Below are positions 1-64,000 of a stretch of 64,000 nt of DNA, one piece after another (position 1 is the first letter of the stretch; every line of letters begins with the position of its first letter). A program made the position numbers and the translations under genes. The notes under the pieces are model-generated. The model saw nothing but the letters and a program-made list of their open reading frames with translations. It ran no database searches and was not told the origin of the DNA. Where the stretch lies: the NCBI RefSeq assembly GCF_026125785.1, contig NZ_JAHCKL010000006.1, positions 124,001-188,000 of the forward strand, given 5' to 3'. This DNA is from Hydrogenophaga sp. Lineage in GTDB: Bacteria; Pseudomonadota; Gammaproteobacteria; Burkholderiales; Burkholderiaceae_C.

Positions 1-486
1 CCCGTCCGCGCCGCCTGGTCCGGACCGCTCGGCGCCATGACCCTGGCCGCCACGCCACAGGGCCTCTGCGGCGTGTGGTTCGACGGCCAGCGCCACGAGC
101 CGGACACTTCGGCCTGGCCGCGCGACGACCGGCACCCCCTGCTGCGCGCGGCCATGGACCAGCTTGCTGCCTACTTCGACGGCCGTCGCCTAGCGTTCGA
201 ACTGCCGCTGGACCTGGGCACCGGCACGGTGTTCCAGCAGCGCGTCTGGCAGGCGCTGCTGGGCATCGCCGCCGGCCAGACCACCAGCTACGGCGCGCTC
301 AGCGCGGCCATCGGCCAGCCCGCCGCCGTGCGAGCGCTGGGCGCCGCCGTGGGCCGCAATCCGCTGAGCATCGTCGTGCCCTGCCACCGCGTGCTGGGAT
401 CGGATGGCTCGCTCACCGGCTATGCCGGGGGCTTGCACCGCAAGACTGCGCTGCTGGCGCTGGAGCAGCGCGCCGTCCACCCATGA
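1..486 (+). CDS. ogt: Methylated-DNA-[protein]-cysteine S-methyltransferase, 5'-truncated by the window edge
   Basis: Direct-reversal DNA repair protein that moves an alkyl group from O6-alkylguanine to its own cysteine. The acceptor motif PCHRV is present near the C-terminus, followed by a GYAGG segment and KxxLLxLE, all typical of the Ogt/Ada C-terminal domain. The frame is open to base 1 and residues upstream of the ATG at 37 (SGPLGA before MTLAA) match the usual N-terminal strand of the family, so the real start lies outside the window and the ATG at 37 is internal. About 161 residues are visible, near full length. Ogt versus the C-terminal part of an Ada fusion cannot be separated because the N-terminus is missing. 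Confidence 0.88.
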   Translation, partial: PVRAAWSGPLGAMTLAATPQGLCGVWFDGQRHEPDTSAWPRDDRHPLLRAAMDQLAAYFDGRRLAFELPLDLGTGTVFQQRVWQALLGIAAGQTTSYGALSAAIGQPAAVRALGAAVGRNPLSIVVPCHRVLGSDGSLTGYAGGLHRKTALLALEQRAVHP

Positions 487-552
487 CGCGCATCAATCCC
501 CCCGCCAACGGACATCAATGGCCACCGACCGGCACCCCCATACTGTGCGCCC

Positions 553-1452
553 ATGAACACCGCGCTCGCCCTTGAATTCGTCTTGCTGGGCGCCCTCTGG
601 GGCGCCTCTTTCCTCTTCATGCGCCTGTCGGTGGTGGACTTCGGCGCCCTGCCAACCGCCTTCGTGCGCGTCTCGGTGGCCTCCGCCTTCCTGCTGCCCA
701 TCCTGCTCTGGAAGGGCCAGGGACGCCTGCTGCTGCAGCACTGGAAATCCGTCTTCCTGGTCGGCGTGCTGAACTCGGCCATCCCCTTTGCCTGCTTCTC
801 GTTCGCGCTGCTCTCCATCACCACGGGTCTCTCGGCCATCCTGAACGCCACCGTGCCGCTGTTCGGCGCCGTGGTGGCCTGGCTCTGGCTCAAGGACCGG
901 CCCAACGGTTCGCGCATCCTGGGCCTGGTGATCGGCTTCGCCGGCATCGTGGTGCTGGCCAGCGGCAAGGCCAGCTTCAAGCCCGATGCGGTCACCGGCA
1001 TCGCGCCGGCCTGGGCGGTGCTGGCCTGCCTGCTCGCCACCCTGTGCTACGGCATTGCCGCCAGCTTCACCAAGCGCTACCTGAGCGGCCTGCCCTCCAT
1101 GGTGACCGCCACCGGCAGCCAGCTCGGCGCGGTGCTGGGCCTGGCCGCGCCGGCCCTGTGGCTCTGGCCCGCCTCCGCGCCGGGTGCCACCGCCTGGGCC
1201 GCCATCGCCGCGCTCGGGGTGCTCTGCACCGGCGTGGCCTACATCCTGTACTTCCGCCTGATCGAGCGGGCCGGGCCTGCGCGCGCACTCACCGTCACCT
1301 TCCTGATACCGGTGTTCGCGCTGATCTACGGCGCGCTGCTGCTGGGCGAGACCATCACACCGCTGATGCTGGGCTGCGGCCTGGTGATCGTCTGCGGCAC
1401 CGCCCTGTCGACCGGGCTGGTGAGGCTGGGCTGGCTGGAGCCCAAGGGCTGA
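553..1452 (+). CDS. DMT-superfamily (EamA) inner-membrane transporter
   Basis: 299-residue hydrophobic protein with about ten predicted membrane segments arranged as two EamA repeats, the standard size of the RhaT/YdcZ-like drug/metabolite exporter family. The N-terminus reads LLGALWGASFLFMRL, a common first-helix signature of EamA proteins. The C-terminus keeps the usual PVFALIYGALLLGE segment preceding the last helices. It follows the methyltransferase gene by 66 bases on the same strand, but the functions do not suggest an operon. Substrate is not predictable from sequence. This family is distinct from the MFS carriers inside the catabolic block. Confidence 0.85.
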   Translation: MNTALALEFVLLGALWGASFLFMRLSVVDFGALPTAFVRVSVASAFLLPILLWKGQGRLLLQHWKSVFLVGVLNSAIPFACFSFALLSITTGLSAILNATVPLFGAVVAWLWLKDRPNGSRILGLVIGFAGIVVLASGKASFKPDAVTGIAPAWAVLACLLATLCYGIAASFTKRYLSGLPSMVTATGSQLGAVLGLAAPALWLWPASAPGATAWAAIAALGVLCTGVAYILYFRLIERAGPARALTVTFLIPVFALIYGALLLGETITPLMLGCGLVIVCGTALSTGLVRLGWLEPKG

Positions 1453-1582
1453 GCGGGGGTACGGCATTTGGTGGTCGCCGTCCCACGGTTCGGTACACCC
1501 AGGTCCCACCCGGCGAAAACGAAGCACCCGCGCGCGCGGCAGGCGTTCAATGAACGACCCGCTCACAACGAAGGAGTCCTTC

Positions 1583-2587
1583 ATGCCACTCGCCGCGCTG
1601 CGCTACCTCACCATCGCTGCCCTGGCCGCCGAAGCGCAAGCCCAGGGCGCGGCCGCCGCCCAAGACCTTGAGGCACACCAAGACCCACACCTGGGCGGCC
1701 CCGGCTACACCGCCGGGCCGCCCGCGCGGGCCGGCGCCGCGGGCGGGGCCCATGCCCCCAGAACGCCGGCTGGCTTCGACCTCGCCTCCCCCATCGCGCC
1801 GGATGCGCTCGGCCTAGCCGGCCCGCTGAGGGACATCCGCCTGCAGGCGGCGTTTCCGGGCCAACGGTCCACCCCCCAGGCCGGCGACGTGCTCATCGTC
1901 ACCGAAGCCCACACGCATCCGCAGCGGCGCACGGCCTATGTCAAGGCCTTGCAAGCCTATTGCGAGCAACAGGGTCTTCCGGTGGCCGTGCGCTATGAAC
2001 GCGAGTTGCAGGGCACTCACGGGACCGTGCCGCCCGCGACCGGCGAGTCGGCAGCGCTGGAACGCAGCTACACGCCGGAGCATGCGGTGTGGGTCGTTGG
2101 CAATGCTGCCCTAGACGACAACCCGTCTGAAGGCAACCGCCTCGTCGAGGCCTGCAACGGCCAGAGAGACCAGGACATGGCCAGCGCCATCCAGGCGCTG
2201 CGTGGGCGGCACCCCGATGCGCTCGTCGTCGCCGTCATGGGCGCCGGCCACGCGCCCGACGTGCGCCGCCTGCTGCGCACCCGGGGCACACCCTGTGGCA
2301 TCGTGAGCACCGTGCCTTCCGCCCATGCCGACAGCGAGTCGGCCTTTGCGGCAGACCGCCGGCAGTTTCGCCAGGACACGGCCACGAGACCGGGCTACGG
2401 ATGCAACGACGCCAGCGCCCACAGGTTCCTCCCGCCGCACTACCGGTCGGTGCTGGAGCAGGTCAAGCAAAGCATGGAAGCCGAGCGGCGGCAGGTAGAG
2501 CGGCAGCATACGGGCCAGGCCCGGCACGACACACAGAAGCAGCACCAGCGCGCCCCAGTCCGCAGCCCAGGGCACGGTGGCCGCTGA
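1583..2587 (+). CDS. Exported protein with ChaN/TraB (Tiki-superfamily)-like motifs, function unknown
   Basis: I chose the ATG at 1583 because AAGGAG lies 8 bases before it and the product then begins with a plausible signal peptide (Ala-rich, possible cleavage after AEAQAQ near residue 21). The 334-residue product shows T-E-A-H at residues 107-110, RDQDMA at 195-200 and VMGAGHA at 218-224. This spacing recalls the GExH, RD-x-x-MA and G-x-GH motifs of ChaN/EreA/TraB-type Tiki-fold proteins (family knowledge, not a search result). Residues 30-100 are low complexity and the last 50 are hydrophilic and probably disordered. It may be a degenerate or host-specific member; no neighbour gives a function. 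Confidence 0.5.
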   Translation: MPLAALRYLTIAALAAEAQAQGAAAAQDLEAHQDPHLGGPGYTAGPPARAGAAGGAHAPRTPAGFDLASPIAPDALGLAGPLRDIRLQAAFPGQRSTPQAGDVLIVTEAHTHPQRRTAYVKALQAYCEQQGLPVAVRYERELQGTHGTVPPATGESAALERSYTPEHAVWVVGNAALDDNPSEGNRLVEACNGQRDQDMASAIQALRGRHPDALVVAVMGAGHAPDVRRLLRTRGTPCGIVSTVPSAHADSESAFAADRRQFRQDTATRPGYGCNDASAHRFLPPHYRSVLEQVKQSMEAERRQVERQHTGQARHDTQKQHQRAPVRSPGHGGR

Positions 2588-2596
2588 CGGCGCTCG

Positions 2597-3553
2597 CTAC
2601 AGGTCGAGCACCAGCGTCGGCGATTTCGATCCCGAGCAGCAGATCATGATCTGCCGGTTCTCGCGCCGCTCCTCATCCGTCAGGTACTCGTCGCGGTGAT
2701 CGGGTTCGCCTTCGATCACCCCCGTCATGCAGGTGCCGCAGACACCCGCGCTGCAGGCGTACTGGACCGACACCGCGTGGTCCAGCAGCGCGTCCAGGAT
2801 GGTCTTGCCCGGAGCCACCGCGATGCGCTGTCCGCTGCGCTGAAGCACCAGTTCAAAACCGCCGGCGGTGGCGGCCTCGCTGCTGGCGGCAAAACGCTCC
2901 AGATGCACCTGTGCCGACGGGCGTGCCGCGCACGCCGCCTGGAAGGCCTCGATCATGCGGGCCGGTCCGCAACCATAGAAGTGCGCATCGGCTGGCGCCG
3001 CGGCCACGGCGGCAGCCATGTCCAGCCGCACCTGCCCGGCCTCGCCACAGTGCAGCGTCACGCGCCCACGGCCGGCGTCGAGCGCGCGCAATTCGTCCAG
3101 AAAGGCTGCATGAGCGGGTGAGCGCGCCGCGTAGTGCAGGCGCCAGGGTCGGCCCTCGCGTTCGAGCTGCCGCGCCATCGACAGCAGCGGCGTGATGCCG
3201 ATGCCGCCGGCCACGAGCACCGATTCCGAGGGGGTGTCGGCCAGCGCGAAATCGTTGACCGGCGGGCGAACCTCCAGCACGTCGCCGACGCGCGGGCGGT
3301 CGTGCAACCACACCGAACCGCCACGGCCCTCGGCCTCGCGCAGCACCGCGATCACGTAGCGGTGGGTCTCACGCGGGTCGTTGAGCAGCGAGTAGCTGCG
3401 CACCTTCTCGCCGGGCAACAGGAAATCGACGTGGGCGCCGGCGGTGAACCCGGGCAAGGCCCCGCCGTCGGCGGCCACGAACTCCAGGGACACGATGCCT
3501 TGCGCCTCCAGGCGGATCTGGCGCAGGCGTACCTTCAGGGACTGATCGGCCAT
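2597..3553 (-). CDS. Phthalate-dioxygenase-reductase-type oxidoreductase (FMN, NAD(H), plant-type 2Fe-2S)
   Basis: Electron-transfer partner of the adjacent Rieske oxygenase. The 318-residue product has the domain order of PDR/VanB reductases: an N-terminal FMN-binding barrel with RSYSLLND, a nucleotide domain with GGIGITPLLSMA, and a C-terminal 2Fe-2S domain with the C-x4-C-x2-C pattern (CSAGVCGTC) and a fourth cysteine in MICCS. The start at 3553 has AAGGA about 8 bases upstream and lies 7 bases after the oxygenase stop, so the two are co-transcribed. A longer frame reaches 3661 but overlaps the oxygenase gene and has no family similarity. It is the last gene of a four-gene operon starting at 7667. 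Confidence 0.9.
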   Translation of the reverse strand: MADQSLKVRLRQIRLEAQGIVSLEFVAADGGALPGFTAGAHVDFLLPGEKVRSYSLLNDPRETHRYVIAVLREAEGRGGSVWLHDRPRVGDVLEVRPPVNDFALADTPSESVLVAGGIGITPLLSMARQLEREGRPWRLHYAARSPAHAAFLDELRALDAGRGRVTLHCGEAGQVRLDMAAAVAAAPADAHFYGCGPARMIEAFQAACAARPSAQVHLERFAASSEAATAGGFELVLQRSGQRIAVAPGKTILDALLDHAVSVQYACSAGVCGTCMTGVIEGEPDHRDEYLTDEERRENRQIMICCSGSKSPTLVLDL

Positions 3554-3560
3554 GCGGTCC

Positions 3561-4880
3561 TTAAGGCGCGTAGCCAAAGTCCGCACCCAGGCGCGCGCGC
3601 ATGTGCTCGGCGCCTTGTTCCTGCCAGGAAGCCTTGGCCGGCAAGGTGAGCGAGACCGCACGGACCATCCAGAGCTCCGGATCGGCGTAGCGCGGCGGGC
3701 GCGTCTGGCGCTGGTCGAGGTTGCGCACGGTCTCCAGCAGGAGGCGCCGCGTCATGGCGATGCCGGTGTCGCTGATGCCCAGGTGCTCCTGGCTGCGGTC
3801 GTAGATGGGTGCCACGCCCGACTGGCAGGCGGCGTCCTGCACCCACAGGCCGGGCAGACCGGAGAACCAGGTCTTGGTCTGCGTGTCGTAGTTGAAGCGG
3901 AAACCGTTTTCGAGGTTGAACTTGGTCCAGTACTTGGCAAAGGGCACACTCACCGGCCGGGGCGCGAACGCATGCTCGCTGGCGTGGCCGGTCTCGCGGC
4001 CCGCGTGGCCCTCGATGAAGAGCTTGCGGGTCTTCTCGTACAGCGGCTGCGAGGGGTGGTACGAAAACATGATGCACATCGTGTTCTCGTCGTCGATCGG
4101 CACCCAGGCATGGCCGCTGAGCTCGGGGTACTTGGATTGCGGAGGCACCAGCGTGTAGAAGGGCAGCAGGAACTGGTTGACGCGCCAGTACCAGGTGTCT
4201 TCGTCCAGCACGCGGCGAGAGGCGATGCTCATGCCCTGGTCACCGCGCTGGCACTCGAACACCGGGCGCAGGTCCTTCTTGGCCACCCACTCGTTGATGG
4301 CACCCTGCGAGTCGATGCGACCGTGCAGGATGGCCGCGTGAGCCGAGTCGATCTCTCCCTCGACCGCCTGCAGCCAGTTGCACTCCTGCACACGGAAGCT
4401 CACGTGCACGTTCTCCTGCGGCACCATGTTCCACTCCAGCGCCGGCAGCGGCGGCGGCGCGTCCTGGTCGGGCCCCATGTAGGCCCAGACCACGCCATTG
4501 CGCTCCACGCAGGGGTAGCTCTTGATCTTCACCTTGGACTTGAGGCGACTGTCCTCGGGCTCGGCGGGCATGTCCACGACCTGGCCGTTCACATCGAACT
4601 TCCAGCCGTGGTAGACACAGCGCAGGCCGCAGTCTTCATTGCGCGCGAAGATCAATGGCGCACCGCGGTGCGGGCACACATGGTCCACCAGACCCAGGCG
4701 GCCTTCGCCATCGCGGAACGCGATCAGGTCTTCGCCCAGCAGGCGCACGCGCACCGGCTGCCCATTCGCTTCGAGATCCGTCGAAGGCAGGAACGGCAAC
4801 CAGTACAAACGCATGAGCTTGCCCATGGGCGCATCGGGGCCGACGCGCACCAGCAGTTCGTTGTCTTCGCGGGAAAGCAT
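3561..4880 (-). CDS. Rieske non-heme iron oxygenase, alpha subunit, phthalate 4,5-dioxygenase type
   Basis: Predicted terminal oxygenase hydroxylating a ring or activated carbon with O2 and electrons from the reductase at 2597-3553. The 439-residue product has the Rieske motif C69-P-H71 with C88-x2-H91, and the mononuclear-iron helix D178-x2-H181-x4-H186. The N-terminus (LSREDNELLVRVG) is characteristic of phthalate dioxygenase-like single-component oxygenases, which pair with PDR-type reductases exactly as here. Start 4880 is preceded by AGGAG. No beta subunit is present, as expected for this homo-oligomeric class. The substrate is unknown; a KshA-type steroid hydroxylase role is less likely from the N-terminal signature. 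Confidence 0.9.
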   Translation of the reverse strand: MLSREDNELLVRVGPDAPMGKLMRLYWLPFLPSTDLEANGQPVRVRLLGEDLIAFRDGEGRLGLVDHVCPHRGAPLIFARNEDCGLRCVYHGWKFDVNGQVVDMPAEPEDSRLKSKVKIKSYPCVERNGVVWAYMGPDQDAPPPLPALEWNMVPQENVHVSFRVQECNWLQAVEGEIDSAHAAILHGRIDSQGAINEWVAKKDLRPVFECQRGDQGMSIASRRVLDEDTWYWRVNQFLLPFYTLVPPQSKYPELSGHAWVPIDDENTMCIMFSYHPSQPLYEKTRKLFIEGHAGRETGHASEHAFAPRPVSVPFAKYWTKFNLENGFRFNYDTQTKTWFSGLPGLWVQDAACQSGVAPIYDRSQEHLGISDTGIAMTRRLLLETVRNLDQRQTRPPRYADPELWMVRAVSLTLPAKASWQEQGAEHMRARLGADFGYAP

Positions 4881-4926
4881 GGGGAAGAGTCTCCTGTCGT
4901 GGGGGATTCGTTGGAAAGGAAAGCGC

Positions 4927-6687
4927 TCAGGCCGGCTCGGCCGTTGTGGTCCGGGAGGCCTGGTCCTGAGCCAGCATGGGCTCCAACCCGGCCAGGTAGC
5001 GCCCGGTGAGGTAGCCAAAGGTCAGGATGGGGCCCAGCGTAATCCCTGCGCCGGGGTAGTTGCCACCCATCACGCTGGCGCGGTCGTTGCCGACGGCGAA
5101 CAGCCCGGGAACCGGCGCTCCGTGCGGGCCGGTCACGCGGCCCGCCAGGTCGGTGGTGATGCCGTCGAAGCTCCCCAGGTCGCCCACCAGCAGCTTGAGC
5201 GCGTAGTAAGGTCCGTCACCGATCGGCGCTACGCAAGGGTTGGGCTTGTGCTCGGGGTCGGCCAGGTACCGGTTGAAGGACGTCCGGCCGCGGCCGAACG
5301 CGGGGTCCTCACCGCGCACAGCACCTTCGTTGTACTGGCGCACCGTTTCCTCCAGGCCCACCGGGTCCAGGCCCGCATTGCGCGCCAGTTCAGCCAGCGT
5401 ACGGCCCTTGACCAGGTAGCCGTTGCGCACGAAACCACCCAGCGGCATCGGCGCGGGCTTGGCGTAGCCCAAGCCGTACTTGCCGATGGTGGCCTGGTCG
5501 CAGACCAGCCACATCGCGGTCTCGCGCTGGTCGCGGCAAGCCTCGATCATGGCCGCGCCCACGTCGTGGTAGGAGTTCGACTCGTTGGTGAAGCGCCGGC
5601 CATTGCGAAGCACGCCGATGATGCCCGGCTTGTAGCGGTCCAGCAGGTGCGGGAAGGCGCCGAAACTGCCGTCCTTGCGCGGCACCTTGGAGGTAGGCAT
5701 CCAGGCCGCGGCGGAGGTGAAGCGGATCGGCACCGTGCCGCCCACCTGTTCGGCCATGCGTGCGCCGTCGCCGGTGTTTTCCGCCGGCACCGGAGAAAAA
5801 TGCTCGCCGCCTCGCCGCAGGTGCGGGTAGGCTCGCTCGATGCGTGCCTTGTCGTGAGCAAAGCCGCCAGCGGCCAGCACCACGCCCTTGCGCGCACGAA
5901 TCACGCGCTCGCCCTGCGGTCCCGCCACGCGCGCGCCGACCACGCGCCCTTGTTCGACGATGAGCCCGCTCGCGGGCGTGGAGGTGTGGATGGGGATGTT
6001 CAGGTCCAGCGCGGATTTGGCCAGCCGCGCGGCCAGCGCATTGCCGCTGGTCACTTGCACGCCACGCCGGTACAGCACCAGTTCCTTGACGTGGTTGAGC
6101 AGGCGCTTGCACACGTACATCGCCGACTTGAACGACTTGGTGGCGTTGAAGAAATGCTTGAGATCGGCGTTCGACGAGTTGAACATCATGCCGATGAAGG
6201 TGATGGTCTGTAGCGGCGGCCGCAGCCGGGCCATGTCATGGCCCAGTCCCCGGATGTCGTAGGGCGCGGCCAGGATGGAGCGCCCGATATCGACGCCCCC
6301 GTCTACGTCCGGGTGGTAGTCCGGGTACAGCGTGGGGACGAACTTCACCGAGGTCTCGCGTTCGAAGAACGCCACCATCTCCGGGCCGCGGTCAATGAAA
6401 GCCTCTACCGCGGGCTGGTCGAAGAAGGCTCCTGTTTCCGCGCGCATGTAGCGCATGGCGGCCTCGCGGCTGTCCTGTATGCCGGCTTTGCGCGCGTGCG
6501 GATTGCCGGGGATCCAGAGCACCCCACCCGAGAAGGCGGTGGTTCCGCCGAACGTGTCTGCCTTCTCCACCACCACCACGTCCAGCCCGTGGTGCTTCGC
6601 GGTGATGGCGGTGGAAAGGCCGCCAGCGCCCGCGCCGATGACCAGCACGTCGCATTCGGCAAAGGAGGTCGGCTCGGCCTGGCTCAT
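4927..6687 (-). CDS. FAD-dependent dehydrogenase, 3-ketosteroid-delta1-dehydrogenase-like (FAD_binding_2)
   Basis: 586-residue flavoprotein probably inserting a double bond beside a carbonyl or carboxyl group. Residues 18-23 (GAGAGG) form the ADP-binding loop. Then comes GGTTAFSGGVLWIPGNP, a signature shared with 3-ketosteroid dehydrogenases, and near the C-terminus GNYPGAGITLGP, the family's flavin-proximal motif. Length matches the KstD family (about 550-590). The start codon overlaps the upstream flavin reductase stop by four bases (ATGA), implying translational coupling; the Rieske gene follows after 46 bases. The actual acceptor and substrate are unknown; related flavoproteins act on many cyclic ketones and acids, so steroid specificity should not be assumed. 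Confidence 0.85.
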   Translation of the reverse strand: MSQAEPTSFAECDVLVIGAGAGGLSTAITAKHHGLDVVVVEKADTFGGTTAFSGGVLWIPGNPHARKAGIQDSREAAMRYMRAETGAFFDQPAVEAFIDRGPEMVAFFERETSVKFVPTLYPDYHPDVDGGVDIGRSILAAPYDIRGLGHDMARLRPPLQTITFIGMMFNSSNADLKHFFNATKSFKSAMYVCKRLLNHVKELVLYRRGVQVTSGNALAARLAKSALDLNIPIHTSTPASGLIVEQGRVVGARVAGPQGERVIRARKGVVLAAGGFAHDKARIERAYPHLRRGGEHFSPVPAENTGDGARMAEQVGGTVPIRFTSAAAWMPTSKVPRKDGSFGAFPHLLDRYKPGIIGVLRNGRRFTNESNSYHDVGAAMIEACRDQRETAMWLVCDQATIGKYGLGYAKPAPMPLGGFVRNGYLVKGRTLAELARNAGLDPVGLEETVRQYNEGAVRGEDPAFGRGRTSFNRYLADPEHKPNPCVAPIGDGPYYALKLLVGDLGSFDGITTDLAGRVTGPHGAPVPGLFAVGNDRASVMGGNYPGAGITLGPILTFGYLTGRYLAGLEPMLAQDQASRTTTAEPA

Positions 6688-7667
6688 GGCGCTGCGGTGG
6701 AAGTCTGGTTGGCCACGGTGCCACGGCGCATCTCGTCGAAATAATGCGACATGGCGGCCTCCGCGGCGTCCGCATCCCGGCGGCGCAGGTGCGAGAGGAT
6801 CTGTTTGCGCACCGGCACCAGGTCAGGCCGGTAACGCAGCGAAGAATCCGCCTTGAGGATCTGGCGCATGATGTTGGTCAGCGTCTCGGAGACCACGACC
6901 AGCACCTCGTTGTGCGCGGCACGGGTGATCAGGCGAAAGAACTCCAGGCTGGCCTCCGCGCGTTGCTCGCGCTCCTCCGGCGCCACCAGTTGCTCGATCT
7001 GCAGAATGTTGTGTTCGATGGCATCGAAGTCCTCGTCCACACCGTTTTCGCAGGCCAGGCGCAGGAGCATGCAGTTCACCAGGCGCCGAGCCTGGTCGAG
7101 GTTCTGCGGCTCCATGCGCCCGCGCGATGCCAGTTCGCGCAGGGACTGCGTGAGCATCATGTAGGCCCCCTTGTAGAACACCAGGGAGTCCTCGTGGCGG
7201 CCGTGATCGAACTTGGCCACCTGCCCCAGGAAGAGCACGTGGTCCCCCGCGAGATGTTCGGCGAACTTGTCGCACTCGAAGGTGGCGACGCAGTCCTCGA
7301 TGATGGGCAGCCCACGGTGGCCCGCACGCCAGGCCACGCCCTCGAACTTGTCGGCGATCTGGCCGCTGGCGAACCGGTTGGAAAGATCCTTCTGGTCCTC
7401 GGCCAGGATGTTGATGGCGAAGGCGCCGGCGCTGCGGAAGGCTTCCAGGCTCTTGCTGTTGATGCGCAGCCCCCAGGACACCAGCGGAGGCTCAAGCGAC
7501 ACCGAACTGAATGAATTGCACGTCAGTCCGATGGGGCGACCGTCCGCGCCGGCCGTGGTGATGATCGCCACTCCGGTGGGAAAGGCCCCCAGCGCATTGC
7601 GGAAAGCCCGCACGTCGAAGAGGCTGACCTCTTGCTTCTCGGCGACCTGGCTGGCGGATTCGGACAT
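6684..7667 (-). CDS. Fusion of flavin reductase (FMN-binding split barrel) and FCD ligand-sensor domain
   Basis: 327 residues. Residues about 17-165 form a flavin-reductase-like split barrel (FRNALGAFPTGVAIIT; TCNSFSSVSLEPPLVSW), the class that supplies reduced FMN/FAD to two-component monooxygenases. From about residue 165 (MLTQSL) the sequence becomes an FCD domain, the all-helical effector domain of FadR-type GntR regulators, with no helix-turn-helix anywhere. The FCD half aligns well by eye with the C-terminal half of the GntR regulator at 15164-16015, including MLTQSL at the junction and FFRLI, where the usual metal-binding His of FH is replaced by Arg. First gene of the operon 7667 to 2597, preceded by a good promoter and an operator-like palindrome. 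Confidence 0.85.
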   Translation of the reverse strand: MSESASQVAEKQEVSLFDVRAFRNALGAFPTGVAIITTAGADGRPIGLTCNSFSSVSLEPPLVSWGLRINSKSLEAFRSAGAFAINILAEDQKDLSNRFASGQIADKFEGVAWRAGHRGLPIIEDCVATFECDKFAEHLAGDHVLFLGQVAKFDHGRHEDSLVFYKGAYMMLTQSLRELASRGRMEPQNLDQARRLVNCMLLRLACENGVDEDFDAIEHNILQIEQLVAPEEREQRAEASLEFFRLITRAAHNEVLVVVSETLTNIMRQILKADSSLRYRPDLVPVRKQILSHLRRRDADAAEAAMSHYFDEMRRGTVANQTSTAAP

Positions 7668-7711
7668 GGATGTCTCCTGATGGGAAGTGCGCCGGCAGGA
7701 CGCATCGGGGC

Positions 7712-7740
7712 ATTATGGCCCTACCGCCTATTTTCGTCAA
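7712..7740 (-). promoter_or_regulatory. Sigma70-type promoter of the flavin reductase/flavoprotein/Rieske operon
   Basis: On the minus strand, -35 TTGACG (7735-7740) and -10 CATAAT (7712-7717) are separated by exactly 17 bases, 45 bases upstream of the first start codon. The palindrome at 7741-7751 abuts the -35 element. Confidence 0.65.
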
Positions 7741-7751
7741 TGGTATTACCA
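7741..7751. promoter_or_regulatory. Operator-like palindrome TGGTATTACCA
   Basis: Perfect dyad matching the TGGTNNNACCA core known for the FadR/PdhR branch of GntR regulators. It abuts the -35 box of the leftward promoter at 7712-7740. One of seven related sites in this block. Confidence 0.65.
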
Positions 7752-7798
7752 ATACATATGCATGGCATCTGAAAGAACACATGCGAACGGTTTTTTCC

Positions 7799-7827
7799 TC
7801 GAATGGTCAGTCCATTGCAGATATACT
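7799..7827 (+). promoter_or_regulatory. Probable promoter of the thiolase-like/DUF35/NIPSNAP/regulator operon
   Basis: -10 TATACT at 7822-7827 is a near-perfect match. The -35 region 17 bases upstream (TCGAAT) is poor, suggesting dependence on an activator or a weak basal promoter. GAGG sits 10 bases before the ATG at 7857. Confidence 0.45.
7802..7816. promoter_or_regulatory. Operator-like palindrome AATGG-N5-CCATT in the rightward promoter
   Basis: Perfect 5-base arms around TCAGT. It ends 5 bases before a TATACT -10 hexamer (7822-7827) of the thiolase-like gene, so a bound repressor would occupy the -35/-10 spacer. Confidence 0.65.
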
Positions 7828-7856
7828 GAACCGTCAACCAACAAGAGGAACACAGC

Positions 7857-9050
7857 ATGACGAGACGGGTTGCCATTGTCGGCACCAGCGCCATTCCGGT
7901 GGGTCGTCACCAGACCAGATCGGATGAGCCGCTGCAGGTGCTTGAACAGGAAATCATGAGCAAGCTGGTGGTGGACGCCGTGAAGGATGCGGGCGTGGAC
8001 CGCAAGGACATCCAGAGCCTGATCTTCACCGTCACCCGCCCCTACACGCTGCAGAAGTACTTCCACACCTTTCTGGTGAGTCACCTGCGCCTGCCTTGCA
8101 CGGGCAACGTGATGGAGGTGATGGGCAATGGCATGACCGCCGCGCTGGCCTTCGACCAAGCCTGCAACGAGATCATGCTGGGGCGCACCGACGTGGCGCT
8201 GGCCCTGGGCATCAACATGGAGGCCGCCACGCCGTCCGTGGACCATGCCATGAGCAGCATGCGCTCTACGGGCGACGTGGACTTCCACGCCACCGCCGGC
8301 TTCATCCCGATTTCCTGGTACGCCATGGACGCCATGCGCTACATGCACGACCATGGCGCGACCCGTGAACAGTTCGGGTCGGTGGCGGTGAAAAACCGCC
8401 ACCACGCCTCGCTCAATCCGCTGGCGCAGTACCGCAAGCCCATCACCCTGGAAGAGGTGGTGGCCCAGCGCCCCATCGTCGAGCCGCTGGGCCTCTACGA
8501 CGTGCCCGGCCGCAGCGACGGCGCAGCCTGCCTGGTGCTGGCCTCTGAAGAGGTCGCCAAGTCGCTCGGACGCCCGTATGTGCTGGTGCGAGGCCGGGGT
8601 TTCTTCCACGATGGTTCGCACCAGATCAACGAAGTCCCCAACGACATGACCGAGCTGATCGCGGCCAAGCAGGCTTCGGCCACCGCGTACAAGGAAGCCG
8701 GCATCGGCGCGGACGACATCGACTTTGCCGAGTTCTATGCCCCCTGCACCATCGTCGAGATCCTGGTCAGCGAGGCGGTGGGTTTCTTCAAGCGCGGCCA
8801 GGGTGCGCCGGGTGCGCTGGAAGGGCAGACGCGCCTGGGCGGACGCATCCCCATTTCCACGTCTGGCGGCCTCACCTCGCGTGGCCACCCGGCTTACGTG
8901 ACCTCGCTCTACAACATGGTCGAAGTGGCCGACCAGTTGCGCGGCCGTGCCGGCGACCGCCAGGTCAAGGACGCCCGCCTGGGCCTGGCCACGGGCGAAC
9001 TCGGCAACTACAACGCCGCCCTGATTCACGTGCTGGAGGCCGTGCGATGA
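7857..9050 (+). CDS. Thiolase-superfamily (SCP2/lipid-transfer-like) protein without the nucleophilic cysteine
   Basis: 397 residues with the thiolase fold signatures: AIVGTSAIPVGR at the N-terminus, the catalytic-loop region near 85-97 and GGLTSRGHP near the C-terminus. Where a thiolase carries the acylated Cys the sequence reads V-M-G-N-G, with Met89 at the expected Cys position. The C-terminal Cys-G motif is replaced by GELGNYN. The GHP histidine is kept, and a Tyr lies in the EFYAPCT segment. It overlaps the DUF35 gene by four bases, and such pairs form heteromeric complexes in other bacteria and archaea. It therefore probably catalyses aldol/retro-aldol or acyl-transfer chemistry on a CoA ester with its DUF35 partner, not classical thiolysis. 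Confidence 0.82.
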   Translation: MTRRVAIVGTSAIPVGRHQTRSDEPLQVLEQEIMSKLVVDAVKDAGVDRKDIQSLIFTVTRPYTLQKYFHTFLVSHLRLPCTGNVMEVMGNGMTAALAFDQACNEIMLGRTDVALALGINMEAATPSVDHAMSSMRSTGDVDFHATAGFIPISWYAMDAMRYMHDHGATREQFGSVAVKNRHHASLNPLAQYRKPITLEEVVAQRPIVEPLGLYDVPGRSDGAACLVLASEEVAKSLGRPYVLVRGRGFFHDGSHQINEVPNDMTELIAAKQASATAYKEAGIGADDIDFAEFYAPCTIVEILVSEAVGFFKRGQGAPGALEGQTRLGGRIPISTSGGLTSRGHPAYVTSLYNMVEVADQLRGRAGDRQVKDARLGLATGELGNYNAALIHVLEAVR

Positions 9051-9469
9051 CCCTCGAACTGATTCCCGTCGCCCGCAAGCGGGCCTACCCGCCGCGCGTC
9101 TCCGCGTTCACCCAACCTTTCTGGGAAGGCCTGTCCCAGGGGCGCTGGCAGTCGACCTGCTGCCAGGCCTGCGGCAAGTTCACCTTTCCGCCCAAAAAGG
9201 TCTGCCCGCACTGCTGGTCCGAGGACATGGTCTGGAAGGACCTCAGTGCACGCGGCACGCTCTATTCATGGACCCGCATCCATGCCGCGCCCAAAGTGTT
9301 CACCGAGGAGTCGCCGTACGCGGTCTGCGTGGTGGACCTGGACATCGGCCTGCGCATCGCCACCCGCATGATCGAGCGCGAAGGCATCGAGTTCAAGCCG
9401 GGCATCCCCATGGAACTGGTCGTGCTGCAGTACGAGGATGGCCCGCTGTTCGCCTCGCGGCCGGCTTGA
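9047..9469 (+). CDS. DUF35 OB-fold protein with zinc ribbon, partner of the upstream thiolase-like protein
   Basis: 140 residues. The N-terminal helix (FTQPFWEGLSQGR) leads into a rubredoxin-like zinc ribbon with C39-x2-C42 and C53-x2-C56, then an OB-fold containing GTLYSWTRIH. This is the ChsH2/OB-fold architecture that binds acyl-CoA and docks on thiolase-like subunits. The start codon overlaps the thiolase-like stop (ATGA), which supports equimolar expression of a complex. A second, independent pair of the same kind lies at 21964-23615 on the other strand. Confidence 0.88.
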   Translation: MTLELIPVARKRAYPPRVSAFTQPFWEGLSQGRWQSTCCQACGKFTFPPKKVCPHCWSEDMVWKDLSARGTLYSWTRIHAAPKVFTEESPYAVCVVDLDIGLRIATRMIEREGIEFKPGIPMELVVLQYEDGPLFASRPA

Positions 9470-9509
9470 AGCCACACCCCCCCATTTTTCCAACCTGACG
9501 GAGACAAGC

Positions 9510-9830
9510 ATGTTCTACGAACTGCGTACCTACACCTGCCTGCCGGGCAAGTTGCCCATCGTGCTCAAGCGCTTCGAGACCGCCACCCTGGGCCTGTTCA
9601 AGAAACACGGCTTTCGGCGCGGCCCCCTGTTCACCGTGGCCGTGGGCGACGACAACCTGCAGATCAAGTACATCCTGGAATGGGACTCGCACGAGCAGCG
9701 CGACAAGGCCTGGGTGGCTTTCCGCAACGACCCTGAGTGGGCCAAGGCACTGGCCGAGAGCGAGAAGGACGGTCCGGTGGTGGCCAAGATCAGCAACGAG
9801 CTGCTGATGGCCGTGCCGTTCTCGGTGTGA
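9510..9830 (+). CDS. NIPSNAP-family protein
   Basis: 106-residue ferredoxin-like alpha/beta barrel protein beginning FYELRTYTCLPGKLP, the standard NIPSNAP opening (YELRxY-x4-G). The start at 9510 follows GGAG by 7 bases. Small NIPSNAP proteins are frequent in aromatic, terpenoid and CoA-thioester catabolic clusters, where a role in binding or isomerising an intermediate is suspected but unproven. It lies 40 bases after the DUF35 gene and is probably in the same transcript. I cannot assign a reaction. Confidence 0.82.
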   Translation: MFYELRTYTCLPGKLPIVLKRFETATLGLFKKHGFRRGPLFTVAVGDDNLQIKYILEWDSHEQRDKAWVAFRNDPEWAKALAESEKDGPVVAKISNELLMAVPFSV

Positions 9831-9927
9831 CCCGCGTCACCCCGCGCGCGCGTGGCGTGTGTATTCGGCGACCATCGCCAACCGGCCGGTCGGTAAAATG
9901 AGCGCACCGTTCACTCCGACTACACGC

Positions 9928-10671
9928 ATGAACCACGCACCCGCATCCGCGCTAGGTTTCGCCCCGATCACGCCGCAGCGCGCCTTCGAGGAGATCGCCA
10001 ACCAGATCCGGGAACTGGTGGCCACCGGCAAGCTCAAGCCGGGTGACCGCCTGCCGGCCGAGCGCGAGCTGTCGGCCAAGTTCAATGTGAGCCGCAATAC
10101 GCTGCGCGAGGCGCTGCGTGCCCTGGAGCTCTCGGGCATGATCGAACTGCGCAAGGGCGCCACAGGCGGTGCTTTCGTGCTGCCCGGCAGCTCCGGCGTC
10201 ATCGTTAACGGCCTGCGCGACCTCTACCACCTCGGCGCGATCACGCCCCAGCATCTCACCGAAGCACGGACCTGGATCAGCGCCATCGTGGTCCGCGTGG
10301 CCTGTGAACGCCGGACCGACGAGGACCTCCAGGCGCTGGAGGAGAACGTGGCGGCGGCGGCCGCGGCTCAGAAGGCGGGCAACTTCGAGCTGCGCGCCGA
10401 GCTGCACCGCGACTTCCACAACATCCTGGCCAGCGCCACGCGCAACCCCATCATCCAGATCACCGTGGAAGGCATGAGCGAACTCATGCGCCAGTTCATC
10501 AGCGTCATCGGCCCCAGCGACAACGCCTACACGCTGCCTTCGCGCAAGCGCCTGCTCAAGCACCTGCGGGACCGCGATGCCGACGCCGCGGAAGCCGAGA
10601 TGACCAAGTTCCTGCAGCGCCTGGAGACCAAGTACCTGGATCTCTGGAACTCGCGCAAGCAGGCCGCCTGA
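9928..10671 (+). CDS. GntR-family regulator with FCD effector domain (regulator 1)
   Basis: 247 residues: winged helix (residues about 15-80, with GDRLPAERELSAKFNVSRNTLREALRALE) and FCD domain (about 95-235) that keeps the HRDFH motif for metal/ligand binding. I chose the ATG at 9928 because it aligns with the start of the paralogue at 36091 (both have FxPISPQR or FAPITPQR about 10 residues in); in-frame ATGs at 9859 and 9898 would add unrelated residues. It ends the 7857 operon and is convergent with the flavoprotein at 10687. Likely binds one or more of the TGG-N5-CCA palindromes in this block, in response to a carboxylate or CoA intermediate. Confidence 0.88.
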   Translation: MNHAPASALGFAPITPQRAFEEIANQIRELVATGKLKPGDRLPAERELSAKFNVSRNTLREALRALELSGMIELRKGATGGAFVLPGSSGVIVNGLRDLYHLGAITPQHLTEARTWISAIVVRVACERRTDEDLQALEENVAAAAAAQKAGNFELRAELHRDFHNILASATRNPIIQITVEGMSELMRQFISVIGPSDNAYTLPSRKRLLKHLRDRDADAAEAEMTKFLQRLETKYLDLWNSRKQAA

Positions 10672-10686
10672 GCGTTCAAGGCGCCT

Positions 10687-12186
10687 TCACGCCAGGGGCT
10701 GCGGCGCAAGCCGCTGCGCAGCGAAGCGCCCGGCGCGCCGGCCGGAAGTCACGGCCCAGCAGATGTGGTGCCCATTGCCGGCCAGCAGCGCCCCTCCCTG
10801 CCCCACGGCGCCCGCCGCATAGAGGCGGGGAACCACCTCGTCACCGCGCAGCACCTGGTGGCTGGTGTTGACGGCCAGCCCGCCGTCGGTGATGACGATG
10901 CGGCTCTCCAGCGGGCCCAGCGCATGGAAAGGCCCCTGGACCACACCACCGGCCCGTGCAGTGTCTGTCACCAGGCCCGCGTTGTGGCTGTCGATGGCCT
11001 GGCGCAGGGCATCCGGCGGCAGGCCCACGCTGCTGGCCAAGGCTTCCAGGCTGTCGGCGCGGTGGTACAGGTCCGGGCGATGCCGCTGGTAGTCGGGCAG
11101 GTAGGCAAACGCCACGCCCGGCGCGGTGGACACATAGTGCGGAGGCCCGGAAAACATCTGCGCCACGCGGCTGTCGAACACCAGCCAGGCATGTCCTGCG
11201 GGCTGCTGCGCGATCGCCAGGCCTGGCTGCACCAGTTCGTCGACGAAGCGGCGACCTTCCCGGTTGACCAGCACGGCGCCCGCGCGCAACAGCGCAGCTT
11301 CCGGTCCGAGCGACGCGGTCATGAACGACATGACGAAGGGCCGGAACAACGATGCCGGCAAGCTGTTGAGCGCCCACTGCATGAGCTTGCCCAGCAGCCA
11401 TGACGGCGGCAGGCGCCGCACCAGGCTGGGCTGGCTGGGTTCCATGAAACGCAGCCCCGGACCGTAGACCACCTCGCCATTGACCATGCGTGCGCCCAAC
11501 GCCTCGCCCAGCTTGTGGCCATCGCCAGTGGCTGTGGGGTTGATGGCCGGAATGGCCGCGAGTTCGGGGCGGAAGCGCTGTTTGATCTCGGGGTCGTTGC
11601 TGTAGTCGCCAGAAGCCAGCACCACACCCGAGCGTGCCAGTACCTCCACCGGTTGGCCTCCGATGCGCGCGAGCGCACCGCGCACGCCGCCATCGCCCTC
11701 ATCACGCAGGATCTGCAACACCGGCGCGTCCAGCCGGATGTCCACACCCCGGCGGCGCGCCGCGCGCCCCAGGTAATAGGGATACGCGCGAGAGTTGGGC
11801 AGCACGTTGTGCATGCGCGGATGCCGGTGTGGCGGATCCGCCGTCGGGCCGTAGAAGCACAGGCCGTGCGACATCAGCCACTCCAGCGAGGCCGCCGCGT
11901 TGTCCACCAGCAGGCGCCGCAGGGCCAGGTTGTCCTTGCCGGCAAACGGGCCCATGAAGTGGTCCATGTCGGCGAAGTGCTCGTCCGGCGTGTCCACGAT
12001 GCCGGCCCGCTTCTGCAGGCTGGAGCCGGCCGCATTGATCGACCCCACGGAGAGGCGGCTGCTGCCACCGGGCATGGAATTCTTCTCCAGCACGATGACG
12101 CCGGCTCCGTGGTCCGCGGCCTCGATGGCGGCGGAAAGCCCGGAGGCGCCCGCACCAACGACCAGCACATCGCATTCGAGTTTCAT
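10687..12186 (-). CDS. FAD-dependent oxidoreductase (fumarate reductase/ketosteroid dehydrogenase-like flavoprotein)
   Basis: 499 residues with GAGASG at 11-16 (nucleotide loop), the acidic residue ending the second strand (VLEKNSMPGGSS) and a C-terminal FAD segment (LYAAGAVGQGGALLAGNG). It is shorter than the 586-residue flavoprotein at 4927 and only distantly similar, so it is a second dehydrogenase rather than a recent duplicate. The start overlaps the stop of the Bug receptor by four bases. Only 15 bases separate its stop from that of regulator 1 on the opposite strand. Probably dehydrogenates a ring or acyl intermediate; substrate unknown. Confidence 0.82.
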   Translation of the reverse strand: MKLECDVLVVGAGASGLSAAIEAADHGAGVIVLEKNSMPGGSSRLSVGSINAAGSSLQKRAGIVDTPDEHFADMDHFMGPFAGKDNLALRRLLVDNAAASLEWLMSHGLCFYGPTADPPHRHPRMHNVLPNSRAYPYYLGRAARRRGVDIRLDAPVLQILRDEGDGGVRGALARIGGQPVEVLARSGVVLASGDYSNDPEIKQRFRPELAAIPAINPTATGDGHKLGEALGARMVNGEVVYGPGLRFMEPSQPSLVRRLPPSWLLGKLMQWALNSLPASLFRPFVMSFMTASLGPEAALLRAGAVLVNREGRRFVDELVQPGLAIAQQPAGHAWLVFDSRVAQMFSGPPHYVSTAPGVAFAYLPDYQRHRPDLYHRADSLEALASSVGLPPDALRQAIDSHNAGLVTDTARAGGVVQGPFHALGPLESRIVITDGGLAVNTSHQVLRGDEVVPRLYAAGAVGQGGALLAGNGHHICWAVTSGRRAGRFAAQRLAPQPLA

Positions 12187-13160
12187 TCGGCTTTCAGTCC
12201 TGTACGGCGAATCAGGTCGGCCCAGCGGGCGGACTCGCTGCGCGCGATCTCGTTGAAGGCGGCCGGTGAGCTGTGCGTCGCCAGTGCCCCGACCCCGGCG
12301 TATTTCTCGCGGATTTCCGGCAGGGCCAGCACCTTGGCCAGCGCCTCGTTGAGACGGGCCACATGTTCGGGAGGCGTTCCGGCCGGCGCGAACAGGCCGA
12401 ACCAGACCTCGGCCGCATAGCCAGGCACCGTCTCGGCGATCGGGCGCACCCCCGGCAGCAGCGGGGCCGGGCGTTGCGAGGCCACACCCAACAGGCGCAA
12501 CTGCCCGGTACGCACGGCGCTCATCATCGTCGGGGAGGGCGTGGTGATCAGCGCCTTGACCTCACCCGTGCGCAAGGCCATGGTCATGGGGGCCTCGCCC
12601 TTGTAGGGCACATGCACCATGTTCAGGCCGGTGGCCTGGGAGAACAGCGCCGTGGCCATGTGGCCAAAGGACGCCGTACCCGCCGAACCGTATTCGATGC
12701 CGGCGGGGCGTGACCGGATGTAGTCGATGAACTCGGCCACGTTGTCGGCAGGCACCTCGTTGTTGACCACCAGGACCATGGGCGAAGTGGTCACCAGCGA
12801 CACGGCGGTGAAGTCGCGCAGCGCGTCGTAGCCGGCCTTGGGGTTGAGCAGCGGCGTGATGACGAAGCCGTTGTTCACGAACACCAGCGTGTGGCCGTCC
12901 GGCGCGGAGGTCGCCACCGCCTGGGTGCCGATGGCTCCGGATGCGCCGGGCTTGTTGTCCACGATGACGGTCTGGCCCAGCAGGCGGCCCAGAGGTTCGG
13001 CCATGGCACGGATCTGGAAATCCGACAGCCCGCCGGCGGGGTAAGGCACCACGATACGGATCGGCTTGGCCGGAAAGCCGCTGGCGGCTTGCGTCAAGAC
13101 GGGCCCACCTGCCAGCAGGGCAGCCGCACAGGCAAGGAAGACACGCCGGACGAGTTTCAT
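12183..13160 (-). CDS. Bug-family (TctC) periplasmic substrate-binding protein, signal peptide present
   Basis: 325 residues. N-terminal signal peptide (KLVRRVFLACAAALLAGG, cleavage near AQA) followed by the Bug opening PAKPIRIVVPYPAGG and the ligand-loop region KPGASGAIGTQAVATSAPDG. Bug proteins capture carboxylates and usually deliver them to a TctA/TctB membrane complex. No tctAB is adjacent; the only pair in the window is 34 kb away at 46623-48747. Translationally coupled to the flavoprotein at 10687. It probably captures the substrate, or a precursor, of the catabolic block. Confidence 0.9.
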   Translation of the reverse strand: MKLVRRVFLACAAALLAGGPVLTQAASGFPAKPIRIVVPYPAGGLSDFQIRAMAEPLGRLLGQTVIVDNKPGASGAIGTQAVATSAPDGHTLVFVNNGFVITPLLNPKAGYDALRDFTAVSLVTTSPMVLVVNNEVPADNVAEFIDYIRSRPAGIEYGSAGTASFGHMATALFSQATGLNMVHVPYKGEAPMTMALRTGEVKALITTPSPTMMSAVRTGQLRLLGVASQRPAPLLPGVRPIAETVPGYAAEVWFGLFAPAGTPPEHVARLNEALAKVLALPEIREKYAGVGALATHSSPAAFNEIARSESARWADLIRRTGLKAE

Positions 13161-13193
13161 GAGGGATCCAATGATAGGTACGTCAACGCAAAA

Positions 13194-13211
13194 GCCGCCT
13201 CGGAGGGCGGC
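13194..13211 (-). terminator. Rho-independent terminator downstream of the cupin gene
   Basis: 6-bp GC stem (GCCGCC/GGCGGC, loop TCGGAG) followed on the minus strand by TTTTGCGTTG, 38 bases past the cupin stop. It would separate the cupin from the Bug receptor gene downstream. Confidence 0.6.
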
Positions 13212-13248
13212 ATGTTGGCGGATGCGAGCAAGAGCGTGGCGGGAACGT

Positions 13249-13650
13249 TTACTTCAGTTCCTTGCCCGCGTGCTCGCCTTCCAGGAACTTGTTGGGCTTG
13301 AGAAAGAACGACAGCACCAGCGCGCCGCCAGGCGAGCGTGCGAGGTGGCGGTTGCCCTTGGGACGCCAGACGTAGTCGCCTTCGCGCACCTCGCCCTCGT
13401 CATCGACGATGCTGCCCGAGAGCACGTACGTCTGCTCGATCTCGACGTGTTCGTGCAGCGGAAGCTGCGTCCCCGGCTGCCAGCGGAACAGCGCGGTGAG
13501 CAGGCCGCTGGCGTCGTCCTGCATCAGGATCTTCATGTCGATGCCCGGCGTAGGCGTGGGCTTCCAGGGGATGCTCTGGACATCGACGTAGCGGGATTCG
13601 TCCTCGCCCAGCTTCTCGTGCTGGGGATGGAAAGGCGTGAACGCGGCCAT
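13249..13650 (-). CDS. Small cupin-domain protein
   Basis: 133-residue single-cupin protein. The first cupin motif is visible as HEHVEIEQTYVLSG (two metal-ligand His and the Glu), and the second ends in PKGNRH. The overall shape resembles ChrR-type cupins (anti-sigma C-terminal domain family) rather than ring-cleavage dioxygenases. AAGGAG stands 8 bases before the ATG. It lies 90 bases after the amidohydrolase with a terminator between, so it is read through only partly or has its own promoter. May bind or isomerise an intermediate; function unassigned. Confidence 0.82.
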   Translation of the reverse strand: MAAFTPFHPQHEKLGEDESRYVDVQSIPWKPTPTPGIDMKILMQDDASGLLTALFRWQPGTQLPLHEHVEIEQTYVLSGSIVDDEGEVREGDYVWRPKGNRHLARSPGGALVLSFFLKPNKFLEGEHAGKELK

Positions 13651-13694
13651 GGCGGCATGTCTCCTTGAGGTTGCAGGGAATCAGACGTGCAAAA

Positions 13695-13727
13695 GCGCCG
13701 GAACACGGCAAGACCATGTTCCGGCGC
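13695..13727 (-). terminator. Strong Rho-independent terminator after the amidohydrolase
   Basis: Perfect 11-bp stem GCGCCGGAACA/TGTTCCGGCGC with an 11-base loop, followed on the minus strand by TTTTGC. It sits 14 bases past the amidohydrolase stop. Confidence 0.8.
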
Positions 13728-13740
13728 CGCGAAGAGGGCA

Positions 13741-14982
13741 TCAGGCCTTCTTGCTGGCGGCCTCGTACTTGGCGAGCACTTCCTTGAAGCCAAACACCTT
13801 GGCGGCGTTCGTGCCCAGCACCTTGGCGCGGCTGATTTCGCTGATGCCGCCCATCTGCCGCTCAATGGCCTGGGCCGAATGCGGCCAGGTGCCTTCATGG
13901 TGCGGGTAGTCGTTGGCCCACATGAAGTTGTCCTGCAGGCCATGCTCTTCCATCAGGGCCAGGCCGGCGCGGTCTTCACCGAAGGTGGCGAAGCCCTTGG
14001 CCTTGAAGTAGTCCGAAGGCAGTGCCTTGAGCTTGGGGCGCACCCAGAAGTGGTGCTTCAGATAAGCCTCGTCCATGGCATCCAGCATCCATGGCACCCA
14101 GCCGATGCCGGCCTCGACGCTGCCGAACTTCAGCTCGGGGAAACGCTCGGCCACACCGGAGGCGCAGATGTTGACCAGGGGCTCCAGCGTGGGCGAGAGC
14201 GAGTGCACAACATAGTTCACCACGGCCCCACCCAGGCCGCGCGTGGTGCGCGGGTCCTTGCCGGTGGAGACGTGGAAGGACACCGGCACATCGGCCTCGA
14301 CGAAGCGGGCCCACATCGGGTCGAATTCCACCTTGTTGTAGTTCAGCTCATTGGTCTTGGGCGGGCCGAACAGCGGCTTGCAAGGCAGCGTGAAGTGGCG
14401 GAAACCCAGCTTCAGGCAGCGGTCAATTTCCTTCATCGTGGCTTCGATGTTGCCGGTGGCCAGAGCGGCGGCCGGCGAGAGGCGGTCCACGTAGGGACCG
14501 AAGTTCTCCCAGGCCCAGGTGTTGTAGACCTCGCACTGCGCGTGCGCGAAATCGGGGTCGAACGTGTACCACATGCCCAGACCCTTGCCAGGGAAGATGA
14601 CCTCGCCGTCGATGCCATCCATGTCCAGATCCTTGATGCGCTGTTCCACGCTCGGGCCGCGCTCGGAAGCGGTGGCGCCCGCCTTGGAGCGGGCCAGATC
14701 CTCGCCCTCCAGCTTGGCCAGGATCAGGCGGTCCGGCTGCTCGGAGGCTTCCATCTTGCGCCACTGCACGCCCTTCTCATCGATCCACACCTTGGGCAGA
14801 CGGTCGCGGTACTTGGCGTCGATGCGCTCGGCCCAGAGATTGCCGGGCTCGTTGGCATGCGTATCGGACGAAATCATCAGGTACTTGTTGGCAGCCCCGG
14901 GCTGGGCCGACTTGTCCCAGCCTTGCGCGCCGGGCGTGTTCAGGCGCCATTGATTGGCTTCGTTGACGACAATTTCGCTCAT
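13741..14982 (-). CDS. Amidohydrolase-2 family metal-dependent hydrolase/decarboxylase
   Basis: 413 residues, TIM-barrel amidohydrolase of the ACMSD-like subfamily. N-terminal strand SSDTHANEP carries the D-x-H metal pair, mid-protein VSFHVSTG supplies the next His, and WANDYPHHEG contains the C-terminal metal Asp. Members hydrolyse C-C or C-O bonds or decarboxylate aromatic acids. The start at 14982 is preceded by GAGGAT; upstream in-frame codons lie inside the promoter. Expressed from a near-consensus promoter overlapped by an operator-like palindrome and closed by its own terminator, so it is a single-gene regulated unit. Confidence 0.87.
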   Translation of the reverse strand: MSEIVVNEANQWRLNTPGAQGWDKSAQPGAANKYLMISSDTHANEPGNLWAERIDAKYRDRLPKVWIDEKGVQWRKMEASEQPDRLILAKLEGEDLARSKAGATASERGPSVEQRIKDLDMDGIDGEVIFPGKGLGMWYTFDPDFAHAQCEVYNTWAWENFGPYVDRLSPAAALATGNIEATMKEIDRCLKLGFRHFTLPCKPLFGPPKTNELNYNKVEFDPMWARFVEADVPVSFHVSTGKDPRTTRGLGGAVVNYVVHSLSPTLEPLVNICASGVAERFPELKFGSVEAGIGWVPWMLDAMDEAYLKHHFWVRPKLKALPSDYFKAKGFATFGEDRAGLALMEEHGLQDNFMWANDYPHHEGTWPHSAQAIERQMGGISEISRAKVLGTNAAKVFGFKEVLAKYEAASKKA

Positions 14983-15023
14983 GGTGAGAGATCCTCGTGG
15001 TGGTTGATCGGGCATTCGGTTTG

Positions 15024-15038
15024 AATGGTATGACCATT
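15024..15038. promoter_or_regulatory. Operator-like palindrome AATGGT-N3-ACCATT
   Basis: Perfect 6-base arms around ATG, with core TGGTATGACCA. It overlaps the -10 hexamer (15036-15041) of the amidohydrolase promoter, an ideal repressor position. Confidence 0.7.
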
Positions 15039-15065
15039 TTAGAAGCCTGACCGAAGCCCTGTCAA
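15036..15065 (-). promoter_or_regulatory. Near-consensus sigma70 promoter of the amidohydrolase
   Basis: Minus-strand -35 TTGACA (15060-15065, perfect) and -10 TAAAAT (15036-15041) with an 18-base spacer, 53 bases before the start codon. Confidence 0.7.
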
Positions 15066-15095
15066 GCCACGCCTGGCGGTTGGGCACAAAACGAA

Positions 15096-15128
15096 ACACC
15101 CCGCGGACGCACGGCGTCTGCGGGGTGT
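15096..15128 (-). terminator. Rho-independent terminator of regulator 2
   Basis: 15-bp stem (ACACCCCGCGGACGC with GCGTCTGCGGGGTGT, one G-T pair) and a 3-base loop, followed on the minus strand by TTTCGTTTTG. It begins 35 bases past the stop of the regulator at 15164 and insulates the amidohydrolase promoter from it. Confidence 0.8.
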
Positions 15129-15163
15129 CTGGCGTTGAACCGGGGGTGTGAGCGGGCCCGGGT

Positions 15164-16015
15164 TCAGCGCGCGCCAGCGCCGCGCACCGCCTTGGTCGCC
15201 GGCCTGGAAGGCGCCCGGCGGGTGGTGGCGGCCTTGGGCGCCGCCTTGCCCACAGGCAGGGAGTCCTTGGCCACGGCGGCCACGGCGCGGCCGGGGCGCA
15301 TCACCTCAATCGGGTCGGCGTCCATGCCCTGGTGCACCACCGACAGGTACTCGTTCATGGCCTTGGTGGCGCTGTCGGCATCGCGCGCGCGCATGGCCTT
15401 GAGGATGCGCTTGCGCACGGCGACCAGTTCGGGCCGCGCCACGCGGCCGGTGCGGTCGATCACCACGCGGATGATGTCGCTGAGCGAATCCACCAGCATC
15501 ATCAGCACCTCGTTGCGCGTGGCCTTGGCGATCAGCCGGAAGAACATCACGCCCGCATTGGCCCGGTGCAGGATTTCGTCACTGCTCTCTATGAAGGCGA
15601 TGTTCTCCTCGATCGCCCGGAAGTCCTCCTCCGTGGCGCGTTCGCAGGCCAGCTTGATCACCAGACCGTTGATGAGCACGCGCGCCTCGGCCAGGCTGCG
15701 CAGCGTCACGCGCCCGAGGAACATCAGGTCCTGCAGCGATTGCGTGAGCATGGCGGGGTTGCCGTCGCGGATGAAGGTGCCGCCCTTGACGCCCTTCTGC
15801 AAGGACACCACGCCGGAGATCTCCAGCGTGCGCAGTGCCTCGCGCACGGCGGGCCGGCTCACCTTGAATTCCAGCGCCAGTTCTCGCTCGGCCGGCAGCT
15901 TGTCGCCGGGCTTGAGGGCGCCGGTGCTCAGGCGGTTGCGGATCTGCTCGCAGATTTCCTCGAACACCCGGCGGGTCTTGATTTGCTGGAATGCGAGATC
16001 CTGCGTCGGCTCCAT
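15164..16015 (-). CDS. GntR-family regulator with FCD domain (regulator 2), basic C-terminal tail
   Basis: 283 residues: winged helix with GDKLPAERELALEFKVSRPAVREALRTLE (about residues 25-75), FCD domain to about residue 235, then a tail of some 40 residues rich in Ala, Pro, Lys and Arg (KAAPKAATTRRAPSR). The FCD half lacks the usual FH metal ligand (reads FFRLI) and resembles the FCD half of the flavin reductase fusion at 6684. The start at 16015 has AGGAAGGAT upstream; the frame runs open to 16276 but those codons cross the divergent promoter. Divergent from the 16206 operon with a shared palindrome at 16133-16147, so it probably autoregulates. Confidence 0.87.
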   Translation of the reverse strand: MEPTQDLAFQQIKTRRVFEEICEQIRNRLSTGALKPGDKLPAERELALEFKVSRPAVREALRTLEISGVVSLQKGVKGGTFIRDGNPAMLTQSLQDLMFLGRVTLRSLAEARVLINGLVIKLACERATEEDFRAIEENIAFIESSDEILHRANAGVMFFRLIAKATRNEVLMMLVDSLSDIIRVVIDRTGRVARPELVAVRKRILKAMRARDADSATKAMNEYLSVVHQGMDADPIEVMRPGRAVAAVAKDSLPVGKAAPKAATTRRAPSRPATKAVRGAGAR

Positions 16016-16132
16016 GCGGTTGATCCTTCCTCTCTGTGCTCCGTACGCGGGCCGCGCAACGGTGGGCGACAGCATAGCAGTACGGGGTGGGCGCATCCCT
16101 CTCCTGAGGGGGTTGGCGCAGCCATTTTCCCA

Positions 16133-16147
16133 AATGGACTTACCATT
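16133..16147. promoter_or_regulatory. Operator-like palindrome AATGG-N5-CCATT between divergent units
   Basis: Perfect 5-base arms around ACTTA. It sits 118 bases before regulator 2 and 59 bases before the duplicated-protein gene, in a locally AT-rich stretch. Confidence 0.65.
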
Positions 16148-16205
16148 ACAGCATTTAGCAAGGTCTACGACCATCTCCTGAACCCTCGGTACCCAAAGGA
16201 AATTC

Positions 16206-17051
16206 ATGGCAGCCACCCACGCCCCGCGCATCGTCGAAACCGCCCATGGCCGCGTGCTCGTCTTCGATTCGGCCACCTATGTGGAGTCCTACGTGGCCTC
16301 CGCGCCAGGCACCATCGGCGACGTGGTGGTCAATGCGTCTTACAGCGGCGTGCTCTGCGCCCGCATGGTCATGTCGGCCAAGCCCAGTGCCGTGATCGGC
16401 CTGGACTGCGCCATCGGCAAGGACGGCGCCGGCATTGCCGGGCTCTGGTACTACGAAGCCTTGGGCGTGCCTTCCGCGGCCGTGGACGTGATGACCGCGG
16501 AAATGGGCAACGGCAGCGACCTCTACGACAACGGCATCGTGAGCCGGGTGAACGATGCCGCGCAGGCCCTGGGCATCGAACCTGGCATGAAGGCCAGCGA
16601 TGTCGCCCGCTACTTCCAGACCCGGGAGAAGAAGCCGGCGGTGTTCGAGCCGACCCGCCGCCGCGTCATCCACACCGCGTCCAACGGCCGCAGCATCGTC
16701 TGCACCGACTCCATCGCCTACGCCCTGCCCGAGGACAAGAACCGCAACGTGCTGTGCACCGCCGGTCATACCGGGCGCAGCGTGATCGGCTACTTCCGCG
16801 ACTACCGTCCCTGGGCCTTCATCTGCTCCGATGGCGGCGTGGGCAAGAACGACTCCGGCGTGTCCGCGCTGGAGGCGGTCGAACCCGACGGCATTCCCGG
16901 CGCCTCGGTGAGCGCACTCACCGCACGCATGGGTGACGGCCAGAGCACCTACTTCGACGGCGTCATCAGTGCCTGCAACCAGCCGGCGCGCGACAAGGGT
17001 GTGAAGGTGGGCCAGACGGCGAAGGAAGCCGCGCTGCTGTTGCTCGAGTGA
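16206..17051 (+). CDS. Conserved protein of unknown function with an internal tandem duplication
   Basis: 281 residues, no recognised family and no signal peptide. Two halves can be aligned by eye: residues about 62-137 (AVIGLDCAIGKDGAGIAG, GVPSAAVDVMTAEMGNG, YDNGIVS) and about 201-277 (AFICSDGGVGKNDSGVSA, GIPGASVSALTARMGDG, YFDGVIS). The repeat ends in GMKASDVA or GVKVGQTAKEAA. The conserved D/GxGK(D/N)xxG and M-G-(N/D)-G-x-x-x-Y motifs suggest a bilobed active or binding site. AAAGGA precedes the ATG by 7 bases. Its stop overlaps the GTG of the membrane protein downstream (GTGA), so the two probably function together. Head of the operon leading to the racemase and an MFS carrier. Confidence 0.75.
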   Translation: MAATHAPRIVETAHGRVLVFDSATYVESYVASAPGTIGDVVVNASYSGVLCARMVMSAKPSAVIGLDCAIGKDGAGIAGLWYYEALGVPSAAVDVMTAEMGNGSDLYDNGIVSRVNDAAQALGIEPGMKASDVARYFQTREKKPAVFEPTRRRVIHTASNGRSIVCTDSIAYALPEDKNRNVLCTAGHTGRSVIGYFRDYRPWAFICSDGGVGKNDSGVSALEAVEPDGIPGASVSALTARMGDGQSTYFDGVISACNQPARDKGVKVGQTAKEAALLLLE

Positions 17052-18463
17052 GTTCGCCAGCCGACGCCAGCGGCCCCGACGCACCAGCGGCCGGGCGCGC
17101 CACCCGCAGCGCGGTGCTGCTGGTGGCGGTGATGCTGGGCACCCTGGTCAATCTGTTCCACCCCCACCCGGGCGCAGTGGCCCTGGTGGGGGTGGCCGCG
17201 CTGGGCTTTCTGGTGCGCGAACGCTGGCGCATGCCGCCCAGCATCCGCCGCGTCACCACCGTGCTGGGCATCCTCACCGTGGTGCTGCTGCCGCTGGCGA
17301 ATGAGCCGTTCCAGAGCCTGAGCAGAGGCGTGGCCATCGGCGGCATGATGATTTCCGTGATCGCTTCGGTAACGCTGATGGCCCGCGCAGCGCTCAACAG
17401 CCCCAAGACCGACGTGGTGGCGCGCTACCTGCTCGGTTCGGGCCTGCGCAGCCGCTACCTGGTGCTTTCGCTGGCCTGCCAGCTCTTCGGCGGCCTGATG
17501 GGCATGGCCGGCGTGAGCATGCTGATGGACATGGCCGCCAAGGGCGAGGTCCCGGTGGACGAGGACCGGCAGGCCATGGTGGCCGCGCTCATGCGCAGCC
17601 TGGCCGCCGCGACGCTGTGGAGCCCGATGTTCAGCAACCTGACCATCCTGCTGGCGCTCTACCCGGGACTGAAATGGACGCTGGCCTTGCCGCTGTGCCT
17701 GGCCATGGCGGGATGCGCCATCGTTCTGGGCACCCTGCTCGACCTCTGGCGCCAGCGCGGCCGGGTGTACCCCGCCCGCGCGCCGCTGCCGCGCGGGCCC
17801 TTGTTGCGCGCCCTGGTACCCATGGTGCTGGCGATGGCGGGCTTCCTCGCGCTGGTGATCACCTTCACCCACACACTGCACGTGCCGGTGGTGGCCGGCC
17901 TGATCCTGCTGATCCCGCTGGTGGTGCTGGGCCTGCACACTCTGCAGTCGCCAGCGCCCCGGCGCCTGGCGCAGGCCACCGAACGCCTGCGCGAGGACTA
18001 CCTCAAGCTGCCGGCGCTGGCGGGCGAGGCCGCGCTGTTCATGGCCGCGGGCTGCGGCGGCACGGTGATCGCCAGCGTGATCCCCGCCAACTGGATCAGC
18101 GCCATCGGCGGGGTGCTGGCCCTCTCGCCCTTCCTGGCCTGTCTGGCGCTCATGGGCTTCATCCTCGCCCTGGCGATGATGGCGGTCCATCCGGTGCTCT
18201 CGGTGGTGCTGGTGGGGTCGGCGTTTCCACCGGAGATGGTGGGGCTGCCACCCATCATCCACATGGCCACGATCATGGTGGTCTGGGGCCTGGCCAGCTA
18301 TGCCACGCCGTTTTCCATGATGGCGCTGATGGCCAGCCGCTACTTCGGCTACCCGATCACGACCGTGACCCTCAGGCTCAACCGCGTCTTCGCCCCGCTG
18401 TACCTCACTCTCACCACGCTGTTCCTGGGCAGCATTGCCCTGCTCCAGCGCGGCCCCACCTGA
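17048..18463 (+). CDS. Polytopic membrane protein, possible ion-transporter-superfamily carrier
   Basis: 471 residues with about ten to twelve hydrophobic segments. GTG start at 17048 overlaps the stop of the duplicated protein by four bases. I do not recognise a named family. Two loop-rich regions, ATLWSPMFSNL in the first half and AGCGGTVIASVIPANW plus ASYATPFSMMA in the second, look like the re-entrant loops of carriers such as DASS, GntP or CitMHS (inference only). The cytoplasmic N-terminus is short and Pro/Ala-rich. Context suggests it moves a substrate or intermediate of the catabolic block, possibly gated or assisted by the duplicated protein. Confidence 0.72.
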   Translation: MSSPADASGPDAPAAGRATRSAVLLVAVMLGTLVNLFHPHPGAVALVGVAALGFLVRERWRMPPSIRRVTTVLGILTVVLLPLANEPFQSLSRGVAIGGMMISVIASVTLMARAALNSPKTDVVARYLLGSGLRSRYLVLSLACQLFGGLMGMAGVSMLMDMAAKGEVPVDEDRQAMVAALMRSLAAATLWSPMFSNLTILLALYPGLKWTLALPLCLAMAGCAIVLGTLLDLWRQRGRVYPARAPLPRGPLLRALVPMVLAMAGFLALVITFTHTLHVPVVAGLILLIPLVVLGLHTLQSPAPRRLAQATERLREDYLKLPALAGEAALFMAAGCGGTVIASVIPANWISAIGGVLALSPFLACLALMGFILALAMMAVHPVLSVVLVGSAFPPEMVGLPPIIHMATIMVVWGLASYATPFSMMALMASRYFGYPITTVTLRLNRVFAPLYLTLTTLFLGSIALLQRGPT

Positions 18464-18490
18464 ACTGCCTACACTGAAAGGACTTCAACC

Positions 18491-19591
18491 ATGGCCTCCA
18501 CCCTGTCCACCCGCGGCCCACTGGCCGGCCTGCGCGTCATCGAATTCGCTGGCATCGGCCCCGGCCCGTTCGCCTGCATGCTGCTCTCCGACATGGGCGC
18601 GGACGTCGTCACCATCGACCGCCCCACGCGCAAGCTGGGCGATGCCAACAACATCACCGGCCGGGGCCGCAGCGTCGTGATGGCCGATCTCAAGGACCCC
18701 GCCGCGCGCGAAGAGGTCATGGGTCTGCTGGAACACGCGGACGTGCTGATCGAAGGTTTCCGCCCCGGCGTGATGGAGCGGCTGGGCTTCGGGCCCGACG
18801 TGGTCGCCGCGCGCAATCCGCGCCTGGTCTATGGCCGCATGACCGGCTGGGGCCAGGAAGGTCCCCTGGCGCAAGCGGCCGGGCACGACATCAACTACAT
18901 CGCGCTCACCGGCGCGCTGCACGCCATCGGCCCGGCCGGCGGCGCGCCCACGCCGCCCTTGAACCTGGTAGGCGACTACGGGGGCGGCAGCCTGTACCTG
19001 GTGGTGGGCGTGCTGGCAGCGCTGCACGAAGCCCAGCGCTCGGGCAAGGGCCAGGTGGTGGATGCCGCCATGACCGACGGCGCGATCTCGCTCATGAGCA
19101 ACTTCATCTCGCACCAGCGCCGCGGCCTGTTCAAGGAAGAGCGCGGCAGCAACATGCTGGACGGCGGCTCACCCTACTACCGCGCCTACGAGACCTCGGA
19201 TGGCCAGCACATCTGCGTGGGCCCCATCGAACCCCAGTTCTTCAAGGAACTGTGCGAGCGCGTCGGCCTGCCAGCCGAGTTGCATGGCGTGCAGACCGAC
19301 CGCTCCCGCTGGCCCGAGATGCACGCCGCCTTCGAGCGCATCTTCCGCACGAAGACGCGCACCGAGTGGGTGGATCTGCTGGAGGGCACCGACGTCTGCT
19401 TCGCCCCGGTGCTGCCACTCAGCGAAGTGCCTGCCCATCCCCACAACGTGGCCCGGCAGGCCTTCGTGGACGTGGAGGGCGTGAGCCATCCGGCGCCCGC
19501 ACCCCGCTTCTCCCGCACCCCCTCGGCCATCCAGGGCCCCACGCCCTCGGCGGCGGCGACGGCGGCCGACGTGAAGGCACGCTGGGCGTGA
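18491..19591 (+). CDS. Alpha-methylacyl-CoA racemase (CaiB/BaiF, type III CoA-transferase fold)
   Basis: 366 residues. The opening GLRVIEFAGIGPGPFACMLL is diagnostic for the AMACR/MCR branch. His132 (GHDINY), Asp162 (GDYGGG) and Glu247 (PIEPQF) have the same mutual spacing as the catalytic His126, Asp156 and Glu241 I recall for mycobacterial MCR, so this should epimerise the alpha carbon of 2-methyl-branched acyl-CoAs rather than transfer CoA. Asp190 in GQVVDAAM keeps the general family position. The following MFS gene starts with GTG overlapping its stop. The enzyme is needed when a pathway must convert 2R-methylacyl-CoA to 2S, as in isoprenoid and sterol side-chain degradation. Confidence 0.88.
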   Translation: MASTLSTRGPLAGLRVIEFAGIGPGPFACMLLSDMGADVVTIDRPTRKLGDANNITGRGRSVVMADLKDPAAREEVMGLLEHADVLIEGFRPGVMERLGFGPDVVAARNPRLVYGRMTGWGQEGPLAQAAGHDINYIALTGALHAIGPAGGAPTPPLNLVGDYGGGSLYLVVGVLAALHEAQRSGKGQVVDAAMTDGAISLMSNFISHQRRGLFKEERGSNMLDGGSPYYRAYETSDGQHICVGPIEPQFFKELCERVGLPAELHGVQTDRSRWPEMHAAFERIFRTKTRTEWVDLLEGTDVCFAPVLPLSEVPAHPHNVARQAFVDVEGVSHPAPAPRFSRTPSAIQGPTPSAAATAADVKARWA

Positions 19592-20820
19592 GCAGCGAGC
19601 CCGCCACCACGGCCACGTCGTCGCCCGCCGACGACGCGCAGCGCGACAGCACCATCCTGCTGATGGCCTGCGCGGCCTTCTTCAGCGGCGCCGCCCTGCG
19701 CATCAGCGACGGCCTGCTGCCCCGGCTGGCGCGCGACTTCAGCATCACCCCTGGTGCCGCCGGCCAGGTGGTGATCAGTTTCTCGGTGGCCTATGGCCTG
19801 ATGCAACTGGTGTTCGGCCCCCTGGGCGACCGCTACGGCAAGGCCCGGTTGATGTGCCTGGCCCTGTTCGGCTGCGCGGCGGGCGCGCTCGCCTCGGCGC
19901 TGGCACCGGGCTTCGACGCACTGGTCTGGTCGCGCATGGCCTGGGGCATGGCCGCCGCCGGGGTGATCCCGCTGGCCATGGCGTGGATCGGCGACAACGT
20001 GCCGTATGCCCAACGCCAGGCGACGCTGGCACGCTTCCTCACCGGCACCCTATCCGGCATGATGGCCGGACAGCTCGCGGGTGGCCTGTTCGCCGATCTG
20101 GCGGCCGGCTGGCGCGGCGCCTTCTTCACACTCGCCGCCGGTTTCACGCTGGTGGCAGGCCTGCTGCTCTCGCGCGTGCGCCGCATGCCCACGCAGCAGA
20201 CCAGCGCCACGCACACGGGCGGCGCCTTCTTCTTTCTGCGCAATCTGCAGGCCGTGCTGCAGATTCCCTGGGCGCGCCGTGTGCTGCTCGCGGTCGCTGC
20301 CGAAGGCGTCTTCCTGCTCGGTCCGATGGCCTTCCTGCCCACCTACCTGCACACCCGCCACGGCCTCACGCTGGCGCTGGCCTCGGGCCTGATCGCGCTC
20401 TACGCCGTGGGCGGCCTGGTCTATGCCTTGAGCGCGCGCCGTCTGGTGGCTTCGCTGGGCGAGCGCCGCATGGTGTTCGTGGGCGGCATTCTCATGGCCG
20501 CGGCCTACCTTTCGCTGTGGCTCTCGCCCTGGTGGATCGCCGCCGGCCCGATCGCCCTGCTGATGGGCTTTGGCACCTACCTGTTCCACAACACACTGCA
20601 GACACATGCGACGCAGATGGCACCGGCTTCGCGCGGCACGGCGGTGGCGCTGTTCGCGTTCTGCCTGTTCGGAGGCCAGGCGCTGGGCGTCACGCTCTCG
20701 GGCTGGACGATCGACCACCTGGGCTACGCCCCCATGCTGCTGACCGCTGCCGGCGCCCTGCTGCTCACCGGCTGGGCATTCGCCCGCGCGCTCGCCCGCC
20801 GGCCCTCTGCAGCGGGTTGA
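19588..20820 (+). CDS. MFS transporter
   Basis: 410 residues and twelve predicted membrane segments. The GTG at 19588 overlaps the racemase stop (GTGA) and gives an N-terminus of normal length for the family; the open frame extends upstream inside the racemase gene without meaning. The loop between helices 2 and 3 carries FGPLGDRYGKARLM, the standard MFS motif A. Shape resembles DHA1-type carriers (arabinose efflux/AraJ-like). Being coupled to the racemase, it is more likely an uptake or efflux carrier for pathway compounds than a drug pump; direction cannot be told. Confidence 0.87.
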   Translation: MSSEPATTATSSPADDAQRDSTILLMACAAFFSGAALRISDGLLPRLARDFSITPGAAGQVVISFSVAYGLMQLVFGPLGDRYGKARLMCLALFGCAAGALASALAPGFDALVWSRMAWGMAAAGVIPLAMAWIGDNVPYAQRQATLARFLTGTLSGMMAGQLAGGLFADLAAGWRGAFFTLAAGFTLVAGLLLSRVRRMPTQQTSATHTGGAFFFLRNLQAVLQIPWARRVLLAVAAEGVFLLGPMAFLPTYLHTRHGLTLALASGLIALYAVGGLVYALSARRLVASLGERRMVFVGGILMAAAYLSLWLSPWWIAAGPIALLMGFGTYLFHNTLQTHATQMAPASRGTAVALFAFCLFGGQALGVTLSGWTIDHLGYAPMLLTAAGALLLTGWAFARALARRPSAAG

Positions 20821-20827
20821 ACCAGGC

Positions 20828-21982
20828 TCAGCGGTGGCGGCCGGCGTAAACGCCACCGCCTGCCAGCACCACCGCGCCGATCCAGAACATCACGCCTACG
20901 CCCAGCGCGGCGCCCAGCGCACCGAACACCAGGGGCAGGAAGGTCTGGCTGGCACTGGTCAGCGTGGAGCGCACGCCCACCGCCTCACCCGCGCGGCCCG
21001 CGGGCGCCGTCACGTGCAGCAGGTTCATGGCCATCGGCTGACCGCAGCCGAGCGCCAGTCCCAGCGCGAAGGACGCCGGCAACATGGCGGCGAAGCTGTC
21101 GGCCATGGGAAACAACAGGTAGCCCACGGCGGTGACGAACAGCGCCCAGCGCAGCGTGCGCCACTGCCCCGGCCCCGCCGACAGGTAGGGCAAAAAGATG
21201 CGAATGACGAAAGTACCGACGCCGAACGCGCCCATGAGCAGGCCGATGGCGGTGGCGCTCAGTCCGGAGCGCGCGCCGTGCAGCGGCACCAGAAAGGAAA
21301 ACAGGTCCCAGCCCATGGACAGCAGCCCGCTGACCACGAACACCGCGCGCAGCGGCGGGTGACGCAGCAGGTCGACCACCGAGCGGCGCGCCTCGCCGGC
21401 AGGCACCCGCGGCCGCACGGCTTGCCCCTGGCGCATGGAAGCCAGCGCATAGAGAGAAGCCAGCGAACAGACCGCGGCGAGCGTGAAGGCGGCCCGGTAG
21501 CCCAGATGGTCGATGGCCAGGCCGCACATCAGCGGCCCGACCAGGCCCGAGACCGAGAAGCCCATGGCCAGCCAGGAAAAAGCGCGGGTGAGTTCCTCGG
21601 GACGTGACTGCTGGCCAATGGCGTTGTTCACCGCGACGTGCGCCAGCATGTAGCCGGTGCCAATCAGCACACTGGCCACGCACAGCACCGGGATGCCGGG
21701 CCACCACGCCGCCAGCAGCGCCCCGGCGCCCCCCATGGCCAGGCCGGCCGAGGCGGGCTTCATGAAACCCAGGGTGTCGGACCAGCGGCCGATGCGCACC
21801 GCCAGGAACATGGGCACCACCATGAGCAGCCCCATCACCAGGCCGATGGCGGCGGGCGAGGCCTGCAGCGCCACCGCCTGCAGCGTCAGCGTGAAGCGCC
21901 CGCCGGCGAAGGCCACATGGCCCAGCACCAGCAGGCCGATCAGCCGAAGGGGAATGGAAGAGCCTATTTCACGTACCGCCAC
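20828..21982 (-). CDS. MFS transporter, translationally coupled to the second DUF35 gene
   Basis: 384 residues, about twelve membrane segments. The frame has no ATG near the expected N-terminus. I propose the GTG at 21982, inside the last codons of the DUF35 gene (19-base overlap), which gives a short cytoplasmic lead before the first helix (PLRLIGLLVLGHVAFAGG). The region GRWSDTLGFMKPASAG between helices 2 and 3 is a degenerate motif A. Convergent with the other MFS gene, 7 bases apart. Substrate unknown; the operon order aldolase-like, DUF35, MFS suggests it handles the compound those enzymes use. Confidence 0.82.
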   Translation of the reverse strand: MAVREIGSSIPLRLIGLLVLGHVAFAGGRFTLTLQAVALQASPAAIGLVMGLLMVVPMFLAVRIGRWSDTLGFMKPASAGLAMGGAGALLAAWWPGIPVLCVASVLIGTGYMLAHVAVNNAIGQQSRPEELTRAFSWLAMGFSVSGLVGPLMCGLAIDHLGYRAAFTLAAVCSLASLYALASMRQGQAVRPRVPAGEARRSVVDLLRHPPLRAVFVVSGLLSMGWDLFSFLVPLHGARSGLSATAIGLLMGAFGVGTFVIRIFLPYLSAGPGQWRTLRWALFVTAVGYLLFPMADSFAAMLPASFALGLALGCGQPMAMNLLHVTAPAGRAGEAVGVRSTLTSASQTFLPLVFGALGAALGVGVMFWIGAVVLAGGGVYAGRHR

Positions 21983-22425
21983 TGCAGCAGTGTATAGGGC
22001 GGCTGTGCGTCGGCATGGTGCTCGAACACGCCTTCCACCACGGCACCGATGCGCACCTCGGCCTTGGGGTCGCCGAGCAGGTTGCCCAGCATCCGCACGC
22101 CTGGCGCGCCATCGATCTCGACCACCACCACCAGGTAGGGCCCATGGTCGTTCAGGCAGGGATGCACCGGGTGCCAGACGCGCTCCCAGCTGTAGATGCG
22201 GCCGCGCGGTGCCACCGCCTCGAACGGCGGGTCGATGGCGTGGCAGCCATGGCAGATCCACTCGGGACCGTGCTGCCAGGTGCCACAGGCCTTGCAGTGC
22301 TGGACCATGACGCGGTTCTCGCGCAGGCCGTTCCAGAACGGCGCGGACAGGCCGTCGCCCTCGGAAACGGGGATCGGCAGGCCGGCCGGCAGGTAGGACT
22401 CGTTGGTGACGTTGGTATTGCTCAT
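21964..22425 (-). CDS. DUF35 OB-fold/zinc-ribbon protein, partner of the Ltp2-like protein
   Basis: 153 residues. Zinc ribbon C44-x2-C47 and C58-x2-C61, then an OB-fold with GRIYSWERVWHPVHP. The arrangement matches ChsH2-type DUF35 proteins that bind Ltp2-type aldolases. It starts 9 bases after the thiolase-like stop on the same strand; the frame is open further upstream but those codons lie within the thiolase-like gene. Together with 22434-23615 it forms the second thiolase-like/DUF35 module of the block. Confidence 0.88.
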   Translation of the reverse strand: MSNTNVTNESYLPAGLPIPVSEGDGLSAPFWNGLRENRVMVQHCKACGTWQHGPEWICHGCHAIDPPFEAVAPRGRIYSWERVWHPVHPCLNDHGPYLVVVVEIDGAPGVRMLGNLLGDPKAEVRIGAVVEGVFEHHADAQPPYTLLQWRYVK

Positions 22426-22433
22426 GGTGGCGC

Positions 22434-23615
22434 TCACAGCGTGGCCTCCGAACCCAGAAGAAGATTGCTCACCGGCGTGACCATGGGCCCGCCGATCACC
22501 AGGGCCACGTCGTTGCGCGGCGCCTGCGACGTGGAGGTGCCGCGCACCTGGCGCACGGCCTCCAGCACCAGCTCGAAGCCGTGCATGTAGCACTCGGCCA
22601 GGTTGCCGCCGCTGGTATTGAGCGGCAGCTTGCCGTTGGGCGCGATCAGGTTCTCCAGTTGCAGGAAGTCGTTCGCCTCCTCCGGTTTGAAAAAGCCGTG
22701 CTCGGCCAGCGCCATGAGCACGCCACCGGTGAAGTTCTCGTAGCTCTGCACCACGCCCACGTCCTTGGGGCCCATGCCGGCCATACGGTACATGTTGGGC
22801 GCCACGGTGGAGAAGCTGGAACTGGCGTAGTTGGGCTGGTTGTGCGCGTTGGCACCCACGCGGTAGTCCGATCCGGTCGCGGCGCCCAGGATGTACACCG
22901 GGCGGTTGGGAAAGTCCTTCGCGCGTTCGGCCGGCACCATGATCACGGCGGCCGCACCGTCGTTCTCCATGCAGCAGTCGAACAGGTGGAAGGGCTCGAC
23001 GATCCAGCGCGAGTTGTCGTACTTGTCCGCGTCCAGCGGCTTGCCGTGCATCACCGCGCGCGGATTGGCTTGCGCATGGTGGTAGGAAGCCATGGCGATG
23101 GCACGCAGCGCTTCCTGCTTCACGCCGTTCTCATGCATGAAGCGGCGCGCCTTCATGGCGAACTTCTGCCCCGGGGACAGCACGCCGTACGGCGCCTGGT
23201 AGGCCATGTCGCTGGAGATGGTGGGCGCGGTAGGCGCCTTGCCGAAGCGGCCGAACTGGCCTTGCGCCAGCGCCCGGAACGCCACCACGCAGTCGGCCAG
23301 GCCGGATGCGATGGCTGCGGCGCCGTTGGCCACCGCGCCGCAGCAGCCGCCACCGCCGCCGCCCCACTGCATGGTGGTGGAACGCAACTGCTTCATGCCC
23401 AGCGCAGCGGCCAGGCGCGACGGGTCGTTGCGGTCGTTGGAGTACGAGGCCACGCCATCGATGTCGCGCGGGTCCATGCCCGCGTCCTTGGCGGCCGCCA
23501 GCACCGCCTTGAGCGCGAGCTTGAACTCCGCGTCCGGCGACTGGGAATGCTTGTAGTAGGCGGTCTCGCCGATGCCGACGATGGCAACGCGCCCCCTCAA
23601 TGAGTTGTCTGTCAT
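22434..23615 (-). CDS. Thiolase-superfamily protein of the Ltp2 (side-chain aldolase) type
   Basis: 393 residues from the ATG at 23615, chosen because CAGGA lies about 8 bases upstream and because the in-frame ATG at 23651 would abut the palindrome at 23651-23665. The active-site loop is glycine-rich (residues 85-90) with no ASG-type thiolase Cys context; VVAFRALAQGQFGRFG recalls the YRA-x(n)-RFG segment of Ltp2. Tyr292 in SYENFT and Tyr343 in AECYMHG are candidate catalytic tyrosines, since Ltp2/ChsH2 aldolases use tyrosines instead of Cys/His (literature knowledge, positions not aligned by software). Probably cleaves a beta-hydroxyacyl-CoA by retro-aldol reaction. Confidence 0.83.
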   Translation of the reverse strand: MTDNSLRGRVAIVGIGETAYYKHSQSPDAEFKLALKAVLAAAKDAGMDPRDIDGVASYSNDRNDPSRLAAALGMKQLRSTTMQWGGGGGGCCGAVANGAAAIASGLADCVVAFRALAQGQFGRFGKAPTAPTISSDMAYQAPYGVLSPGQKFAMKARRFMHENGVKQEALRAIAMASYHHAQANPRAVMHGKPLDADKYDNSRWIVEPFHLFDCCMENDGAAAVIMVPAERAKDFPNRPVYILGAATGSDYRVGANAHNQPNYASSSFSTVAPNMYRMAGMGPKDVGVVQSYENFTGGVLMALAEHGFFKPEEANDFLQLENLIAPNGKLPLNTSGGNLAECYMHGFELVLEAVRQVRGTSTSQAPRNDVALVIGGPMVTPVSNLLLGSEATL

Positions 23616-23650
23616 CGGGCGTCCTGGATGGTGAATAAGTTCATTGTTCA

Positions 23651-23665
23651 AATGGATGGACCAAT
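23651..23665. promoter_or_regulatory. Operator-like palindrome AATGG-N5-CCAAT between divergent units
   Basis: Core TGG-ATGGA-CCA with AT flanks. It lies 35 bases before the Ltp2-like gene and 53 bases before the cyclase-family gene. A TATACT -10 for the rightward gene is at 23680-23685, which puts the palindrome over its -35 region. Confidence 0.6.
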
Positions 23666-23718
23666 ACTAGCATACGATCTATACTCATTCCGGCAAATCA
23701 ACCAGGAGACACCTCGAC

Positions 23719-24738
23719 ATGCGATGGAAGAACCGGCCCGAAGGCTCGAACTGGGGCGACTTCGGCGACGACGACCAGATCGGGCGCATGAACCTGATCA
23801 CCCCTGCGCGGCGGCTGGCCGCGGTGCGCGAAGTGACCGAAGGACTGGCCTTTTCCCTGAGCCTGCCGCTGGACTACCCCGGCGGAGCGGACCTCGTGCC
23901 CAGCCGGCGAGCACCGCGCATCGAGGCCACGCGCCGCGCCACCGGCGAGTACAGCTACAACTTCTGCTTCTCCTGCCAGAACCACTCGCTGTTCGACATC
24001 ACCTCGGACGACGCGGTGACCATCTGCACCCAGTATTCCACGCAATGGGACTCGCTGGCGCACTGGGGCCAGGAGTTCGACGCCGACGGCGACGGCGTGG
24101 CCGAGCCCGTCTACTACAACGGCTGGCGCGCGGGTGAGCATGTGCTCGGACCGGACCAGCCCGGTGGCCCGTTCGCCCGCAAGCTCGGCATGGAAACCCT
24201 GGCCGAAACCGGCGCGCAAGGGCGCGGCGTGATGGTGGACCTGGCGGCCATCTACGGTGAGCAGCAGGTGGCCGTGGGCTACGACGCCCTCATGCGCGCG
24301 CTGGAACGCCAGAAGACCGTCGTCGAGGCCGGCGACTTCCTCTGCCTCTACACCGGCTGGGCCGACATGGTGCTGGCCATGAACAAGCAACCCGACTTCG
24401 ACCGCCTCAAGAAGTCCTGCGCGGTACTCGACGGCAACGACAAGGCCTTGCTCAACTGGATCACCGACAGCGGCCTGGTCGCCATCTGCGCCGACAACCT
24501 GGGCGTGGAAGCCGTCACCAGCGCCGCCAACGCGGGCGGCGGCCCCAAGCATTCGATGATGCCCCTGCACGAGCACTGCCTGTTCAAGCTGGGCATCTTC
24601 CTGGGCGAGATCTGGTACTTCGGCCAGATCGGCCCCTGGCTGCGCCAGCACGGGCGCAGCCGCTTCCTGCTGACCGCGCCACCACTGCGCCTGCCGGGCC
24701 TGGTCGGTTCGCCGCCCATGCCTGTGGGCACGGTGTGA
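23719..24738 (+). CDS. Cyclase-family hydrolase (kynurenine formamidase-like fold)
   Basis: 339 residues, longer than typical bacterial KynB (about 210) but in the range of cyclase-family enzymes from catabolic clusters. The family metal motif H-x-G-T-H-x-D-x-P-x-H is altered here to STQWDSLAHWG, so the first His/Thr ligands are missing while Asp and His remain; HSMMPLHEHCLFKLGI near the C-terminus supplies further His and Glu. CAGGAGA precedes the ATG by 7 bases. Probably opens a lactone, amide or cyclic ketone-derived ring. The altered motif means activity should be tested rather than assumed. Confidence 0.82.
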   Translation: MRWKNRPEGSNWGDFGDDDQIGRMNLITPARRLAAVREVTEGLAFSLSLPLDYPGGADLVPSRRAPRIEATRRATGEYSYNFCFSCQNHSLFDITSDDAVTICTQYSTQWDSLAHWGQEFDADGDGVAEPVYYNGWRAGEHVLGPDQPGGPFARKLGMETLAETGAQGRGVMVDLAAIYGEQQVAVGYDALMRALERQKTVVEAGDFLCLYTGWADMVLAMNKQPDFDRLKKSCAVLDGNDKALLNWITDSGLVAICADNLGVEAVTSAANAGGGPKHSMMPLHEHCLFKLGIFLGEIWYFGQIGPWLRQHGRSRFLLTAPPLRLPGLVGSPPMPVGTV

Positions 24739-24744
24739 GGGTGG

Positions 24745-24886
24745 AACACCCCCCTGCGCCGCTGCGCGGCTTCCCCCCTCTCTGGCGCGCCTTCGGCGCT
24801 GGGAGGGGGGACGATGCCTTGGGCCGGCGGAGCCGGACCCTCGGCATCTCTGGGTTTGCACGCCTCGCCTTGCTTCGCTTCGCTGG
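24745..24886. repeat. Intergenic repeat, copy 1 of 3
   Basis: About 140 bases, near-identical to 29209-29346 and similar to 30317-30456. Contains hairpins: CCCCCCTC paired with GAGGGGGG around GGCGCGCCTTCGGCGC, and GGGCCGGCGGAGCCGGACCC. It lies between the cyclase-family gene and the SDR operon and could act as a terminator or mRNA-processing element. Confidence 0.85.
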
Positions 24887-24935
24887 CTTGGTGCCTTGTG
24901 CCTCATCGTTTGAACACTGATCTAGGAGATACCTC

Positions 24936-25697
24936 TTGAACACGAAACTGCAAAGGGTCGCTGCCGTCACGGGTGCGGGCGGTGGCATTGGTCTGGGCAT
25001 TGCGCAGCGTCTGGCGCGGGCGGGTTACCAGGTGATCGCGATCGACCGTGACGACAAGGTGAACGCCGCCGCCGCGGCCATTGCCAGCGAGGGCCACCAG
25101 GCGCAGGCCGTGGTGCTGGACATCGCCGACGAGGCCGCCGTGAAAAAGATGGTGGCGGACGTGGATGCGCGGTATGGGCGCTTCGACGTGCTGGTGAACA
25201 ACGCAGGCATACACCCCAAGGTCAACGGCGAGCGCAACAGCTTCCTGAAGATGACGACGGCTCAGTGGAACGAAGTGCTGGGCGTGAACCTGACCGCCGC
25301 CTTCGTGCTGTGCCGCGAGGTCGCGCCCCTCATGCAGCGCAACGGTTGGGGCCGCATCGTCAACATGTCTTCGCGCGCGGGCCGCACGCTCGTCGACACC
25401 GCCGGTATCCACTACGCCGCGGCCAAGGCCGGCATGATCGGCATGACGCGGGTCATCGCGGCGGAGGTGGCGCCGCATGGCATCACCGCCAACTGCATCG
25501 CCCCGGGGCGCATCGTCTCGCCCATGACCGAGCAGGGCAGCGCCGAGCAGCGCGCCATGCTGGTCGGGCGCATCCCGGTGGGCCGCATCGGCACGCCCGA
25601 CGAGATCGGCCACGTGGTGGAGTTCCTGGCATCGGAAGATTCGGGCTACCTCACCGGCACCGTGATCGACGTCAACGGCGGCACCTTCATGTGCTGA
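24936..25697 (+). CDS. Short-chain dehydrogenase/reductase (SDR), TTG start
   Basis: 253 residues. TTG at 24936 follows AGGAG by 7 bases. Cofactor loop TGAGGGIG (12-19), NNAG, catalytic Ser in NMSSRAG and YxxxK as HYAAAKAG; classical SDR of normal length. Closest relative in the window is the SDR at 26787 (shared LVNNAGIHPK, SSRxGRT, NGGT-F/Y-M ends), so they are paralogues flanking the amidohydrolase. Likely oxidises a secondary alcohol of a pathway intermediate with NAD+. First gene of an operon SDR, amidohydrolase, SDR, ligase. Confidence 0.9.
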   Translation: MNTKLQRVAAVTGAGGGIGLGIAQRLARAGYQVIAIDRDDKVNAAAAAIASEGHQAQAVVLDIADEAAVKKMVADVDARYGRFDVLVNNAGIHPKVNGERNSFLKMTTAQWNEVLGVNLTAAFVLCREVAPLMQRNGWGRIVNMSSRAGRTLVDTAGIHYAAAKAGMIGMTRVIAAEVAPHGITANCIAPGRIVSPMTEQGSAEQRAMLVGRIPVGRIGTPDEIGHVVEFLASEDSGYLTGTVIDVNGGTFMC

Positions 25698-25710
25698 GAG
25701 GGAGACACGC

Positions 25711-26790
25711 ATGAGCACGACGACAGCCCCGAAACGCGGCGCACCGCCGCACCACCACATCGACGAAGCCTGGCTGGCCCTGCGCGACGAACCCGTGCTC
25801 GACCCGGGGCGACCCATCGTCGACCCGCACCACCACCTCTGGGACCGCCCTCACCACCGCTACCTGCTGCCCGACCTGCTGGCGGACCTGAACACGGGCC
25901 ACCACGTGCGCGGCACGGTGTTCGCCGAATGCAGTTCCATGTACCGCGCCGACGGCGATCCGCGCTTCGCCTGCGTGGGCGAAGTCGAGTTCGTCAATGG
26001 TGTGGGCGCCATGAGCGCCAGCGGCGTGTATGGCGCGGTGCGCGCCTGCGCCGGCATCATCGGCAAGGTGGACCTGACGCTGGGCGCCTTCGCTCAAGAG
26101 GTCCTGCAGGCTTGCAAAGACCGCGCACCCGACCGCTTTCGCGGCATCCGCCACATGGCGGCCTGGGACGCCAGCCCTGAGGTGAGCACGCTGCTGCGTC
26201 CGCCGCCGCAAGACCTGCTGCGCAACCCCGCGTTCCGCGAAGGCTACGCAGTGCTGGGCCAGATGGGCCTTTCTTTCGACGCGTGGGTCTACCACCCGCA
26301 GCTGCCGCAGCTCATCGAGCTCATCGATCTGCATCCGCACACGCCGGTGGTACTCAACCACCTGGGCGGTCGCGCCGGCCTGGGACCCTACGCGGGCCGG
26401 CAGGACGAGGTGTTCCGGGAATGGAAGGCCTCCATCCAGGCGCTGGCCGAGCGCCCGAACGTCACCGTCAAGCTCGGCGGCATCGGCATGCGCCTGGGCG
26501 GCTTCGACTTCCACGACCGTGACCTGCCACCGACCTCCGAGGAACTGGCCAAGGCCTGGGGCCCCTACGTGCAGACCTGCATCGAGGCTTTCGGCACCTC
26601 GCGCGCCATGTTCGAGAGCAACTTCCCGGTCGACAAGTCCTGCTGTACCTACCGCGTGCTGTGGAATGCATTCAAGCGCATGGCCGAGGGTTTCTCCGAG
26701 TCCGAGAAGAACGATCTCTTCGCCGGCAGCGCGGTGCGCGCCTACCGCCTGCCCGCCGAACTGGCCCTGCCCGCACCGGTGAAGCCATGA
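25711..26790 (+). CDS. Amidohydrolase-2 family hydrolase (lactonase-like)
   Basis: 359 residues. VDPHHHLWDRPHHRY near residue 35 is the D-x-H metal motif of the lactone-hydrolase branch (2-pyrone-4,6-dicarboxylate lactonase and L-fuconolactonase relatives). VVLNHLGG supplies the next His and MFESNFPVDK the terminal region with the metal Asp. Different branch from the amidohydrolase at 13741. Its stop overlaps the next SDR start (ATGA). With the SDRs and the SMP-30 protein nearby, a lactone-opening step in the pathway is plausible. Confidence 0.88.
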   Translation: MSTTTAPKRGAPPHHHIDEAWLALRDEPVLDPGRPIVDPHHHLWDRPHHRYLLPDLLADLNTGHHVRGTVFAECSSMYRADGDPRFACVGEVEFVNGVGAMSASGVYGAVRACAGIIGKVDLTLGAFAQEVLQACKDRAPDRFRGIRHMAAWDASPEVSTLLRPPPQDLLRNPAFREGYAVLGQMGLSFDAWVYHPQLPQLIELIDLHPHTPVVLNHLGGRAGLGPYAGRQDEVFREWKASIQALAERPNVTVKLGGIGMRLGGFDFHDRDLPPTSEELAKAWGPYVQTCIEAFGTSRAMFESNFPVDKSCCTYRVLWNAFKRMAEGFSESEKNDLFAGSAVRAYRLPAELALPAPVKP

Positions 26791-27551
26791 GCAGCGCCGC
26801 TCCCGCCACCGCGCCACGCGTGGCTCTGGTCACTGGGGCGGCCAGCGGCATCGGCCTGGCCATCGCCACGCAGTTCGTGCGCGACGGCATCACCACCGTG
26901 ATGCTGGACCGGTCGGCTGAGGTGCAGCGCGTTGCCGACGAACTGGAAGGCCGCACCCATGCCATCGTCTGCGATGTGGCGGACGAAGCGCAGATCCGCG
27001 CCGCCGTCGCGGAGGTGGACCAGCGCCACGGCCGCTGCGACATCCTGGTCAACAACGCCGGCATCCACCCCAAGCGCGACGGCGGCAAGTTCACCATCGA
27101 GCAGATACCGTCGGCGCAGTGGCGGGACGTGCTGGCCATCAACCTCACCGCCCCCTTCCTGTTCTGCCAGTTGGTGATGCCGCTGATGCGCCGCCACCGC
27201 TGGGGCCGCGTGATCAACATCTCCTCACGCGGCGGGCGCACCGTCTCGCCGGTGGCGAGCGCGCACTACGCCGCCACCAAGGCCGGCCTGATCGGATTCA
27301 CCCGCATCGCCGCGCTGGAGGGAGCGCCCGACGGCATCACCGCCAACAGCGTCACGCCCGGCCCCATCCTGAGCGCCATGACCGCCGGCTCCTCGCCCGA
27401 GGTGCGCGCCGCCTTCACCCGCAGCGTGCCCCTGGGCCGGTATGGTGACCCGGAAGAGATCGCCTCGGCGGTCTCCTACCTGGCGTCCGACGCATCTTCC
27501 TTCATCACCGGTGCGATTTTCGACATCAACGGCGGCACCTACATGCCCTGA
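26787..27551 (+). CDS. Short-chain dehydrogenase/reductase (SDR), paralogue of 24936
   Basis: 254 residues from the ATG overlapping the amidohydrolase stop. TGAASGIG cofactor loop, NNAG, Ser in NISSRGG, Y-x3-K as HYAATKAG. Retains the same LVNNAGIHPK context as the SDR at 24936, so the pair arose by duplication; the amidohydrolase between them is unique. Two related dehydrogenases may act on epimers or successive hydroxyls. 8 bases separate it from the ligase gene. Confidence 0.9.
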   Translation: MSSAAPATAPRVALVTGAASGIGLAIATQFVRDGITTVMLDRSAEVQRVADELEGRTHAIVCDVADEAQIRAAVAEVDQRHGRCDILVNNAGIHPKRDGGKFTIEQIPSAQWRDVLAINLTAPFLFCQLVMPLMRRHRWGRVINISSRGGRTVSPVASAHYAATKAGLIGFTRIAALEGAPDGITANSVTPGPILSAMTAGSSPEVRAAFTRSVPLGRYGDPEEIASAVSYLASDASSFITGAIFDINGGTYMP

Positions 27552-27559
27552 GTTCTTTC

Positions 27560-29203
27560 ATGACCGACACCTACCAACGCGACAACTTCGCCCTGCGCGA
27601 ACTCACCATCGGCCAGGTGTTGCACAAGCAGCGCCAGCGTTTTGGCAACAAGGTCCTGCTCACCGAGCTGTGGACCGGGCGCCAGTGGACCTACGCCGAA
27701 CTCGACGACTTCGCCAACCGCGCCGCGAACGCGCTGAGGGCCGTGGGCGTGCAAAAGGGACAGCACGTGGGCCTGATGCTGGGCAACTCGGCCGAGCACC
27801 TCGCCATCTTCCTGGGCCTGGGCAAGCTGGGTGCGGTGTCGGTGCCGGTCAACACCGCCGCGCGCGGCGACCTGCTGCGCTACTACATGAGTCATGGCGA
27901 TGCTTCTCTGGTGCTGGTGGACGAGGCGCTGGCGCCCCGCCTGGCCGAGGTGCTGCCCGAACTCGACCTGGTGCGCGGTGTGATCGTGCTGGGCGCCGAT
28001 GGCCGAGCCGCCGCGCCAGACAGCCTGAAGCTGCCCAAGCCCGCCCACGACCTGGCGGCGCTGCTGGCTGCCGCGCCCACCACCGCGCCGGACGCGGACG
28101 TCAAGTGCTCGGACCTGCTGATGCTGGCCTTCACCAGCGGCACCACCGGCCCGTCCAAGGCCAGCATGCTGCCCCACGCCGCCGCCCTCACCTACGGCAC
28201 CAGCGCGGCCGAAGCCCAGGGCTACCGGACTTCGGACATCTTCTACATCTGCCTGCCGCTGTTCCACAACAACGCGCTGCTTGCGGCCTTCTGCGCGGCG
28301 CTGGTCTGCGGTGGCTCGGTAGCGCTGTCGCAGCGCTTCTCGGCCTCGCGCTTCATGGACGAGATCCGCCATTCGCGCGCGACCATCACCAACTTCCTGG
28401 GGGCCATGTCCAACTTCCTCTGGAGCCAGCCGCCGCGCCCGGACGACGCCGACAACCAGCTCCGGCTGGTCAGCATGTCGCCCATGCCAGGCTTCGTGCA
28501 GGCGTTCGAGACCCGCTTCGGCCTCAAGGCCATGAGCAACTACGGTCTCTCGGACTTCGGCACGGTCAGCGCCTTCGTGCCGGGCGCGCCGCCGAGCAAG
28601 CTCGGCTCGATCGGCATGGCACGGCGCGACTTCGAGCTGCGCATTGTCGACGACGACGACTTCGAATGCCCGCCGGACGTGGTGGGCGAGCTCGTGATCC
28701 GTTCGCACGAACCCTGGCGCGCCACCACCGGCTACTACAAGATGCCCGAAGCCACCCTGGCGGCGCACCGCAACCAGTGGTTCCACACCGGCGACCGCGC
28801 ACGCTGCGACGCCGACGGCTACTTCTGGTTCGTGGACCGCAAGAAGGACTGCATACGCCGGCGCGGCGAGAACATCTCGGCCTACGAGGTCGAGCAGGTG
28901 ATCGCGCGCTTCGACGCCATCGCCAACGTGGCGGTGTTTCCGGTCAAGACACCCGAGGGAGACGAAGAGGTGGGCGCCAGCGTGGTGCTGCGCGAGGGAC
29001 AGGTCCTCAGCGAGGCCGACCTCGTGCAGCACTGCGCCCGCAACATGTCCTATTTCATGGTGCCGCGCTACGTGCAGATCCTGCCGGAGCTGCCCATCAC
29101 GGTGAACCAGAAGGTGGAGAAGTTCCGCCTCAAGCAAGGCATGGAAGCCGCACTCGACACCGTCTGGGACCGCGAGCGCAGCGGCATCGTGTTGGAAAGG
29201 TGA
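27560..29203 (+). CDS. AMP-dependent acyl-CoA synthetase/ligase
   Basis: 547 residues of the adenylate-forming superfamily. P-loop TSGTTGPSKASM, the N-terminal-domain helix GNSAEHLAIFLGLGKLGAVS, YGLSDFG in the adenine-binding region, TGDRARCDADGYFWFVDRKKD and the C-terminal RRRGENIS. Paralogue of 36860-38509 (shared TYGTSAAEAQGYR and LPLFHNNALLA). Activates a carboxylate with ATP and CoA. Crotonobetaine/carnitine-CoA ligase-like in overall layout; substrate not inferable. Last gene of the 24936 operon, followed by repeat copy 2. Confidence 0.9.
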   Translation: MTDTYQRDNFALRELTIGQVLHKQRQRFGNKVLLTELWTGRQWTYAELDDFANRAANALRAVGVQKGQHVGLMLGNSAEHLAIFLGLGKLGAVSVPVNTAARGDLLRYYMSHGDASLVLVDEALAPRLAEVLPELDLVRGVIVLGADGRAAAPDSLKLPKPAHDLAALLAAAPTTAPDADVKCSDLLMLAFTSGTTGPSKASMLPHAAALTYGTSAAEAQGYRTSDIFYICLPLFHNNALLAAFCAALVCGGSVALSQRFSASRFMDEIRHSRATITNFLGAMSNFLWSQPPRPDDADNQLRLVSMSPMPGFVQAFETRFGLKAMSNYGLSDFGTVSAFVPGAPPSKLGSIGMARRDFELRIVDDDDFECPPDVVGELVIRSHEPWRATTGYYKMPEATLAAHRNQWFHTGDRARCDADGYFWFVDRKKDCIRRRGENISAYEVEQVIARFDAIANVAVFPVKTPEGDEEVGASVVLREGQVLSEADLVQHCARNMSYFMVPRYVQILPELPITVNQKVEKFRLKQGMEAALDTVWDRERSGIVLER

Positions 29204-29208
29204 TGGGG

Positions 29209-29346
29209 AACACCCCCCTGCGCCGCTGCGCGGCTTCCCCCCTCTCTGGCGCGCCTTCGGCGCTGGGAGGGGGGACGATGCCTTGGGCCGGCGGAGCCGG
29301 ACCCTCGGCATCTCTGGGTTTGGGCGCCTCGCTTCGCTCGCTGGGG
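29209..29346. repeat. Intergenic repeat, copy 2 of 3
   Basis: Almost identical to 24745-24886 over its first ~115 bases, with the same two hairpins. It lies between the acyl-CoA ligase and the SMP-30 gene. Confidence 0.85.
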
Positions 29347-29387
29347 TGATCTCTTGAGAAGGACGTTCGGCGTCATGGAGGAAAGAC

Positions 29388-30314
29388 ATGCATCAACCTG
29401 ATATTCGCGTCGTGGCCAGTGGCCTGGACTTTCCTGAGGGGCCGGTGGCCCTGCCAGACGGTTCCGTGCTGGTGGTGGAGGTGGCTGGCGGGCGCCTGAC
29501 ACGTGTGCGGCCCGACGGCAGCAAGCAGACCGTGGCCGAGCTGGGCGATGGGCCCAACGGCGCTGCGATCGGGCCCGATGGCAAGGTCTATGTCTGCAAC
29601 AACGGCGGTTTCGCCTGGCATGTGGAGGACGGCAAGCGCCATGTGGTCGGGCCCAGCGCCGACTACCGGGGGGGCCGCATCGAGCGCGTCGATCTCGACA
29701 CCGGCAAGAGCGAGGTGCTCTACACCCACACCGGCCCGCACCGCCTCTGCGGTCCCAACGACCTGGTGTTCGACCGCCAGGGCGGCTTCTGGTTTTCCGA
29801 CCTCGGCAAGACCCGCGCGCGCGATATGGACCGCGGCGGCGTGTACTACGCGCGCGCCGACGGCAGCCTGCTCAAGGAGGTGATCTTTCCGATCTCCAAA
29901 CCCAACGGCGTGGGCCTGTCGCCGGACGAGAAGACCCTCTACGTGGCCGAAACCGAGACCGGGCGCCTCTGGGCCTTCGATATCACCGGTCCCGGTGAGG
30001 TGGCGAAGCAGCCCCGGCCCTCGCCCAACGGCGGCCGCCTGGTGGTGGGTCTGCCCGGCCTGCAGATGCTGGACTCCATGGCCGTCTGCGCCGATGGCAC
30101 GGTCTGCTGCGCCACGCTGATCCGGGGCGGCATCACCACCGTGTCCCCCGACGGCGCGACCGTGAACCACGTGCCCATGCCCGACGGCCACACCACCAAC
30201 ATCTGCTTTGGCGGCACCGACATGAAGACCGCCTACATCACCCTGGCCCACCGCGGCGAACTGGTCGCGATGACCTGGGACCGGCCGGGTCTGAAACTCA
30301 ATTTTGGGGGCTGA
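29388..30314 (+). CDS. SMP-30/gluconolactonase-family beta-propeller hydrolase
   Basis: 308 residues. FPEGPVALPDGS at the N-terminus carries the metal Glu of SMP-30 lactonases. GPNDLVFDRQGGFWFSD contains the central Asn/Asp ligands, and ISKPNGVGLSPDEKTLYVAE the next repeat with its Asn. AGGAAAG is 6 bases before the ATG. A calcium- or zinc-dependent lactonase role fits the lactonase-like amidohydrolase in the same region. It has no signal peptide, so it is cytoplasmic. Confidence 0.87.
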   Translation: MHQPDIRVVASGLDFPEGPVALPDGSVLVVEVAGGRLTRVRPDGSKQTVAELGDGPNGAAIGPDGKVYVCNNGGFAWHVEDGKRHVVGPSADYRGGRIERVDLDTGKSEVLYTHTGPHRLCGPNDLVFDRQGGFWFSDLGKTRARDMDRGGVYYARADGSLLKEVIFPISKPNGVGLSPDEKTLYVAETETGRLWAFDITGPGEVAKQPRPSPNGGRLVVGLPGLQMLDSMAVCADGTVCCATLIRGGITTVSPDGATVNHVPMPDGHTTNICFGGTDMKTAYITLAHRGELVAMTWDRPGLKLNFGG

Positions 30315-30316
30315 GG

Positions 30317-30456
30317 ACACCCCCTGCGCCGCTGCGCGGCTTCCCCCCCTCCGTAGCGCGCCTTCGGCGCTTCGAGGGGGGACGATGCCTTGGGCCGGCG
30401 GAGCCGGACCCTCGGCATCTCTGGGCTTGCACGCCTCGCTTCGCTCGCTGGGGTGG
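30317..30456. repeat. Intergenic repeat, copy 3 of 3
   Basis: Diverged copy of the 24745 and 29209 repeats (CCGTAGCG and TTCGAGG replace parts of the first hairpin, keeping it paired). It separates the SMP-30 gene from the convergent SDR. Confidence 0.8.
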
Positions 30457-30506
30457 TGAGGTCGGGCCCTTGGCGTCTCTGAGATTGGGCGGGGTGGCCG
30501 CCCTCC

Positions 30507-31322
30507 CTACGACGGCGTCAGCACCGCACCGCCGCAGACCGATATGCACTGGCCGGTGACGTAGCCCGAGAGGGGCGTGACCAGGAATTCGAGCACGTTG
30601 GCGCAGTCTTCGACCTCACCGAAGCGGCGCAGCGGGATGCGCCGCATTTCCTTTTCGGTGTGCATGTTGCGGCCTTCGGACTGTTTGCGGATGCGCTGCG
30701 TGAGCATGCCGCCGGGCGAGAGGCAGTTCACGCGGATGCCGTCGGGGCCGAGTTCGGCGGCGAGGTGGCGCGTGTAGTGCAGCACGGCGGCCTTGGCCAC
30801 GGAGTACGGCGTGAGGTTGGCGCCGGACTTGGAGGCGTCGAGCGCCACCATGGTCGCGATGTTGACGATCACGCCGCTGCGCTGCGCGCGCATGGGCTCG
30901 GCCACGGCCTGGCAGCAATGCACCGCGCTGAGGTAGTTCACGCCGAACATCTGCGCCATGTCCTCGTCGGGGAAGCGCGACGCGGCACTGCGCTCCACCG
31001 GAGAGAAGGCGCCACCGGCGTTGTTGACCAGGATGTCCACTCGACCAAACTCGGCCAGCGTGCGCGCCACCAGGGCGTCGGCCGCCTCGCGCTGCGTCAG
31101 GTCGCCTTGCACGCCCAGGCTGCGCCGACCCAGCGCGCGCACTTCGTCGGGCACGCTGGCGGCGGTGAGCGCTTCGTCAAACTGCCTGGCGGACTCCAGG
31201 TCGATGTCGGCGATCACCACGTCGGCCCCGAGCGCGGCCAGGCGCAGCGCATAGGCGCGGCCCAGGCCGCGCGCCGCGCCGGTGACGATGGCCACCTGGC
31301 CTTGCAAGGCGGTCGGCGCCAC
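30507..31322 (-). CDS. Short-chain dehydrogenase/reductase (SDR), GTG start
   Basis: 271 residues from the GTG at 31322, two bases after the stop of the ABC receptor; no ATG exists near the expected start. TGAARGLG cofactor loop, NNAGG, YSVAK active-site pair, and IATMV where the catalytic Ser is usually found (Thr candidate). An insertion after the second strand (ASVPDEVRALGRRS) is longer than in the two plus-strand SDRs, so it belongs to a different SDR group. Last gene of the Liv operon starting at 36007, hence co-regulated with substrate uptake. Confidence 0.87.
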   Translation of the reverse strand: MAPTALQGQVAIVTGAARGLGRAYALRLAALGADVVIADIDLESARQFDEALTAASVPDEVRALGRRSLGVQGDLTQREAADALVARTLAEFGRVDILVNNAGGAFSPVERSAASRFPDEDMAQMFGVNYLSAVHCCQAVAEPMRAQRSGVIVNIATMVALDASKSGANLTPYSVAKAAVLHYTRHLAAELGPDGIRVNCLSPGGMLTQRIRKQSEGRNMHTEKEMRRIPLRRFGEVEDCANVLEFLVTPLSGYVTGQCISVCGGAVLTPS

Positions 31323-31324
31323 GC

Positions 31325-32551
31325 TCAGAGGCCGCCCATGGAGCAGCCGATCTCTTCCTTGGTGCCGTACAGCGCCTCGAAATCGGCCATCTTCATGTCG
31401 GCATTGAGCATCTCCAGCATGTCGTAGCGATCGGTGACCTTGTCGCGCACCTTCACCACCGGCAAGCGGGTGATGAACTGGTGGTCCCATTCACGGAAGT
31501 AGCCCGGCACGTGCGCAGGACGCACCGTTTCCAGGCCGCGCACGATGGCCGGCGCGGCGGCCGACTTTTCCTTCTCGATCGCCGCCAGGACCATGTTCAT
31601 GCACACCCAGCCCTGCGCCATGCTCGCCGAGGCCGGCGTTCCCTTGATCTTGCGCACGGCTTCGTTGAAGGCGAGTTCGGCCGGGCCGTTGGCCGGGTTG
31701 TTGAAATGCCAGTACTTGCCCATGATCCCGGAGATGTTGCTCTGCGACCAGACGTCCTCGTCGGTGGCCGTGAGGCTGGCCAGCGGAATGCGGCCGCGCA
31801 GACCGAACTCGTTGTACTGCTTGAGGAAGGCTGTGAGGTCGGTGCCGGCGATGCCCAGGGCCACCACGTCGGGCCGCGCCTGGCGGATCTTGAGGATGAT
31901 GGAACTGAAGTCGGTCGTGCCCACGGCGGCCGAATCCACGCCCAGGTCGGTGCCGCCTGCGGCTTCGAGCTCCTTCTTGAGCATCTGGTAAGCCTCCTGG
32001 CCGTAGGCGTAGGCCCCCACCAGGAAGTACCAGCGCTTGCCGATGGGCAGCAGTTGGCGCGCCAGCAGCTTGGCGTACACCGGCGGCGGCGCGTTGTTGC
32101 GGAAGACGTAGCGGTTGCAGTTCTTGCCGGTGATCTCGCGTGCCAGGGCTGCGCTGATGATAGTGGGCATCTTGCCGGCCGCGGCGGTGGAGGCAATGGC
32201 CAGGCCGGTGGCGCTGTTGCTGCCACCGATGACCGCCGCCACCTTGTCCTCCTGGATCAGCTTCTGCATGTTCTGCTGCGCACCCAGCGGGTTGGGCTCG
32301 TCGTACGCCACCCACTGGATGGGCCGGCCCAGCACCTGGTTGTTGGCCTGGTCCAGCGCGATCTTGATGCCCAGGGTCGCCGCCTCGCCCTGCAGCGCGA
32401 ACGGCCCTTGGCGCGGCAGCACACTGCCGATCTTGATGGGCGCGTTGCCTTGCGAAAACACCAGCGCCGGTGCGCCCAGAATGGCCGCCCCGGCCCCCGC
32501 CGTCTGCAGCAGGCGGCGGCGATCGGGAGAGAAGTGCGAATCACGTGACAT
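31325..32551 (-). CDS. Branched-chain amino-acid-type ABC transporter substrate-binding protein
   Basis: 408 residues of the LivK/periplasmic-binding type I family. The N-terminus DRRRLLQTAGAGAAIL carries a twin-arginine-like signal. The mature part begins IKIGSVLPRQGPFALQG, the usual LivK opening, and AVIGGSNSATGLA lines the cleft. AGGAG is 8 bases before the ATG. In catabolic clusters such receptors bind aromatic or alicyclic acids rather than amino acids. It belongs to the operon livH-like, fused livMGF, receptor, SDR, under the palindrome at 36021. Confidence 0.9.
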   Translation of the reverse strand: MSRDSHFSPDRRRLLQTAGAGAAILGAPALVFSQGNAPIKIGSVLPRQGPFALQGEAATLGIKIALDQANNQVLGRPIQWVAYDEPNPLGAQQNMQKLIQEDKVAAVIGGSNSATGLAIASTAAAGKMPTIISAALAREITGKNCNRYVFRNNAPPPVYAKLLARQLLPIGKRWYFLVGAYAYGQEAYQMLKKELEAAGGTDLGVDSAAVGTTDFSSIILKIRQARPDVVALGIAGTDLTAFLKQYNEFGLRGRIPLASLTATDEDVWSQSNISGIMGKYWHFNNPANGPAELAFNEAVRKIKGTPASASMAQGWVCMNMVLAAIEKEKSAAAPAIVRGLETVRPAHVPGYFREWDHQFITRLPVVKVRDKVTDRYDMLEMLNADMKMADFEALYGTKEEIGCSMGGL

Positions 32552-32600
32552 GGTTGTCTCCTGTTGGATGAGTGAAGTGAGCCCTGAACGAAAACGCGGA

Positions 32601-35141
32601 TCAGGCAGGCTCGGCCTGGGAAACAGCGGTTGGCGCAGCCTCGACGATGCCGAGCAGGCGAGCCTGCAGAGCGGAATCGGCGGCCAGAGCAGAGGCCTGG
32701 CCCTCGAACGCCACGCGGCCATTGACCAGCACCACGGCGCGGTCGACGATGGAGAGCACCTGCTCGGCGTGGTGCTCCACCAGCACCATGGCCACGCGCC
32801 CGCGCAGCTTGAGCACCGCGGCCATCACCTCGTTGACCACCGCCGGCGCCAGGCCCTCGAAAGGCTCGTCCAGCAGGATCAGGCGGCTGGGCGTGAGCAG
32901 CGAGCGCGCGATCGCCACCATCTGGCGCTCGCCACCGGAGATGTTCTCCGCACGCGAGCGGCGCACCGTGGCCAGGCGCGGAAACAGCTCGTAGATCTCC
33001 TCCAGCGACATCCCGCCCTTGCGCATCGCGATGAGCAGGTTGTCCTGCACCGTGAGGTTGGGGAACAGGCGCCGGCCCTCGGGCACCATGGACATGCCCA
33101 GCCGGTTGATCTCGAACGGGCGCAGGGCCTGGATCTCGCGCCCGCCCCATACCACGCGCCCCTCGTCGGCGGGCAGCATGCCGTAGAGCGCGCGCAGCAG
33201 CGTGGTCTTGCCCACGCCATTGCGCCCCAGCAGGGCCACGGCCTCGCCTTCGCGCACCGTGAGGTTCACGCCGTCCAGGATGCGGCCCCCGCCATAGCCG
33301 GCGGCCAGCCCGCTGGCCTGCAGCAGCACCGGCGCATCGGCACGCACCGGCGCGGCCGTGGCCGCCGACACCCCGCGCTCCTGCGGAGGGCTGCCCAGGT
33401 AGGCCCGCACCACCTCCGGGTTGGCCGCCACCTCGGCCGGCTTGCCATCGGCAATGAGACGGCCCTGGTGCAGCACGGTGATGCGGTCCGAGAGCGCGAG
33501 CACGCGGTCGATGTCGTGTTCGATCAGCACCACCGCGTGCGAACGCGCCAGCGCCTGGATCAGGCCGGCCACGCGCTCGCGGTCCGCCTCGGCCAGACCC
33601 GCCAGCGGCTCGTCCAGCAGCAGCAGCCGGGCCTCCGTGGCCAGCGTGATGCCAATCTCCAGCAGGCGCCGCTCGCCGTGCGAGAGATCCGTGCAGAGCT
33701 CACCCGCGCGCGCGCTCAGGCCCACCGCCTCCAGCACCGACCAGGTGCGCGCATTGACCTCCTCGTCGGCGTGCGCGTCGCGCCAGGGCGCGTGCGCCGC
33801 CGGCCGCGTGGCCTGCACCGCCAGGCGCACGTTCTCGAACGCGCTGAGGTGGGTGAACACGCTCACGATCTGGAACGAGCGCGCCAGCCCCAGGCGGATG
33901 CGTTTGTGCATCGGCAGGCGGGTGATGTCCTGCCCCAGGAAGCGCACCACCCCGCCATCGGCCGGCAATACGCCGCTGAGCATGTTGAAGAACGTGGTCT
34001 TGCCCGCGCCATTGGGGCCGATGAAGCTGTGCAGCGTGCCCGCGTGCACGTCAAAGTCGTAGCCCGCGGCAACCGTGAGCGAGCCGAACTTCTTGCTCAG
34101 CCCGCGCACGCTGAGCAGCGGCTCAGCCGAGGCGCCCGCGTGGGCAGCGGCCGCCGGCACATAGGGCGTGATCCGCGCCGGGCGCTCGGGAATGCCTTCG
34201 CGCACCAGCGTCCAGCCCTTGAGCCCGATGGCGCGCCGCAGCAGGCCGTGGATCCCCTCGGGCGCGGCCAGCGCGACCACGATGATGATGGGCGCGAACA
34301 CCAGCCACCAGTTGTTGATCAGGGTGCTGAGCTGGTCCTCCAGCACGATGAACAGCACCGCGCCCCAGAGCGAGCCCACAAAGTGGTGCATGCCGCCCAG
34401 CACCGTCATCAGCAGTGCGTCGGCCGCGTGCTCCCAGCTCAGCGGATTGGCGTACACGCCGCGCATGAACAGGGTCAGCAGCCCGCCGGCCAGCCCGGTG
34501 ATCGCGGCCGAGAGCACAAAGCCGGCCAGCTTGACGCGCTGCACGTCGTAGCCCAGGCTGGAGGCGCGCTGCTCGTTGTCCCGGATGGCCTGGAACAGCC
34601 GGCCCAGCGGCGAATGCGCCAGGCGCCACATCAGCCAGAGCGTGACCAGCACGGCCCCCACCACGAAAAGGTGGAAGGCCAGGTCCGACTCCAGCACCGG
34701 GCGCGGCACGCGCTGCAGGCCGTTCTCGCCGCCGGTGAAGTCCGTCCACTTGTAGGCGATCTCGTAGGTGATCATGGCGCAGGCCAGGCTCAGCAGCGAG
34801 AAGTACAGCCCGCGCCGGCGCAGGATGAGTGCGCCCACCGGCAGCGCCACCAGCGCGGTGAAGACCACCGCGAACGCCAGGCCGACGAACTCGTTGAGAT
34901 CGGCGAACCAGTGCAGCAGCGAGAGCGCGGCCGCGTAGCTGGCCAGGCCGAAGAACACCGAGCCACCAAAGGGCACCAGGCCCAGGTAGCCCACCAGCAG
35001 GCCGATGCCGGCCGCATACAGCACATAGATGGCGATCTGGGTGACACGGCCCAGCGGCAGCGTGGTCACCAGGGTCAGCAGGCTGAGCACCAGCAGCGCG
35101 GCCGCCACTTGCGCCACGGGATGTTTCAAGACTCGGATCAT
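32601..35141 (-). CDS. Triple-fusion ABC importer subunit: LivM permease + LivG ATPase + LivF ATPase
   Basis: One continuous 846-residue frame. Residues 1-300 are a LivM-type permease (about eight helices, GSVFFGLASYAAALS early and GLLTLFMRGVYANPLSWEHAADALLMTVLGG late). Residues 345-590 are a LivG-type ATPase: Walker A GPNGAGKTT 375-383, signature LSHGE 486-490, Walker B LLLLDEP 506-512. Residues 605-830 are a LivF-type ATPase: Walker A GRNGVGKTT 639-647, ISGGE 734-738, LILLDEP 754-760. Linkers are Ala/Pro-rich. The start overlaps the LivH stop (ATGA). The open frame extends upstream to 35576 inside livH but has no meaning there. All catalytic motifs are intact, so the fusion looks functional. 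Confidence 0.92.
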   Translation of the reverse strand: MIRVLKHPVAQVAAALLVLSLLTLVTTLPLGRVTQIAIYVLYAAGIGLLVGYLGLVPFGGSVFFGLASYAAALSLLHWFADLNEFVGLAFAVVFTALVALPVGALILRRRGLYFSLLSLACAMITYEIAYKWTDFTGGENGLQRVPRPVLESDLAFHLFVVGAVLVTLWLMWRLAHSPLGRLFQAIRDNEQRASSLGYDVQRVKLAGFVLSAAITGLAGGLLTLFMRGVYANPLSWEHAADALLMTVLGGMHHFVGSLWGAVLFIVLEDQLSTLINNWWLVFAPIIIVVALAAPEGIHGLLRRAIGLKGWTLVREGIPERPARITPYVPAAAAHAGASAEPLLSVRGLSKKFGSLTVAAGYDFDVHAGTLHSFIGPNGAGKTTFFNMLSGVLPADGGVVRFLGQDITRLPMHKRIRLGLARSFQIVSVFTHLSAFENVRLAVQATRPAAHAPWRDAHADEEVNARTWSVLEAVGLSARAGELCTDLSHGERRLLEIGITLATEARLLLLDEPLAGLAEADRERVAGLIQALARSHAVVLIEHDIDRVLALSDRITVLHQGRLIADGKPAEVAANPEVVRAYLGSPPQERGVSAATAAPVRADAPVLLQASGLAAGYGGGRILDGVNLTVREGEAVALLGRNGVGKTTLLRALYGMLPADEGRVVWGGREIQALRPFEINRLGMSMVPEGRRLFPNLTVQDNLLIAMRKGGMSLEEIYELFPRLATVRRSRAENISGGERQMVAIARSLLTPSRLILLDEPFEGLAPAVVNEVMAAVLKLRGRVAMVLVEHHAEQVLSIVDRAVVLVNGRVAFEGQASALAADSALQARLLGIVEAAPTAVSQAEPA

Positions 35142-36007
35142 GAGAAGTGTTCCCAATGCTCGCCAAAGAGGCCACGCGGACGCACCAGCAGGATGGCGGC
35201 CATCAGCAGGTACATCGCCACGCCGGCGGCCTGCGGGAAGAACTGGGTGCTCATGGCCGTGACCAGGCCCACCAGCAGGCCGGCCACCACCGCGCCGCCG
35301 TAGGAGCCCAGGCCGCCGATGGTGACGATGACGAAGGCCGGCATGATGGCCTGCGCGGACATGCTGGGCGTGACCGACCACAGGGGCGCGGCCAGCACCC
35401 CGGCCGCGCCGGCCAGCATGCAGCCCACGCCGAAGGCGCCGGTGAGCACCAGAGGCAGGTTGATGCCCAGCATGCCGACCATCTGCGGGTCGCGGCTGCC
35501 CGCGCGCAGGATGCGGCCGTAGGGCGTGAAGACCAGGAAGGCCCAGAGCAGCAGCAGCAGCGCCACGGTGATGCACAGCACCGCCAGGCGGTAGGTGGTG
35601 GTGAGAATGGGTCCGTACTCGACGAAGCCGGAGAACAGCTCCGGCGGCGACAGCGGCTGCGCGCTGGAGCCCCAGGTGGTGCGGATCACGGCTTCGATGA
35701 ACAGCGAGAGCGCGAAGGTCAGCACCAGCGTCATCAGCGGGTCTTTGCCGTAGAGCCGGCGCACCAGCACGCGCTCCACCACGATGCCCACCAGCCCCAC
35801 CCCAAGGGGCGCGAGCACCACCGCCGCCCAGCCAAACTCGCGCTGCAGCGTCAGCGCGAAGTAAGCGCCCAGAGCGAAGAATGCCCCGTGCGCCACGTTC
35901 ACGATGCCCAGCAGCCCAAAGACTATCGACAGCCCGATCGAGATCAGGATGAACAGAAAACCCAGCACCAGCCCGTTGACCGTCTGGGAAAGTATCGCGT
36001 CAAGCAT
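35138..36007 (-). CDS. livH: LivH-type permease of branched-chain amino-acid-family ABC importer
   Basis: 289 residues, about eight membrane segments, with NGLVLGFLFILISIGLSIVFG and IVNVAHGAFFALGAYFA, the hallmark first helices of LivH. GMLGINLPLV and GLGSYGGAVVAGLLVGLV are the conserved cytoplasmic loop and last helices. First gene of the importer operon. The ATG lies only 7 bases after a good -10 element (36014-36019), and no Shine-Dalgarno sequence is evident, so the mRNA may be leaderless. Pairs with the permease half of the fusion protein. Confidence 0.92.
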   Translation of the reverse strand: MLDAILSQTVNGLVLGFLFILISIGLSIVFGLLGIVNVAHGAFFALGAYFALTLQREFGWAAVVLAPLGVGLVGIVVERVLVRRLYGKDPLMTLVLTFALSLFIEAVIRTTWGSSAQPLSPPELFSGFVEYGPILTTTYRLAVLCITVALLLLLWAFLVFTPYGRILRAGSRDPQMVGMLGINLPLVLTGAFGVGCMLAGAAGVLAAPLWSVTPSMSAQAIMPAFVIVTIGGLGSYGGAVVAGLLVGLVTAMSTQFFPQAAGVAMYLLMAAILLVRPRGLFGEHWEHFS

Positions 36008-36013
36008 CTCGTC

Positions 36014-36043
36014 AATATATCATTGGACCAACCAATGAAGCAA
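36014..36043 (-). promoter_or_regulatory. Promoter of the importer operon, possibly giving leaderless mRNA
   Basis: Minus-strand -35 TTGCTT (36038-36043) and -10 TATATT (36014-36019) with an 18-base spacer. Transcription would begin at or within one or two bases of the livH ATG at 36007. Confidence 0.55.
36021..36037. promoter_or_regulatory. Operator-like palindrome CATTGG-N5-CCAATG
   Basis: Perfect 6-base arms around ACCAA, filling the spacer between -35 and -10 of the importer promoter and lying 54 bases before the divergent regulator 3 gene. Suits repression and autoregulation. Confidence 0.72.
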
Positions 36044-36090
36044 TAGAAATTGCCCGGGCAACAACCATCCTTTGCCACTACGATTGCGAC

Positions 36091-36939
36091 ATGAAAACAT
36101 CCGCTCCCACCTCCAGCTTCGGCATCCAGCCGATAAGTCCCCAACGCATCTACCAGGAAGTGGCGAGCCAGTTGCGGCGCAACATTTCCGAAGGGAAGCT
36201 CCGGCCCGGTGACAAACTGCCACCCGAGCGCGATCTGGCGCAGATGTTCGGCGTCAGCCGCAACACCATGCGCGAGGCGTTGCGGGCACTCGAACTCAGC
36301 GGCCTCATCGAGCTCAAGCTGGGTTCCGCCGGTGGCGCTTTCGTGCTGCCGGGCAGCTCCAACGCGGTGGTCAACGGCATGCGCGACCTGTACTTCCTGG
36401 GCGCCATCACCCCCGAGCACCTCACGGCGGCGCGCATTTCCATCAGCTCAGCCGTGATCCGCATGGCCTGCGAGAACATGACCGACGAGGACCTGGCCGA
36501 ACTGGAGCGCAACGTGGCCATGGCCGAGGAGATGCACAAGGCCGGCAGCTTCGAGGAGCGCACCAAGTACCACCAGGCTTTTCACGTGCTGCTCGCCAAG
36601 GCCACGCACAACCCCATCCTGCTGGCCACGACCGAGGGCATCATGGAAATCACGCGCCAGTTCGTGAAGGCCATCGGCCCGACCGAGGACCAGGACTACA
36701 CCCTGCCCTCACGCAAGCGGCTGCTCAACCACCTGCGCAAGCGCGATGCAGAGAAGGCCGTGAAGGAAATGGCCTCCGCCCTGACCAAGCTCCAGCAGGG
36801 CTACATGGTCAAGGCGCGTGGTCTGCCGCCGGGCAAGCCGGCATCGACCGCGCCCGCCGCTAGCGCTGAACCTGCACGCCGGCCGCCTCGCGGTCCCACG
36901 CCAAAGAAAGGTCGCGCTCGAGCTCCTGGCGCAGCCTGA
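36091..36939 (+). CDS. GntR-family regulator with FCD domain (regulator 3), basic C-terminal tail
   Basis: 282 residues. Winged helix with GDKLPPERDLAQMFGVSRNTMREALRALE; FCD domain retaining YHQAFH. Close paralogue of regulator 1 (both have VLPGSS-x3-VNG-x-RDLY-x-LGAIT and YTLPSRKRLL-x-HLR). Residues about 245-282 form a Pro/Ala/Lys/Arg-rich tail absent from regulator 1. The last 80 bases of the gene overlap the 3' end of the convergent acyl-CoA ligase, so the tail is encoded opposite the ligase C-terminus. Divergent from the importer operon with a shared palindrome. Confidence 0.88.
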   Translation: MKTSAPTSSFGIQPISPQRIYQEVASQLRRNISEGKLRPGDKLPPERDLAQMFGVSRNTMREALRALELSGLIELKLGSAGGAFVLPGSSNAVVNGMRDLYFLGAITPEHLTAARISISSAVIRMACENMTDEDLAELERNVAMAEEMHKAGSFEERTKYHQAFHVLLAKATHNPILLATTEGIMEITRQFVKAIGPTEDQDYTLPSRKRLLNHLRKRDAEKAVKEMASALTKLQQGYMVKARGLPPGKPASTAPAASAEPARRPPRGPTPKKGRARAPGAA

Positions 36940-38509
36940 ACTTCTCCACCTTCTGGTTCACCGTGGTCGGCAGTTCAGCGCGGAACTGGATATAGCGCGG
37001 CACCATGAAGTAGGCCATGTTGCGCTGGCAGTGCTCGATGATCTGCCGCTCGTCCAGCGCGCTGCCGTCCCTGCGCACCACCACCGCCCCGACTTCCTCG
37101 TCGTTGTTGCTCGTGGCCAGCGGCACCACGGCGGCGTTGGCCACCGCCGGGTGGGTGGCGATGATCTGCTCCACCTCGAAAGCCGAGATGTTCTCTCCAC
37201 GCCGGCGGATACAGTCCTTCTTGCGATCGACGAACCAGAGAAAGCCGTCCTCGTCCCGCATGCCACGGTCTCCGGTGTGAAACCACTGGTTGCGGTGCGC
37301 GGCCAGCGTGGCTTCGGGCATGCGGTAGTAGCCGGTGGCCGCACGCCAGGGCTCGTCGCTCTGCATCACGATCTCCCCCACCTCGCCGGGGCCGACCTCG
37401 AAATCGTCGTCGTCCACGATGCGAACCTGGAAGCCGCGGCGCTGGCGGCCGATGGAGCCCAGCTTGTCGCGCGGATCGTGCTCGGTGAACGAGGTCACCA
37501 TGCCGAAATCCGAAAGGCCGTAGTTGTTCATCGCGCGCAGGCCAAAGCGCTGTTCGAATTCGGCCGCGTACTTGGGCGTGGGCGCCATGCTCACCAGACG
37601 CAGGTCGTTGTCGGCGTCTTGGGGGCTGGGGGGTTGGCTCCAGAGAAAGCTGGACATGGCACCGAGGAAGTTGGTGATGGTCGCGCGGTGATCCCTGATC
37701 TCGCCCCAGAAGCGCGTGACGGAGAAGCGGCGCGACAGCACCACCGAGGCCCCGCAGACCATGGCCGCACCAGTGGCCGCGAGCAGCGCGTTGTTGTGGA
37801 ACAGCGGCAGGCAGACATAGAACACGTCGGACGCGCGGTACCCCTGCGCCTCGGCCGCGCTGGTGCCGTAGGTGAGCGCCGCCGCGTGCGACAGCATGCT
37901 GCCCTTGGAAGGACCGGTGGTGCCGGAGGTGTAGGCCAGCATCAGCAGGTCCGAGCAGCGCACGTCCTGGCCGCACGGCGCATCGTCGGACATCGCCACA
38001 CGCTCGGCGAAGTCGGCCACCGGGCGGCCATCGGCGCGCACCGGCGCGGCCCCGGCCTCGCCGGTGGCCACCACCATCACCCGGCGGATCCCGGGCAGGT
38101 CCGGCAGCACCTCGTTGAGGCGCTCGACGAGCGTGTCCTCCACCACCACCGACTCGCAGTCCGACTGGCTCAGGTAGTAACGCAACAGCTCGCCGCGCGC
38201 GGCGGTGTTCACCGGCACCGACACCGCGCCGAGTTTGCCGATGCCCAGGAAGAGCGCGATGTGCTCCGCGCAATTGCCCAGAAACACGCCCACATGGCTG
38301 CCCCGCGTCACGCCGAAGCCGGCGAGCGCGTGCGCCGCGCGGTTGGACCAGTTGTCCATCTCGCGGTAGGTGAAGCGGCGGCCGCCCGCGGTCTCGGTCA
38401 GGAAGACCTTGTCCGGCCGCACGGCGACCTGGCGAGCCAGCACGCGGGGAAAGCTCAGGTCCCGCAGCGCATAGGTGTCGGCCTGAACGGCCGCTTGGGG
38501 ATCGGGCAT
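36860..38509 (-). CDS. AMP-dependent acyl-CoA synthetase/ligase, paralogue of 27560
   Basis: 549 residues. P-loop TSGTTGPSKGSM, TGDRGMRDEDGFLWFVDRKKD and RRRGENIS motifs intact; NQKVEKFRLRQELE near the C-terminus includes the catalytic-lysine region of the family. High similarity by eye to the ligase at 27560 along its full length, suggesting duplication followed by specialisation to a second carboxylate. Starts 10 bases after the Bug receptor stop and is co-transcribed with it. Its C-terminal coding end overlaps that of regulator 3 on the other strand. Confidence 0.9.
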   Translation of the reverse strand: MPDPQAAVQADTYALRDLSFPRVLARQVAVRPDKVFLTETAGGRRFTYREMDNWSNRAAHALAGFGVTRGSHVGVFLGNCAEHIALFLGIGKLGAVSVPVNTAARGELLRYYLSQSDCESVVVEDTLVERLNEVLPDLPGIRRVMVVATGEAGAAPVRADGRPVADFAERVAMSDDAPCGQDVRCSDLLMLAYTSGTTGPSKGSMLSHAAALTYGTSAAEAQGYRASDVFYVCLPLFHNNALLAATGAAMVCGASVVLSRRFSVTRFWGEIRDHRATITNFLGAMSSFLWSQPPSPQDADNDLRLVSMAPTPKYAAEFEQRFGLRAMNNYGLSDFGMVTSFTEHDPRDKLGSIGRQRRGFQVRIVDDDDFEVGPGEVGEIVMQSDEPWRAATGYYRMPEATLAAHRNQWFHTGDRGMRDEDGFLWFVDRKKDCIRRRGENISAFEVEQIIATHPAVANAAVVPLATSNNDEEVGAVVVRRDGSALDERQIIEHCQRNMAYFMVPRYIQFRAELPTTVNQKVEKFRLRQELERDLSLAWDREAAGVQVQR

Positions 38510-38519
38510 GGGGTGTCGC

Positions 38520-39506
38520 TCAGTCGGTGGAGATGTTGTTGCGGCGGATGATGTCCTTCCAGCGGTCGTTGTGCCGCACCAGCAGCGCGCGGAATTCCTC
38601 GGGCGTGCTGCTGGTGGCGATCACGCCGGCCTTGGCCATGGTCTCCTTGTAGCTGGGATCGGCCACCGCCACCTTCATGGCTTCGGCCAGCCGGGCCACC
38701 ACGGGCGCGGGCGTACCGGCCGGCGCGAGCATGCCGAAGAAAATCTCGAAGGTCAGGTCCGGCGCGCCAGCCTCGGTCACGGTGGGCAGGTCGGGCACCG
38801 CGGGATCTCGCTTGGGCGTGGTCACGGCCAGCCCCTTGAGGCGGCCGGCCTTGACCAGTTGGGACGCCGCCGAGGTGGAGCCCATCATCATGTCGACCTG
38901 CCCGGACATCATGGCGTTGAAGCCATCGATCTCGCCCTTGAACGGCACGTGCAACATATCGATGCCGGCCGAACTCTTGAACAGCTCACCGATGAGGTGC
39001 GGTGCGCTGCCATTGCCAGACGAAGCGAAGGTCAGCTTGCCCGGCTGCGACTTGGCCAGCGCCACCAGTTCCGCCACGCTGGAGACGGGCAGTTGCGGGC
39101 GCGTGGTCATGATCCAGGACGAAATGGCCGCCAGGCTCACCGGCGCGAAGGCCGTCAGCGGGTCGTACATGGGCGTCTTGCTCAGGTGCGGCGCCACCGA
39201 CATCGGGCTGTTGCCTCCCCAGCCCAGGGTGTAGCCATCGGGCGCAGCCCGCGCCACCACATTCATGCCGATCATGCCGCTGGCGCCGGTGCGGTTTTCC
39301 ACCACGAAGGGTTGGCCGAGCTGCTTGGTCAGCAGCGCGGCAATCAGGCGCGCGGAGACGTCGGTGGCCCCTCCGGCGGTGAACGGCACCACGATGGTCA
39401 CGCTCCTGATCGGGTAGGTCGCCGGCTGCTGGGCATGCAACGGGGTGCTCGCCATGGCCAGCAGGGCGCCGGCGCCGAACAAAAGCTTGGGGAAAAAGTT
39501 CTTCAT
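38520..39506 (-). CDS. Bug-family (TctC) periplasmic substrate-binding protein
   Basis: 328 residues. Signal peptide (KNFFPKLLFGAGALLAMAS, cleavage near LHA), then YPIRSVTIVVPFTAGGATD and RTGASGMIGMNVVARAAPDG, the Bug-family ligand loops. No tctAB beside it. It shares a bidirectional control region with the tandem CoA-transferase; -35 TTGATT (39568-39573) and -10 TACGAT (39545-39550) with a 17-base spacer are visible on its strand, with the palindrome 39556-39570 inside the spacer. Pairing with an acyl-CoA ligase in one operon suggests uptake followed directly by CoA activation. Confidence 0.9.
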   Translation of the reverse strand: MKNFFPKLLFGAGALLAMASTPLHAQQPATYPIRSVTIVVPFTAGGATDVSARLIAALLTKQLGQPFVVENRTGASGMIGMNVVARAAPDGYTLGWGGNSPMSVAPHLSKTPMYDPLTAFAPVSLAAISSWIMTTRPQLPVSSVAELVALAKSQPGKLTFASSGNGSAPHLIGELFKSSAGIDMLHVPFKGEIDGFNAMMSGQVDMMMGSTSAASQLVKAGRLKGLAVTTPKRDPAVPDLPTVTEAGAPDLTFEIFFGMLAPAGTPAPVVARLAEAMKVAVADPSYKETMAKAGVIATSSTPEEFRALLVRHNDRWKDIIRRNNISTD

Positions 39507-39528
39507 GTCTCCGGCCTTTTCAAGTTCA

Positions 39529-39557
39529 TGCACAGTGGACCCGTATCGTAGTCTAAT
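39529..39557 (+). promoter_or_regulatory. Candidate promoter of the tandem CoA-transferase gene
   Basis: -35 TGCACA (39529-39534) and -10 TCTAAT (39552-39557), 17-base spacer, 31 bases before the ATG at 39589. The palindrome 39556-39570 covers the -10 end and the probable start point. Confidence 0.45.
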
Positions 39558-39573
39558 TGGTCCATCCAATCAA
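39545..39573 (-). promoter_or_regulatory. Candidate promoter of the Bug receptor/ligase operon
   Basis: Minus-strand -35 TTGATT (39568-39573) and -10 TACGAT (39545-39550) with a 17-base spacer, 38 bases before the ATG at 39506. It overlaps the rightward promoter face to face. Confidence 0.45.
39556..39570. promoter_or_regulatory. Operator-like palindrome ATTGG-N5-CCAAT
   Basis: Perfect 5-base arms around TCCAT. Located where two face-to-face promoters overlap, so one bound dimer could control both the Bug/ligase operon and the CoA-transferase. Confidence 0.68.
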
Positions 39574-39588
39574 TGATTGAAAGAAAAA

Positions 39589-42186
39589 ATGGAGACAAGT
39601 GACAAACACCAGGACCCCGCCGCGTTCCAGCCTGCGGATGCGCCCGGCCTGCTGCATGGCCTCAAGGTCCTTGAAATGGGTGGGCCCACGCTGGACTACG
39701 CGGGCCTGCTGCTCGCGGGCATGGGCGCCGACGTGGTGAAGATCGAGCCGCCAGGCGGCAGCGCTTCGCGCAGGATGGCGCCCTTTGCCGAGGCATCGCC
39801 GCAGGAGTCGCTTTACTTCTGGACCTACCACCGCGACAAGCGTTCTCTGGTGCTTGATGCCGGCACCGGGGAGGGCCGCGAGACCCTGCTGCGCCTGCTG
39901 GCGCACACCGACGTGCTGCTGGCCGACACGCGGGAATCCGTCGCCAGCGCCACCGGCCTGGACGTGGACGCGCTGGGCGAACGGTTTCCCGCGCTGATCA
40001 CCGCGCGCATCACGCCCTTCGGCGACGACGGCCCCTGGAAAGACCACAAGGGCAGCGACCTCGTGCACCTGGCGCTGGGTGGGGTGATGATGAACTGCGG
40101 CTACGACGCCGACCCCACCGGGCGCTACGACGTGCCGCCGATCGCGCCGCAGGCCTTCCACGCCAGCCACATTGCCTGCGAGCAGGCGGTGGTTGGCATC
40201 CTGGGCGCGCTGCTGGCGCGCGAGCACAGCGGGCGCGGGCAGGACGTGGGCTGCGCGGTGCACACGGCCGTGGCCACCTCCACCGAGATGGATCTGATGA
40301 ACTGGGTCATGCGTGCGGCCACGCAGTATCGCCAGACCTGCCGCCACTCCGCCGAAGTGCCCAACCGCGCGTCTCCGCTGGCACAGACCAAGGACGGGCG
40401 CTGGAACCTGGGATGGATGGTCACCGCCGGCGACGAGGCGAACCTGGTGCGCTTCCTGCAGGAACACGGCATGGACCACGACCTGCAGATGCCGGACGGG
40501 CAGCGCGACCCGAAGAAGCGCGACGTCCCTGGTGCCGTGCCTTTCGACGAACATCGCGCGCATGTCTTCGAGGTGGTGCAGCGCTTCGTGCGCTGCTTCC
40601 TCTACAAAGACCTGCCCTGGCAAGCCGCGCAGGCGCAAGGGCTGATGTGGTCGCCGTTGCGCAAGCCGCACGAGAACCTGGACGATCCGCACTGGCAGGC
40701 CCGCGGCAGCTACGCCTGGATCGACCATCCCGAACTGGGGCGCGCCCTGCCCTACCCGCGCGGCAAGTGGCTCTCCAACACCACCGCCTGGCAGGCGCGC
40801 CGGCGTGCCCCTGGGCTGGGCGAGCACACGGCCGAGGTGCTGGCCCAATGGTGCGGCGGCGCCACGCGCGACGCCGCGGCCCCGCCGACGGCGCCGCGAC
40901 CGGCGCGCCTGTCCGCGCGAGGCAAACCTTTCGCCCTGCAGGGCATCCGCATCCTGGACTTCTCCTGGTTCCTGGCCTCGGCCGGTGGCACGCGCATGGT
41001 GACCGCGCTGGGCGCCGAGTGCATCAAGGTCGAATGGAAGGCGAACGCCGACGCACGCATGGGCGCCAACGCACCCGAGGGCGGCCGCGAGGCACGCCGC
41101 ATGGCCAAGGGACCATTGCCTGGCAGCCCCTTGCCCGAGATGGGTGGCCACTTCAACCACAAGAACGCCGGCAAGCGCGGGCTCTCGCTCAACATCCGCG
41201 ATCCGCGCGGCCTGGAGATCGCGCGCCGGCTGGTGGCCATGAGCGACGTGGTGGCCGAGGGTTTCTCGCCCGGCGTGATGGCGCGCTGGGGCCTGGGCTA
41301 CGACGCCATGAAAGCCATACGCCCGGACATCGTCTACGTGCAGCAGTCCGGCATGGGCGCGCACGGCCTGTACGGCCGCATGCGCACCGTGGGCCCGATT
41401 GCCGCCGCCTTCACGGGCCTGTCGGAAATGTCCGGCCTGCCCGAACCCGCACCGCCCGCCGGCTGGGGCTTCTCCTACCTCGACTGGATCGGCGCCTACA
41501 GCTTCGCGCAGGCCGTGCTGGGGGGCCTGCTGCACCGCGCGCGCACCGGCCAGGGGCAGTGGATCGACGCCTCGCAGTGCGAGAGCGGCCTCATGGTCTG
41601 CGGCGTGGGCGTGCTGGACTGGGCCTTGCACCGGCGCGCCTGGCGCCGCCAGGGCAACCGGGCACCCTGGGACACCTGCGCGCCCCACGGCGCCTACCGC
41701 TGCCAGGGTGAAGACCGCTGGATCGCCATCGCTTGCGAAACCGAACCGGCCTGGAATGCGTTCGCACGCCTCAGTGGCCTGGACCGGGACGGCCGTTTCG
41801 CCACGCTGGCCGGCCGGCTGGCCCACCAGGACGCTTTGGACGAACAGGTCGAGCAGTGGACCCGCACGCAGGAGCCGTACGCCTGCATGGCGCTGCTGCA
41901 GGCCGCTGGCGTGAGCGCGGGCGTCTGCCAGACCGCCGAAGACCGCTGCGACCACGATCCGCAGCTCGCGCAGCAGCAGTGGATGACCGAAGTGAGCGCA
42001 CCGCGCATCGGCACCTGGCCGGTGACCGAAATGCCCTTCCGCCTGTCCGCGACCCCGGCCTACATGGGCGGACTGCCTGACCGTGGCGCGCCGCTGTACG
42101 GCGAGGACAACGAGTACGTGCTGGGGGAGTTGCTGGGCTATGGCCGCTCGGCCATCCAGGACATGGAGCGGGATGGGGTGATTTGA
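39589..42186 (+). CDS. Tandem-domain CaiB/BaiF (type III) CoA-transferase
   Basis: 865 residues from the ATG at 39589 (a TTG at 39577 is possible but lacks a clear ribosome site). Two CaiB domains in series: residues about 22-420 (LKVLEMGGPTLDYAGLLLAGMGADVVKIE) and about 450-850 (IRILDFSWFLASAGG; GQGQWIDASQCE). In the second domain the catalytic Asp of the GQ-x-V/I-D motif is present. In the first, the aligned position is Gly221 (GRGQDVGCAV), so this half may be structural. Type III transferases normally work as interlocked dimers, and the fusion may form one pseudo-dimer. Transfers CoA between a pathway acid and another acyl-CoA. Confidence 0.87.
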   Translation: METSDKHQDPAAFQPADAPGLLHGLKVLEMGGPTLDYAGLLLAGMGADVVKIEPPGGSASRRMAPFAEASPQESLYFWTYHRDKRSLVLDAGTGEGRETLLRLLAHTDVLLADTRESVASATGLDVDALGERFPALITARITPFGDDGPWKDHKGSDLVHLALGGVMMNCGYDADPTGRYDVPPIAPQAFHASHIACEQAVVGILGALLAREHSGRGQDVGCAVHTAVATSTEMDLMNWVMRAATQYRQTCRHSAEVPNRASPLAQTKDGRWNLGWMVTAGDEANLVRFLQEHGMDHDLQMPDGQRDPKKRDVPGAVPFDEHRAHVFEVVQRFVRCFLYKDLPWQAAQAQGLMWSPLRKPHENLDDPHWQARGSYAWIDHPELGRALPYPRGKWLSNTTAWQARRRAPGLGEHTAEVLAQWCGGATRDAAAPPTAPRPARLSARGKPFALQGIRILDFSWFLASAGGTRMVTALGAECIKVEWKANADARMGANAPEGGREARRMAKGPLPGSPLPEMGGHFNHKNAGKRGLSLNIRDPRGLEIARRLVAMSDVVAEGFSPGVMARWGLGYDAMKAIRPDIVYVQQSGMGAHGLYGRMRTVGPIAAAFTGLSEMSGLPEPAPPAGWGFSYLDWIGAYSFAQAVLGGLLHRARTGQGQWIDASQCESGLMVCGVGVLDWALHRRAWRRQGNRAPWDTCAPHGAYRCQGEDRWIAIACETEPAWNAFARLSGLDRDGRFATLAGRLAHQDALDEQVEQWTRTQEPYACMALLQAAGVSAGVCQTAEDRCDHDPQLAQQQWMTEVSAPRIGTWPVTEMPFRLSATPAYMGGLPDRGAPLYGEDNEYVLGELLGYGRSAIQDMERDGVI

Positions 42187-42194
42187 TGTCCTGG

Positions 42195-42655
42195 CTTTGG
42201 GTTTGGGAGGGTTGTTTTTTCATGGACCTCTGCCCCCCACCTATCCCCCCCGCCCCTTTCCGCCCCCGCCGGGGCGGAAAGGGGAGCCTTGGATTTGACC
42301 TGGGCGCGCCGGCTGCGGGCTACGGGCGGTGCGCCAGGTACGCTGCTTCACGCCACGGCCCGGGCCTGCGGTTGGGGCCGCCGGCCGACAAACCCACATG
42401 CCAACGCTGGCCGCTTCGCGTGCCAGTCACGAGCCAGCGCGAAGCGCGCGAGCGGGTGGGTGCCACACCGTCAGCCGGCGGCCCCAACCGCAGGCCCGGG
42501 CCGTGGCGCCCAGACCCGTGGCCGACCTCACGCCAGTAGCCCGCAGCCGGCGTGAAGAAACCAGATCCAAGGCTCCCCTTTCCGCCCCGGCGGGGGGCGG
42601 AAAGGGGCGGGGGGGGATAGGGGGGGGCCAGGGGTCTGTGAAACCCAAACCCAAA
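42195..42655. repeat. Long imperfect inverted repeat filling a convergent intergenic gap
   Basis: The 483-base gap between the CoA-transferase and the quinone oxidoreductase holds two arms (about 42198-42395 and 42466-42655) that are reverse complements over long stretches: for example CGCCCCTTTCCGCCCC with GGGGCGGAAAGGGG, and CACGGCCCGGGCCTGCGG with its complement at 42484-42506. The centre (about 42396-42465) is unpaired or weakly paired. No gene is visible. Likely a bidirectional terminator or a relic of a repeat that inserted twice in opposite orientation. Confidence 0.8.
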
Positions 42656-42669
42656 ACAGAAACAGAACC

Positions 42670-43665
42670 TCAAGGCAACAGCACGGTGCACCCCGTGGTA
42701 GCCCGCGCCTCCAGGCTCCGGTGCGCCGCCTGCACGTCCGCCAGCGCGAACCGCTGGTCGATGCGGATCTTCACCGCACCGCTTTGCACCACCGCGAACA
42801 GGTCGTCGGCCATGGACTGCGTGCGTTCGCGCGTGGTGATGTGCGAGAACAGGGTCTGGCGCGTGACGTAGAGCGAGCCCTTGGCGGCCAGGATGGCGGG
42901 GGCGAACGCGGGTGCGGGTCCGGACGCGTTGCCGAAGCTGACCATCAGGCCGAAAGGCCGCAGGCAGTCCAGCGATTTCTCGAAGGTGTCCTTGCCCACC
43001 GAGTCGTAGACCACCTTCACGCCCTGGCCGCCGGTGATGTCCTTGACGCGCGCGACGAAGTCCTCGGAGCGGTAGTTGATGGTGAAGGCCGCGCCATGCT
43101 CGCGGGCCAGCGCGCATTTCTCGTCCGAACCCGCGGTGCCGATGAGGCGCAGGCCCAGCGCCTTCGCCCACTGGCAGGCGATCAGGCCCACACCGCCAGC
43201 CGCGGCGTGAAACAGCACGAAGTCGCCCGCCTCCAGCCCTTCGACCGGTCGCGTGCGCTTGAGCAGGTACTGCGCCGTCAGACCCTTGAGCATCATGGCC
43301 GCACCGGTCTCGAAGTCGATGCCATCGGGCAGGCGGCACACGTTCATCGCTGGCATCAGGCGCACATCGCAATAGCTGCCCGGCGGATTGGCCGCGTAGG
43401 CCGCACGATCGCCCGCCTTGAGGTGGGTCACGCCTTCGCCCACCGCCTCGACCACGCCCGCGCCCTCCATGCCCAACGCCAGCGGCAGGGGCAGCTGGTA
43501 CAGGCCGGAGCGCTGGTAGACGTCGATGTAATTCAGGCCGACCGCATGGTGGCGGATGCGCACCTGTCCCGGGCCTGGGTCGCCCACGCTCACGGAGTCG
43601 ATCACCAGTTGCTCCGGCCCGCCGGTGGCGTGGATGCGCACCGCGCGGCTGCTCTGTTCGCTCAT
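42670..43665 (-). CDS. NADPH:quinone oxidoreductase, zinc-independent MDR family (Qor-like)
   Basis: 331 residues. GroES-like N-terminal domain with VGLNYIDVYQRSGLYQLPLP, the quinone-reductase signature, then HAAAGGVGLIACQWAKALG as the NADPH-binding loop. Zinc ligands are absent, as usual for this branch. AGGAG is present upstream of the ATG at 43665; the open frame continues to 43791 without family similarity. Reduces quinones by one or two electrons; housekeeping stress function likely, and outside the palindrome-controlled block. Confidence 0.88.
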   Translation of the reverse strand: MSEQSSRAVRIHATGGPEQLVIDSVSVGDPGPGQVRIRHHAVGLNYIDVYQRSGLYQLPLPLALGMEGAGVVEAVGEGVTHLKAGDRAAYAANPPGSYCDVRLMPAMNVCRLPDGIDFETGAAMMLKGLTAQYLLKRTRPVEGLEAGDFVLFHAAAGGVGLIACQWAKALGLRLIGTAGSDEKCALAREHGAAFTINYRSEDFVARVKDITGGQGVKVVYDSVGKDTFEKSLDCLRPFGLMVSFGNASGPAPAFAPAILAAKGSLYVTRQTLFSHITTRERTQSMADDLFAVVQSGAVKIRIDQRFALADVQAAHRSLEARATTGCTVLLP

Positions 43666-43796
43666 GTCAGGTCTCCTCGATCGGGTGTGTCGGTTGAAAA
43701 CGGCGATGCTGCCACGAAACACGCCGGCGCTCCCATCCAGGACGAGCACCCCCTGGCATCCGGCGGGCATGCAGCTGGCGCTACAGTCCACAGCCT

Positions 43797-44741
43797 ATGT
43801 CCGCACCCTCGTCTCGCCAGCGCCTGACCCTCGCCACCACCCTGCTCCTGCTGACGCCGCCCCTGCTCTGGGCCGGCAACGCCGTGGTGGGCCGCATGAT
43901 GCAGGGCGTGGTGCCCCCCATCACGCTGAACTTCCTGCGCTGGTTGATCGCGCTGGTGCTTCTGCTGCCGCTGGCCGGCTGGGTACTGCGGCCCGGGGCG
44001 CGCGGGCTCTGGCCCCACTGGCGGCGTTTCGCGTTGCTGGGCCTGCTGGGCGTGGGCTGCTACAACTCGCTGCAGTACCTGGCGCTCAAGACCTCGACGC
44101 CCATCAATGTCACGCTGGTGGCGGCCAGCATGCCGGTGTGGATGCTGCTCGTGGGCCGTCTCCTCTATGGCGAGCCGGTCTCGCGCCGTGCCGCGCTGGG
44201 AGCGGCGCTGTCCATTGCCGGCGTGCTGGTGGTGCTGTCGCGTGGCGAGCCCGCGCAACTGCGCGCGCTGCAGTTCGTGCCAGGCGACGCCTGGATGCTG
44301 CTGGCCACCCTGCTCTGGTCCTGGTACAGCTGGTTGCTGGCACGTCCGAAGCCGGGCGAGGAGCCCTCGCACATCAAGGCCGACTGGGCGGCCTTCCTGC
44401 TCGCGCAGGTGGTCATGGGCGTGGCCTGGTCCGGTCTGTTCTCGGCCGGCGAATGGCTCTCGCTGCCGCCGCTGCCCGAAGGCGCCTCGCACATCCAATG
44501 GGGATGGCCGCTCCTCGCCGCCCTGGCCTACGTGGCCATAGGCCCCTCTCTGCTGGCCTACCGCTGCTGGGGTGCGGGCGTGACACGCATGGGCCCGGCC
44601 ATGGCCTCGTTCTTCTCCAACCTCACGCCGCTGTTCGCGGCACTCCTGTCCGCCCTGCTGCTGGGCGAACCACCCAGGCTCTACCACGCCGTCGGCTTCG
44701 TGCTCATCGTCGGCGGCATTCTCGTGTCCTCGCGGCGGTGA
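43797..44741 (+). CDS. DMT-superfamily (EamA) transporter
   Basis: 314 residues, about ten membrane segments in two EamA repeats. PPLLWAGNAVVGRMMQ in the first helix and MGPAMASFFSNLTPLFAALLSALLLGE before the last helices are standard. Divergent from the quinone oxidoreductase gene (131 bases between starts) and 6 bases from the convergent SDR. Substrate unknown. Not closely similar to the EamA proteins at 553 and 45578. Confidence 0.86.
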   Translation: MSAPSSRQRLTLATTLLLLTPPLLWAGNAVVGRMMQGVVPPITLNFLRWLIALVLLLPLAGWVLRPGARGLWPHWRRFALLGLLGVGCYNSLQYLALKTSTPINVTLVAASMPVWMLLVGRLLYGEPVSRRAALGAALSIAGVLVVLSRGEPAQLRALQFVPGDAWMLLATLLWSWYSWLLARPKPGEEPSHIKADWAAFLLAQVVMGVAWSGLFSAGEWLSLPPLPEGASHIQWGWPLLAALAYVAIGPSLLAYRCWGAGVTRMGPAMASFFSNLTPLFAALLSALLLGEPPRLYHAVGFVLIVGGILVSSRR

Positions 44742-44747
44742 GGCGCC

Positions 44748-45548
44748 TCAGAACGTGCCCGGGTAGGCACCGCCATCGGCCAGGATGTTCTGCCCCGTGA
44801 TGTAGCCCGCGTGCACGCTGCACAGAAAGGCGCACACCGCCCCGAACTCCTGCGGGGTACCGAAACGCTGCGCCGGAATGGTCTTGCGCCGTGCGTCGGC
44901 GATCGCCTCGATGGGCTGGCCGGTCTTGGTCGCAGCCCCTTGCATGGTGGTCTTGAGGCGGTCGGTGTCGAAAGCACCGGGCAGCAGGTTGTTGATGGTC
45001 ACGCCCTTAGCGGCCAGCGGGCTGCGCGCCACGCCCGCAATGAAACCTGTGAGGCCGCTGCGCGCGCCATTGGACAGACCCAGGATGTCGATCGGGGCCT
45101 TCACCGCCCCCGAAGTGATGTTGACCACGCGGCCGAAACCGCGCTGGGCCATGCCATCCACCGTCGCCTTGAGCAGCTCGATCGGGCTGAGCATGTTGGC
45201 GTCCAGTGCCTTGATCCAGGCATCGCGGTCCCAGTTCCGGAAGTCGCCGGGCGGCGGCCCGCCGGCGTTGTTGACCAGGATGTCGAAGTCCTGCCCCGGC
45301 CCACCGCTCACAGACAGCGCCGCATCACGCCCTGCGGCGCTGGTGATGTCCGCCGCCACGCCCAGCACCTGCACCGCACCGGCCGTGGCCGCACGGACAC
45401 CGGCCACAGCCGCCGCCAATTCGGGCTCGCCGCGCGCCACCATCACCACGTTCACGCCCTCGGCCGCCAGCGCCTGCGCACAGCCCAGGCCCAGGCCTTT
45501 GCTCGCGCCACCCACCAGTGCCCAGCGGCCCTTGATACCCAGATCCAT
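44748..45548 (-). CDS. Atypical SDR lacking the catalytic tyrosine-lysine pair
   Basis: 266 residues. Cofactor loop GGASKGLG and NNAGG are present, and the first part aligns with 3-oxoacyl-ACP reductases. At the active site the region normally reading Y-x3-K is GLSNGARSGL: the positions aligned to Tyr and Lys are Ser and Arg. An SDR subgroup with this SNGxRxG pattern is known and is annotated as FabG-like with uncertain activity. The C-terminus (GYITGQNILADGGAYPGTF) is normal. Separated by 29 bases from the EamA gene upstream, possibly an operon. Confidence 0.85.
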   Translation of the reverse strand: MDLGIKGRWALVGGASKGLGLGCAQALAAEGVNVVMVARGEPELAAAVAGVRAATAGAVQVLGVAADITSAAGRDAALSVSGGPGQDFDILVNNAGGPPPGDFRNWDRDAWIKALDANMLSPIELLKATVDGMAQRGFGRVVNITSGAVKAPIDILGLSNGARSGLTGFIAGVARSPLAAKGVTINNLLPGAFDTDRLKTTMQGAATKTGQPIEAIADARRKTIPAQRFGTPQEFGAVCAFLCSVHAGYITGQNILADGGAYPGTF

Positions 45549-45577
45549 CGCTCAACTCCTCGACAACAGAAAACACC

Positions 45578-46519
45578 TCACCGGCTCGCGGCCGCCGCCG
45601 CACCAAAGCGCGTCACCAGAAACACCCCGGACACCACCAGCACCGTACCGCCGATGATCCACGCGTTGAACGGCTCGTCCAGAATCAGCGCACCCATGGC
45701 CAGCGTGGACATGGGGCCGATCATGCCCACCTGCGCCGACAACCCGGCGCCAATGCGCTCCACCGCCATCATCACCATGACCACCGGCGCAAAAGTGCAC
45801 AGCGTGGCGTTGAGCAGGGAAAGCCAGAGCACCTCCGGCGCCACCACCGCCGCGCTCAGCGGCCGCAACAACACGAACTGCACCAGGCACAACACGGCCG
45901 CCACGCTGGTGGCCAGACCCACCAGCCGCATTGACCCGAGGCGCTTGACCATCTCGCCGCTGTAGACCAGGTAGATGGCGTAGCTGAACGCGCTGCCGAA
46001 CACCAGCAACGCACCCAGCACGGCATGGGGTCCCTGGAAGCCCGCCTCATGGCCGAACACCAGCAGCACCCCGCCATAGCTCACCGCCATGGCAACCGCC
46101 TGCAGGCCCGTGATGCGCCGCCTGAAGATCAGCCAGCCCAGGATCAGCACCAGCGTGGGATTGAGGTACAGGATCAGCCGCTCCAGGCTGGCGCTGATGA
46201 ACTGCAAGCCCCAGAAATCCAGAAAACTCGCCAGGTAATAGCCGGTAAACCCCAGCCCGATCACGCCCAGCCAGTCGCGCCGCTTGAGCGTCAGCCGCGC
46301 GCCCTGCCGGTAGGACGCCCACCACGCCAGCGCCAGGAACAGCGGCAGCGAGAACAGCATGCGGTACATCAGCAGCGTGACCGCATCCACCCCGTAGCGG
46401 TAGGCCAGCTTGACGATGATGGCCTTGGCGCTGAAAGCGATGGAACCCGCAACAGCCAGCGTGAGGCCAGCGGCGAGGTGGGGAGAGGCGGCAGACGGGT
46501 GGGAGGCGGCGGCGGACAT
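45578..46519 (-). CDS. DMT-superfamily (EamA) transporter
   Basis: 313 residues, ten predicted helices. VAGSIAFSAKAIIVKLAYRYGVD at the start and ILDEPFNAWIIGGTVLVVSGVFL at the end match the EamA repeat ends. LIYLNPTLVLILGWLIFRRR in the middle is the usual fourth-helix context. The C-terminal gene neighbour is the atypical SDR. Substrate not predictable. Confidence 0.86.
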   Translation of the reverse strand: MSAAASHPSAASPHLAAGLTLAVAGSIAFSAKAIIVKLAYRYGVDAVTLLMYRMLFSLPLFLALAWWASYRQGARLTLKRRDWLGVIGLGFTGYYLASFLDFWGLQFISASLERLILYLNPTLVLILGWLIFRRRITGLQAVAMAVSYGGVLLVFGHEAGFQGPHAVLGALLVFGSAFSYAIYLVYSGEMVKRLGSMRLVGLATSVAAVLCLVQFVLLRPLSAAVVAPEVLWLSLLNATLCTFAPVVMVMMAVERIGAGLSAQVGMIGPMSTLAMGALILDEPFNAWIIGGTVLVVSGVFLVTRFGAAAAASR

Positions 46520-46622
46520 CGGCCCGATTATGAGGAGATGCGATGCCCTGTGCCGGTACGGGGCATCGCGGGGCGCGTGGTCTCCCTTCTTGTCTGGCGT
46601 GCACTGAGCGGTTCACACCGCA

Positions 46623-48215
46623 TCAGCGCCCACGGCCCCCTCGCCGCCTCGGCTGCACCACCACCACCAGCAACAACCCGATGGCGATCATCACCAGCAC
46701 CGCCGACAGGGGGCGCTCCAGAAACACCAGCCATTGCCCGCGCGCGAGTTGCAGGGTGCGGCGAAGGTGCTCTTCGAGGCCGGGGGCGAGCACGAAACCG
46801 AGCAGCAGGGCCACGCCTTCGCAGCCCAGGCGCTGCAGCACGAAGGCGAGCAGGCCCAGGCCCATGACGAGCCAGACGCCCCAGCCATGAGGGCCGAGCG
46901 CGAGCGCCCCGAGGCCGGCGGCCACCATGAGTGTGCTGAGCAGGGCGCGGCGCGGCAGCCGCAGCACGCGCAGCAGCGCGGGCACCCACCAGCGCGCCAG
47001 CGGCAGGTTGAGCAGGATGAGCAGGACATTGCCCACCCACATCGACACCACCAGCCCCCAGAACAGGCCGGGTTGCACGCGCATGACGCTGGGACCGGGT
47101 TCGATGGCATGCAGGCCGAGCGCGCCCAGCAGCAGCGCCATGACCGCATTCGGCGGCAGGCCGAGCGCGAGCATGGGCAGGTAGGCGGTTTGCGCGCCGG
47201 CGTTGTTGGCGGCTTCGGGCGCGGCCACGCCGCGCAGGTTGCCCTCCCCCAGCGGAGGCAGTCGGGTGCGCGAGGCGATCTTCTCGACCTGGTAGGCCGC
47301 CAGCGATGCCAGCAGCGCGCCGCCGCCGGGCACCACACCCAGCACGGCGCCCAGGGCGGTACCGCGCAGCAGCGCGGGCGCGGCAGCGCGCCACTCGGCA
47401 CGCGTGGGCCGGTCTTGCCAGCCCGTGGCCTGCACCGCGGGCGATGGGGCAGCCGGTGCCGGAGCAGCGTCCGCCTGTCCTTCGGTGCGTGGTGCCAGGC
47501 GTGCCAAGCCGGCCAGTTCGGCGGCCACGGGCGCAACGACAAAGAAGCCCAGTGCAAGCGCGATGAAACCGACGCCATCGGTCAGGCCGTGGTGCTGCCC
47601 CATCCAGGGTTCCAGCGCCTCGGGCACGAAGCGGGCGGTACCCGTGCGCGCGTCCCAGCCGGTCAGGCCCAGCAGCACGCCGAGCGCGGCCATGGCCAGG
47701 GCCTTGATGAAGGAGCCCGAGGCCAGAACGGTGGCGCCCACCAGGCCCACCACGAGCAGCATGAAGCGTTCGGCGGAACCGAACTGCAGGCCCAGCGCCA
47801 CCACCGGCGGCGCCAGCACGGCCACGGCGGCGATGCCGGCCCAGCCGGCGATGAAGGAGCACACGCTGGCCATGGCCAGGGCCGACCCGGTGCGCCCCTG
47901 ACGCGCCAACGGATGGCCATCCAGACTGGTCATGACGGACGAGGCCTCGCCGGGCTGGTTGAACACGATGGCAGGCAGCGAGCCCCCGTACTGGGCGCCG
48001 TAGTAGACGCCGGCCAGCACCAGCAGCGCGGGCAGCGGCTGAAGGCCCAGCGTAGCGGGCAGCAGCAGAGCGATGGCGGTCACGGGCCCCAGGCCGGGCA
48101 ACAGGCCGAAAACGCTGCCCAGAAGCACGCCGAGGGCAATCAGCCCGAGCGACTGCAGGCTGGCCAACCCGGCCGCGCCTTGCAGCAACGCGTGGATCCA
48201 GGCGACGACGTCCAT
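46623..48215 (-). CDS. tctA: TctA, large membrane subunit of a tripartite tricarboxylate transporter
   Basis: 530 residues, about eleven to twelve helices. GSVFGLLPGLGPVTAIALLLP near the N-terminus and AAPEAANNAGAQTAYLPMLALGLPPNA mid-protein are the two TctA hallmark motifs with the conserved Gly/Pro and NNA residues. The start at 48215 gives MDVVAWIHALLQG; upstream in-frame codons belong to the tctB coding region. A central loop (residues about 265-300, Ala/Pro-rich) is longer than average. Forms the sodium- or proton-driven carrier with TctB. No TctC receptor lies next to it. Confidence 0.92.
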   Translation of the reverse strand: MDVVAWIHALLQGAAGLASLQSLGLIALGVLLGSVFGLLPGLGPVTAIALLLPATLGLQPLPALLVLAGVYYGAQYGGSLPAIVFNQPGEASSVMTSLDGHPLARQGRTGSALAMASVCSFIAGWAGIAAVAVLAPPVVALGLQFGSAERFMLLVVGLVGATVLASGSFIKALAMAALGVLLGLTGWDARTGTARFVPEALEPWMGQHHGLTDGVGFIALALGFFVVAPVAAELAGLARLAPRTEGQADAAPAPAAPSPAVQATGWQDRPTRAEWRAAAPALLRGTALGAVLGVVPGGGALLASLAAYQVEKIASRTRLPPLGEGNLRGVAAPEAANNAGAQTAYLPMLALGLPPNAVMALLLGALGLHAIEPGPSVMRVQPGLFWGLVVSMWVGNVLLILLNLPLARWWVPALLRVLRLPRRALLSTLMVAAGLGALALGPHGWGVWLVMGLGLLAFVLQRLGCEGVALLLGFVLAPGLEEHLRRTLQLARGQWLVFLERPLSAVLVMIAIGLLLVVVVQPRRRGGRGR

Positions 48216-48237
48216 GGCTGTGCGTTCTCTCGCGGGC

Positions 48238-48747
48238 TCAGGTGCCTGCGCGGGTGGGCCACAGCGGCAGGCCCAGGCCGAGCGGCCCCGCCCAGAGCGC
48301 CAGCAGCACCAAGGCCAGCAGCAACGCCCAGAGCCAGGCACGGCCCTCGTCCTCGGCGCGCGAAGGCAGGCGCATCACGGCCAGCACCATGCCCGCCACG
48401 CCGGCCGCCAGGCCAAGCGTCGGCCAGCCGGCGAACCACGACCCCACCCAGGGCCATTGCGCCGGCCCGGCGCACAGGGCGAGCCACAGCAGCCCCCCCA
48501 GCAGGCGCAGCAGCGGGCCAAAGCCCCAGTGCGCGATGCGCCCGCCGCCCAGCGCCTCGAAGGTCAGCGCCTTGAAGAGGATCAAGGCACCCAGCAGCAC
48601 GAGCAGCAGGCTGACCAGCAGCGGAAAGTAGCCCGGCCCCATGTCGGCGGCAGTGCCCAGCGCATGGCGCGAGGCGGCCCAACCGTAGCCCAGGCCCGCG
48701 AGCAGGAAAACCAGTCCGGCCAGAAAGTCCTGCAGGTTCTTGATCAT
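48238..48747 (-). CDS. tctB: TctB, small membrane subunit of a tripartite tricarboxylate transporter
   Basis: 169 residues with four predicted helices; LQDFLAGLVFLLAGLGYGWAA and ADMGPGYFPLLVSLLLVLLG are typical of TctB. 22 bases upstream of tctA in the same orientation. The gene order tctB, tctA is conventional except that tctC is missing from the front; a GspE-type ATPase gene stands there instead. Confidence 0.9.
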   Translation of the reverse strand: MIKNLQDFLAGLVFLLAGLGYGWAASRHALGTAADMGPGYFPLLVSLLLVLLGALILFKALTFEALGGGRIAHWGFGPLLRLLGGLLWLALCAGPAQWPWVGSWFAGWPTLGLAAGVAGMVLAVMRLPSRAEDEGRAWLWALLLALVLLALWAGPLGLGLPLWPTRAGT

Positions 48748-48760
48748 GGGCGGGCGGACC

Positions 48761-50575
48761 TTACTGCAGCGGCGGCGTGCAGGCGAGCACTTCGTCCAGC
48801 GTGGTCAGGCCCTCGGCCACGCGCGCGGCACCGGCCAGTCGCAACGGGCGCATGCCGTCGGCCACGGCCTGGCGGCGCAATGCCTCCAGACGCGGCTCGC
48901 GGCTGACCTTTTCCTTGAAGGATTCGGTGAGCAGCAGCAACTCGTACAGGCCCATGCGGCCGCGAAAGCCGGTCATGCGGCATTCCACGCAGCCCACGGG
49001 CTGGTAGGGGCGGTAGCTGCCGCTGATCTGCCAGGGCTTGGCGAGGTCGGCCAGCGCCTGGCGCGAGGCTTCGGTCTCGGCCGGCTCCATCTTCGCGCGG
49101 CAGGAGGGGCAGAGCGTGCGCACCAGGCGCTGCGCCAGCACGCCGAGCAGGGTGGCGTTGATCAGGTAAGGCGGTATGCCCAACTCCATGAGCCGCATGA
49201 CGGCCGATGGCGCGTCGTTGGTGTGCAGCGTGGTGAACACCAGGTGGCCGGTGAGCGCGGCCTGCACCGCCATCTCTGCGGTGGCCAGGTCGCGGATCTC
49301 GCCCACCATGATGATGTCCGGGTCCTGGCGCATGAGGGCGCGCAGGCCCTGGGCGAAATCCAGGTCGAGCTGTGGTTGCACCTGGGTCTGGTTGAAGGCG
49401 GGCTCGATCATTTCGATCGGGTCCTCCACGGTGCTGACGTTGACTTCCTCGGTGGCCAGGCGCTTGAGGGTGGCGTAGAGCGTGGTGGTCTTGCCCGAGC
49501 CCGTGGGGCCAGTCACCAGGATGATGCCGTGCGGGTGCTTCGTGAGCGCCTCCCAGCGCTGCGCGTCGTGCGTGGCAAAACCCAGGGCGGCAAGGTCCTT
49601 GACGGTGGAGTCGGGGTCGAAGATGCGCATGACCAGCTTCTCGCCGAAGGCGGTGGGCAACGTGGACAGGCGCATCTCCACCTCTTCGCCGCGCGCACCG
49701 CCACGTTCCGGGCGCAGGGTCTTGATGCGGCCGTCCTGCGGGCGGCGGCGCTCCACCACGTCCATGCGGCCGAGCAGCTTGATGCGCGCGATCATGGCGT
49801 TCATCACACCCATGGGCATCTGGTAGACCGGGTGCAGCACGCCATCGATGCGGAAACGGATCACGCCCTGCTCGCGCCTCGGCTCCAGATGGATGTCACT
49901 GGCGCGCTGGTCAAAGGCGTACTGCCACAGCCAGTCCACCACCTGCACCACGCCCTGGTCGTTGGCATCGAGCTGCTTGTTGGCCTTGCCCAGCTCCACC
50001 AGTTGCTCGAAGCTGCTGAAGCCGTTCTGGCCACCGCTCTTGCTGGCGGCGCGCACGGACTTGGCCAGCGCGAAGAACTCGCCGGTAAAACGCTTGATCT
50101 CCTCGGGGCTGGAGAGCACCAGGCGCACGGTGCGGCGTGTCTGGCGCTCCACCTCGGGCACCCAGTCGCGCACGAAAGGTTCCGAGGTCGCCACCACCAC
50201 GTCGGCGGCACTGACCTGCACCGGCAGCACCTTGTGGCGCTCCGCATAGGCCGCGCTCATCACGTCGGCCACCTTGCCCACGTCGACCTTGAGCGGGTCG
50301 ATGCGCATGTATTCCATCCCGCTGCGCCCGGCCAGCCACTGCGACAGCAGCTCCACGTCGAGCAGTGTGCCGTCGGCCTGCCGCGCCATGCCCACCACGG
50401 CCAGGCGCTGCAGGGGATGCTGGGCACTGTGCGCGGAGGCACAGCGCGCGATGGTGCGTTCGGCCTCGGTGGCGGAGATCACGCCGTCCTCGCGCAGCCA
50501 GTCGACCAGCGGGCGCCAGTCCAGCGGACCCTGCGGGGTGGACACGGCGGGATCGGGCTTCTGCGGATTCTTCAT
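48761..50575 (-). CDS. GspE/PulE-family secretion or pilus ATPase
   Basis: 604 residues. N-terminal MshEN-like region (about 55-175), then N2 domain with RASDIHLEP, and the motor domain: Walker A GPTGSGKTT 356-364, Asp box around STVEDPIE 381-388, Walker B DIIMVGEIRD 420-429, His box TGHLVFTTLHTND. Tetracysteine zinc motif C489-x2-C492 with CVEC later is present, as in GspE/PilB. It stands alone, with no gspF, pseudopilin or prepilin peptidase gene in the window, so it may serve pili or a secretion system encoded elsewhere. Confidence 0.92.
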   Translation of the reverse strand: MKNPQKPDPAVSTPQGPLDWRPLVDWLREDGVISATEAERTIARCASAHSAQHPLQRLAVVGMARQADGTLLDVELLSQWLAGRSGMEYMRIDPLKVDVGKVADVMSAAYAERHKVLPVQVSAADVVVATSEPFVRDWVPEVERQTRRTVRLVLSSPEEIKRFTGEFFALAKSVRAASKSGGQNGFSSFEQLVELGKANKQLDANDQGVVQVVDWLWQYAFDQRASDIHLEPRREQGVIRFRIDGVLHPVYQMPMGVMNAMIARIKLLGRMDVVERRRPQDGRIKTLRPERGGARGEEVEMRLSTLPTAFGEKLVMRIFDPDSTVKDLAALGFATHDAQRWEALTKHPHGIILVTGPTGSGKTTTLYATLKRLATEEVNVSTVEDPIEMIEPAFNQTQVQPQLDLDFAQGLRALMRQDPDIIMVGEIRDLATAEMAVQAALTGHLVFTTLHTNDAPSAVMRLMELGIPPYLINATLLGVLAQRLVRTLCPSCRAKMEPAETEASRQALADLAKPWQISGSYRPYQPVGCVECRMTGFRGRMGLYELLLLTESFKEKVSREPRLEALRRQAVADGMRPLRLAGAARVAEGLTTLDEVLACTPPLQ

Positions 50576-50582
50576 GCGGCGC

Positions 50583-51347
50583 TCAGGATACCGGTTTGAA
50601 CAGCTTGAGCCACTTCACGGCGGGTAAACCCCAGCGGGTCTGCACCGCTTCGGCACGGGCCAGCAGCTCCATGCGCGTGGGCCGCAGGGGCGTGCGTTGG
50701 GCCAGCACCACGGTGTTGCCCTCGCGCGTGGGCTTGAAAGCCCAGACAGCGTCGGCACCAAAGGCCGCGCACAGGCTCTGCAGCGAACGTTCGTAACTGG
50801 CGTCCCGGCCGAACAGGTTCACCGTGAGGCAGCCGTCGTCGGTCAGGGCAGCGCGGCAGTCGGCATAAAAGTCCGGGCTGTCCAGCACCGGTGCCGCGGC
50901 CTCGTGGTCGTACAGGTCCACCTGCAGCGCGTCGTACGCCGCCACGTGCACGGCGCGGCGGATCTCCTCGCCCGCATCGGCCAGCAGCACGCGCAGGCGC
51001 GGTCCGTCGGCCGGCAGCTTGAACCACTGGCGGCACACCGCGAGCACCTGCGGATTGATCTCGATGGCCGTGGTGTCCATGCGCAGTTTCTTGAAGCAGA
51101 ACTTGGTCAGCGCCGCCGAGCCCAGGCCCAACTGCAGCGCGCGGCGCGATGGCACCGAGTCGGGTTCGACGAACAGCAGCCAGGCCATCATGCGCTGGAC
51201 GTAGTCGAGCTCGATCTCGAACGGCGCCTCCAGCAGCATGGATCCCTGGATCCATTCGGTGCCCAGGTGCAGGAAACGCACCTCGCCGTCTTCGGAAATC
51301 GTCACTTCGGGCAGGGCGCTGGCGGTCTTGCGGGATGCGGCCTTCAT
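50583..51347 (-). CDS. Spermidine-synthase-like methyltransferase-fold protein
   Basis: 254 residues. LQLGLGSAALTKF is the glycine-rich nucleotide-binding loop; TTAIEINPQVLAVCRQWF carries the acidic ribose-binding Glu, and DALQVDLYDHEA replaces the catalytic-Asp motif of true spermidine synthases. The family (SpeE-like, annotated as spermidine synthase or spermine synthase-like) includes many members of unknown activity, so polyamine synthesis is not assured. Lies 7 bases upstream of the GspE-type gene. Confidence 0.78.
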   Translation of the reverse strand: MKAASRKTASALPEVTISEDGEVRFLHLGTEWIQGSMLLEAPFEIELDYVQRMMAWLLFVEPDSVPSRRALQLGLGSAALTKFCFKKLRMDTTAIEINPQVLAVCRQWFKLPADGPRLRVLLADAGEEIRRAVHVAAYDALQVDLYDHEAAAPVLDSPDFYADCRAALTDDGCLTVNLFGRDASYERSLQSLCAAFGADAVWAFKPTREGNTVVLAQRTPLRPTRMELLARAEAVQTRWGLPAVKWLKLFKPVS

Positions 51348-51504
51348 GCGACGCGATACCCCCCGCTATCCGGAACGAAACGGCAGGCGCACAATCCGGC
51401 GGTCTGCGCGACCCCGGTGCTGGCACCACCCGATGCCGCGCGAGGCGTGCTCAAAGTCTGCATGTGTCTTTCTCAACAGGTAACCAAGGAATGGAGGGGT
51501 CATT

Positions 51505-52320
51505 ATGAACATGGAAGTCATCTGGAATTTTCTGGTGACGCAGGGCGCCGACTTCGGTCTGAAGGTGCTGGGTGCCATCGCGGCCTGGGTGGTCGGCCGC
51601 TGGCTGATCGGCGTGGCGGTGGGCCTGATCGGCAAGGCCATGGAAAAAGGCAAACGGCTGGACGAGACGCTGATCCGTTACCTCAAGTCGATCATCTCCG
51701 TCCTGCTGACCATCGTGCTGATCCTGGCGATCCTGGACATCTTCGGCGTACGCACCACCTCGTTCGCGGCGCTGCTCGCCGGCGCGGGCCTGGCCATCGG
51801 CGTGGCCTGGAGCGGCATGCTGGCCAACTTCGCCGCCGGCATCTTCCTGCAGGTGCTCAGGCCCTACAAAGTCGGCGACTTCATCAGCGCGGGCGGCATC
51901 ACCGGCACCGTGCGCGAACTCGGCCTGTTCGCCACCACCATCGTCACGCCGGACAACGTGCTGACCATCGTGGGCAACAACAAGGTGTTCTCGGACAACA
52001 TCCAGAACTTCAGCCAGGAGCCGTTCCGCCGCGTGGACTGCACCGCCAAAGTGGCCAACGGCGTGGACGTGAACGACGCCATGGCCCGCCTGCGCAACGC
52101 GGTGGCGGCCATTCCCAACGTGGCCACCTCGCCCGCGCCCGACGTCGAGATCCTGCAGTTCACGCCCGAAGGCCCGTTGCTGTGCGTGCGCCCCTACACC
52201 CATACCGACCACTACTGGCAGGTCTACTTCGACACGCACAAAGCCGTGGTGAACACCTTTGGCGCAGCCGGCTACCCGGTACCGGAGACCCCCGTTCTGC
52301 ACCGCACGGTGGCGGCGTAG
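51505..52320 (+). CDS. Small-conductance mechanosensitive channel (MscS family)
   Basis: 271 residues, minimal MscS architecture: three membrane helices, the third being the glycine/alanine-packed pore helix (SFAALLAGAGLAIGVAWSGMLANFAAG), then the beta domain (RPYKVGDFISAGGITGTV) and alpha/beta vestibule. NNKVFSDNIQNFS is the conserved cytoplasmic motif. Releases solutes on hypo-osmotic shock. GGAGG lies 8 bases upstream. A tandem REP array follows the gene. Confidence 0.93.
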   Translation: MNMEVIWNFLVTQGADFGLKVLGAIAAWVVGRWLIGVAVGLIGKAMEKGKRLDETLIRYLKSIISVLLTIVLILAILDIFGVRTTSFAALLAGAGLAIGVAWSGMLANFAAGIFLQVLRPYKVGDFISAGGITGTVRELGLFATTIVTPDNVLTIVGNNKVFSDNIQNFSQEPFRRVDCTAKVANGVDVNDAMARLRNAVAAIPNVATSPAPDVEILQFTPEGPLLCVRPYTHTDHYWQVYFDTHKAVVNTFGAAGYPVPETPVLHRTVAA

Positions 52321-52464
52321 AGAGCCGGTCAACACAAGGCTGCGACCGCCCTTTCGGCGCGACGCAGCTCTCTCCACCTGGCAACACACAGCCCCCTTCG
52401 GATCAAGCCTTTTCCGTTAGACCAGAGCCTCCTCCGTTCGGGCTGAGCTTCCTCTGCGGGCTCT

Positions 52465-52836
52465 CCGTTCGGGCTGAGCCTGTCGAAGCCCATGCCTGCA
52501 CGCTGGAGAACCATTCGACAAGCTCAGGGCGAACGGATGTCTGTTCCAGTACCAACGGCAATCGGACCCAGCACCCTCCATTCCCTTCCCCGTTCGGGCT
52601 GAGCCTGTCGAAGCCCTCACCTGCACGCTGGAGAGCCCTTCGACAAGCTCAGGGCGAACGGATACATCTGTTCCAGAGCCAACGGCACTCGGACCCAGGT
52701 TCCCTCCATTCCCTTCCCCGTTCGGGCTGAGCCTGTCGAAGCCCCTGCCTGCACGTTGGAGAACCCTTCGACAAGCTCAGGGCGAACGGACACATCTGTT
52801 CGTCGGAAGACCCTTCGATAGGTTCAAGGCGAACGG
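52465..52836. repeat. Tandem REP/BIME array after the MscS gene
   Basis: Three complete hairpin units (52465-52536, 52590-52661, 52718-52789) and one degenerate half (about 52811-52836). Each pairs CCGTTCGGGCTGAGCCTGTC with TTCGACAAGCTCAGGGCGAA across a short loop that contains CTGCACG-TGGAGA. The period is about 125-128 bases with conserved linkers (CATCTGTTCCAGAGCCAACG). The 576-base gap 52321-52896 contains nothing else recognisable. Confidence 0.9.
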
Positions 52837-52896
52837 CAGGGTTGGGCCGGTTCGAACTGGCGCACCGTACCTCCCGAGCCGGACGCCATCACCACG

Positions 52897-53400
52897 TCAA
52901 CCGGGCACCACGCCATGCCGGCGCAGAACGTCTGCCCATGCCGCCAGCTTGCGGTCGAAGCTCCAGCTGGCGTTGGCCGGGCTGGTGGAGGGCAGGCGGT
53001 ACACCGGCAACCCCAGCGCGGCGGTGTGTCTGGCGTGGCGGTAACTCTCGCCACCGTTGTGGGCCATGGCTTCCAGCCGGGGACACTGCCGCTGCACCCA
53101 GGCGAAGTCGTTGAGTTCGGCATGGCGGATGTCGGCGTCCAGGCTGCCCTGGCGTTCGCAGGCGCCGTACACGTCCCACACACCGAGGCCTTGTGCCCGC
53201 AGCACATCGAGGCGCTCCGCATAAGGCATGGCCATCAGGGGCAATCCCCACAGCGAGCCGAGGATTTTCCAGAAATGGTTCTGCGGATGGCCGTAGTACT
53301 GCTGCGCGCGCAACGAGGCCACGCCGGGAAAGCTGCCCAGCACCAACACACGTGTGTCCGCGTCGATCACGGGCCCGAGCCCCTGCAGACGCTCTGTCAT
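52897..53400 (-). CDS. DNA-deoxyinosine (hypoxanthine-DNA) glycosylase, uracil-DNA glycosylase superfamily
   Basis: 167 residues. VLVLGSFPGVASLRAQQYYG followed by HPQNHFWKILG is the family-6 HDG signature, which removes deaminated adenine from DNA. LPSTSPANASWSFDRK near the C-terminus is the second conserved UDG-fold motif. The ATG at 53400 overlaps the TatD stop (ATGA); longer upstream frame lies within tatD. Function fits a base-excision repair role. Confidence 0.85.
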   Translation of the reverse strand: MTERLQGLGPVIDADTRVLVLGSFPGVASLRAQQYYGHPQNHFWKILGSLWGLPLMAMPYAERLDVLRAQGLGVWDVYGACERQGSLDADIRHAELNDFAWVQRQCPRLEAMAHNGGESYRHARHTAALGLPVYRLPSTSPANASWSFDRKLAAWADVLRRHGVVPG

Positions 53401-54245
53401 GCCGGTGGGGTGTCCAGCAAGGCCAGGCGGGGCAGTGCAACGAGCGCGTTCGCATGCGTGGCAACACGCAGTTCCTCCGCAGCGATGCCGCGCAAGCCCG
53501 CCAGCACGGCGCCGATGCGGGGCAGTTCGGCCGGGGTGTTCACACCCTGGGCACGGCCCGCGGCGCGTTCGGCGGCGGTGACGTAGAGCCACTGTGGGGG
53601 GATGTCTGGCGCATCGGTCTCCAGCACCAGCGCCGACAGCGGCAGCCATGCCGCCAGGCGGCGCAGCCGCAGCGCCGGCTCGAAGGTCAGCGCGCCGCCG
53701 AAGCCCAGCCGGAAACCCTGATCGAGAAAGGCCTGGGCCTGCTGCTCGCTGCCGTTGAAGGCGTGCGCGATACCGCCTCCCGTGGGGAGTTCACGCAGGT
53801 GCCGGAGCAAGGCGTCCGCGCTGCGCCGCACGTGCAGGATCACCGGCAGGCCGTGCTTGCGCGCCAGCCGCAGCTGGGACCGGTAGAAGAACTGCTGGCG
53901 TTCGCGCATCGCCGGCGTGCACAGCGCGGGCACGAAAAAGTCCAGCCCGATCTCGCCCACGGCCACCAGGCGCGGGTCGTCGCGGTGCTGCGCGAGCAAG
54001 GCATCCAGCCGATCCAGGTCGCTGTCGAGCGCCCTTGGCACGTAGAGAGGGTGGATGCCCAGGGCATAGGCATCGCTGAGGCGGTGGGCCAGCGTGCGCA
54101 CCGTGTCGAAGTTCGTGCGCTCCACGGCGGGGATCACGCAGCGGCCCACGCCCAGCGCCGCGGCGCGTTCGCGTGCGGCAACGGCCAGCGCGTGGCCTTC
54201 ACCGAACTCGGGGGCATCCAGATGGCAGTGCGTGTCGATCCACAT
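53397..54245 (-). CDS. tatD: TatD-family metal-dependent hydrolase/deoxyribonuclease
   Basis: 282 residues. WIDTHCHLDAPEFG is the TatD opening with the H-x-H metal pair; VAVGEIGLDFF contains the Glu ligand. PVILHVRRSADALL and IAHAFNGSEQQA give later His ligands and VLETDAPDIPPQWL the final Asp. Normal length. Associated with 3'-5' exonuclease and oxidative-damage repair. Co-transcribed with the deoxyinosine glycosylase, consistent with a DNA-repair pair. Confidence 0.92.
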   Translation of the reverse strand: MWIDTHCHLDAPEFGEGHALAVAARERAAALGVGRCVIPAVERTNFDTVRTLAHRLSDAYALGIHPLYVPRALDSDLDRLDALLAQHRDDPRLVAVGEIGLDFFVPALCTPAMRERQQFFYRSQLRLARKHGLPVILHVRRSADALLRHLRELPTGGGIAHAFNGSEQQAQAFLDQGFRLGFGGALTFEPALRLRRLAAWLPLSALVLETDAPDIPPQWLYVTAAERAAGRAQGVNTPAELPRIGAVLAGLRGIAAEELRVATHANALVALPRLALLDTPPA

Positions 54246-54311
54246 GGCGGACTGGCGGTATAAGTAAGGGGCGATTGTGACGGCTCAAGACCCCCTCCCG
54301 AGAAAGGACCC

Positions 54312-54758
54312 ATGGCGATGAACACCACGCACCCGATCTTCCTGCGCCCCGCGGCATGGCTGGCCGCCGCCCTGCTGGGCACGCTCACCGCTTGCGCCAT
54401 GCCCGGTGCAGGCGGCCCGGCGCCGCTGGTGGGCAGTGAATGGCTGCTGGAAGACCTGGGTGGCTCCGCCGCGCTGGACCGCGTGCAGGCTACGCTGGCC
54501 TTCCCCGAGGCCGGCCGCGTCGCGGGTCACGGCTCCTGCAACCGCTTCTTCGGCTCGTACACCCTCATGAACGACCGCATCTCCCTGGGCCAGATGGGTT
54601 CCACGCGCATGGCCTGCGCCGGGCCGGTCGGTGAACAGGAAAACCGCTATCTGGCCGCGCTGGGCAAGGCCGAACGCGTGGAGGTGCAAGGCAGCACCAT
54701 GCTGTTGCACGTGCAGGGCATGGACAAGCCGCTGCGCCTGCGGCGCATCAAGCCCTGA
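54312..54758 (+). CDS. META-domain (HslJ-like) outer-membrane lipoprotein
   Basis: 148 residues. Signal peptide with lipobox LTAC (Cys about residue 28), then a META domain: [22 protein letters not shown] and [11 protein letters not shown] are the conserved elements. HslJ-type proteins are linked to heat-shock and antibiotic (novobiocin) tolerance. GAAAGGA stands just before the ATG at 54312; ATG 54318 is a near alternative. The 3' end overlaps that of lolD by 11 bases, convergently. Confidence 0.87.
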
Positions 54759-55782
54759 GCACGCCGGCATTCAGGCGCAGCACACGCCCGCAGCGGGCCG
54801 CCAGCGCCTCGTCGTGCGTGACGACGATGAAGGCGGTTCCCTGGTCACGCGCCAGTTCGAGCATGAGATCGAACACCCCGTCGGCCGTGGCGCGGTCCAG
54901 GTTGCCGGTGGGCTCGTCGGCCAGCACGCAAGCCGGCTGCGTGACCAAGGCACGGGCAATGGCCACGCGCTGGCGCTCCCCACCGGAGAGCTCGGCAGGC
55001 CGGTGGTGCAGGCGCCCGGACAGGCCCACGCGCGCCAGCATCTTCTCTGCCCGTGCGGCGGCCTCGCTGCGCGCCAGACGGCGTATCCACAACGGCATGG
55101 CCACGTTGTCGCGCGCGCTGAATTCCGGCAGCAGGTGATGGAACTGGTAGACAAAACCCAGGTGCTGGTTGCGCAGGGCACCCTGCTGCGCCGCATTCAG
55201 CCCGGAGAGCGCCTGCCCCATGAGCTGCACACTCCCGCCGCTGGGCGCGTCGAGCCCGCCCAGCAGGTGCAGCAAGGTGCTCTTGCCCGAACCCGACGCC
55301 CCCACGACAGCCACGGTTTCGCCGGCACGCACGCGAAGGTCCACGCCGGTGAGCACGGTGACGTCGAGCCGGCCTTCGTGGAAACGCTTGGTCAGACCCG
55401 CTGCGCCCAGGACCACGTCGGACCGGGCTGAACCTACCTCGGTTCGGGCTGAGCCTACCCCCGTTCGGGCTGAGCCTACCTCCGTTCGGGTTGGGCCTGT
55501 CGAAGCCCCGGCCAAGGTGCTGGCAGGCCCTTCGACAAGCTCAGGGCGAACGGAGTTCGAACTCGCTTCCGTTCGTGTTGGACCCGCCCCCGTTTGGAAT
55601 GGACCTACCTCCGTTCGGACTGGATCTACTCCCGTTCGGTCTGAATCTACCTCCGTTCGGGCTGAGCCTTCCCCCGTTCGGGCTGAGCCTGTCGAAGCCC
55701 CGGCCAAGGTGCTGGCAGGCCCTTCAACAAGCTCAGGGCGAACAGCATGGGACTTACCCCCCACGTCTTTCGGATCACTCAT
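54748..55782 (-). CDS. lolD: LolD lipoprotein-exporter ATPase with REP-derived N-terminal extension
   Basis: 344 residues, versus about 225 for LolD. From residue about 123 it is a normal LolD: Walker [21 protein letters not shown], Walker [13 protein letters not shown] and the switch His in VVTHDEALA. Residues 14-122 are translated REP repeats: two copies of [19 protein letters not shown] and several 7-residue repeats of the GSARTEV type. The ATG at 55782 overlaps the lolC stop and its first codons (SDPKDVGG) look native. An alternative GTG at 55416 would bypass the extension but has no good ribosome site. Drives lipoprotein release to the outer membrane with LolC/E. Confidence 0.9.
55425..55745. 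repeat. REP elements inserted in frame within the lolD coding sequence
   Basis: Two complete REP hairpins (55482-55553 and 55674-55745), flanked by roughly eight degenerate 21-base half-units of the form CCGTTCGGGCTGAGCCTACCT. It is the same REP family as at 52465-52836. The 21-base period keeps the lolD frame open. Confidence 0.9.
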
Positions 55783-57031
55783 AGCGCAGGGCCTCCGCGG
55801 GGTTCACGCGGCTGGCGCGCCAGCTCGGGTAGATGGTCGCCAGGAAGGACAGGACCAGCGAGATCACCGCCACGGGGACGATGTCGCCGCGCTGCGGATC
55901 GCTGGGCATGCGGCTGATGAGGTAGATGTCCTGCGGCAGGAAGCTCGCGCCGAGCAGACGCTCCAGCGCCGGCACCAGGGTGTCGATGTTGAACGCGACG
56001 CCCAGGCCCAGCAGCAGGCCGGCGCCGGTGCCGATGACCCCGACCATGGCGCCCTGCACCATGAACACGCCCATGATGCTTTTCGGGCTGGCGCCGAGCG
56101 TGCGCAGGATGGCGATGTCGGCGCGCTTGTCGGTGACCGTCATCACCAGCGTGGACACCAGGTTGAACGCCGCCACGGCCACGATCAGGGTGAGGATGAT
56201 GAACATCATGCGCTTCTCCAACTGCACGGCGGCAAACCAGGTGCGGTTCTGCCGCGTCCAGTCGCGCACCAGCAGGCCGGGATCCAGGTCGGCGGCAATG
56301 GAGACCGCCACCTCGCGCGCCTGGTGCAGGTCGCGGATCTTCACGCGCACGCCGGTCGGCCCTTCGACCCGGAAGATGCGCGCCGCGTCGTCCTGGTGCA
56401 GCAGCGCCAGGGCCGAGTCGTATTCGTAGTGGCCGGAATTGAAGGTGCCCACCACGGTGAGCTGCCGGATGCGCGGCACCACGCCGGCGGGCGTGACCTG
56501 TCCGCTGGGCGCGATCAGCGTCACGCTGTCGCCCTCGATCACACCCAGGCTGCGCGCCAGTTCGCCGCCCAGGATGACGCCGAACGCCCCCGGCGCCAGG
56601 CGCGGCAGCACGGTACCGGCCAGATCGGCCGCGAGGTCGGTGACGCGGGGTTCGAGCGCGGGGTCGATGCCACGCACCAGCGTGCCCTTCATGTCCTCGC
56701 CACGCGCAATCAGCGCCTGCGCCCCCACGAAGGGGGCGGCACCGAGCACCTCGGGGTGGCGTTCGATGCTGGCCAGCACCTGGGGCAGGTTGGGAATCGC
56801 CTGGCCACCGGGCTCGAACACCTCGATGTGCGAGAGCACGCCCAGCATGCGGTCGCGCACCTCTTTCTGGAAACCATTCATCACCGAGAGCACGATGATG
56901 AGCGCGGCCACGCCCAGCGCAATGCCCAGCATGGACACGCCCGAGATGAAGGAGATGAAGCCGTTGCGCCGGGTGGCGCGGCCTGCGCGCGTATAGCGCC
57001 AGCCAAGAATGAGTTCGTAGGGGGTCTGCAT
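55775..57031 (-). CDS. lolC: LolC/LolE-type transmembrane subunit of the lipoprotein-releasing ABC system
   Basis: 418 residues. N-terminal [13 protein letters not shown] and [21 protein letters not shown], a large periplasmic domain, and three C-terminal helices with the [20 protein letters not shown] FtsX-like motif; ends NPAEALRYE, the family C-terminus. One LolC/E subunit only, followed by lolD. Many betaproteobacteria have a single LolF-like subunit or a separate LolE elsewhere, so C versus E naming is tentative. The open frame runs upstream to 58267 inside neighbouring genes without meaning. Confidence 0.9.
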
Positions 57032-57076
57032 ACACCGGTTCCAGCCGCCCATTGTGGCATCCCCGACAATCCCCCC

Positions 57077-58018
57077 ATGCCTCCCGCCCGCCACCTGTTG
57101 ATTCCCTTTGCCGCCGGGCACCAGCTCCCGCGGCCCGAACGGGCAGACGACGAGCTGCCCCACCTGGCCGAGTTGCTGCGCCGCCTGCGGCCGCAGGCGC
57201 AGACGGTCTGCGAACCCGATTCGCCCGCCATGCCCTACGAACAGGTCCTCGCCGGACTGCTCGGTCTGCCAGCCGAGCCGGGCCGCACCCCATGGGCCGC
57301 CTTTGAAACCCGCACCACCGGCCTGCCTTGCGGCTGGGTCAAACCCTGTCATCTGCAGGTGGGCGCCGATCAGGTGCGCCTGGGCGACACCGCCCTGCTG
57401 GCGCTGGAAGAGGCCGATTCCCGGGCCCTGCTGGAAGCGGCCGCGCCCTACTTTGCGGAGGACGGCATGCGGCTGAGTTACATGAACCCCACGGCCTGGC
57501 TGGCCACGGGCGAGCCGCTGCGCGACCTGCTCACCTGGTCCACCGAGCGCCTCGCGGGGCGCCAGCTCGCCCCAGACGTCCTGCGCTTCAACGGCAGCCG
57601 CTTCGCCGCGCTCTGGCGCCGCCTGCAAAACGAGATGCAGATGCTGTTCTATACCCACCGCGTCAACGACGAGCGGGCCCAGCGCGGGCAATTGCCGGTC
57701 AATGCGATCTGGCTCAGCGGCGCCGGAGAACTGGCGACCCTGCCCGCGCCCGCGCCACACGTCGTGGTGGACAACCGCCTCTGCGACAGCGCGCTGGCGC
57801 TCGATGCCACCGCCTACCGCCAAGCCTGGCAAACGGTGGACGCGGACAGTTGCTCCCAGCTCCTGCAGGACTGCCGCGCGGGACAGCCCGTGCGGCTGAC
57901 ACTCGCGGGCGAACGCAGCGCCATCACCTATGCACCGCAGCCCGCCTCGCTGCGCGAGCGCCTGGGCGCTCTGTTCGGGGCGCGGCCATCCGTCGCTGCG
58001 GCGCTGGACGCGCTTTGA
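57077..58018 (+). CDS. Conserved hypothetical protein upstream of recJ (COG4255-like)
   Basis: 313 residues, no signal peptide or membrane segments. Found next to recJ in other betaproteobacteria and often annotated as a putative phosphoglycerate mutase, although I see no RHG or other mutase catalytic motif. Conserved-looking stretches are HLLIPFAAGHQLP, GWVKPCHLQVGADQVRL, LRFNGSRFAALWRRLQNEMQMLFY and LPVNAIWLSGAG. Divergent from lolC with 45 bases between start codons. RecJ follows after 25 bases, so they are probably co-transcribed. Function unknown. Confidence 0.78.
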   Translation: MPPARHLLIPFAAGHQLPRPERADDELPHLAELLRRLRPQAQTVCEPDSPAMPYEQVLAGLLGLPAEPGRTPWAAFETRTTGLPCGWVKPCHLQVGADQVRLGDTALLALEEADSRALLEAAAPYFAEDGMRLSYMNPTAWLATGEPLRDLLTWSTERLAGRQLAPDVLRFNGSRFAALWRRLQNEMQMLFYTHRVNDERAQRGQLPVNAIWLSGAGELATLPAPAPHVVVDNRLCDSALALDATAYRQAWQTVDADSCSQLLQDCRAGQPVRLTLAGERSAITYAPQPASLRERLGALFGARPSVAAALDAL

Positions 58019-58043
58019 CCCCTTTCGCAAGGATTTCCTGCCC

Positions 58044-59768
58044 ATGAAGATCATCACCCGCGACGTTCCGCCGCGCACCGCCTGGGCCCTGGAGCAAGGT
58101 GGGCTGCACCCGCTGCTGGCAAGGCTGTTCGCGGCACGCGGCATCACCAGCACGGACGAACTCGACGACGCGCTGGGCCGGCTGCTGCCGCCGTCACAGA
58201 TGCTGGGTGCACAAGCGGCCGCGAGCGCCCTCGCGGATGCCATGGCGGCGCAGCGCGCCGTCTGCATCGTGGCCGACTACGACTGCGACGGCGCCACCGC
58301 CTGCGCCGTCGGCCTGCGCGGCCTGCGCATGCTGGGCCTCGATCGCGTGAGCTACCTGGTGCCTGACCGGGTGAACGACGGGTATGGGCTGACGCCCGCC
58401 ATTGCCCGCCGCGTGAAGGCCTCTGGCGCGGAGGTGCTGATCACGGTGGACAACGGCATTGCCAGCGTGGAGGGCGTGCGCGCCGCACGCGAACTGGGGC
58501 TGCAGGTGATCGTGACCGACCACCACCTGCCGGCGATGAAGGATGGCGAGGTCACGCTGCCGCAGGACTGCATCATCGTCAACCCCAATCAGCCGGGCTG
58601 CACGTTCGAGAGCAAGTCCATCGCCGGGGTCGGCGTCATGTTCTATGTGCTGCTGGCCTTGCGCGCGGAGCTTCGCACGCGCGGCGTGTTCACGCCGCAG
58701 ACCCAGCCCCGGATCGACGCCCTCCTGCCCCTGGTTGCGCTCGGCACGGTCGCCGACGTGGTCCGGCTCGACGCCAACAACCGCCGCCTCGTCGCCCAGG
58801 GCCTCAAGCGCGTGCGGGCCGGGGCCATGCCGCCGGGCATGACGGCGCTGTTTGGCGTGGCCGCGCGCAAGCCGGCGGCGGCCACCGGCTTCGATTTCGG
58901 CTTCGCGCTCGGCCCGCGCCTGAACGCCGCCGGGCGCCTGGCCGACATGACGCTGGGCATCGAGTGCCTGACCACCGAGGATCCACAGCGCGCCGACGAA
59001 CTGGCGCGCACGCTCGACGGCATCAACCGCGAGCGCAAAGCCATCGAAGGCGACATGCGCGAGATGGCGCTGCAGATGGCCGAGGACATGTTCGATGACG
59101 CCGAGGAGCCACCGCCCGCGCTGGTGGTGTTCGACCCGGACTTCCACGAAGGCGTGGTCGGCATCGTGGCCTCGCGGCTCAAGGACAAGCTGCACCGCCC
59201 CACCTTCGTCTTCGCTGCCAGCGGCGCCGAGGGCAAGGAACATGAACTCAAGGGCTCGGGCCGTTCAATCGCAGGCTTTCACCTGAGGGATGCGCTGGAT
59301 CTGGTGGCCAAGCGGCACCCTGGCGTGCTGCTGCGCTTCGGTGGCCACGCCATGGCCGCCGGCTGCACCATCGAAGAAGAACACCTGGAGACCTTCGAGG
59401 CCGCGCTGCAGCAGGTCGCGCACGAGTGGCTGGACGCGGCCACGCTGCAGCGGCGCATCGAGGCCGACGGCCCGCTGGACCCGAAGTACCGGCGCCCGGA
59501 CCTGGTGGACACCCTGCACCGCGAGGTCTGGGGCCAGGGCTTCGCGCCGCCCGTGTTCTGCGAAGAGGTGCAGGTGGTCTCACAGCGCCTGGTGGGCGAG
59601 AAGCACCTGGCCTTGAAACTCAAGCACCAGGGCGAACCCGTCGATGGCATCTGGTTCGGCCACACGGACCCTCTGCCCCCTCAGGTGAAGATCGCCTTCC
59701 GCCTCGATGCGGACGAGTGGCAGGGCCAGCGCCGCGTGCGCTTCCTGGTCGAGGCGGCGGAGATCTGA
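58044..59768 (+). CDS. recJ: Single-stranded-DNA-specific exonuclease RecJ
   Basis: 574 residues, usual RecJ length. DHH-family motifs: VADYDCDGATA (residues 77-87; Asp78, Asp80, Asp82), TVDNG, VTDHH and the DHHA1 motif FGGHAMAAGCTI. C-terminal OB region ends IWFGHTDPLPPQVKIAFRLDADEWQG. Degrades 5' ssDNA ends in recombination and mismatch repair. GCAAGGAT lies before the ATG at 58044. Convergent with the response-regulator gene, 3 bases apart. Confidence 0.96.
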   Translation: MKIITRDVPPRTAWALEQGGLHPLLARLFAARGITSTDELDDALGRLLPPSQMLGAQAAASALADAMAAQRAVCIVADYDCDGATACAVGLRGLRMLGLDRVSYLVPDRVNDGYGLTPAIARRVKASGAEVLITVDNGIASVEGVRAARELGLQVIVTDHHLPAMKDGEVTLPQDCIIVNPNQPGCTFESKSIAGVGVMFYVLLALRAELRTRGVFTPQTQPRIDALLPLVALGTVADVVRLDANNRRLVAQGLKRVRAGAMPPGMTALFGVAARKPAAATGFDFGFALGPRLNAAGRLADMTLGIECLTTEDPQRADELARTLDGINRERKAIEGDMREMALQMAEDMFDDAEEPPPALVVFDPDFHEGVVGIVASRLKDKLHRPTFVFAASGAEGKEHELKGSGRSIAGFHLRDALDLVAKRHPGVLLRFGGHAMAAGCTIEEEHLETFEAALQQVAHEWLDAATLQRRIEADGPLDPKYRRPDLVDTLHREVWGQGFAPPVFCEEVQVVSQRLVGEKHLALKLKHQGEPVDGIWFGHTDPLPPQVKIAFRLDADEWQGQRRVRFLVEAAEI

Positions 59769-59771
59769 GCG

Positions 59772-60512
59772 TCAGCTCATCAAGGCTTCGCGCACCGCGG
59801 CCAGTTGGCGGCGCGACACCGCCAGGCGCTCCTCCACGCCGTCGAGCCGCACGGTCCAGCCCTCGCCCTCGACCGGGTCGTTGTGCTTCTCCACCGCGCG
59901 CACCGCGCGTCGCGAGACCAGGGCGTTGCGGTGCACCCGCACGAACAGGTGGGCATAGCGCTGCTCCAGGTCGCTGAGCGCGCCATCGTAGATGTGTTCC
60001 TTGTCGGCCGTGCGAACGGTGATGTACTTGAGTTCGGCCTTGAGGTAGATCACGTCGGCCAGCGCCACGCGTTCGCTGCGGCCGCGTTCCTGGATGATCA
60101 GGCTCTCGGGCAGGCTGGTATCGGCGGCGCCATCGGCGGCGCTGCGCTGACGCTGCACCTTCTGCAGTGCCTGCTGCAACCGTTCGCGCCGCACCGGCTT
60201 GGTGAGGTAGTCGGCGGCCTCCAGCTCGAAGGCATGCACCGCGTGCTCCGCGTAGGCCGTGACGAAGACCACGGCCGGCGGCTTGGCCATCTCGCGCAGG
60301 GTGCTGGCCAGAGCGATGCCGTCCACGCCCGGCATGTGGATGTCCAGCATCACCAGCTCGCACTGCGTGCGCTGTATCAGGTCCATCGCCTGCACCGCGT
60401 TGGAGGCCTCGCCCACCACGTCCGTGCGCGGCTCGGTGCACTCGGCCAGCAAGGCTCGCAGCCGCGAGCGGGCTGGTGCCTCATCGTCAACGATCAATAC
60501 CTTCAATGCCAT
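59772..60512 (-). CDS. algR: LytTR-family response regulator (AlgR-like)
   Basis: 246 residues. Receiver domain with Asp9/Asp10, phospho-acceptor Asp57 (MLDIHMPGVDG), Thr in VTAYAEHA and Lys in LTKP. C-terminal LytTR DNA-binding domain (about 140-243) with IYLKAELKYITVRTADKEH and FVRVHRNALVSRRAV. Operon with the kinase upstream (36 bases). The pair beside argH is the arrangement seen for algZ/algR in pseudomonads and relatives, where AlgR controls twitching, exopolysaccharide and virulence; the symbol rests on this synteny and family. Confidence 0.9.
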   Translation of the reverse strand: MALKVLIVDDEAPARSRLRALLAECTEPRTDVVGEASNAVQAMDLIQRTQCELVMLDIHMPGVDGIALASTLREMAKPPAVVFVTAYAEHAVHAFELEAADYLTKPVRRERLQQALQKVQRQRSAADGAADTSLPESLIIQERGRSERVALADVIYLKAELKYITVRTADKEHIYDGALSDLEQRYAHLFVRVHRNALVSRRAVRAVEKHNDPVEGEGWTVRLDGVEERLAVSRRQLAAVREALMS

Positions 60513-60548
60513 GTCAAGCTCCGTTCCCAGATCCCGTTCAAGTCACGC

Positions 60549-61610
60549 TTATACCGGTATTTCGAGTCGGGCCTGAAACACGCCGTTGACCAGCGCGCTC
60601 TGGAAGCGGCCCTGCACGTCGTGCAACAGGTTCAGGCGCTGGCGCACGTTGTCCAGCGCGAGGCCATTGCCGCGCCGGCCGCTGCCAGCCGGCACGGTGT
60701 TCGTCACCTTGATCACCACCACCCCGCCACGGCGCTGGGTGCTGATGCGCACCACGGCCCCCACCGGGCTGGGTTCCACGCCGTGCTTGACCGCATTTTC
60801 CACCAGGGGCTGCAGGATCAGCGGCGGCAGCTTGGCGCGGGAGGCCGTTTCGTCCACGCTCCATTCCACGCGCAGGCGTTCGCCAAAGCGCACCTGCTCG
60901 ATCGCGAGGTAGTGCTCGGCCAGTTCCAGTTCCTGCGACAGCGGCACCGACTCCTTGGCGTCGGCCAGCGCGTGGCGAAAGAGTTCGCTGAGGTCTTCGA
61001 GCAGGCTTTCGGCCTTGGCCGGTTCTTCGCGCACCAGCGCAATGGCGCTGTTGAGGGTGTTGAACAGAAAGTGCGGGCGGATGCGGGCCTGCAGTTCGGC
61101 CAGGCGGGCCGTGGTGCCAGCGGGCATGCGGGCGCGTGCCCGCCACATCAGCGCAGCCACCAGCACCGCCGAGACCAGCGCGCCAGCGGCCGCGCTTGCC
61201 ATCCAGGGCGCGAGGTCCGCCAGCCCCAGCAGCACCAGCAGGCCGCAGCCATAGACGCCGGCCACCGCGCCCAGGCCGGTGGCCGCGACCCACTGCGCGG
61301 GAAGGGGCAGCAGGCCAAGCTGGCGCTTGAGGCCGCACACGGTCAGCAACCAGGCCAGCACGGCCGGCAGGGATGCCCCGGTGAGGATGGCGGTCTGGGT
61401 CAGCCAGGCCACCACGGAGTGCGCCCCGAACATGGCCGCCACGGCGACGACGGCCTCCACGAAGAGCACGGCGCGCAAGACCGTGCCGACCTGGCAGGTA
61501 TCGAACACCTGGATGCGCGCGCGCACATGCTCGGGCATCTCCGCCAGCGGCCTGGCTCCGGCGGCATGGGCCAGCTCCTGGAAGCTCGATAAAATTCTGG
61601 AATCTTTCAT
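60549..61610 (-). CDS. algZ: LytS/AlgZ-family sensor histidine kinase
   Basis: 353 residues. Four membrane helices (about 44-62, 66-92, 107-131, 137-157) and no large periplasmic sensor. His180 lies in [12 protein letters not shown], the His_kinase box of LytS-type enzymes. ATP-binding domain has [14 protein letters not shown] (N box) and [13 protein letters not shown] (G box). Signals to the LytTR regulator. Divergent from argH with 147 bases between starts, in which I see no conserved operator. Confidence 0.9.
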
Positions 61611-61757
61611 GGGAAGCGTTTGCGTCTTCGGGTCGGCCCAGGCACAGGCCCGCGCAGGTTCCGGCAGCGCCGCCGACCGGCCGCGGGCCCCGGCCCGGCA
61701 ACCCTTCCCTGGCGGACATCCGCTCCATCCTTTTCCCATCCCGTCGCTGGCAACACC

Positions 61758-63209
<1,452 letters not shown>

Positions 63210-63317
63210 ACCCGCCCGCGCCAGCGGATTCAAGAATCCACCGGGCCCGGCCGATAGGCAGAAACAACCCCCGACCGCCCCGGCGGCGGGCGCTCTGCGT
63301 GTCTGCCAGGAGGTCCC

Positions 63318-64000
63318 ATGTCCAACACCCTGTTGCTCTGTGCAGCGGCCGTGCCGCTGCTCGCCCTCGCCGTCTGGTGGCTGCGCCGCCCCTCTGCCCG
63401 GCCTGCCACCACGTCCGCCCCCATCGCCACCCGCAGCCAGCCCAGCCTGCGCGCCACGGCCCCCGTGGCCGCCGATGCGTCCGTACCTGGCCAGCGCCCG
63501 CTGCCGGCGATGCTGGCCGGTCTGGAGTGGCGCACCGAGGAACACATGGATCCCGCCAAGCGCGACAGGCTGCTCGGCGCCATCCACGACATCCCCCGCC
63601 CGCCAAACGCCCTGCAGCAACTGCTGTCGCCGGAGTTCATCGCCCAGGCCAGTTCCAGCACGCTGAGCGAAGTGGTGATGACGGAACCGCTGATCGCGGC
63701 CAAAGTGCTCGCGGCGGTCAACAGCCCGCTCTACGGGCTGCAGAAACCGGTGAGCGACATTGGCCAGGCCGTGACCTTCATGGGCATCCACCGCGTGCGC
63801 GCCATCTGCCTGCAATACATGCTGGCCGAGGCGTTTCCGACCAACCTGCCGGGAGCGCGCAAGACCTTCGACGCGCTCTGGCAGGCCAGTGCGATCGCCA
63901 GTGAAATCGCCTCGCGCCTGGACCGCGCGCTGCTGCAGCCGGGTGCCGCGGGCGCCCTGGCCACGCAGGTGGTGCTGGGCTTCGTCGGTCCGCTGGCCAC
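63318..64000 (+). CDS. Membrane-anchored HDOD-domain protein, truncated by the window edge
   Basis: 227 residues visible, frame still open at the last base. N-terminal anchor helix (LLLCAAAVPLLALAVWWL), a Pro/Ala/Ser-rich linker, then an HDOD domain from about residue 90: IPRPPNALQQLL, MTEPLIAAKVLAAVNSPLYG and FMGIHRVRAICLQYML are the conserved HDOD helices. AGGAGG is 7 bases upstream of the ATG. HDOD proteins are signalling proteins tied to cyclic-di-GMP, motility and stress. A C-terminal output domain may lie beyond the window. Confidence 0.87.
   Translation, partial: MSNTLLLCAAAVPLLALAVWWLRRPSARPATTSAPIATRSQPSLRATAPVAADASVPGQRPLPAMLAGLEWRTEEHMDPAKRDRLLGAIHDIPRPPNALQQLLSPEFIAQASSSTLSEVVMTEPLIAAKVLAAVNSPLYGLQKPVSDIGQAVTFMGIHRVRAICLQYMLAEAFPTNLPGARKTFDALWQASAIASEIASRLDRALLQPGAAGALATQVVLGFVGPLA

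Follow-up and report, generated by a model that had tools for sequence, protein, structure and literature searches.

Organization of the catabolic locus and its regulators

The window, a stretch of 64,000 nucleotides from Hydrogenophaga sp., carries a large catabolic block that contains three genes for GntR-type regulators, which we call FCD1, FCD2 and FCD3, and a gene for a flavin reductase fused to an FCD domain.

2597..42186, unstranded: span of the catabolic block, about 40 kb, with putative co-regulation
6684..7667, minus strand: flavin reductase fused to FCD domain (Pfam, NCBIfam); candidate regulon member
9928..10671, plus strand: FCD1, regulator with GntR HTH and FCD domain (Pfam); closes the thiolase operon; its longest ORF starts at 9859
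15164..16015, minus strand: FCD2, regulator with GntR HTH and FCD domain (Pfam, on a version extended N-terminally to 16276)
36091..36939, plus strand: FCD3, regulator with GntR HTH and FCD domain (Pfam); 60% identical to FCD1 (blastp)

The first-pass annotation had read the genes at 9928, 15164 and 36091 as FCD regulators, and Pfam bears this out. All three proteins score above the cut-offs for PF00392 and PF07729, the domain combination of FadR-type (GntR-FCD) proteins. Their recognition helices are constant within each paralogue and differ between paralogues, those of FCD1 and FCD3 being nearly the same. In the metal-binding class of FCD domains (TM0439, LldR type), three histidines form the metal site, according to the available part of PMC4746285. 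By inspection of the alignment columns by eye, this site is absent in FCD1–3, where the EH position reads RK or RR and the last histidine is missing; 12 of the genome's 13 short-wing FCD proteins retain EH, DH or QH at this position.

The fusion protein at 6684–7667 contains the FCD domain and gives no Pfam match for a GntR HTH. Its predicted structure is of modest quality (mean pLDDT 71.8, pTM 0.49), and the best 50 of 658 rows of a fold search are reductases aligned mostly to the reductase half, so that the model gives little information on the FCD half. The extra C-terminal domain of the C1 reductase of p-hydroxyphenylacetate 3-hydroxylase is MarR-like. This Acinetobacter enzyme (5zc2, 5zyr) resembles the protein at 6684–7667 in joining a flavin reductase to an additional C-terminal domain, but the additional domain here is FCD. 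A literature search over open-licence PMC papers returned, by title, no paper on a flavin reductase-FCD fusion.

Palindromic sites and their placement

Seven dyads had been proposed for the control regions of the block. All seven are present, each as an exact match to AWTGG-N5-CCAWT. Five of the proposed start coordinates are right, while two are off by 1–2 bp (7741 is 7739, and 36021 is 36022). The arms, described as perfect or nearly so, are indeed perfect at five sites and imperfect at two (AATGG..CCAAT, at 7739 and 23651).

7739..7753, unstranded: operator, symmetric class TGGT-ATT-ACCA, between flavin reductase-FCD (minus) and the thiolase...FCD1 operon (plus)
7802..7816, unstranded: another operator in this divergent region, of polar class TGGT-CAG-TCCA
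15024..15038, unstranded: operator of amidohydrolase gene 13741 (minus), symmetric, overlapping the -10 of a TTGACA promoter
16133..16147, unstranded: operator between FCD2 (minus) and 16206 (plus), polar, TGGT side distal to FCD2
23651..23665, unstranded: operator between thiolase-like 22434 (minus) and cyclase 23719 (plus), central triplet TGG/CCA
36022..36036, unstranded: operator between the branched-chain-type ABC permease operon (minus) and FCD3 (plus), central triplet TGG/CCA
39556..39570, unstranded: operator between TctC receptor 38520 (minus) and tandem CoA-transferase 39589 (plus), central triplet TGG/CCA

Between 2597 and 42186, a site lies in all five divergent gaps, in none of the four convergent gaps and in one of the seven same-strand gaps longer than 60 bp. 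FCD2 and FCD3 have site centres 125 and 62 bp upstream, respectively; FCD1 has its own-promoter site through the operon promoter at 7739/7802, and the FCD1-like gene of genome G028 has a site centred 111 bp upstream. Promoters were identified by eye. In the amidohydrolase promoter, all 14 genomes compared, the own genome among them, have TTGACA starting 25–27 bp before the dyad; the first AAT of the dyad arm completes the -10, so that these bases are common to both. In the promoter at 23651 (thiolB), the central triplet may double as part of a -35 (TGGACC-N17-TATACT).

Enrichment and conservation of the sites

In the window, the short pattern WTGGN5CCAW shows only mild enrichment, with 8 found and 3.64 expected (5 of 100 shuffles reach 8). 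Enrichment is clear for the 15-bp pattern with at most one mismatch, for which 12 are found against 2.93 expected and none of 100 shuffles reaches 12. In the 4.17-Mb genome, AWTGG-N5-CCAWT occurs at 21 sites, 7 of them inside the 64-kb window, with 1 for the reversed control; 18 of the 21 are intergenic as called with a codon-usage gene caller. The stricter AWTGGTN3WCCAWT gives 15 sites genome-wide, all intergenic, and a control of 0.

Could such palindromes be promoter by-products or chance, with AT-rich arms arising from AT-rich intergenic DNA and from -10 boxes ending in AAT? Arms do coincide with the AAT of a -10 at some promoters, and the bare short pattern stands only mildly above expectation. 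However, simulating the intergenic DNA of the window 60 times with a first-order Markov model produces no site, the G-C parts of the dyad are conserved as well, and no site lies upstream of 47 related flavin reductase genes. Equal density in other intergenic DNA, which the first-pass annotation had set against its own proposal, is contradicted: 14 stretches around 15 further FCD genes hold no site in 11,560 intergenic bp, and the window has 7 in 4,932 intergenic bp (Fisher p=2e-4). We regard an origin as by-products or by chance as extremely unlikely.

In an orthologous Hydrogenophaga cluster, in which six of the seven dyads can be aligned, 87 of 90 dyad columns are identical compared with 417 of 725 in the surrounding intergenic DNA. 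Operators recur in the clusters of 14 other distinct genomes, all of which have sites (15 cluster-genome handles, with G416 and G498 giving identical rows); the control there gives 0, except for 1 on one strand of G503. The seven palindromes are real, evolutionarily conserved sites beyond chance, and they stand where most operons of the block begin.

Individual positions are kept to different degrees. The counterpart of 7739 is symmetric in 12 of 13 cluster regions read there, G506 having a polar site only. The counterpart of 7802 is polar in all 6 genomes in which it occurs, and the second site is absent from the other 7 regions. Upstream of FCD2, polarity is the same in 15 of 15 distinct genomes, own included, though the triplet varies. 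Among 13 FCD3 genes read, that of G497 has a promoter variant with G at the core edge, and the promoter in G498 has no match to the pattern. The 39556 region has no counterpart in the part of G029 examined. Across 18 cluster regions, 133 sites divide into 93 symmetric, 40 polar and no TGGA-N3-TCCA. We dropped this absence as evidence of a required TGGT half; it is weak, because only about 3 such sites would be expected under independence given 40 polar sites, by our estimate.

Probable assignment to the FCD regulators

The available text of a survey of FadR-subfamily regulons gives TKGT-N3-ACMA as operator consensus (Suvorova et al. 2015, PMC4494728). Both boxes are found in full at two window sites (7739 and 15024), and the other five combine one TGGT half with one TGGA half. 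As far as the accessible part of this survey goes, its regulons share with ours boxes 3 nt apart and sites in the middle of divergons, including double sites, and the present regulon is not named there. The PdhR box of Escherichia coli is AATTGGTnnnACCAATT, as given in the part of PMC7660256 at hand. PdhR is likewise a GntR-FCD regulator with several dispersed targets and a TGGT-N3-ACCA core with A/T arms, and it is the best NCBIfam match of FCD2. In contrast to PdhR, the arms here are AATGG/ATTGG, many sites are polar (TGGT/TGGA), three sister regulators lie in one cluster, and the targets form a catabolic cluster rather than pyruvate metabolism. The PdhR equivalog cut-off of 330 bits is not reached by FCD2 (110.9), FCD1 (88.1) or FCD3 (78.6). 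FCD1 and FCD3 match NanR best, with 113.8 and 112.5 (cut-off 260).

Site presence follows the FCD genes. At loci of the flavin reductase-FCD fusion, an operator is found in 13 of 13 with FCD1 and in 0 of 47 without it. Those 13 loci are at the same time the closest orthologues, and, since orthologous sites share ancestry, cross-genome counts are not independent events. Within the genus, FCD2-like genes at E<=1e-35, a grouping chosen after the matches were known, occur in 10 genomes, which have 1–14 strict sites each (mean 4.4), compared with a mean of 0.51 in the other 49 (p=2e-7); when three genomes with weaker matches (E 1e-20 to 1e-26, 0 sites each) are counted with the 10, the means are 3.4 and 0.54 (p=9e-5). 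Of six related FCD paralogues in the own genome, three (C23, C2, C5) lack a site within the 3-kb locus inspected for each.

A different conserved regulator could bind the sites, given that FCD binding is a prediction and a palindrome of such size suits several families. Against this stand the fit to the FadR-subfamily consensus, the tracking of FCD1 at the flavin reductase loci and of FCD2-like genes in the genus, and the Pfam annotation of the 34 called genes between 2597 and 42186, among which FCD1, FCD2 and FCD3 are the only transcription factors. We consider such a regulator very unlikely.

The dyads are very probably the operators of a catabolic regulon run by the paralogous FadR-type repressors FCD1, FCD2 and FCD3. 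The common operator family proposed at first pass thus gains support from conservation, FCD1 presence or absence, genus co-occurrence and the fit to FadR-subfamily and PdhR boxes. The computation shows the sites, where they lie, their conservation and their link to the FCD genes; FCD binding, repression and a pathway metabolite as inducer are what we infer. Without inducer, FCD dimers would occupy AWTGGT-N3-WCCAWT sites that overlap the -35, spacer or -10, and would keep RNA polymerase off the promoters of most operons in the block and off some others elsewhere. An intermediate of the pathway would bind the FCD domain and release the repressor; an acyl-CoA or carboxylate is our guess, based on the CoA enzymes nearby. 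Promoter overlap is the sole sign of repression observed, and activation may occur where a site stands upstream of the -35.

Sites of the same kind also occur beyond the block. Eight of the 15 strict genome sites lie outside the window. Four of these are flanked by a gene with 62–93% identity to the G029 block; at the remaining four, there is no flanking match or only one of 31%, so some of the sites may serve other regulators or be chance.

This kind of switch is well known, and the present regulon has no description that we found in the literature searched. By title, open-licence PMC literature gave no paper on AATGGT/ACCATT with GntR for this cluster, on regulators of the cluster or on GntR/FadR heterodimers. 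IBVHS1 is a lake-metagenome assembly, and the accessible part of its description (PMC5571423) gives no hint of substrate. The proposed regulon gives a large CoA-dependent catabolic cluster, common to Hydrogenophaga-, Variovorax- and Xenophilus-type genomes, a logic of control, and predicts distant genes of the same pathway. Three paralogues with constant but different helices, together with near-identical operators and their natural variants in 15 genomes, form a ready-made test system for how duplicated repressors divide or share targets.

Central triplets and a possible division between paralogues

The arms AATGG and ATTGG had been suggested to discriminate between paralogues. We dropped this idea, since a single orthologous promoter has AATGG in some genomes and ATTGG in others. 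It is the central triplet, not the arms, that separates the sites and tracks the neighbouring regulator, with CCA/TGG near FCD3. This triplet is found at 13 of 13 thiolB sites, 10 of 10 CoA-transferase/TctC sites (own included) and 7 of 11 FCD3 sites, and at 0 of 47 flavin reductase (12+6), amidohydrolase (14) and FCD2 (15) sites.

Each paralogue might therefore prefer its own triplet within common arms. FCD3 would take the TGG/CCA-centred sites 23651, 36022 and 39556, and FCD1 and/or FCD2 the rest, as two adjoining regulons with limited cross-talk. In addition to the triplet distribution, the paralogue-specific recognition helices favour this division, as does the presence of three TGG sites and FCD3 within about 5 kb in several Variovorax-type clusters (e.g. 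G504, G499, G500, G503). In G028, where a third (FCD3-like) match is missing, none of the four sites read is TGG-centred, but its target genes themselves are not within the 8 kb read. Promoter constraint could fix the thiolB triplet, as it is also a possible -35, and the sites of each promoter are one inherited lineage. Four of 11 FCD3 sites have other triplets, and the helices of FCD1 and FCD3 are nearly alike. Taken together, we place split regulons somewhat below an even chance. At the flavin reductase and amidohydrolase promoters, triplets are equal in 9 of 12 genomes; we rejected this concerted change as a regulator assignment, since it is possibly a single event and follows genome groups.

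A more elaborate operator code is conceivable but rather unlikely. AWTGG arms would be common to the three sister repressors, the central triplet would decide the winner, and the conserved polar TGGT-N3-TCCA sites would be landing sites of heterodimers of two paralogues, all within one regulon. The flavin reductase-FCD fusion, with an FCD half resembling theirs, would sense the inducer that they sense or form dimers with them, which, if true, would tie enzyme activity to transcription.

Sites and their conservation

The first-pass annotation had proposed seven related palindromes in the control regions of this catabolic block (2597..42186). All seven are found as exact matches to AWTGG-N5-CCAWT, five at the coordinates originally assigned and two shifted by one or two bases. 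The features discussed are:

6684..7667 (-), flavin reductase with a fused FCD ligand-sensing domain but no GntR helix (FlavRed)
9928..10671 (+), GntR-FCD regulator FCD1
15164..16015 (-), GntR-FCD regulator FCD2
36091..36939 (+), GntR-FCD regulator FCD3
13741 (-), amidohydrolase
22434 (-), thiolase-like protein (thiolB)
7739, 7802, 15024, 16133, 23651, 36022, 39556, palindromic sites

In the own genome (4.17 Mb, 46 contigs), the pattern occurs at 21 positions, 7 of them in the window, whereas the reversed control occurs once. Simple gene calling by codon usage places 18 of the 21 in intergenic DNA, and the 3 coding positions carry C or G at the core edge. The strict form AWTGGTN3WCCAWT is found at 15 positions, 7 in the window, all intergenic, with a control count of 0. 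Taken alone, the bare 13-bp pattern (8 in the window, 3.64 expected) would not have been convincing as proof of enrichment. No site arises in 60 first-order Markov simulations of the window's intergenic DNA, and unrelated intergenic DNA, a comparison that the annotation had already called for, contains 0 sites in 11,560 bp near 15 other FCD genes of the same genome.

The closest cluster, in genome G029, holds 12 exact sites in one 65-kb stretch, all intergenic. Over five aligned intergenic regions, covering six of the seven window sites, 87 of 90 dyad columns are identical versus 417 of 725 other columns, and 2 of the 3 dyad mismatches are an artefact of slicing at the gene start. The counterpart region of site 39556 is absent from this stretch. 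Strict sites are present in all thirteen genomes reached via cluster loci and in G028 and G416 (whose rows are identical to those of G498), with control counts of 0 except for 1 on one strand of G503. Named records with cluster loci include Hydrogenophaga, Variovorax, Xenophilus and two MAGs titled just Pseudomonadota and Burkholderiales. Under a slightly relaxed filter, 18 regions from 15 genomes, selected for holding the cluster, contain 133 sites, 131 outside genes and 113 exact. The cluster is rare: among 399 genomes sampled from the family, one besides the window's own has an FCD2 match at E≤1e-75. We conclude that the dyads represent a genuine, conserved family of putative operators of a regulon.

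Placement at promoters

Between 2597 and 42186, sites occupy 5/5 divergent gaps, 0/4 convergent gaps and 1/7 same-strand gaps >60 bp, namely the gap upstream of the amidohydrolase. Most transcription units of the block thus have a site at their promoter. At the amidohydrolase, TTGACA starts 25 bp upstream of the dyad (27 in the window) in 14/14 genomes, and the -10 element (TAGAAT, TATAAT or, in the window, TAAAAT) shares its final AAT with the start of the dyad. Read by eye, site 23651 overlaps the -35 toward the cyclase (TGGACC-N17-TATACT), and orthologues of 39556 overlap the promoter spacer. This is repressor geometry, from which we infer that the bound regulators would repress.

Regulators linked to the sites

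FCD1 and FCD3 share 60% identity, and FCD2 is 36-43% identical to both. In an alignment of the genome's GntR-FCD proteins, FCD1-3 and their own-genome paralogues C23, C2 and C5 are set apart from the 13 others by two extra residues in the wing. These six also lack the EH motif of the FCD metal site described in PMC4746285. The recognition helix is invariant within each paralogue among the aligned sequences: VSRPAVREA in 15 FCD2, VSRNTLREA in 16 FCD1 and VSRNTMREA in 13 FCD3, with one FCD2-like G029 protein of 47% identity classed as another paralogue.

FlavRed relatives were retrieved at 80 loci, mostly in Comamonadaceae, of which 60 were examined. FCD1 lies in the divergent operon at 13/60, and the operator is present in 13/13, just upstream of the called FlavRed start or, in 4, overlapping it. 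At the 47 loci without FCD1 within the locus, the operator is found in 0/47, not even as a bare core at that place. Because the 13 loci are also the closest orthologues, this test alone does not separate ancestry from function. A comparison of 59 further genomes from the genus gives a mean of 4.4 strict sites in the 10 with an FCD2-like gene (E≤1e-35, a cut chosen after the hits were seen) versus 0.51 in the remaining 49 (Mann-Whitney p=2e-7; 8e-7 without G029). If the three genomes with weaker FCD2 matches and 0 sites are counted with the 10, the means become 3.4 and 0.54 (p=9e-5).

As side observations, the FCD region of FlavRed is 31-36% identical to FCD1-3 and also lacks the EH motif; our literature search found no paper on such a fusion. 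In further members of the genus, AATGGTTSAACCATT sites occur on contigs holding more distant FCD genes (G041, G048, G050, G003, G033, G047; FCD2-like genes). A further FCD paralogue with helix IGRAAARDA lies near 10081 of L234 (G504:C12:50081) and recurs in G498, G499, G500, G501 and G503. Sites centred on TTCAA/TTGAA stand at its gene start and nearby, as if forming a fourth operator type.

Operator classes

The arms (AATGG versus ATTGG), earlier suggested as a possible paralogue signal, fail to separate the promoters. The site upstream of FCD2 has the polar form TGGT-N3-TCCA, its TGGT half on the side away from FCD2, in 15/15 distinct genomes, despite a varying central triplet (AAG, AAA, CAG, CTG, CAA). 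Amidohydrolase sites are symmetric in 14/14. A CCA/TGG triplet is found at thiolB (13/13), CoA-transferase/TctC (10/10) and FCD3 (7/11) sites versus 0/47 at FlavRed, amidohydrolase and FCD2 sites. Among the 13 FCD3 genes read, 11 have a site that passes the filter; G497 instead carries TGGTTGGGCCA, and G498 lacks any match. The triplet is our best lead to a putative rule of paralogue specificity, although the -35 overlap at thiolB and common ancestry weaken it.

PMC4494728 reports FadR-subfamily sites as TKGT/ACMA boxes separated by 3 nt, frequently located in divergons, single or paired, and PMC7660256 gives the PdhR box as AATTGGTnnnACCAATT. The window sites therefore resemble FadR/PdhR-type operators. 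By domain, FCD1-3 are FadR-subfamily members, whereas PdhR membership fails at the curated cut-off. The kind of system is known, and literature searches found no description of this regulon; the point of interest is the division of the sites among three putative sister repressors.

Gene content of the block

The block is catabolic, encoding FAD-dependent dehydrogenases, a Rieske oxygenase with reductase, CoA ligases, SDRs, amidohydrolases, two thiolase-like proteins with ChsH2-like partners, type III CoA-transferases, TctC receptors and a branched-chain-type ABC transporter. One FAD-dependent dehydrogenase resembles 3-ketosteroid and 4-oxocyclohexenecarboxylate dehydrogenases, scoring below their cut-offs. 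The gene at 17048-18463 (+) encodes a 471-aa, membrane-protein-like product with 0 Pfam or NCBIfam matches, and 39589-42186 (+) a single protein with a tandem pair of type III CoA-transferase domains. The 281-aa protein at 16206-17051 (+) has no convincing family: DUF1805 falls just below cut-off (28.5 vs 29.5 bits), and an IMS match above cut-off (27.4 vs 23.2) is judged spurious. It shows 81-92% identity in related clusters where it adjoins the site.
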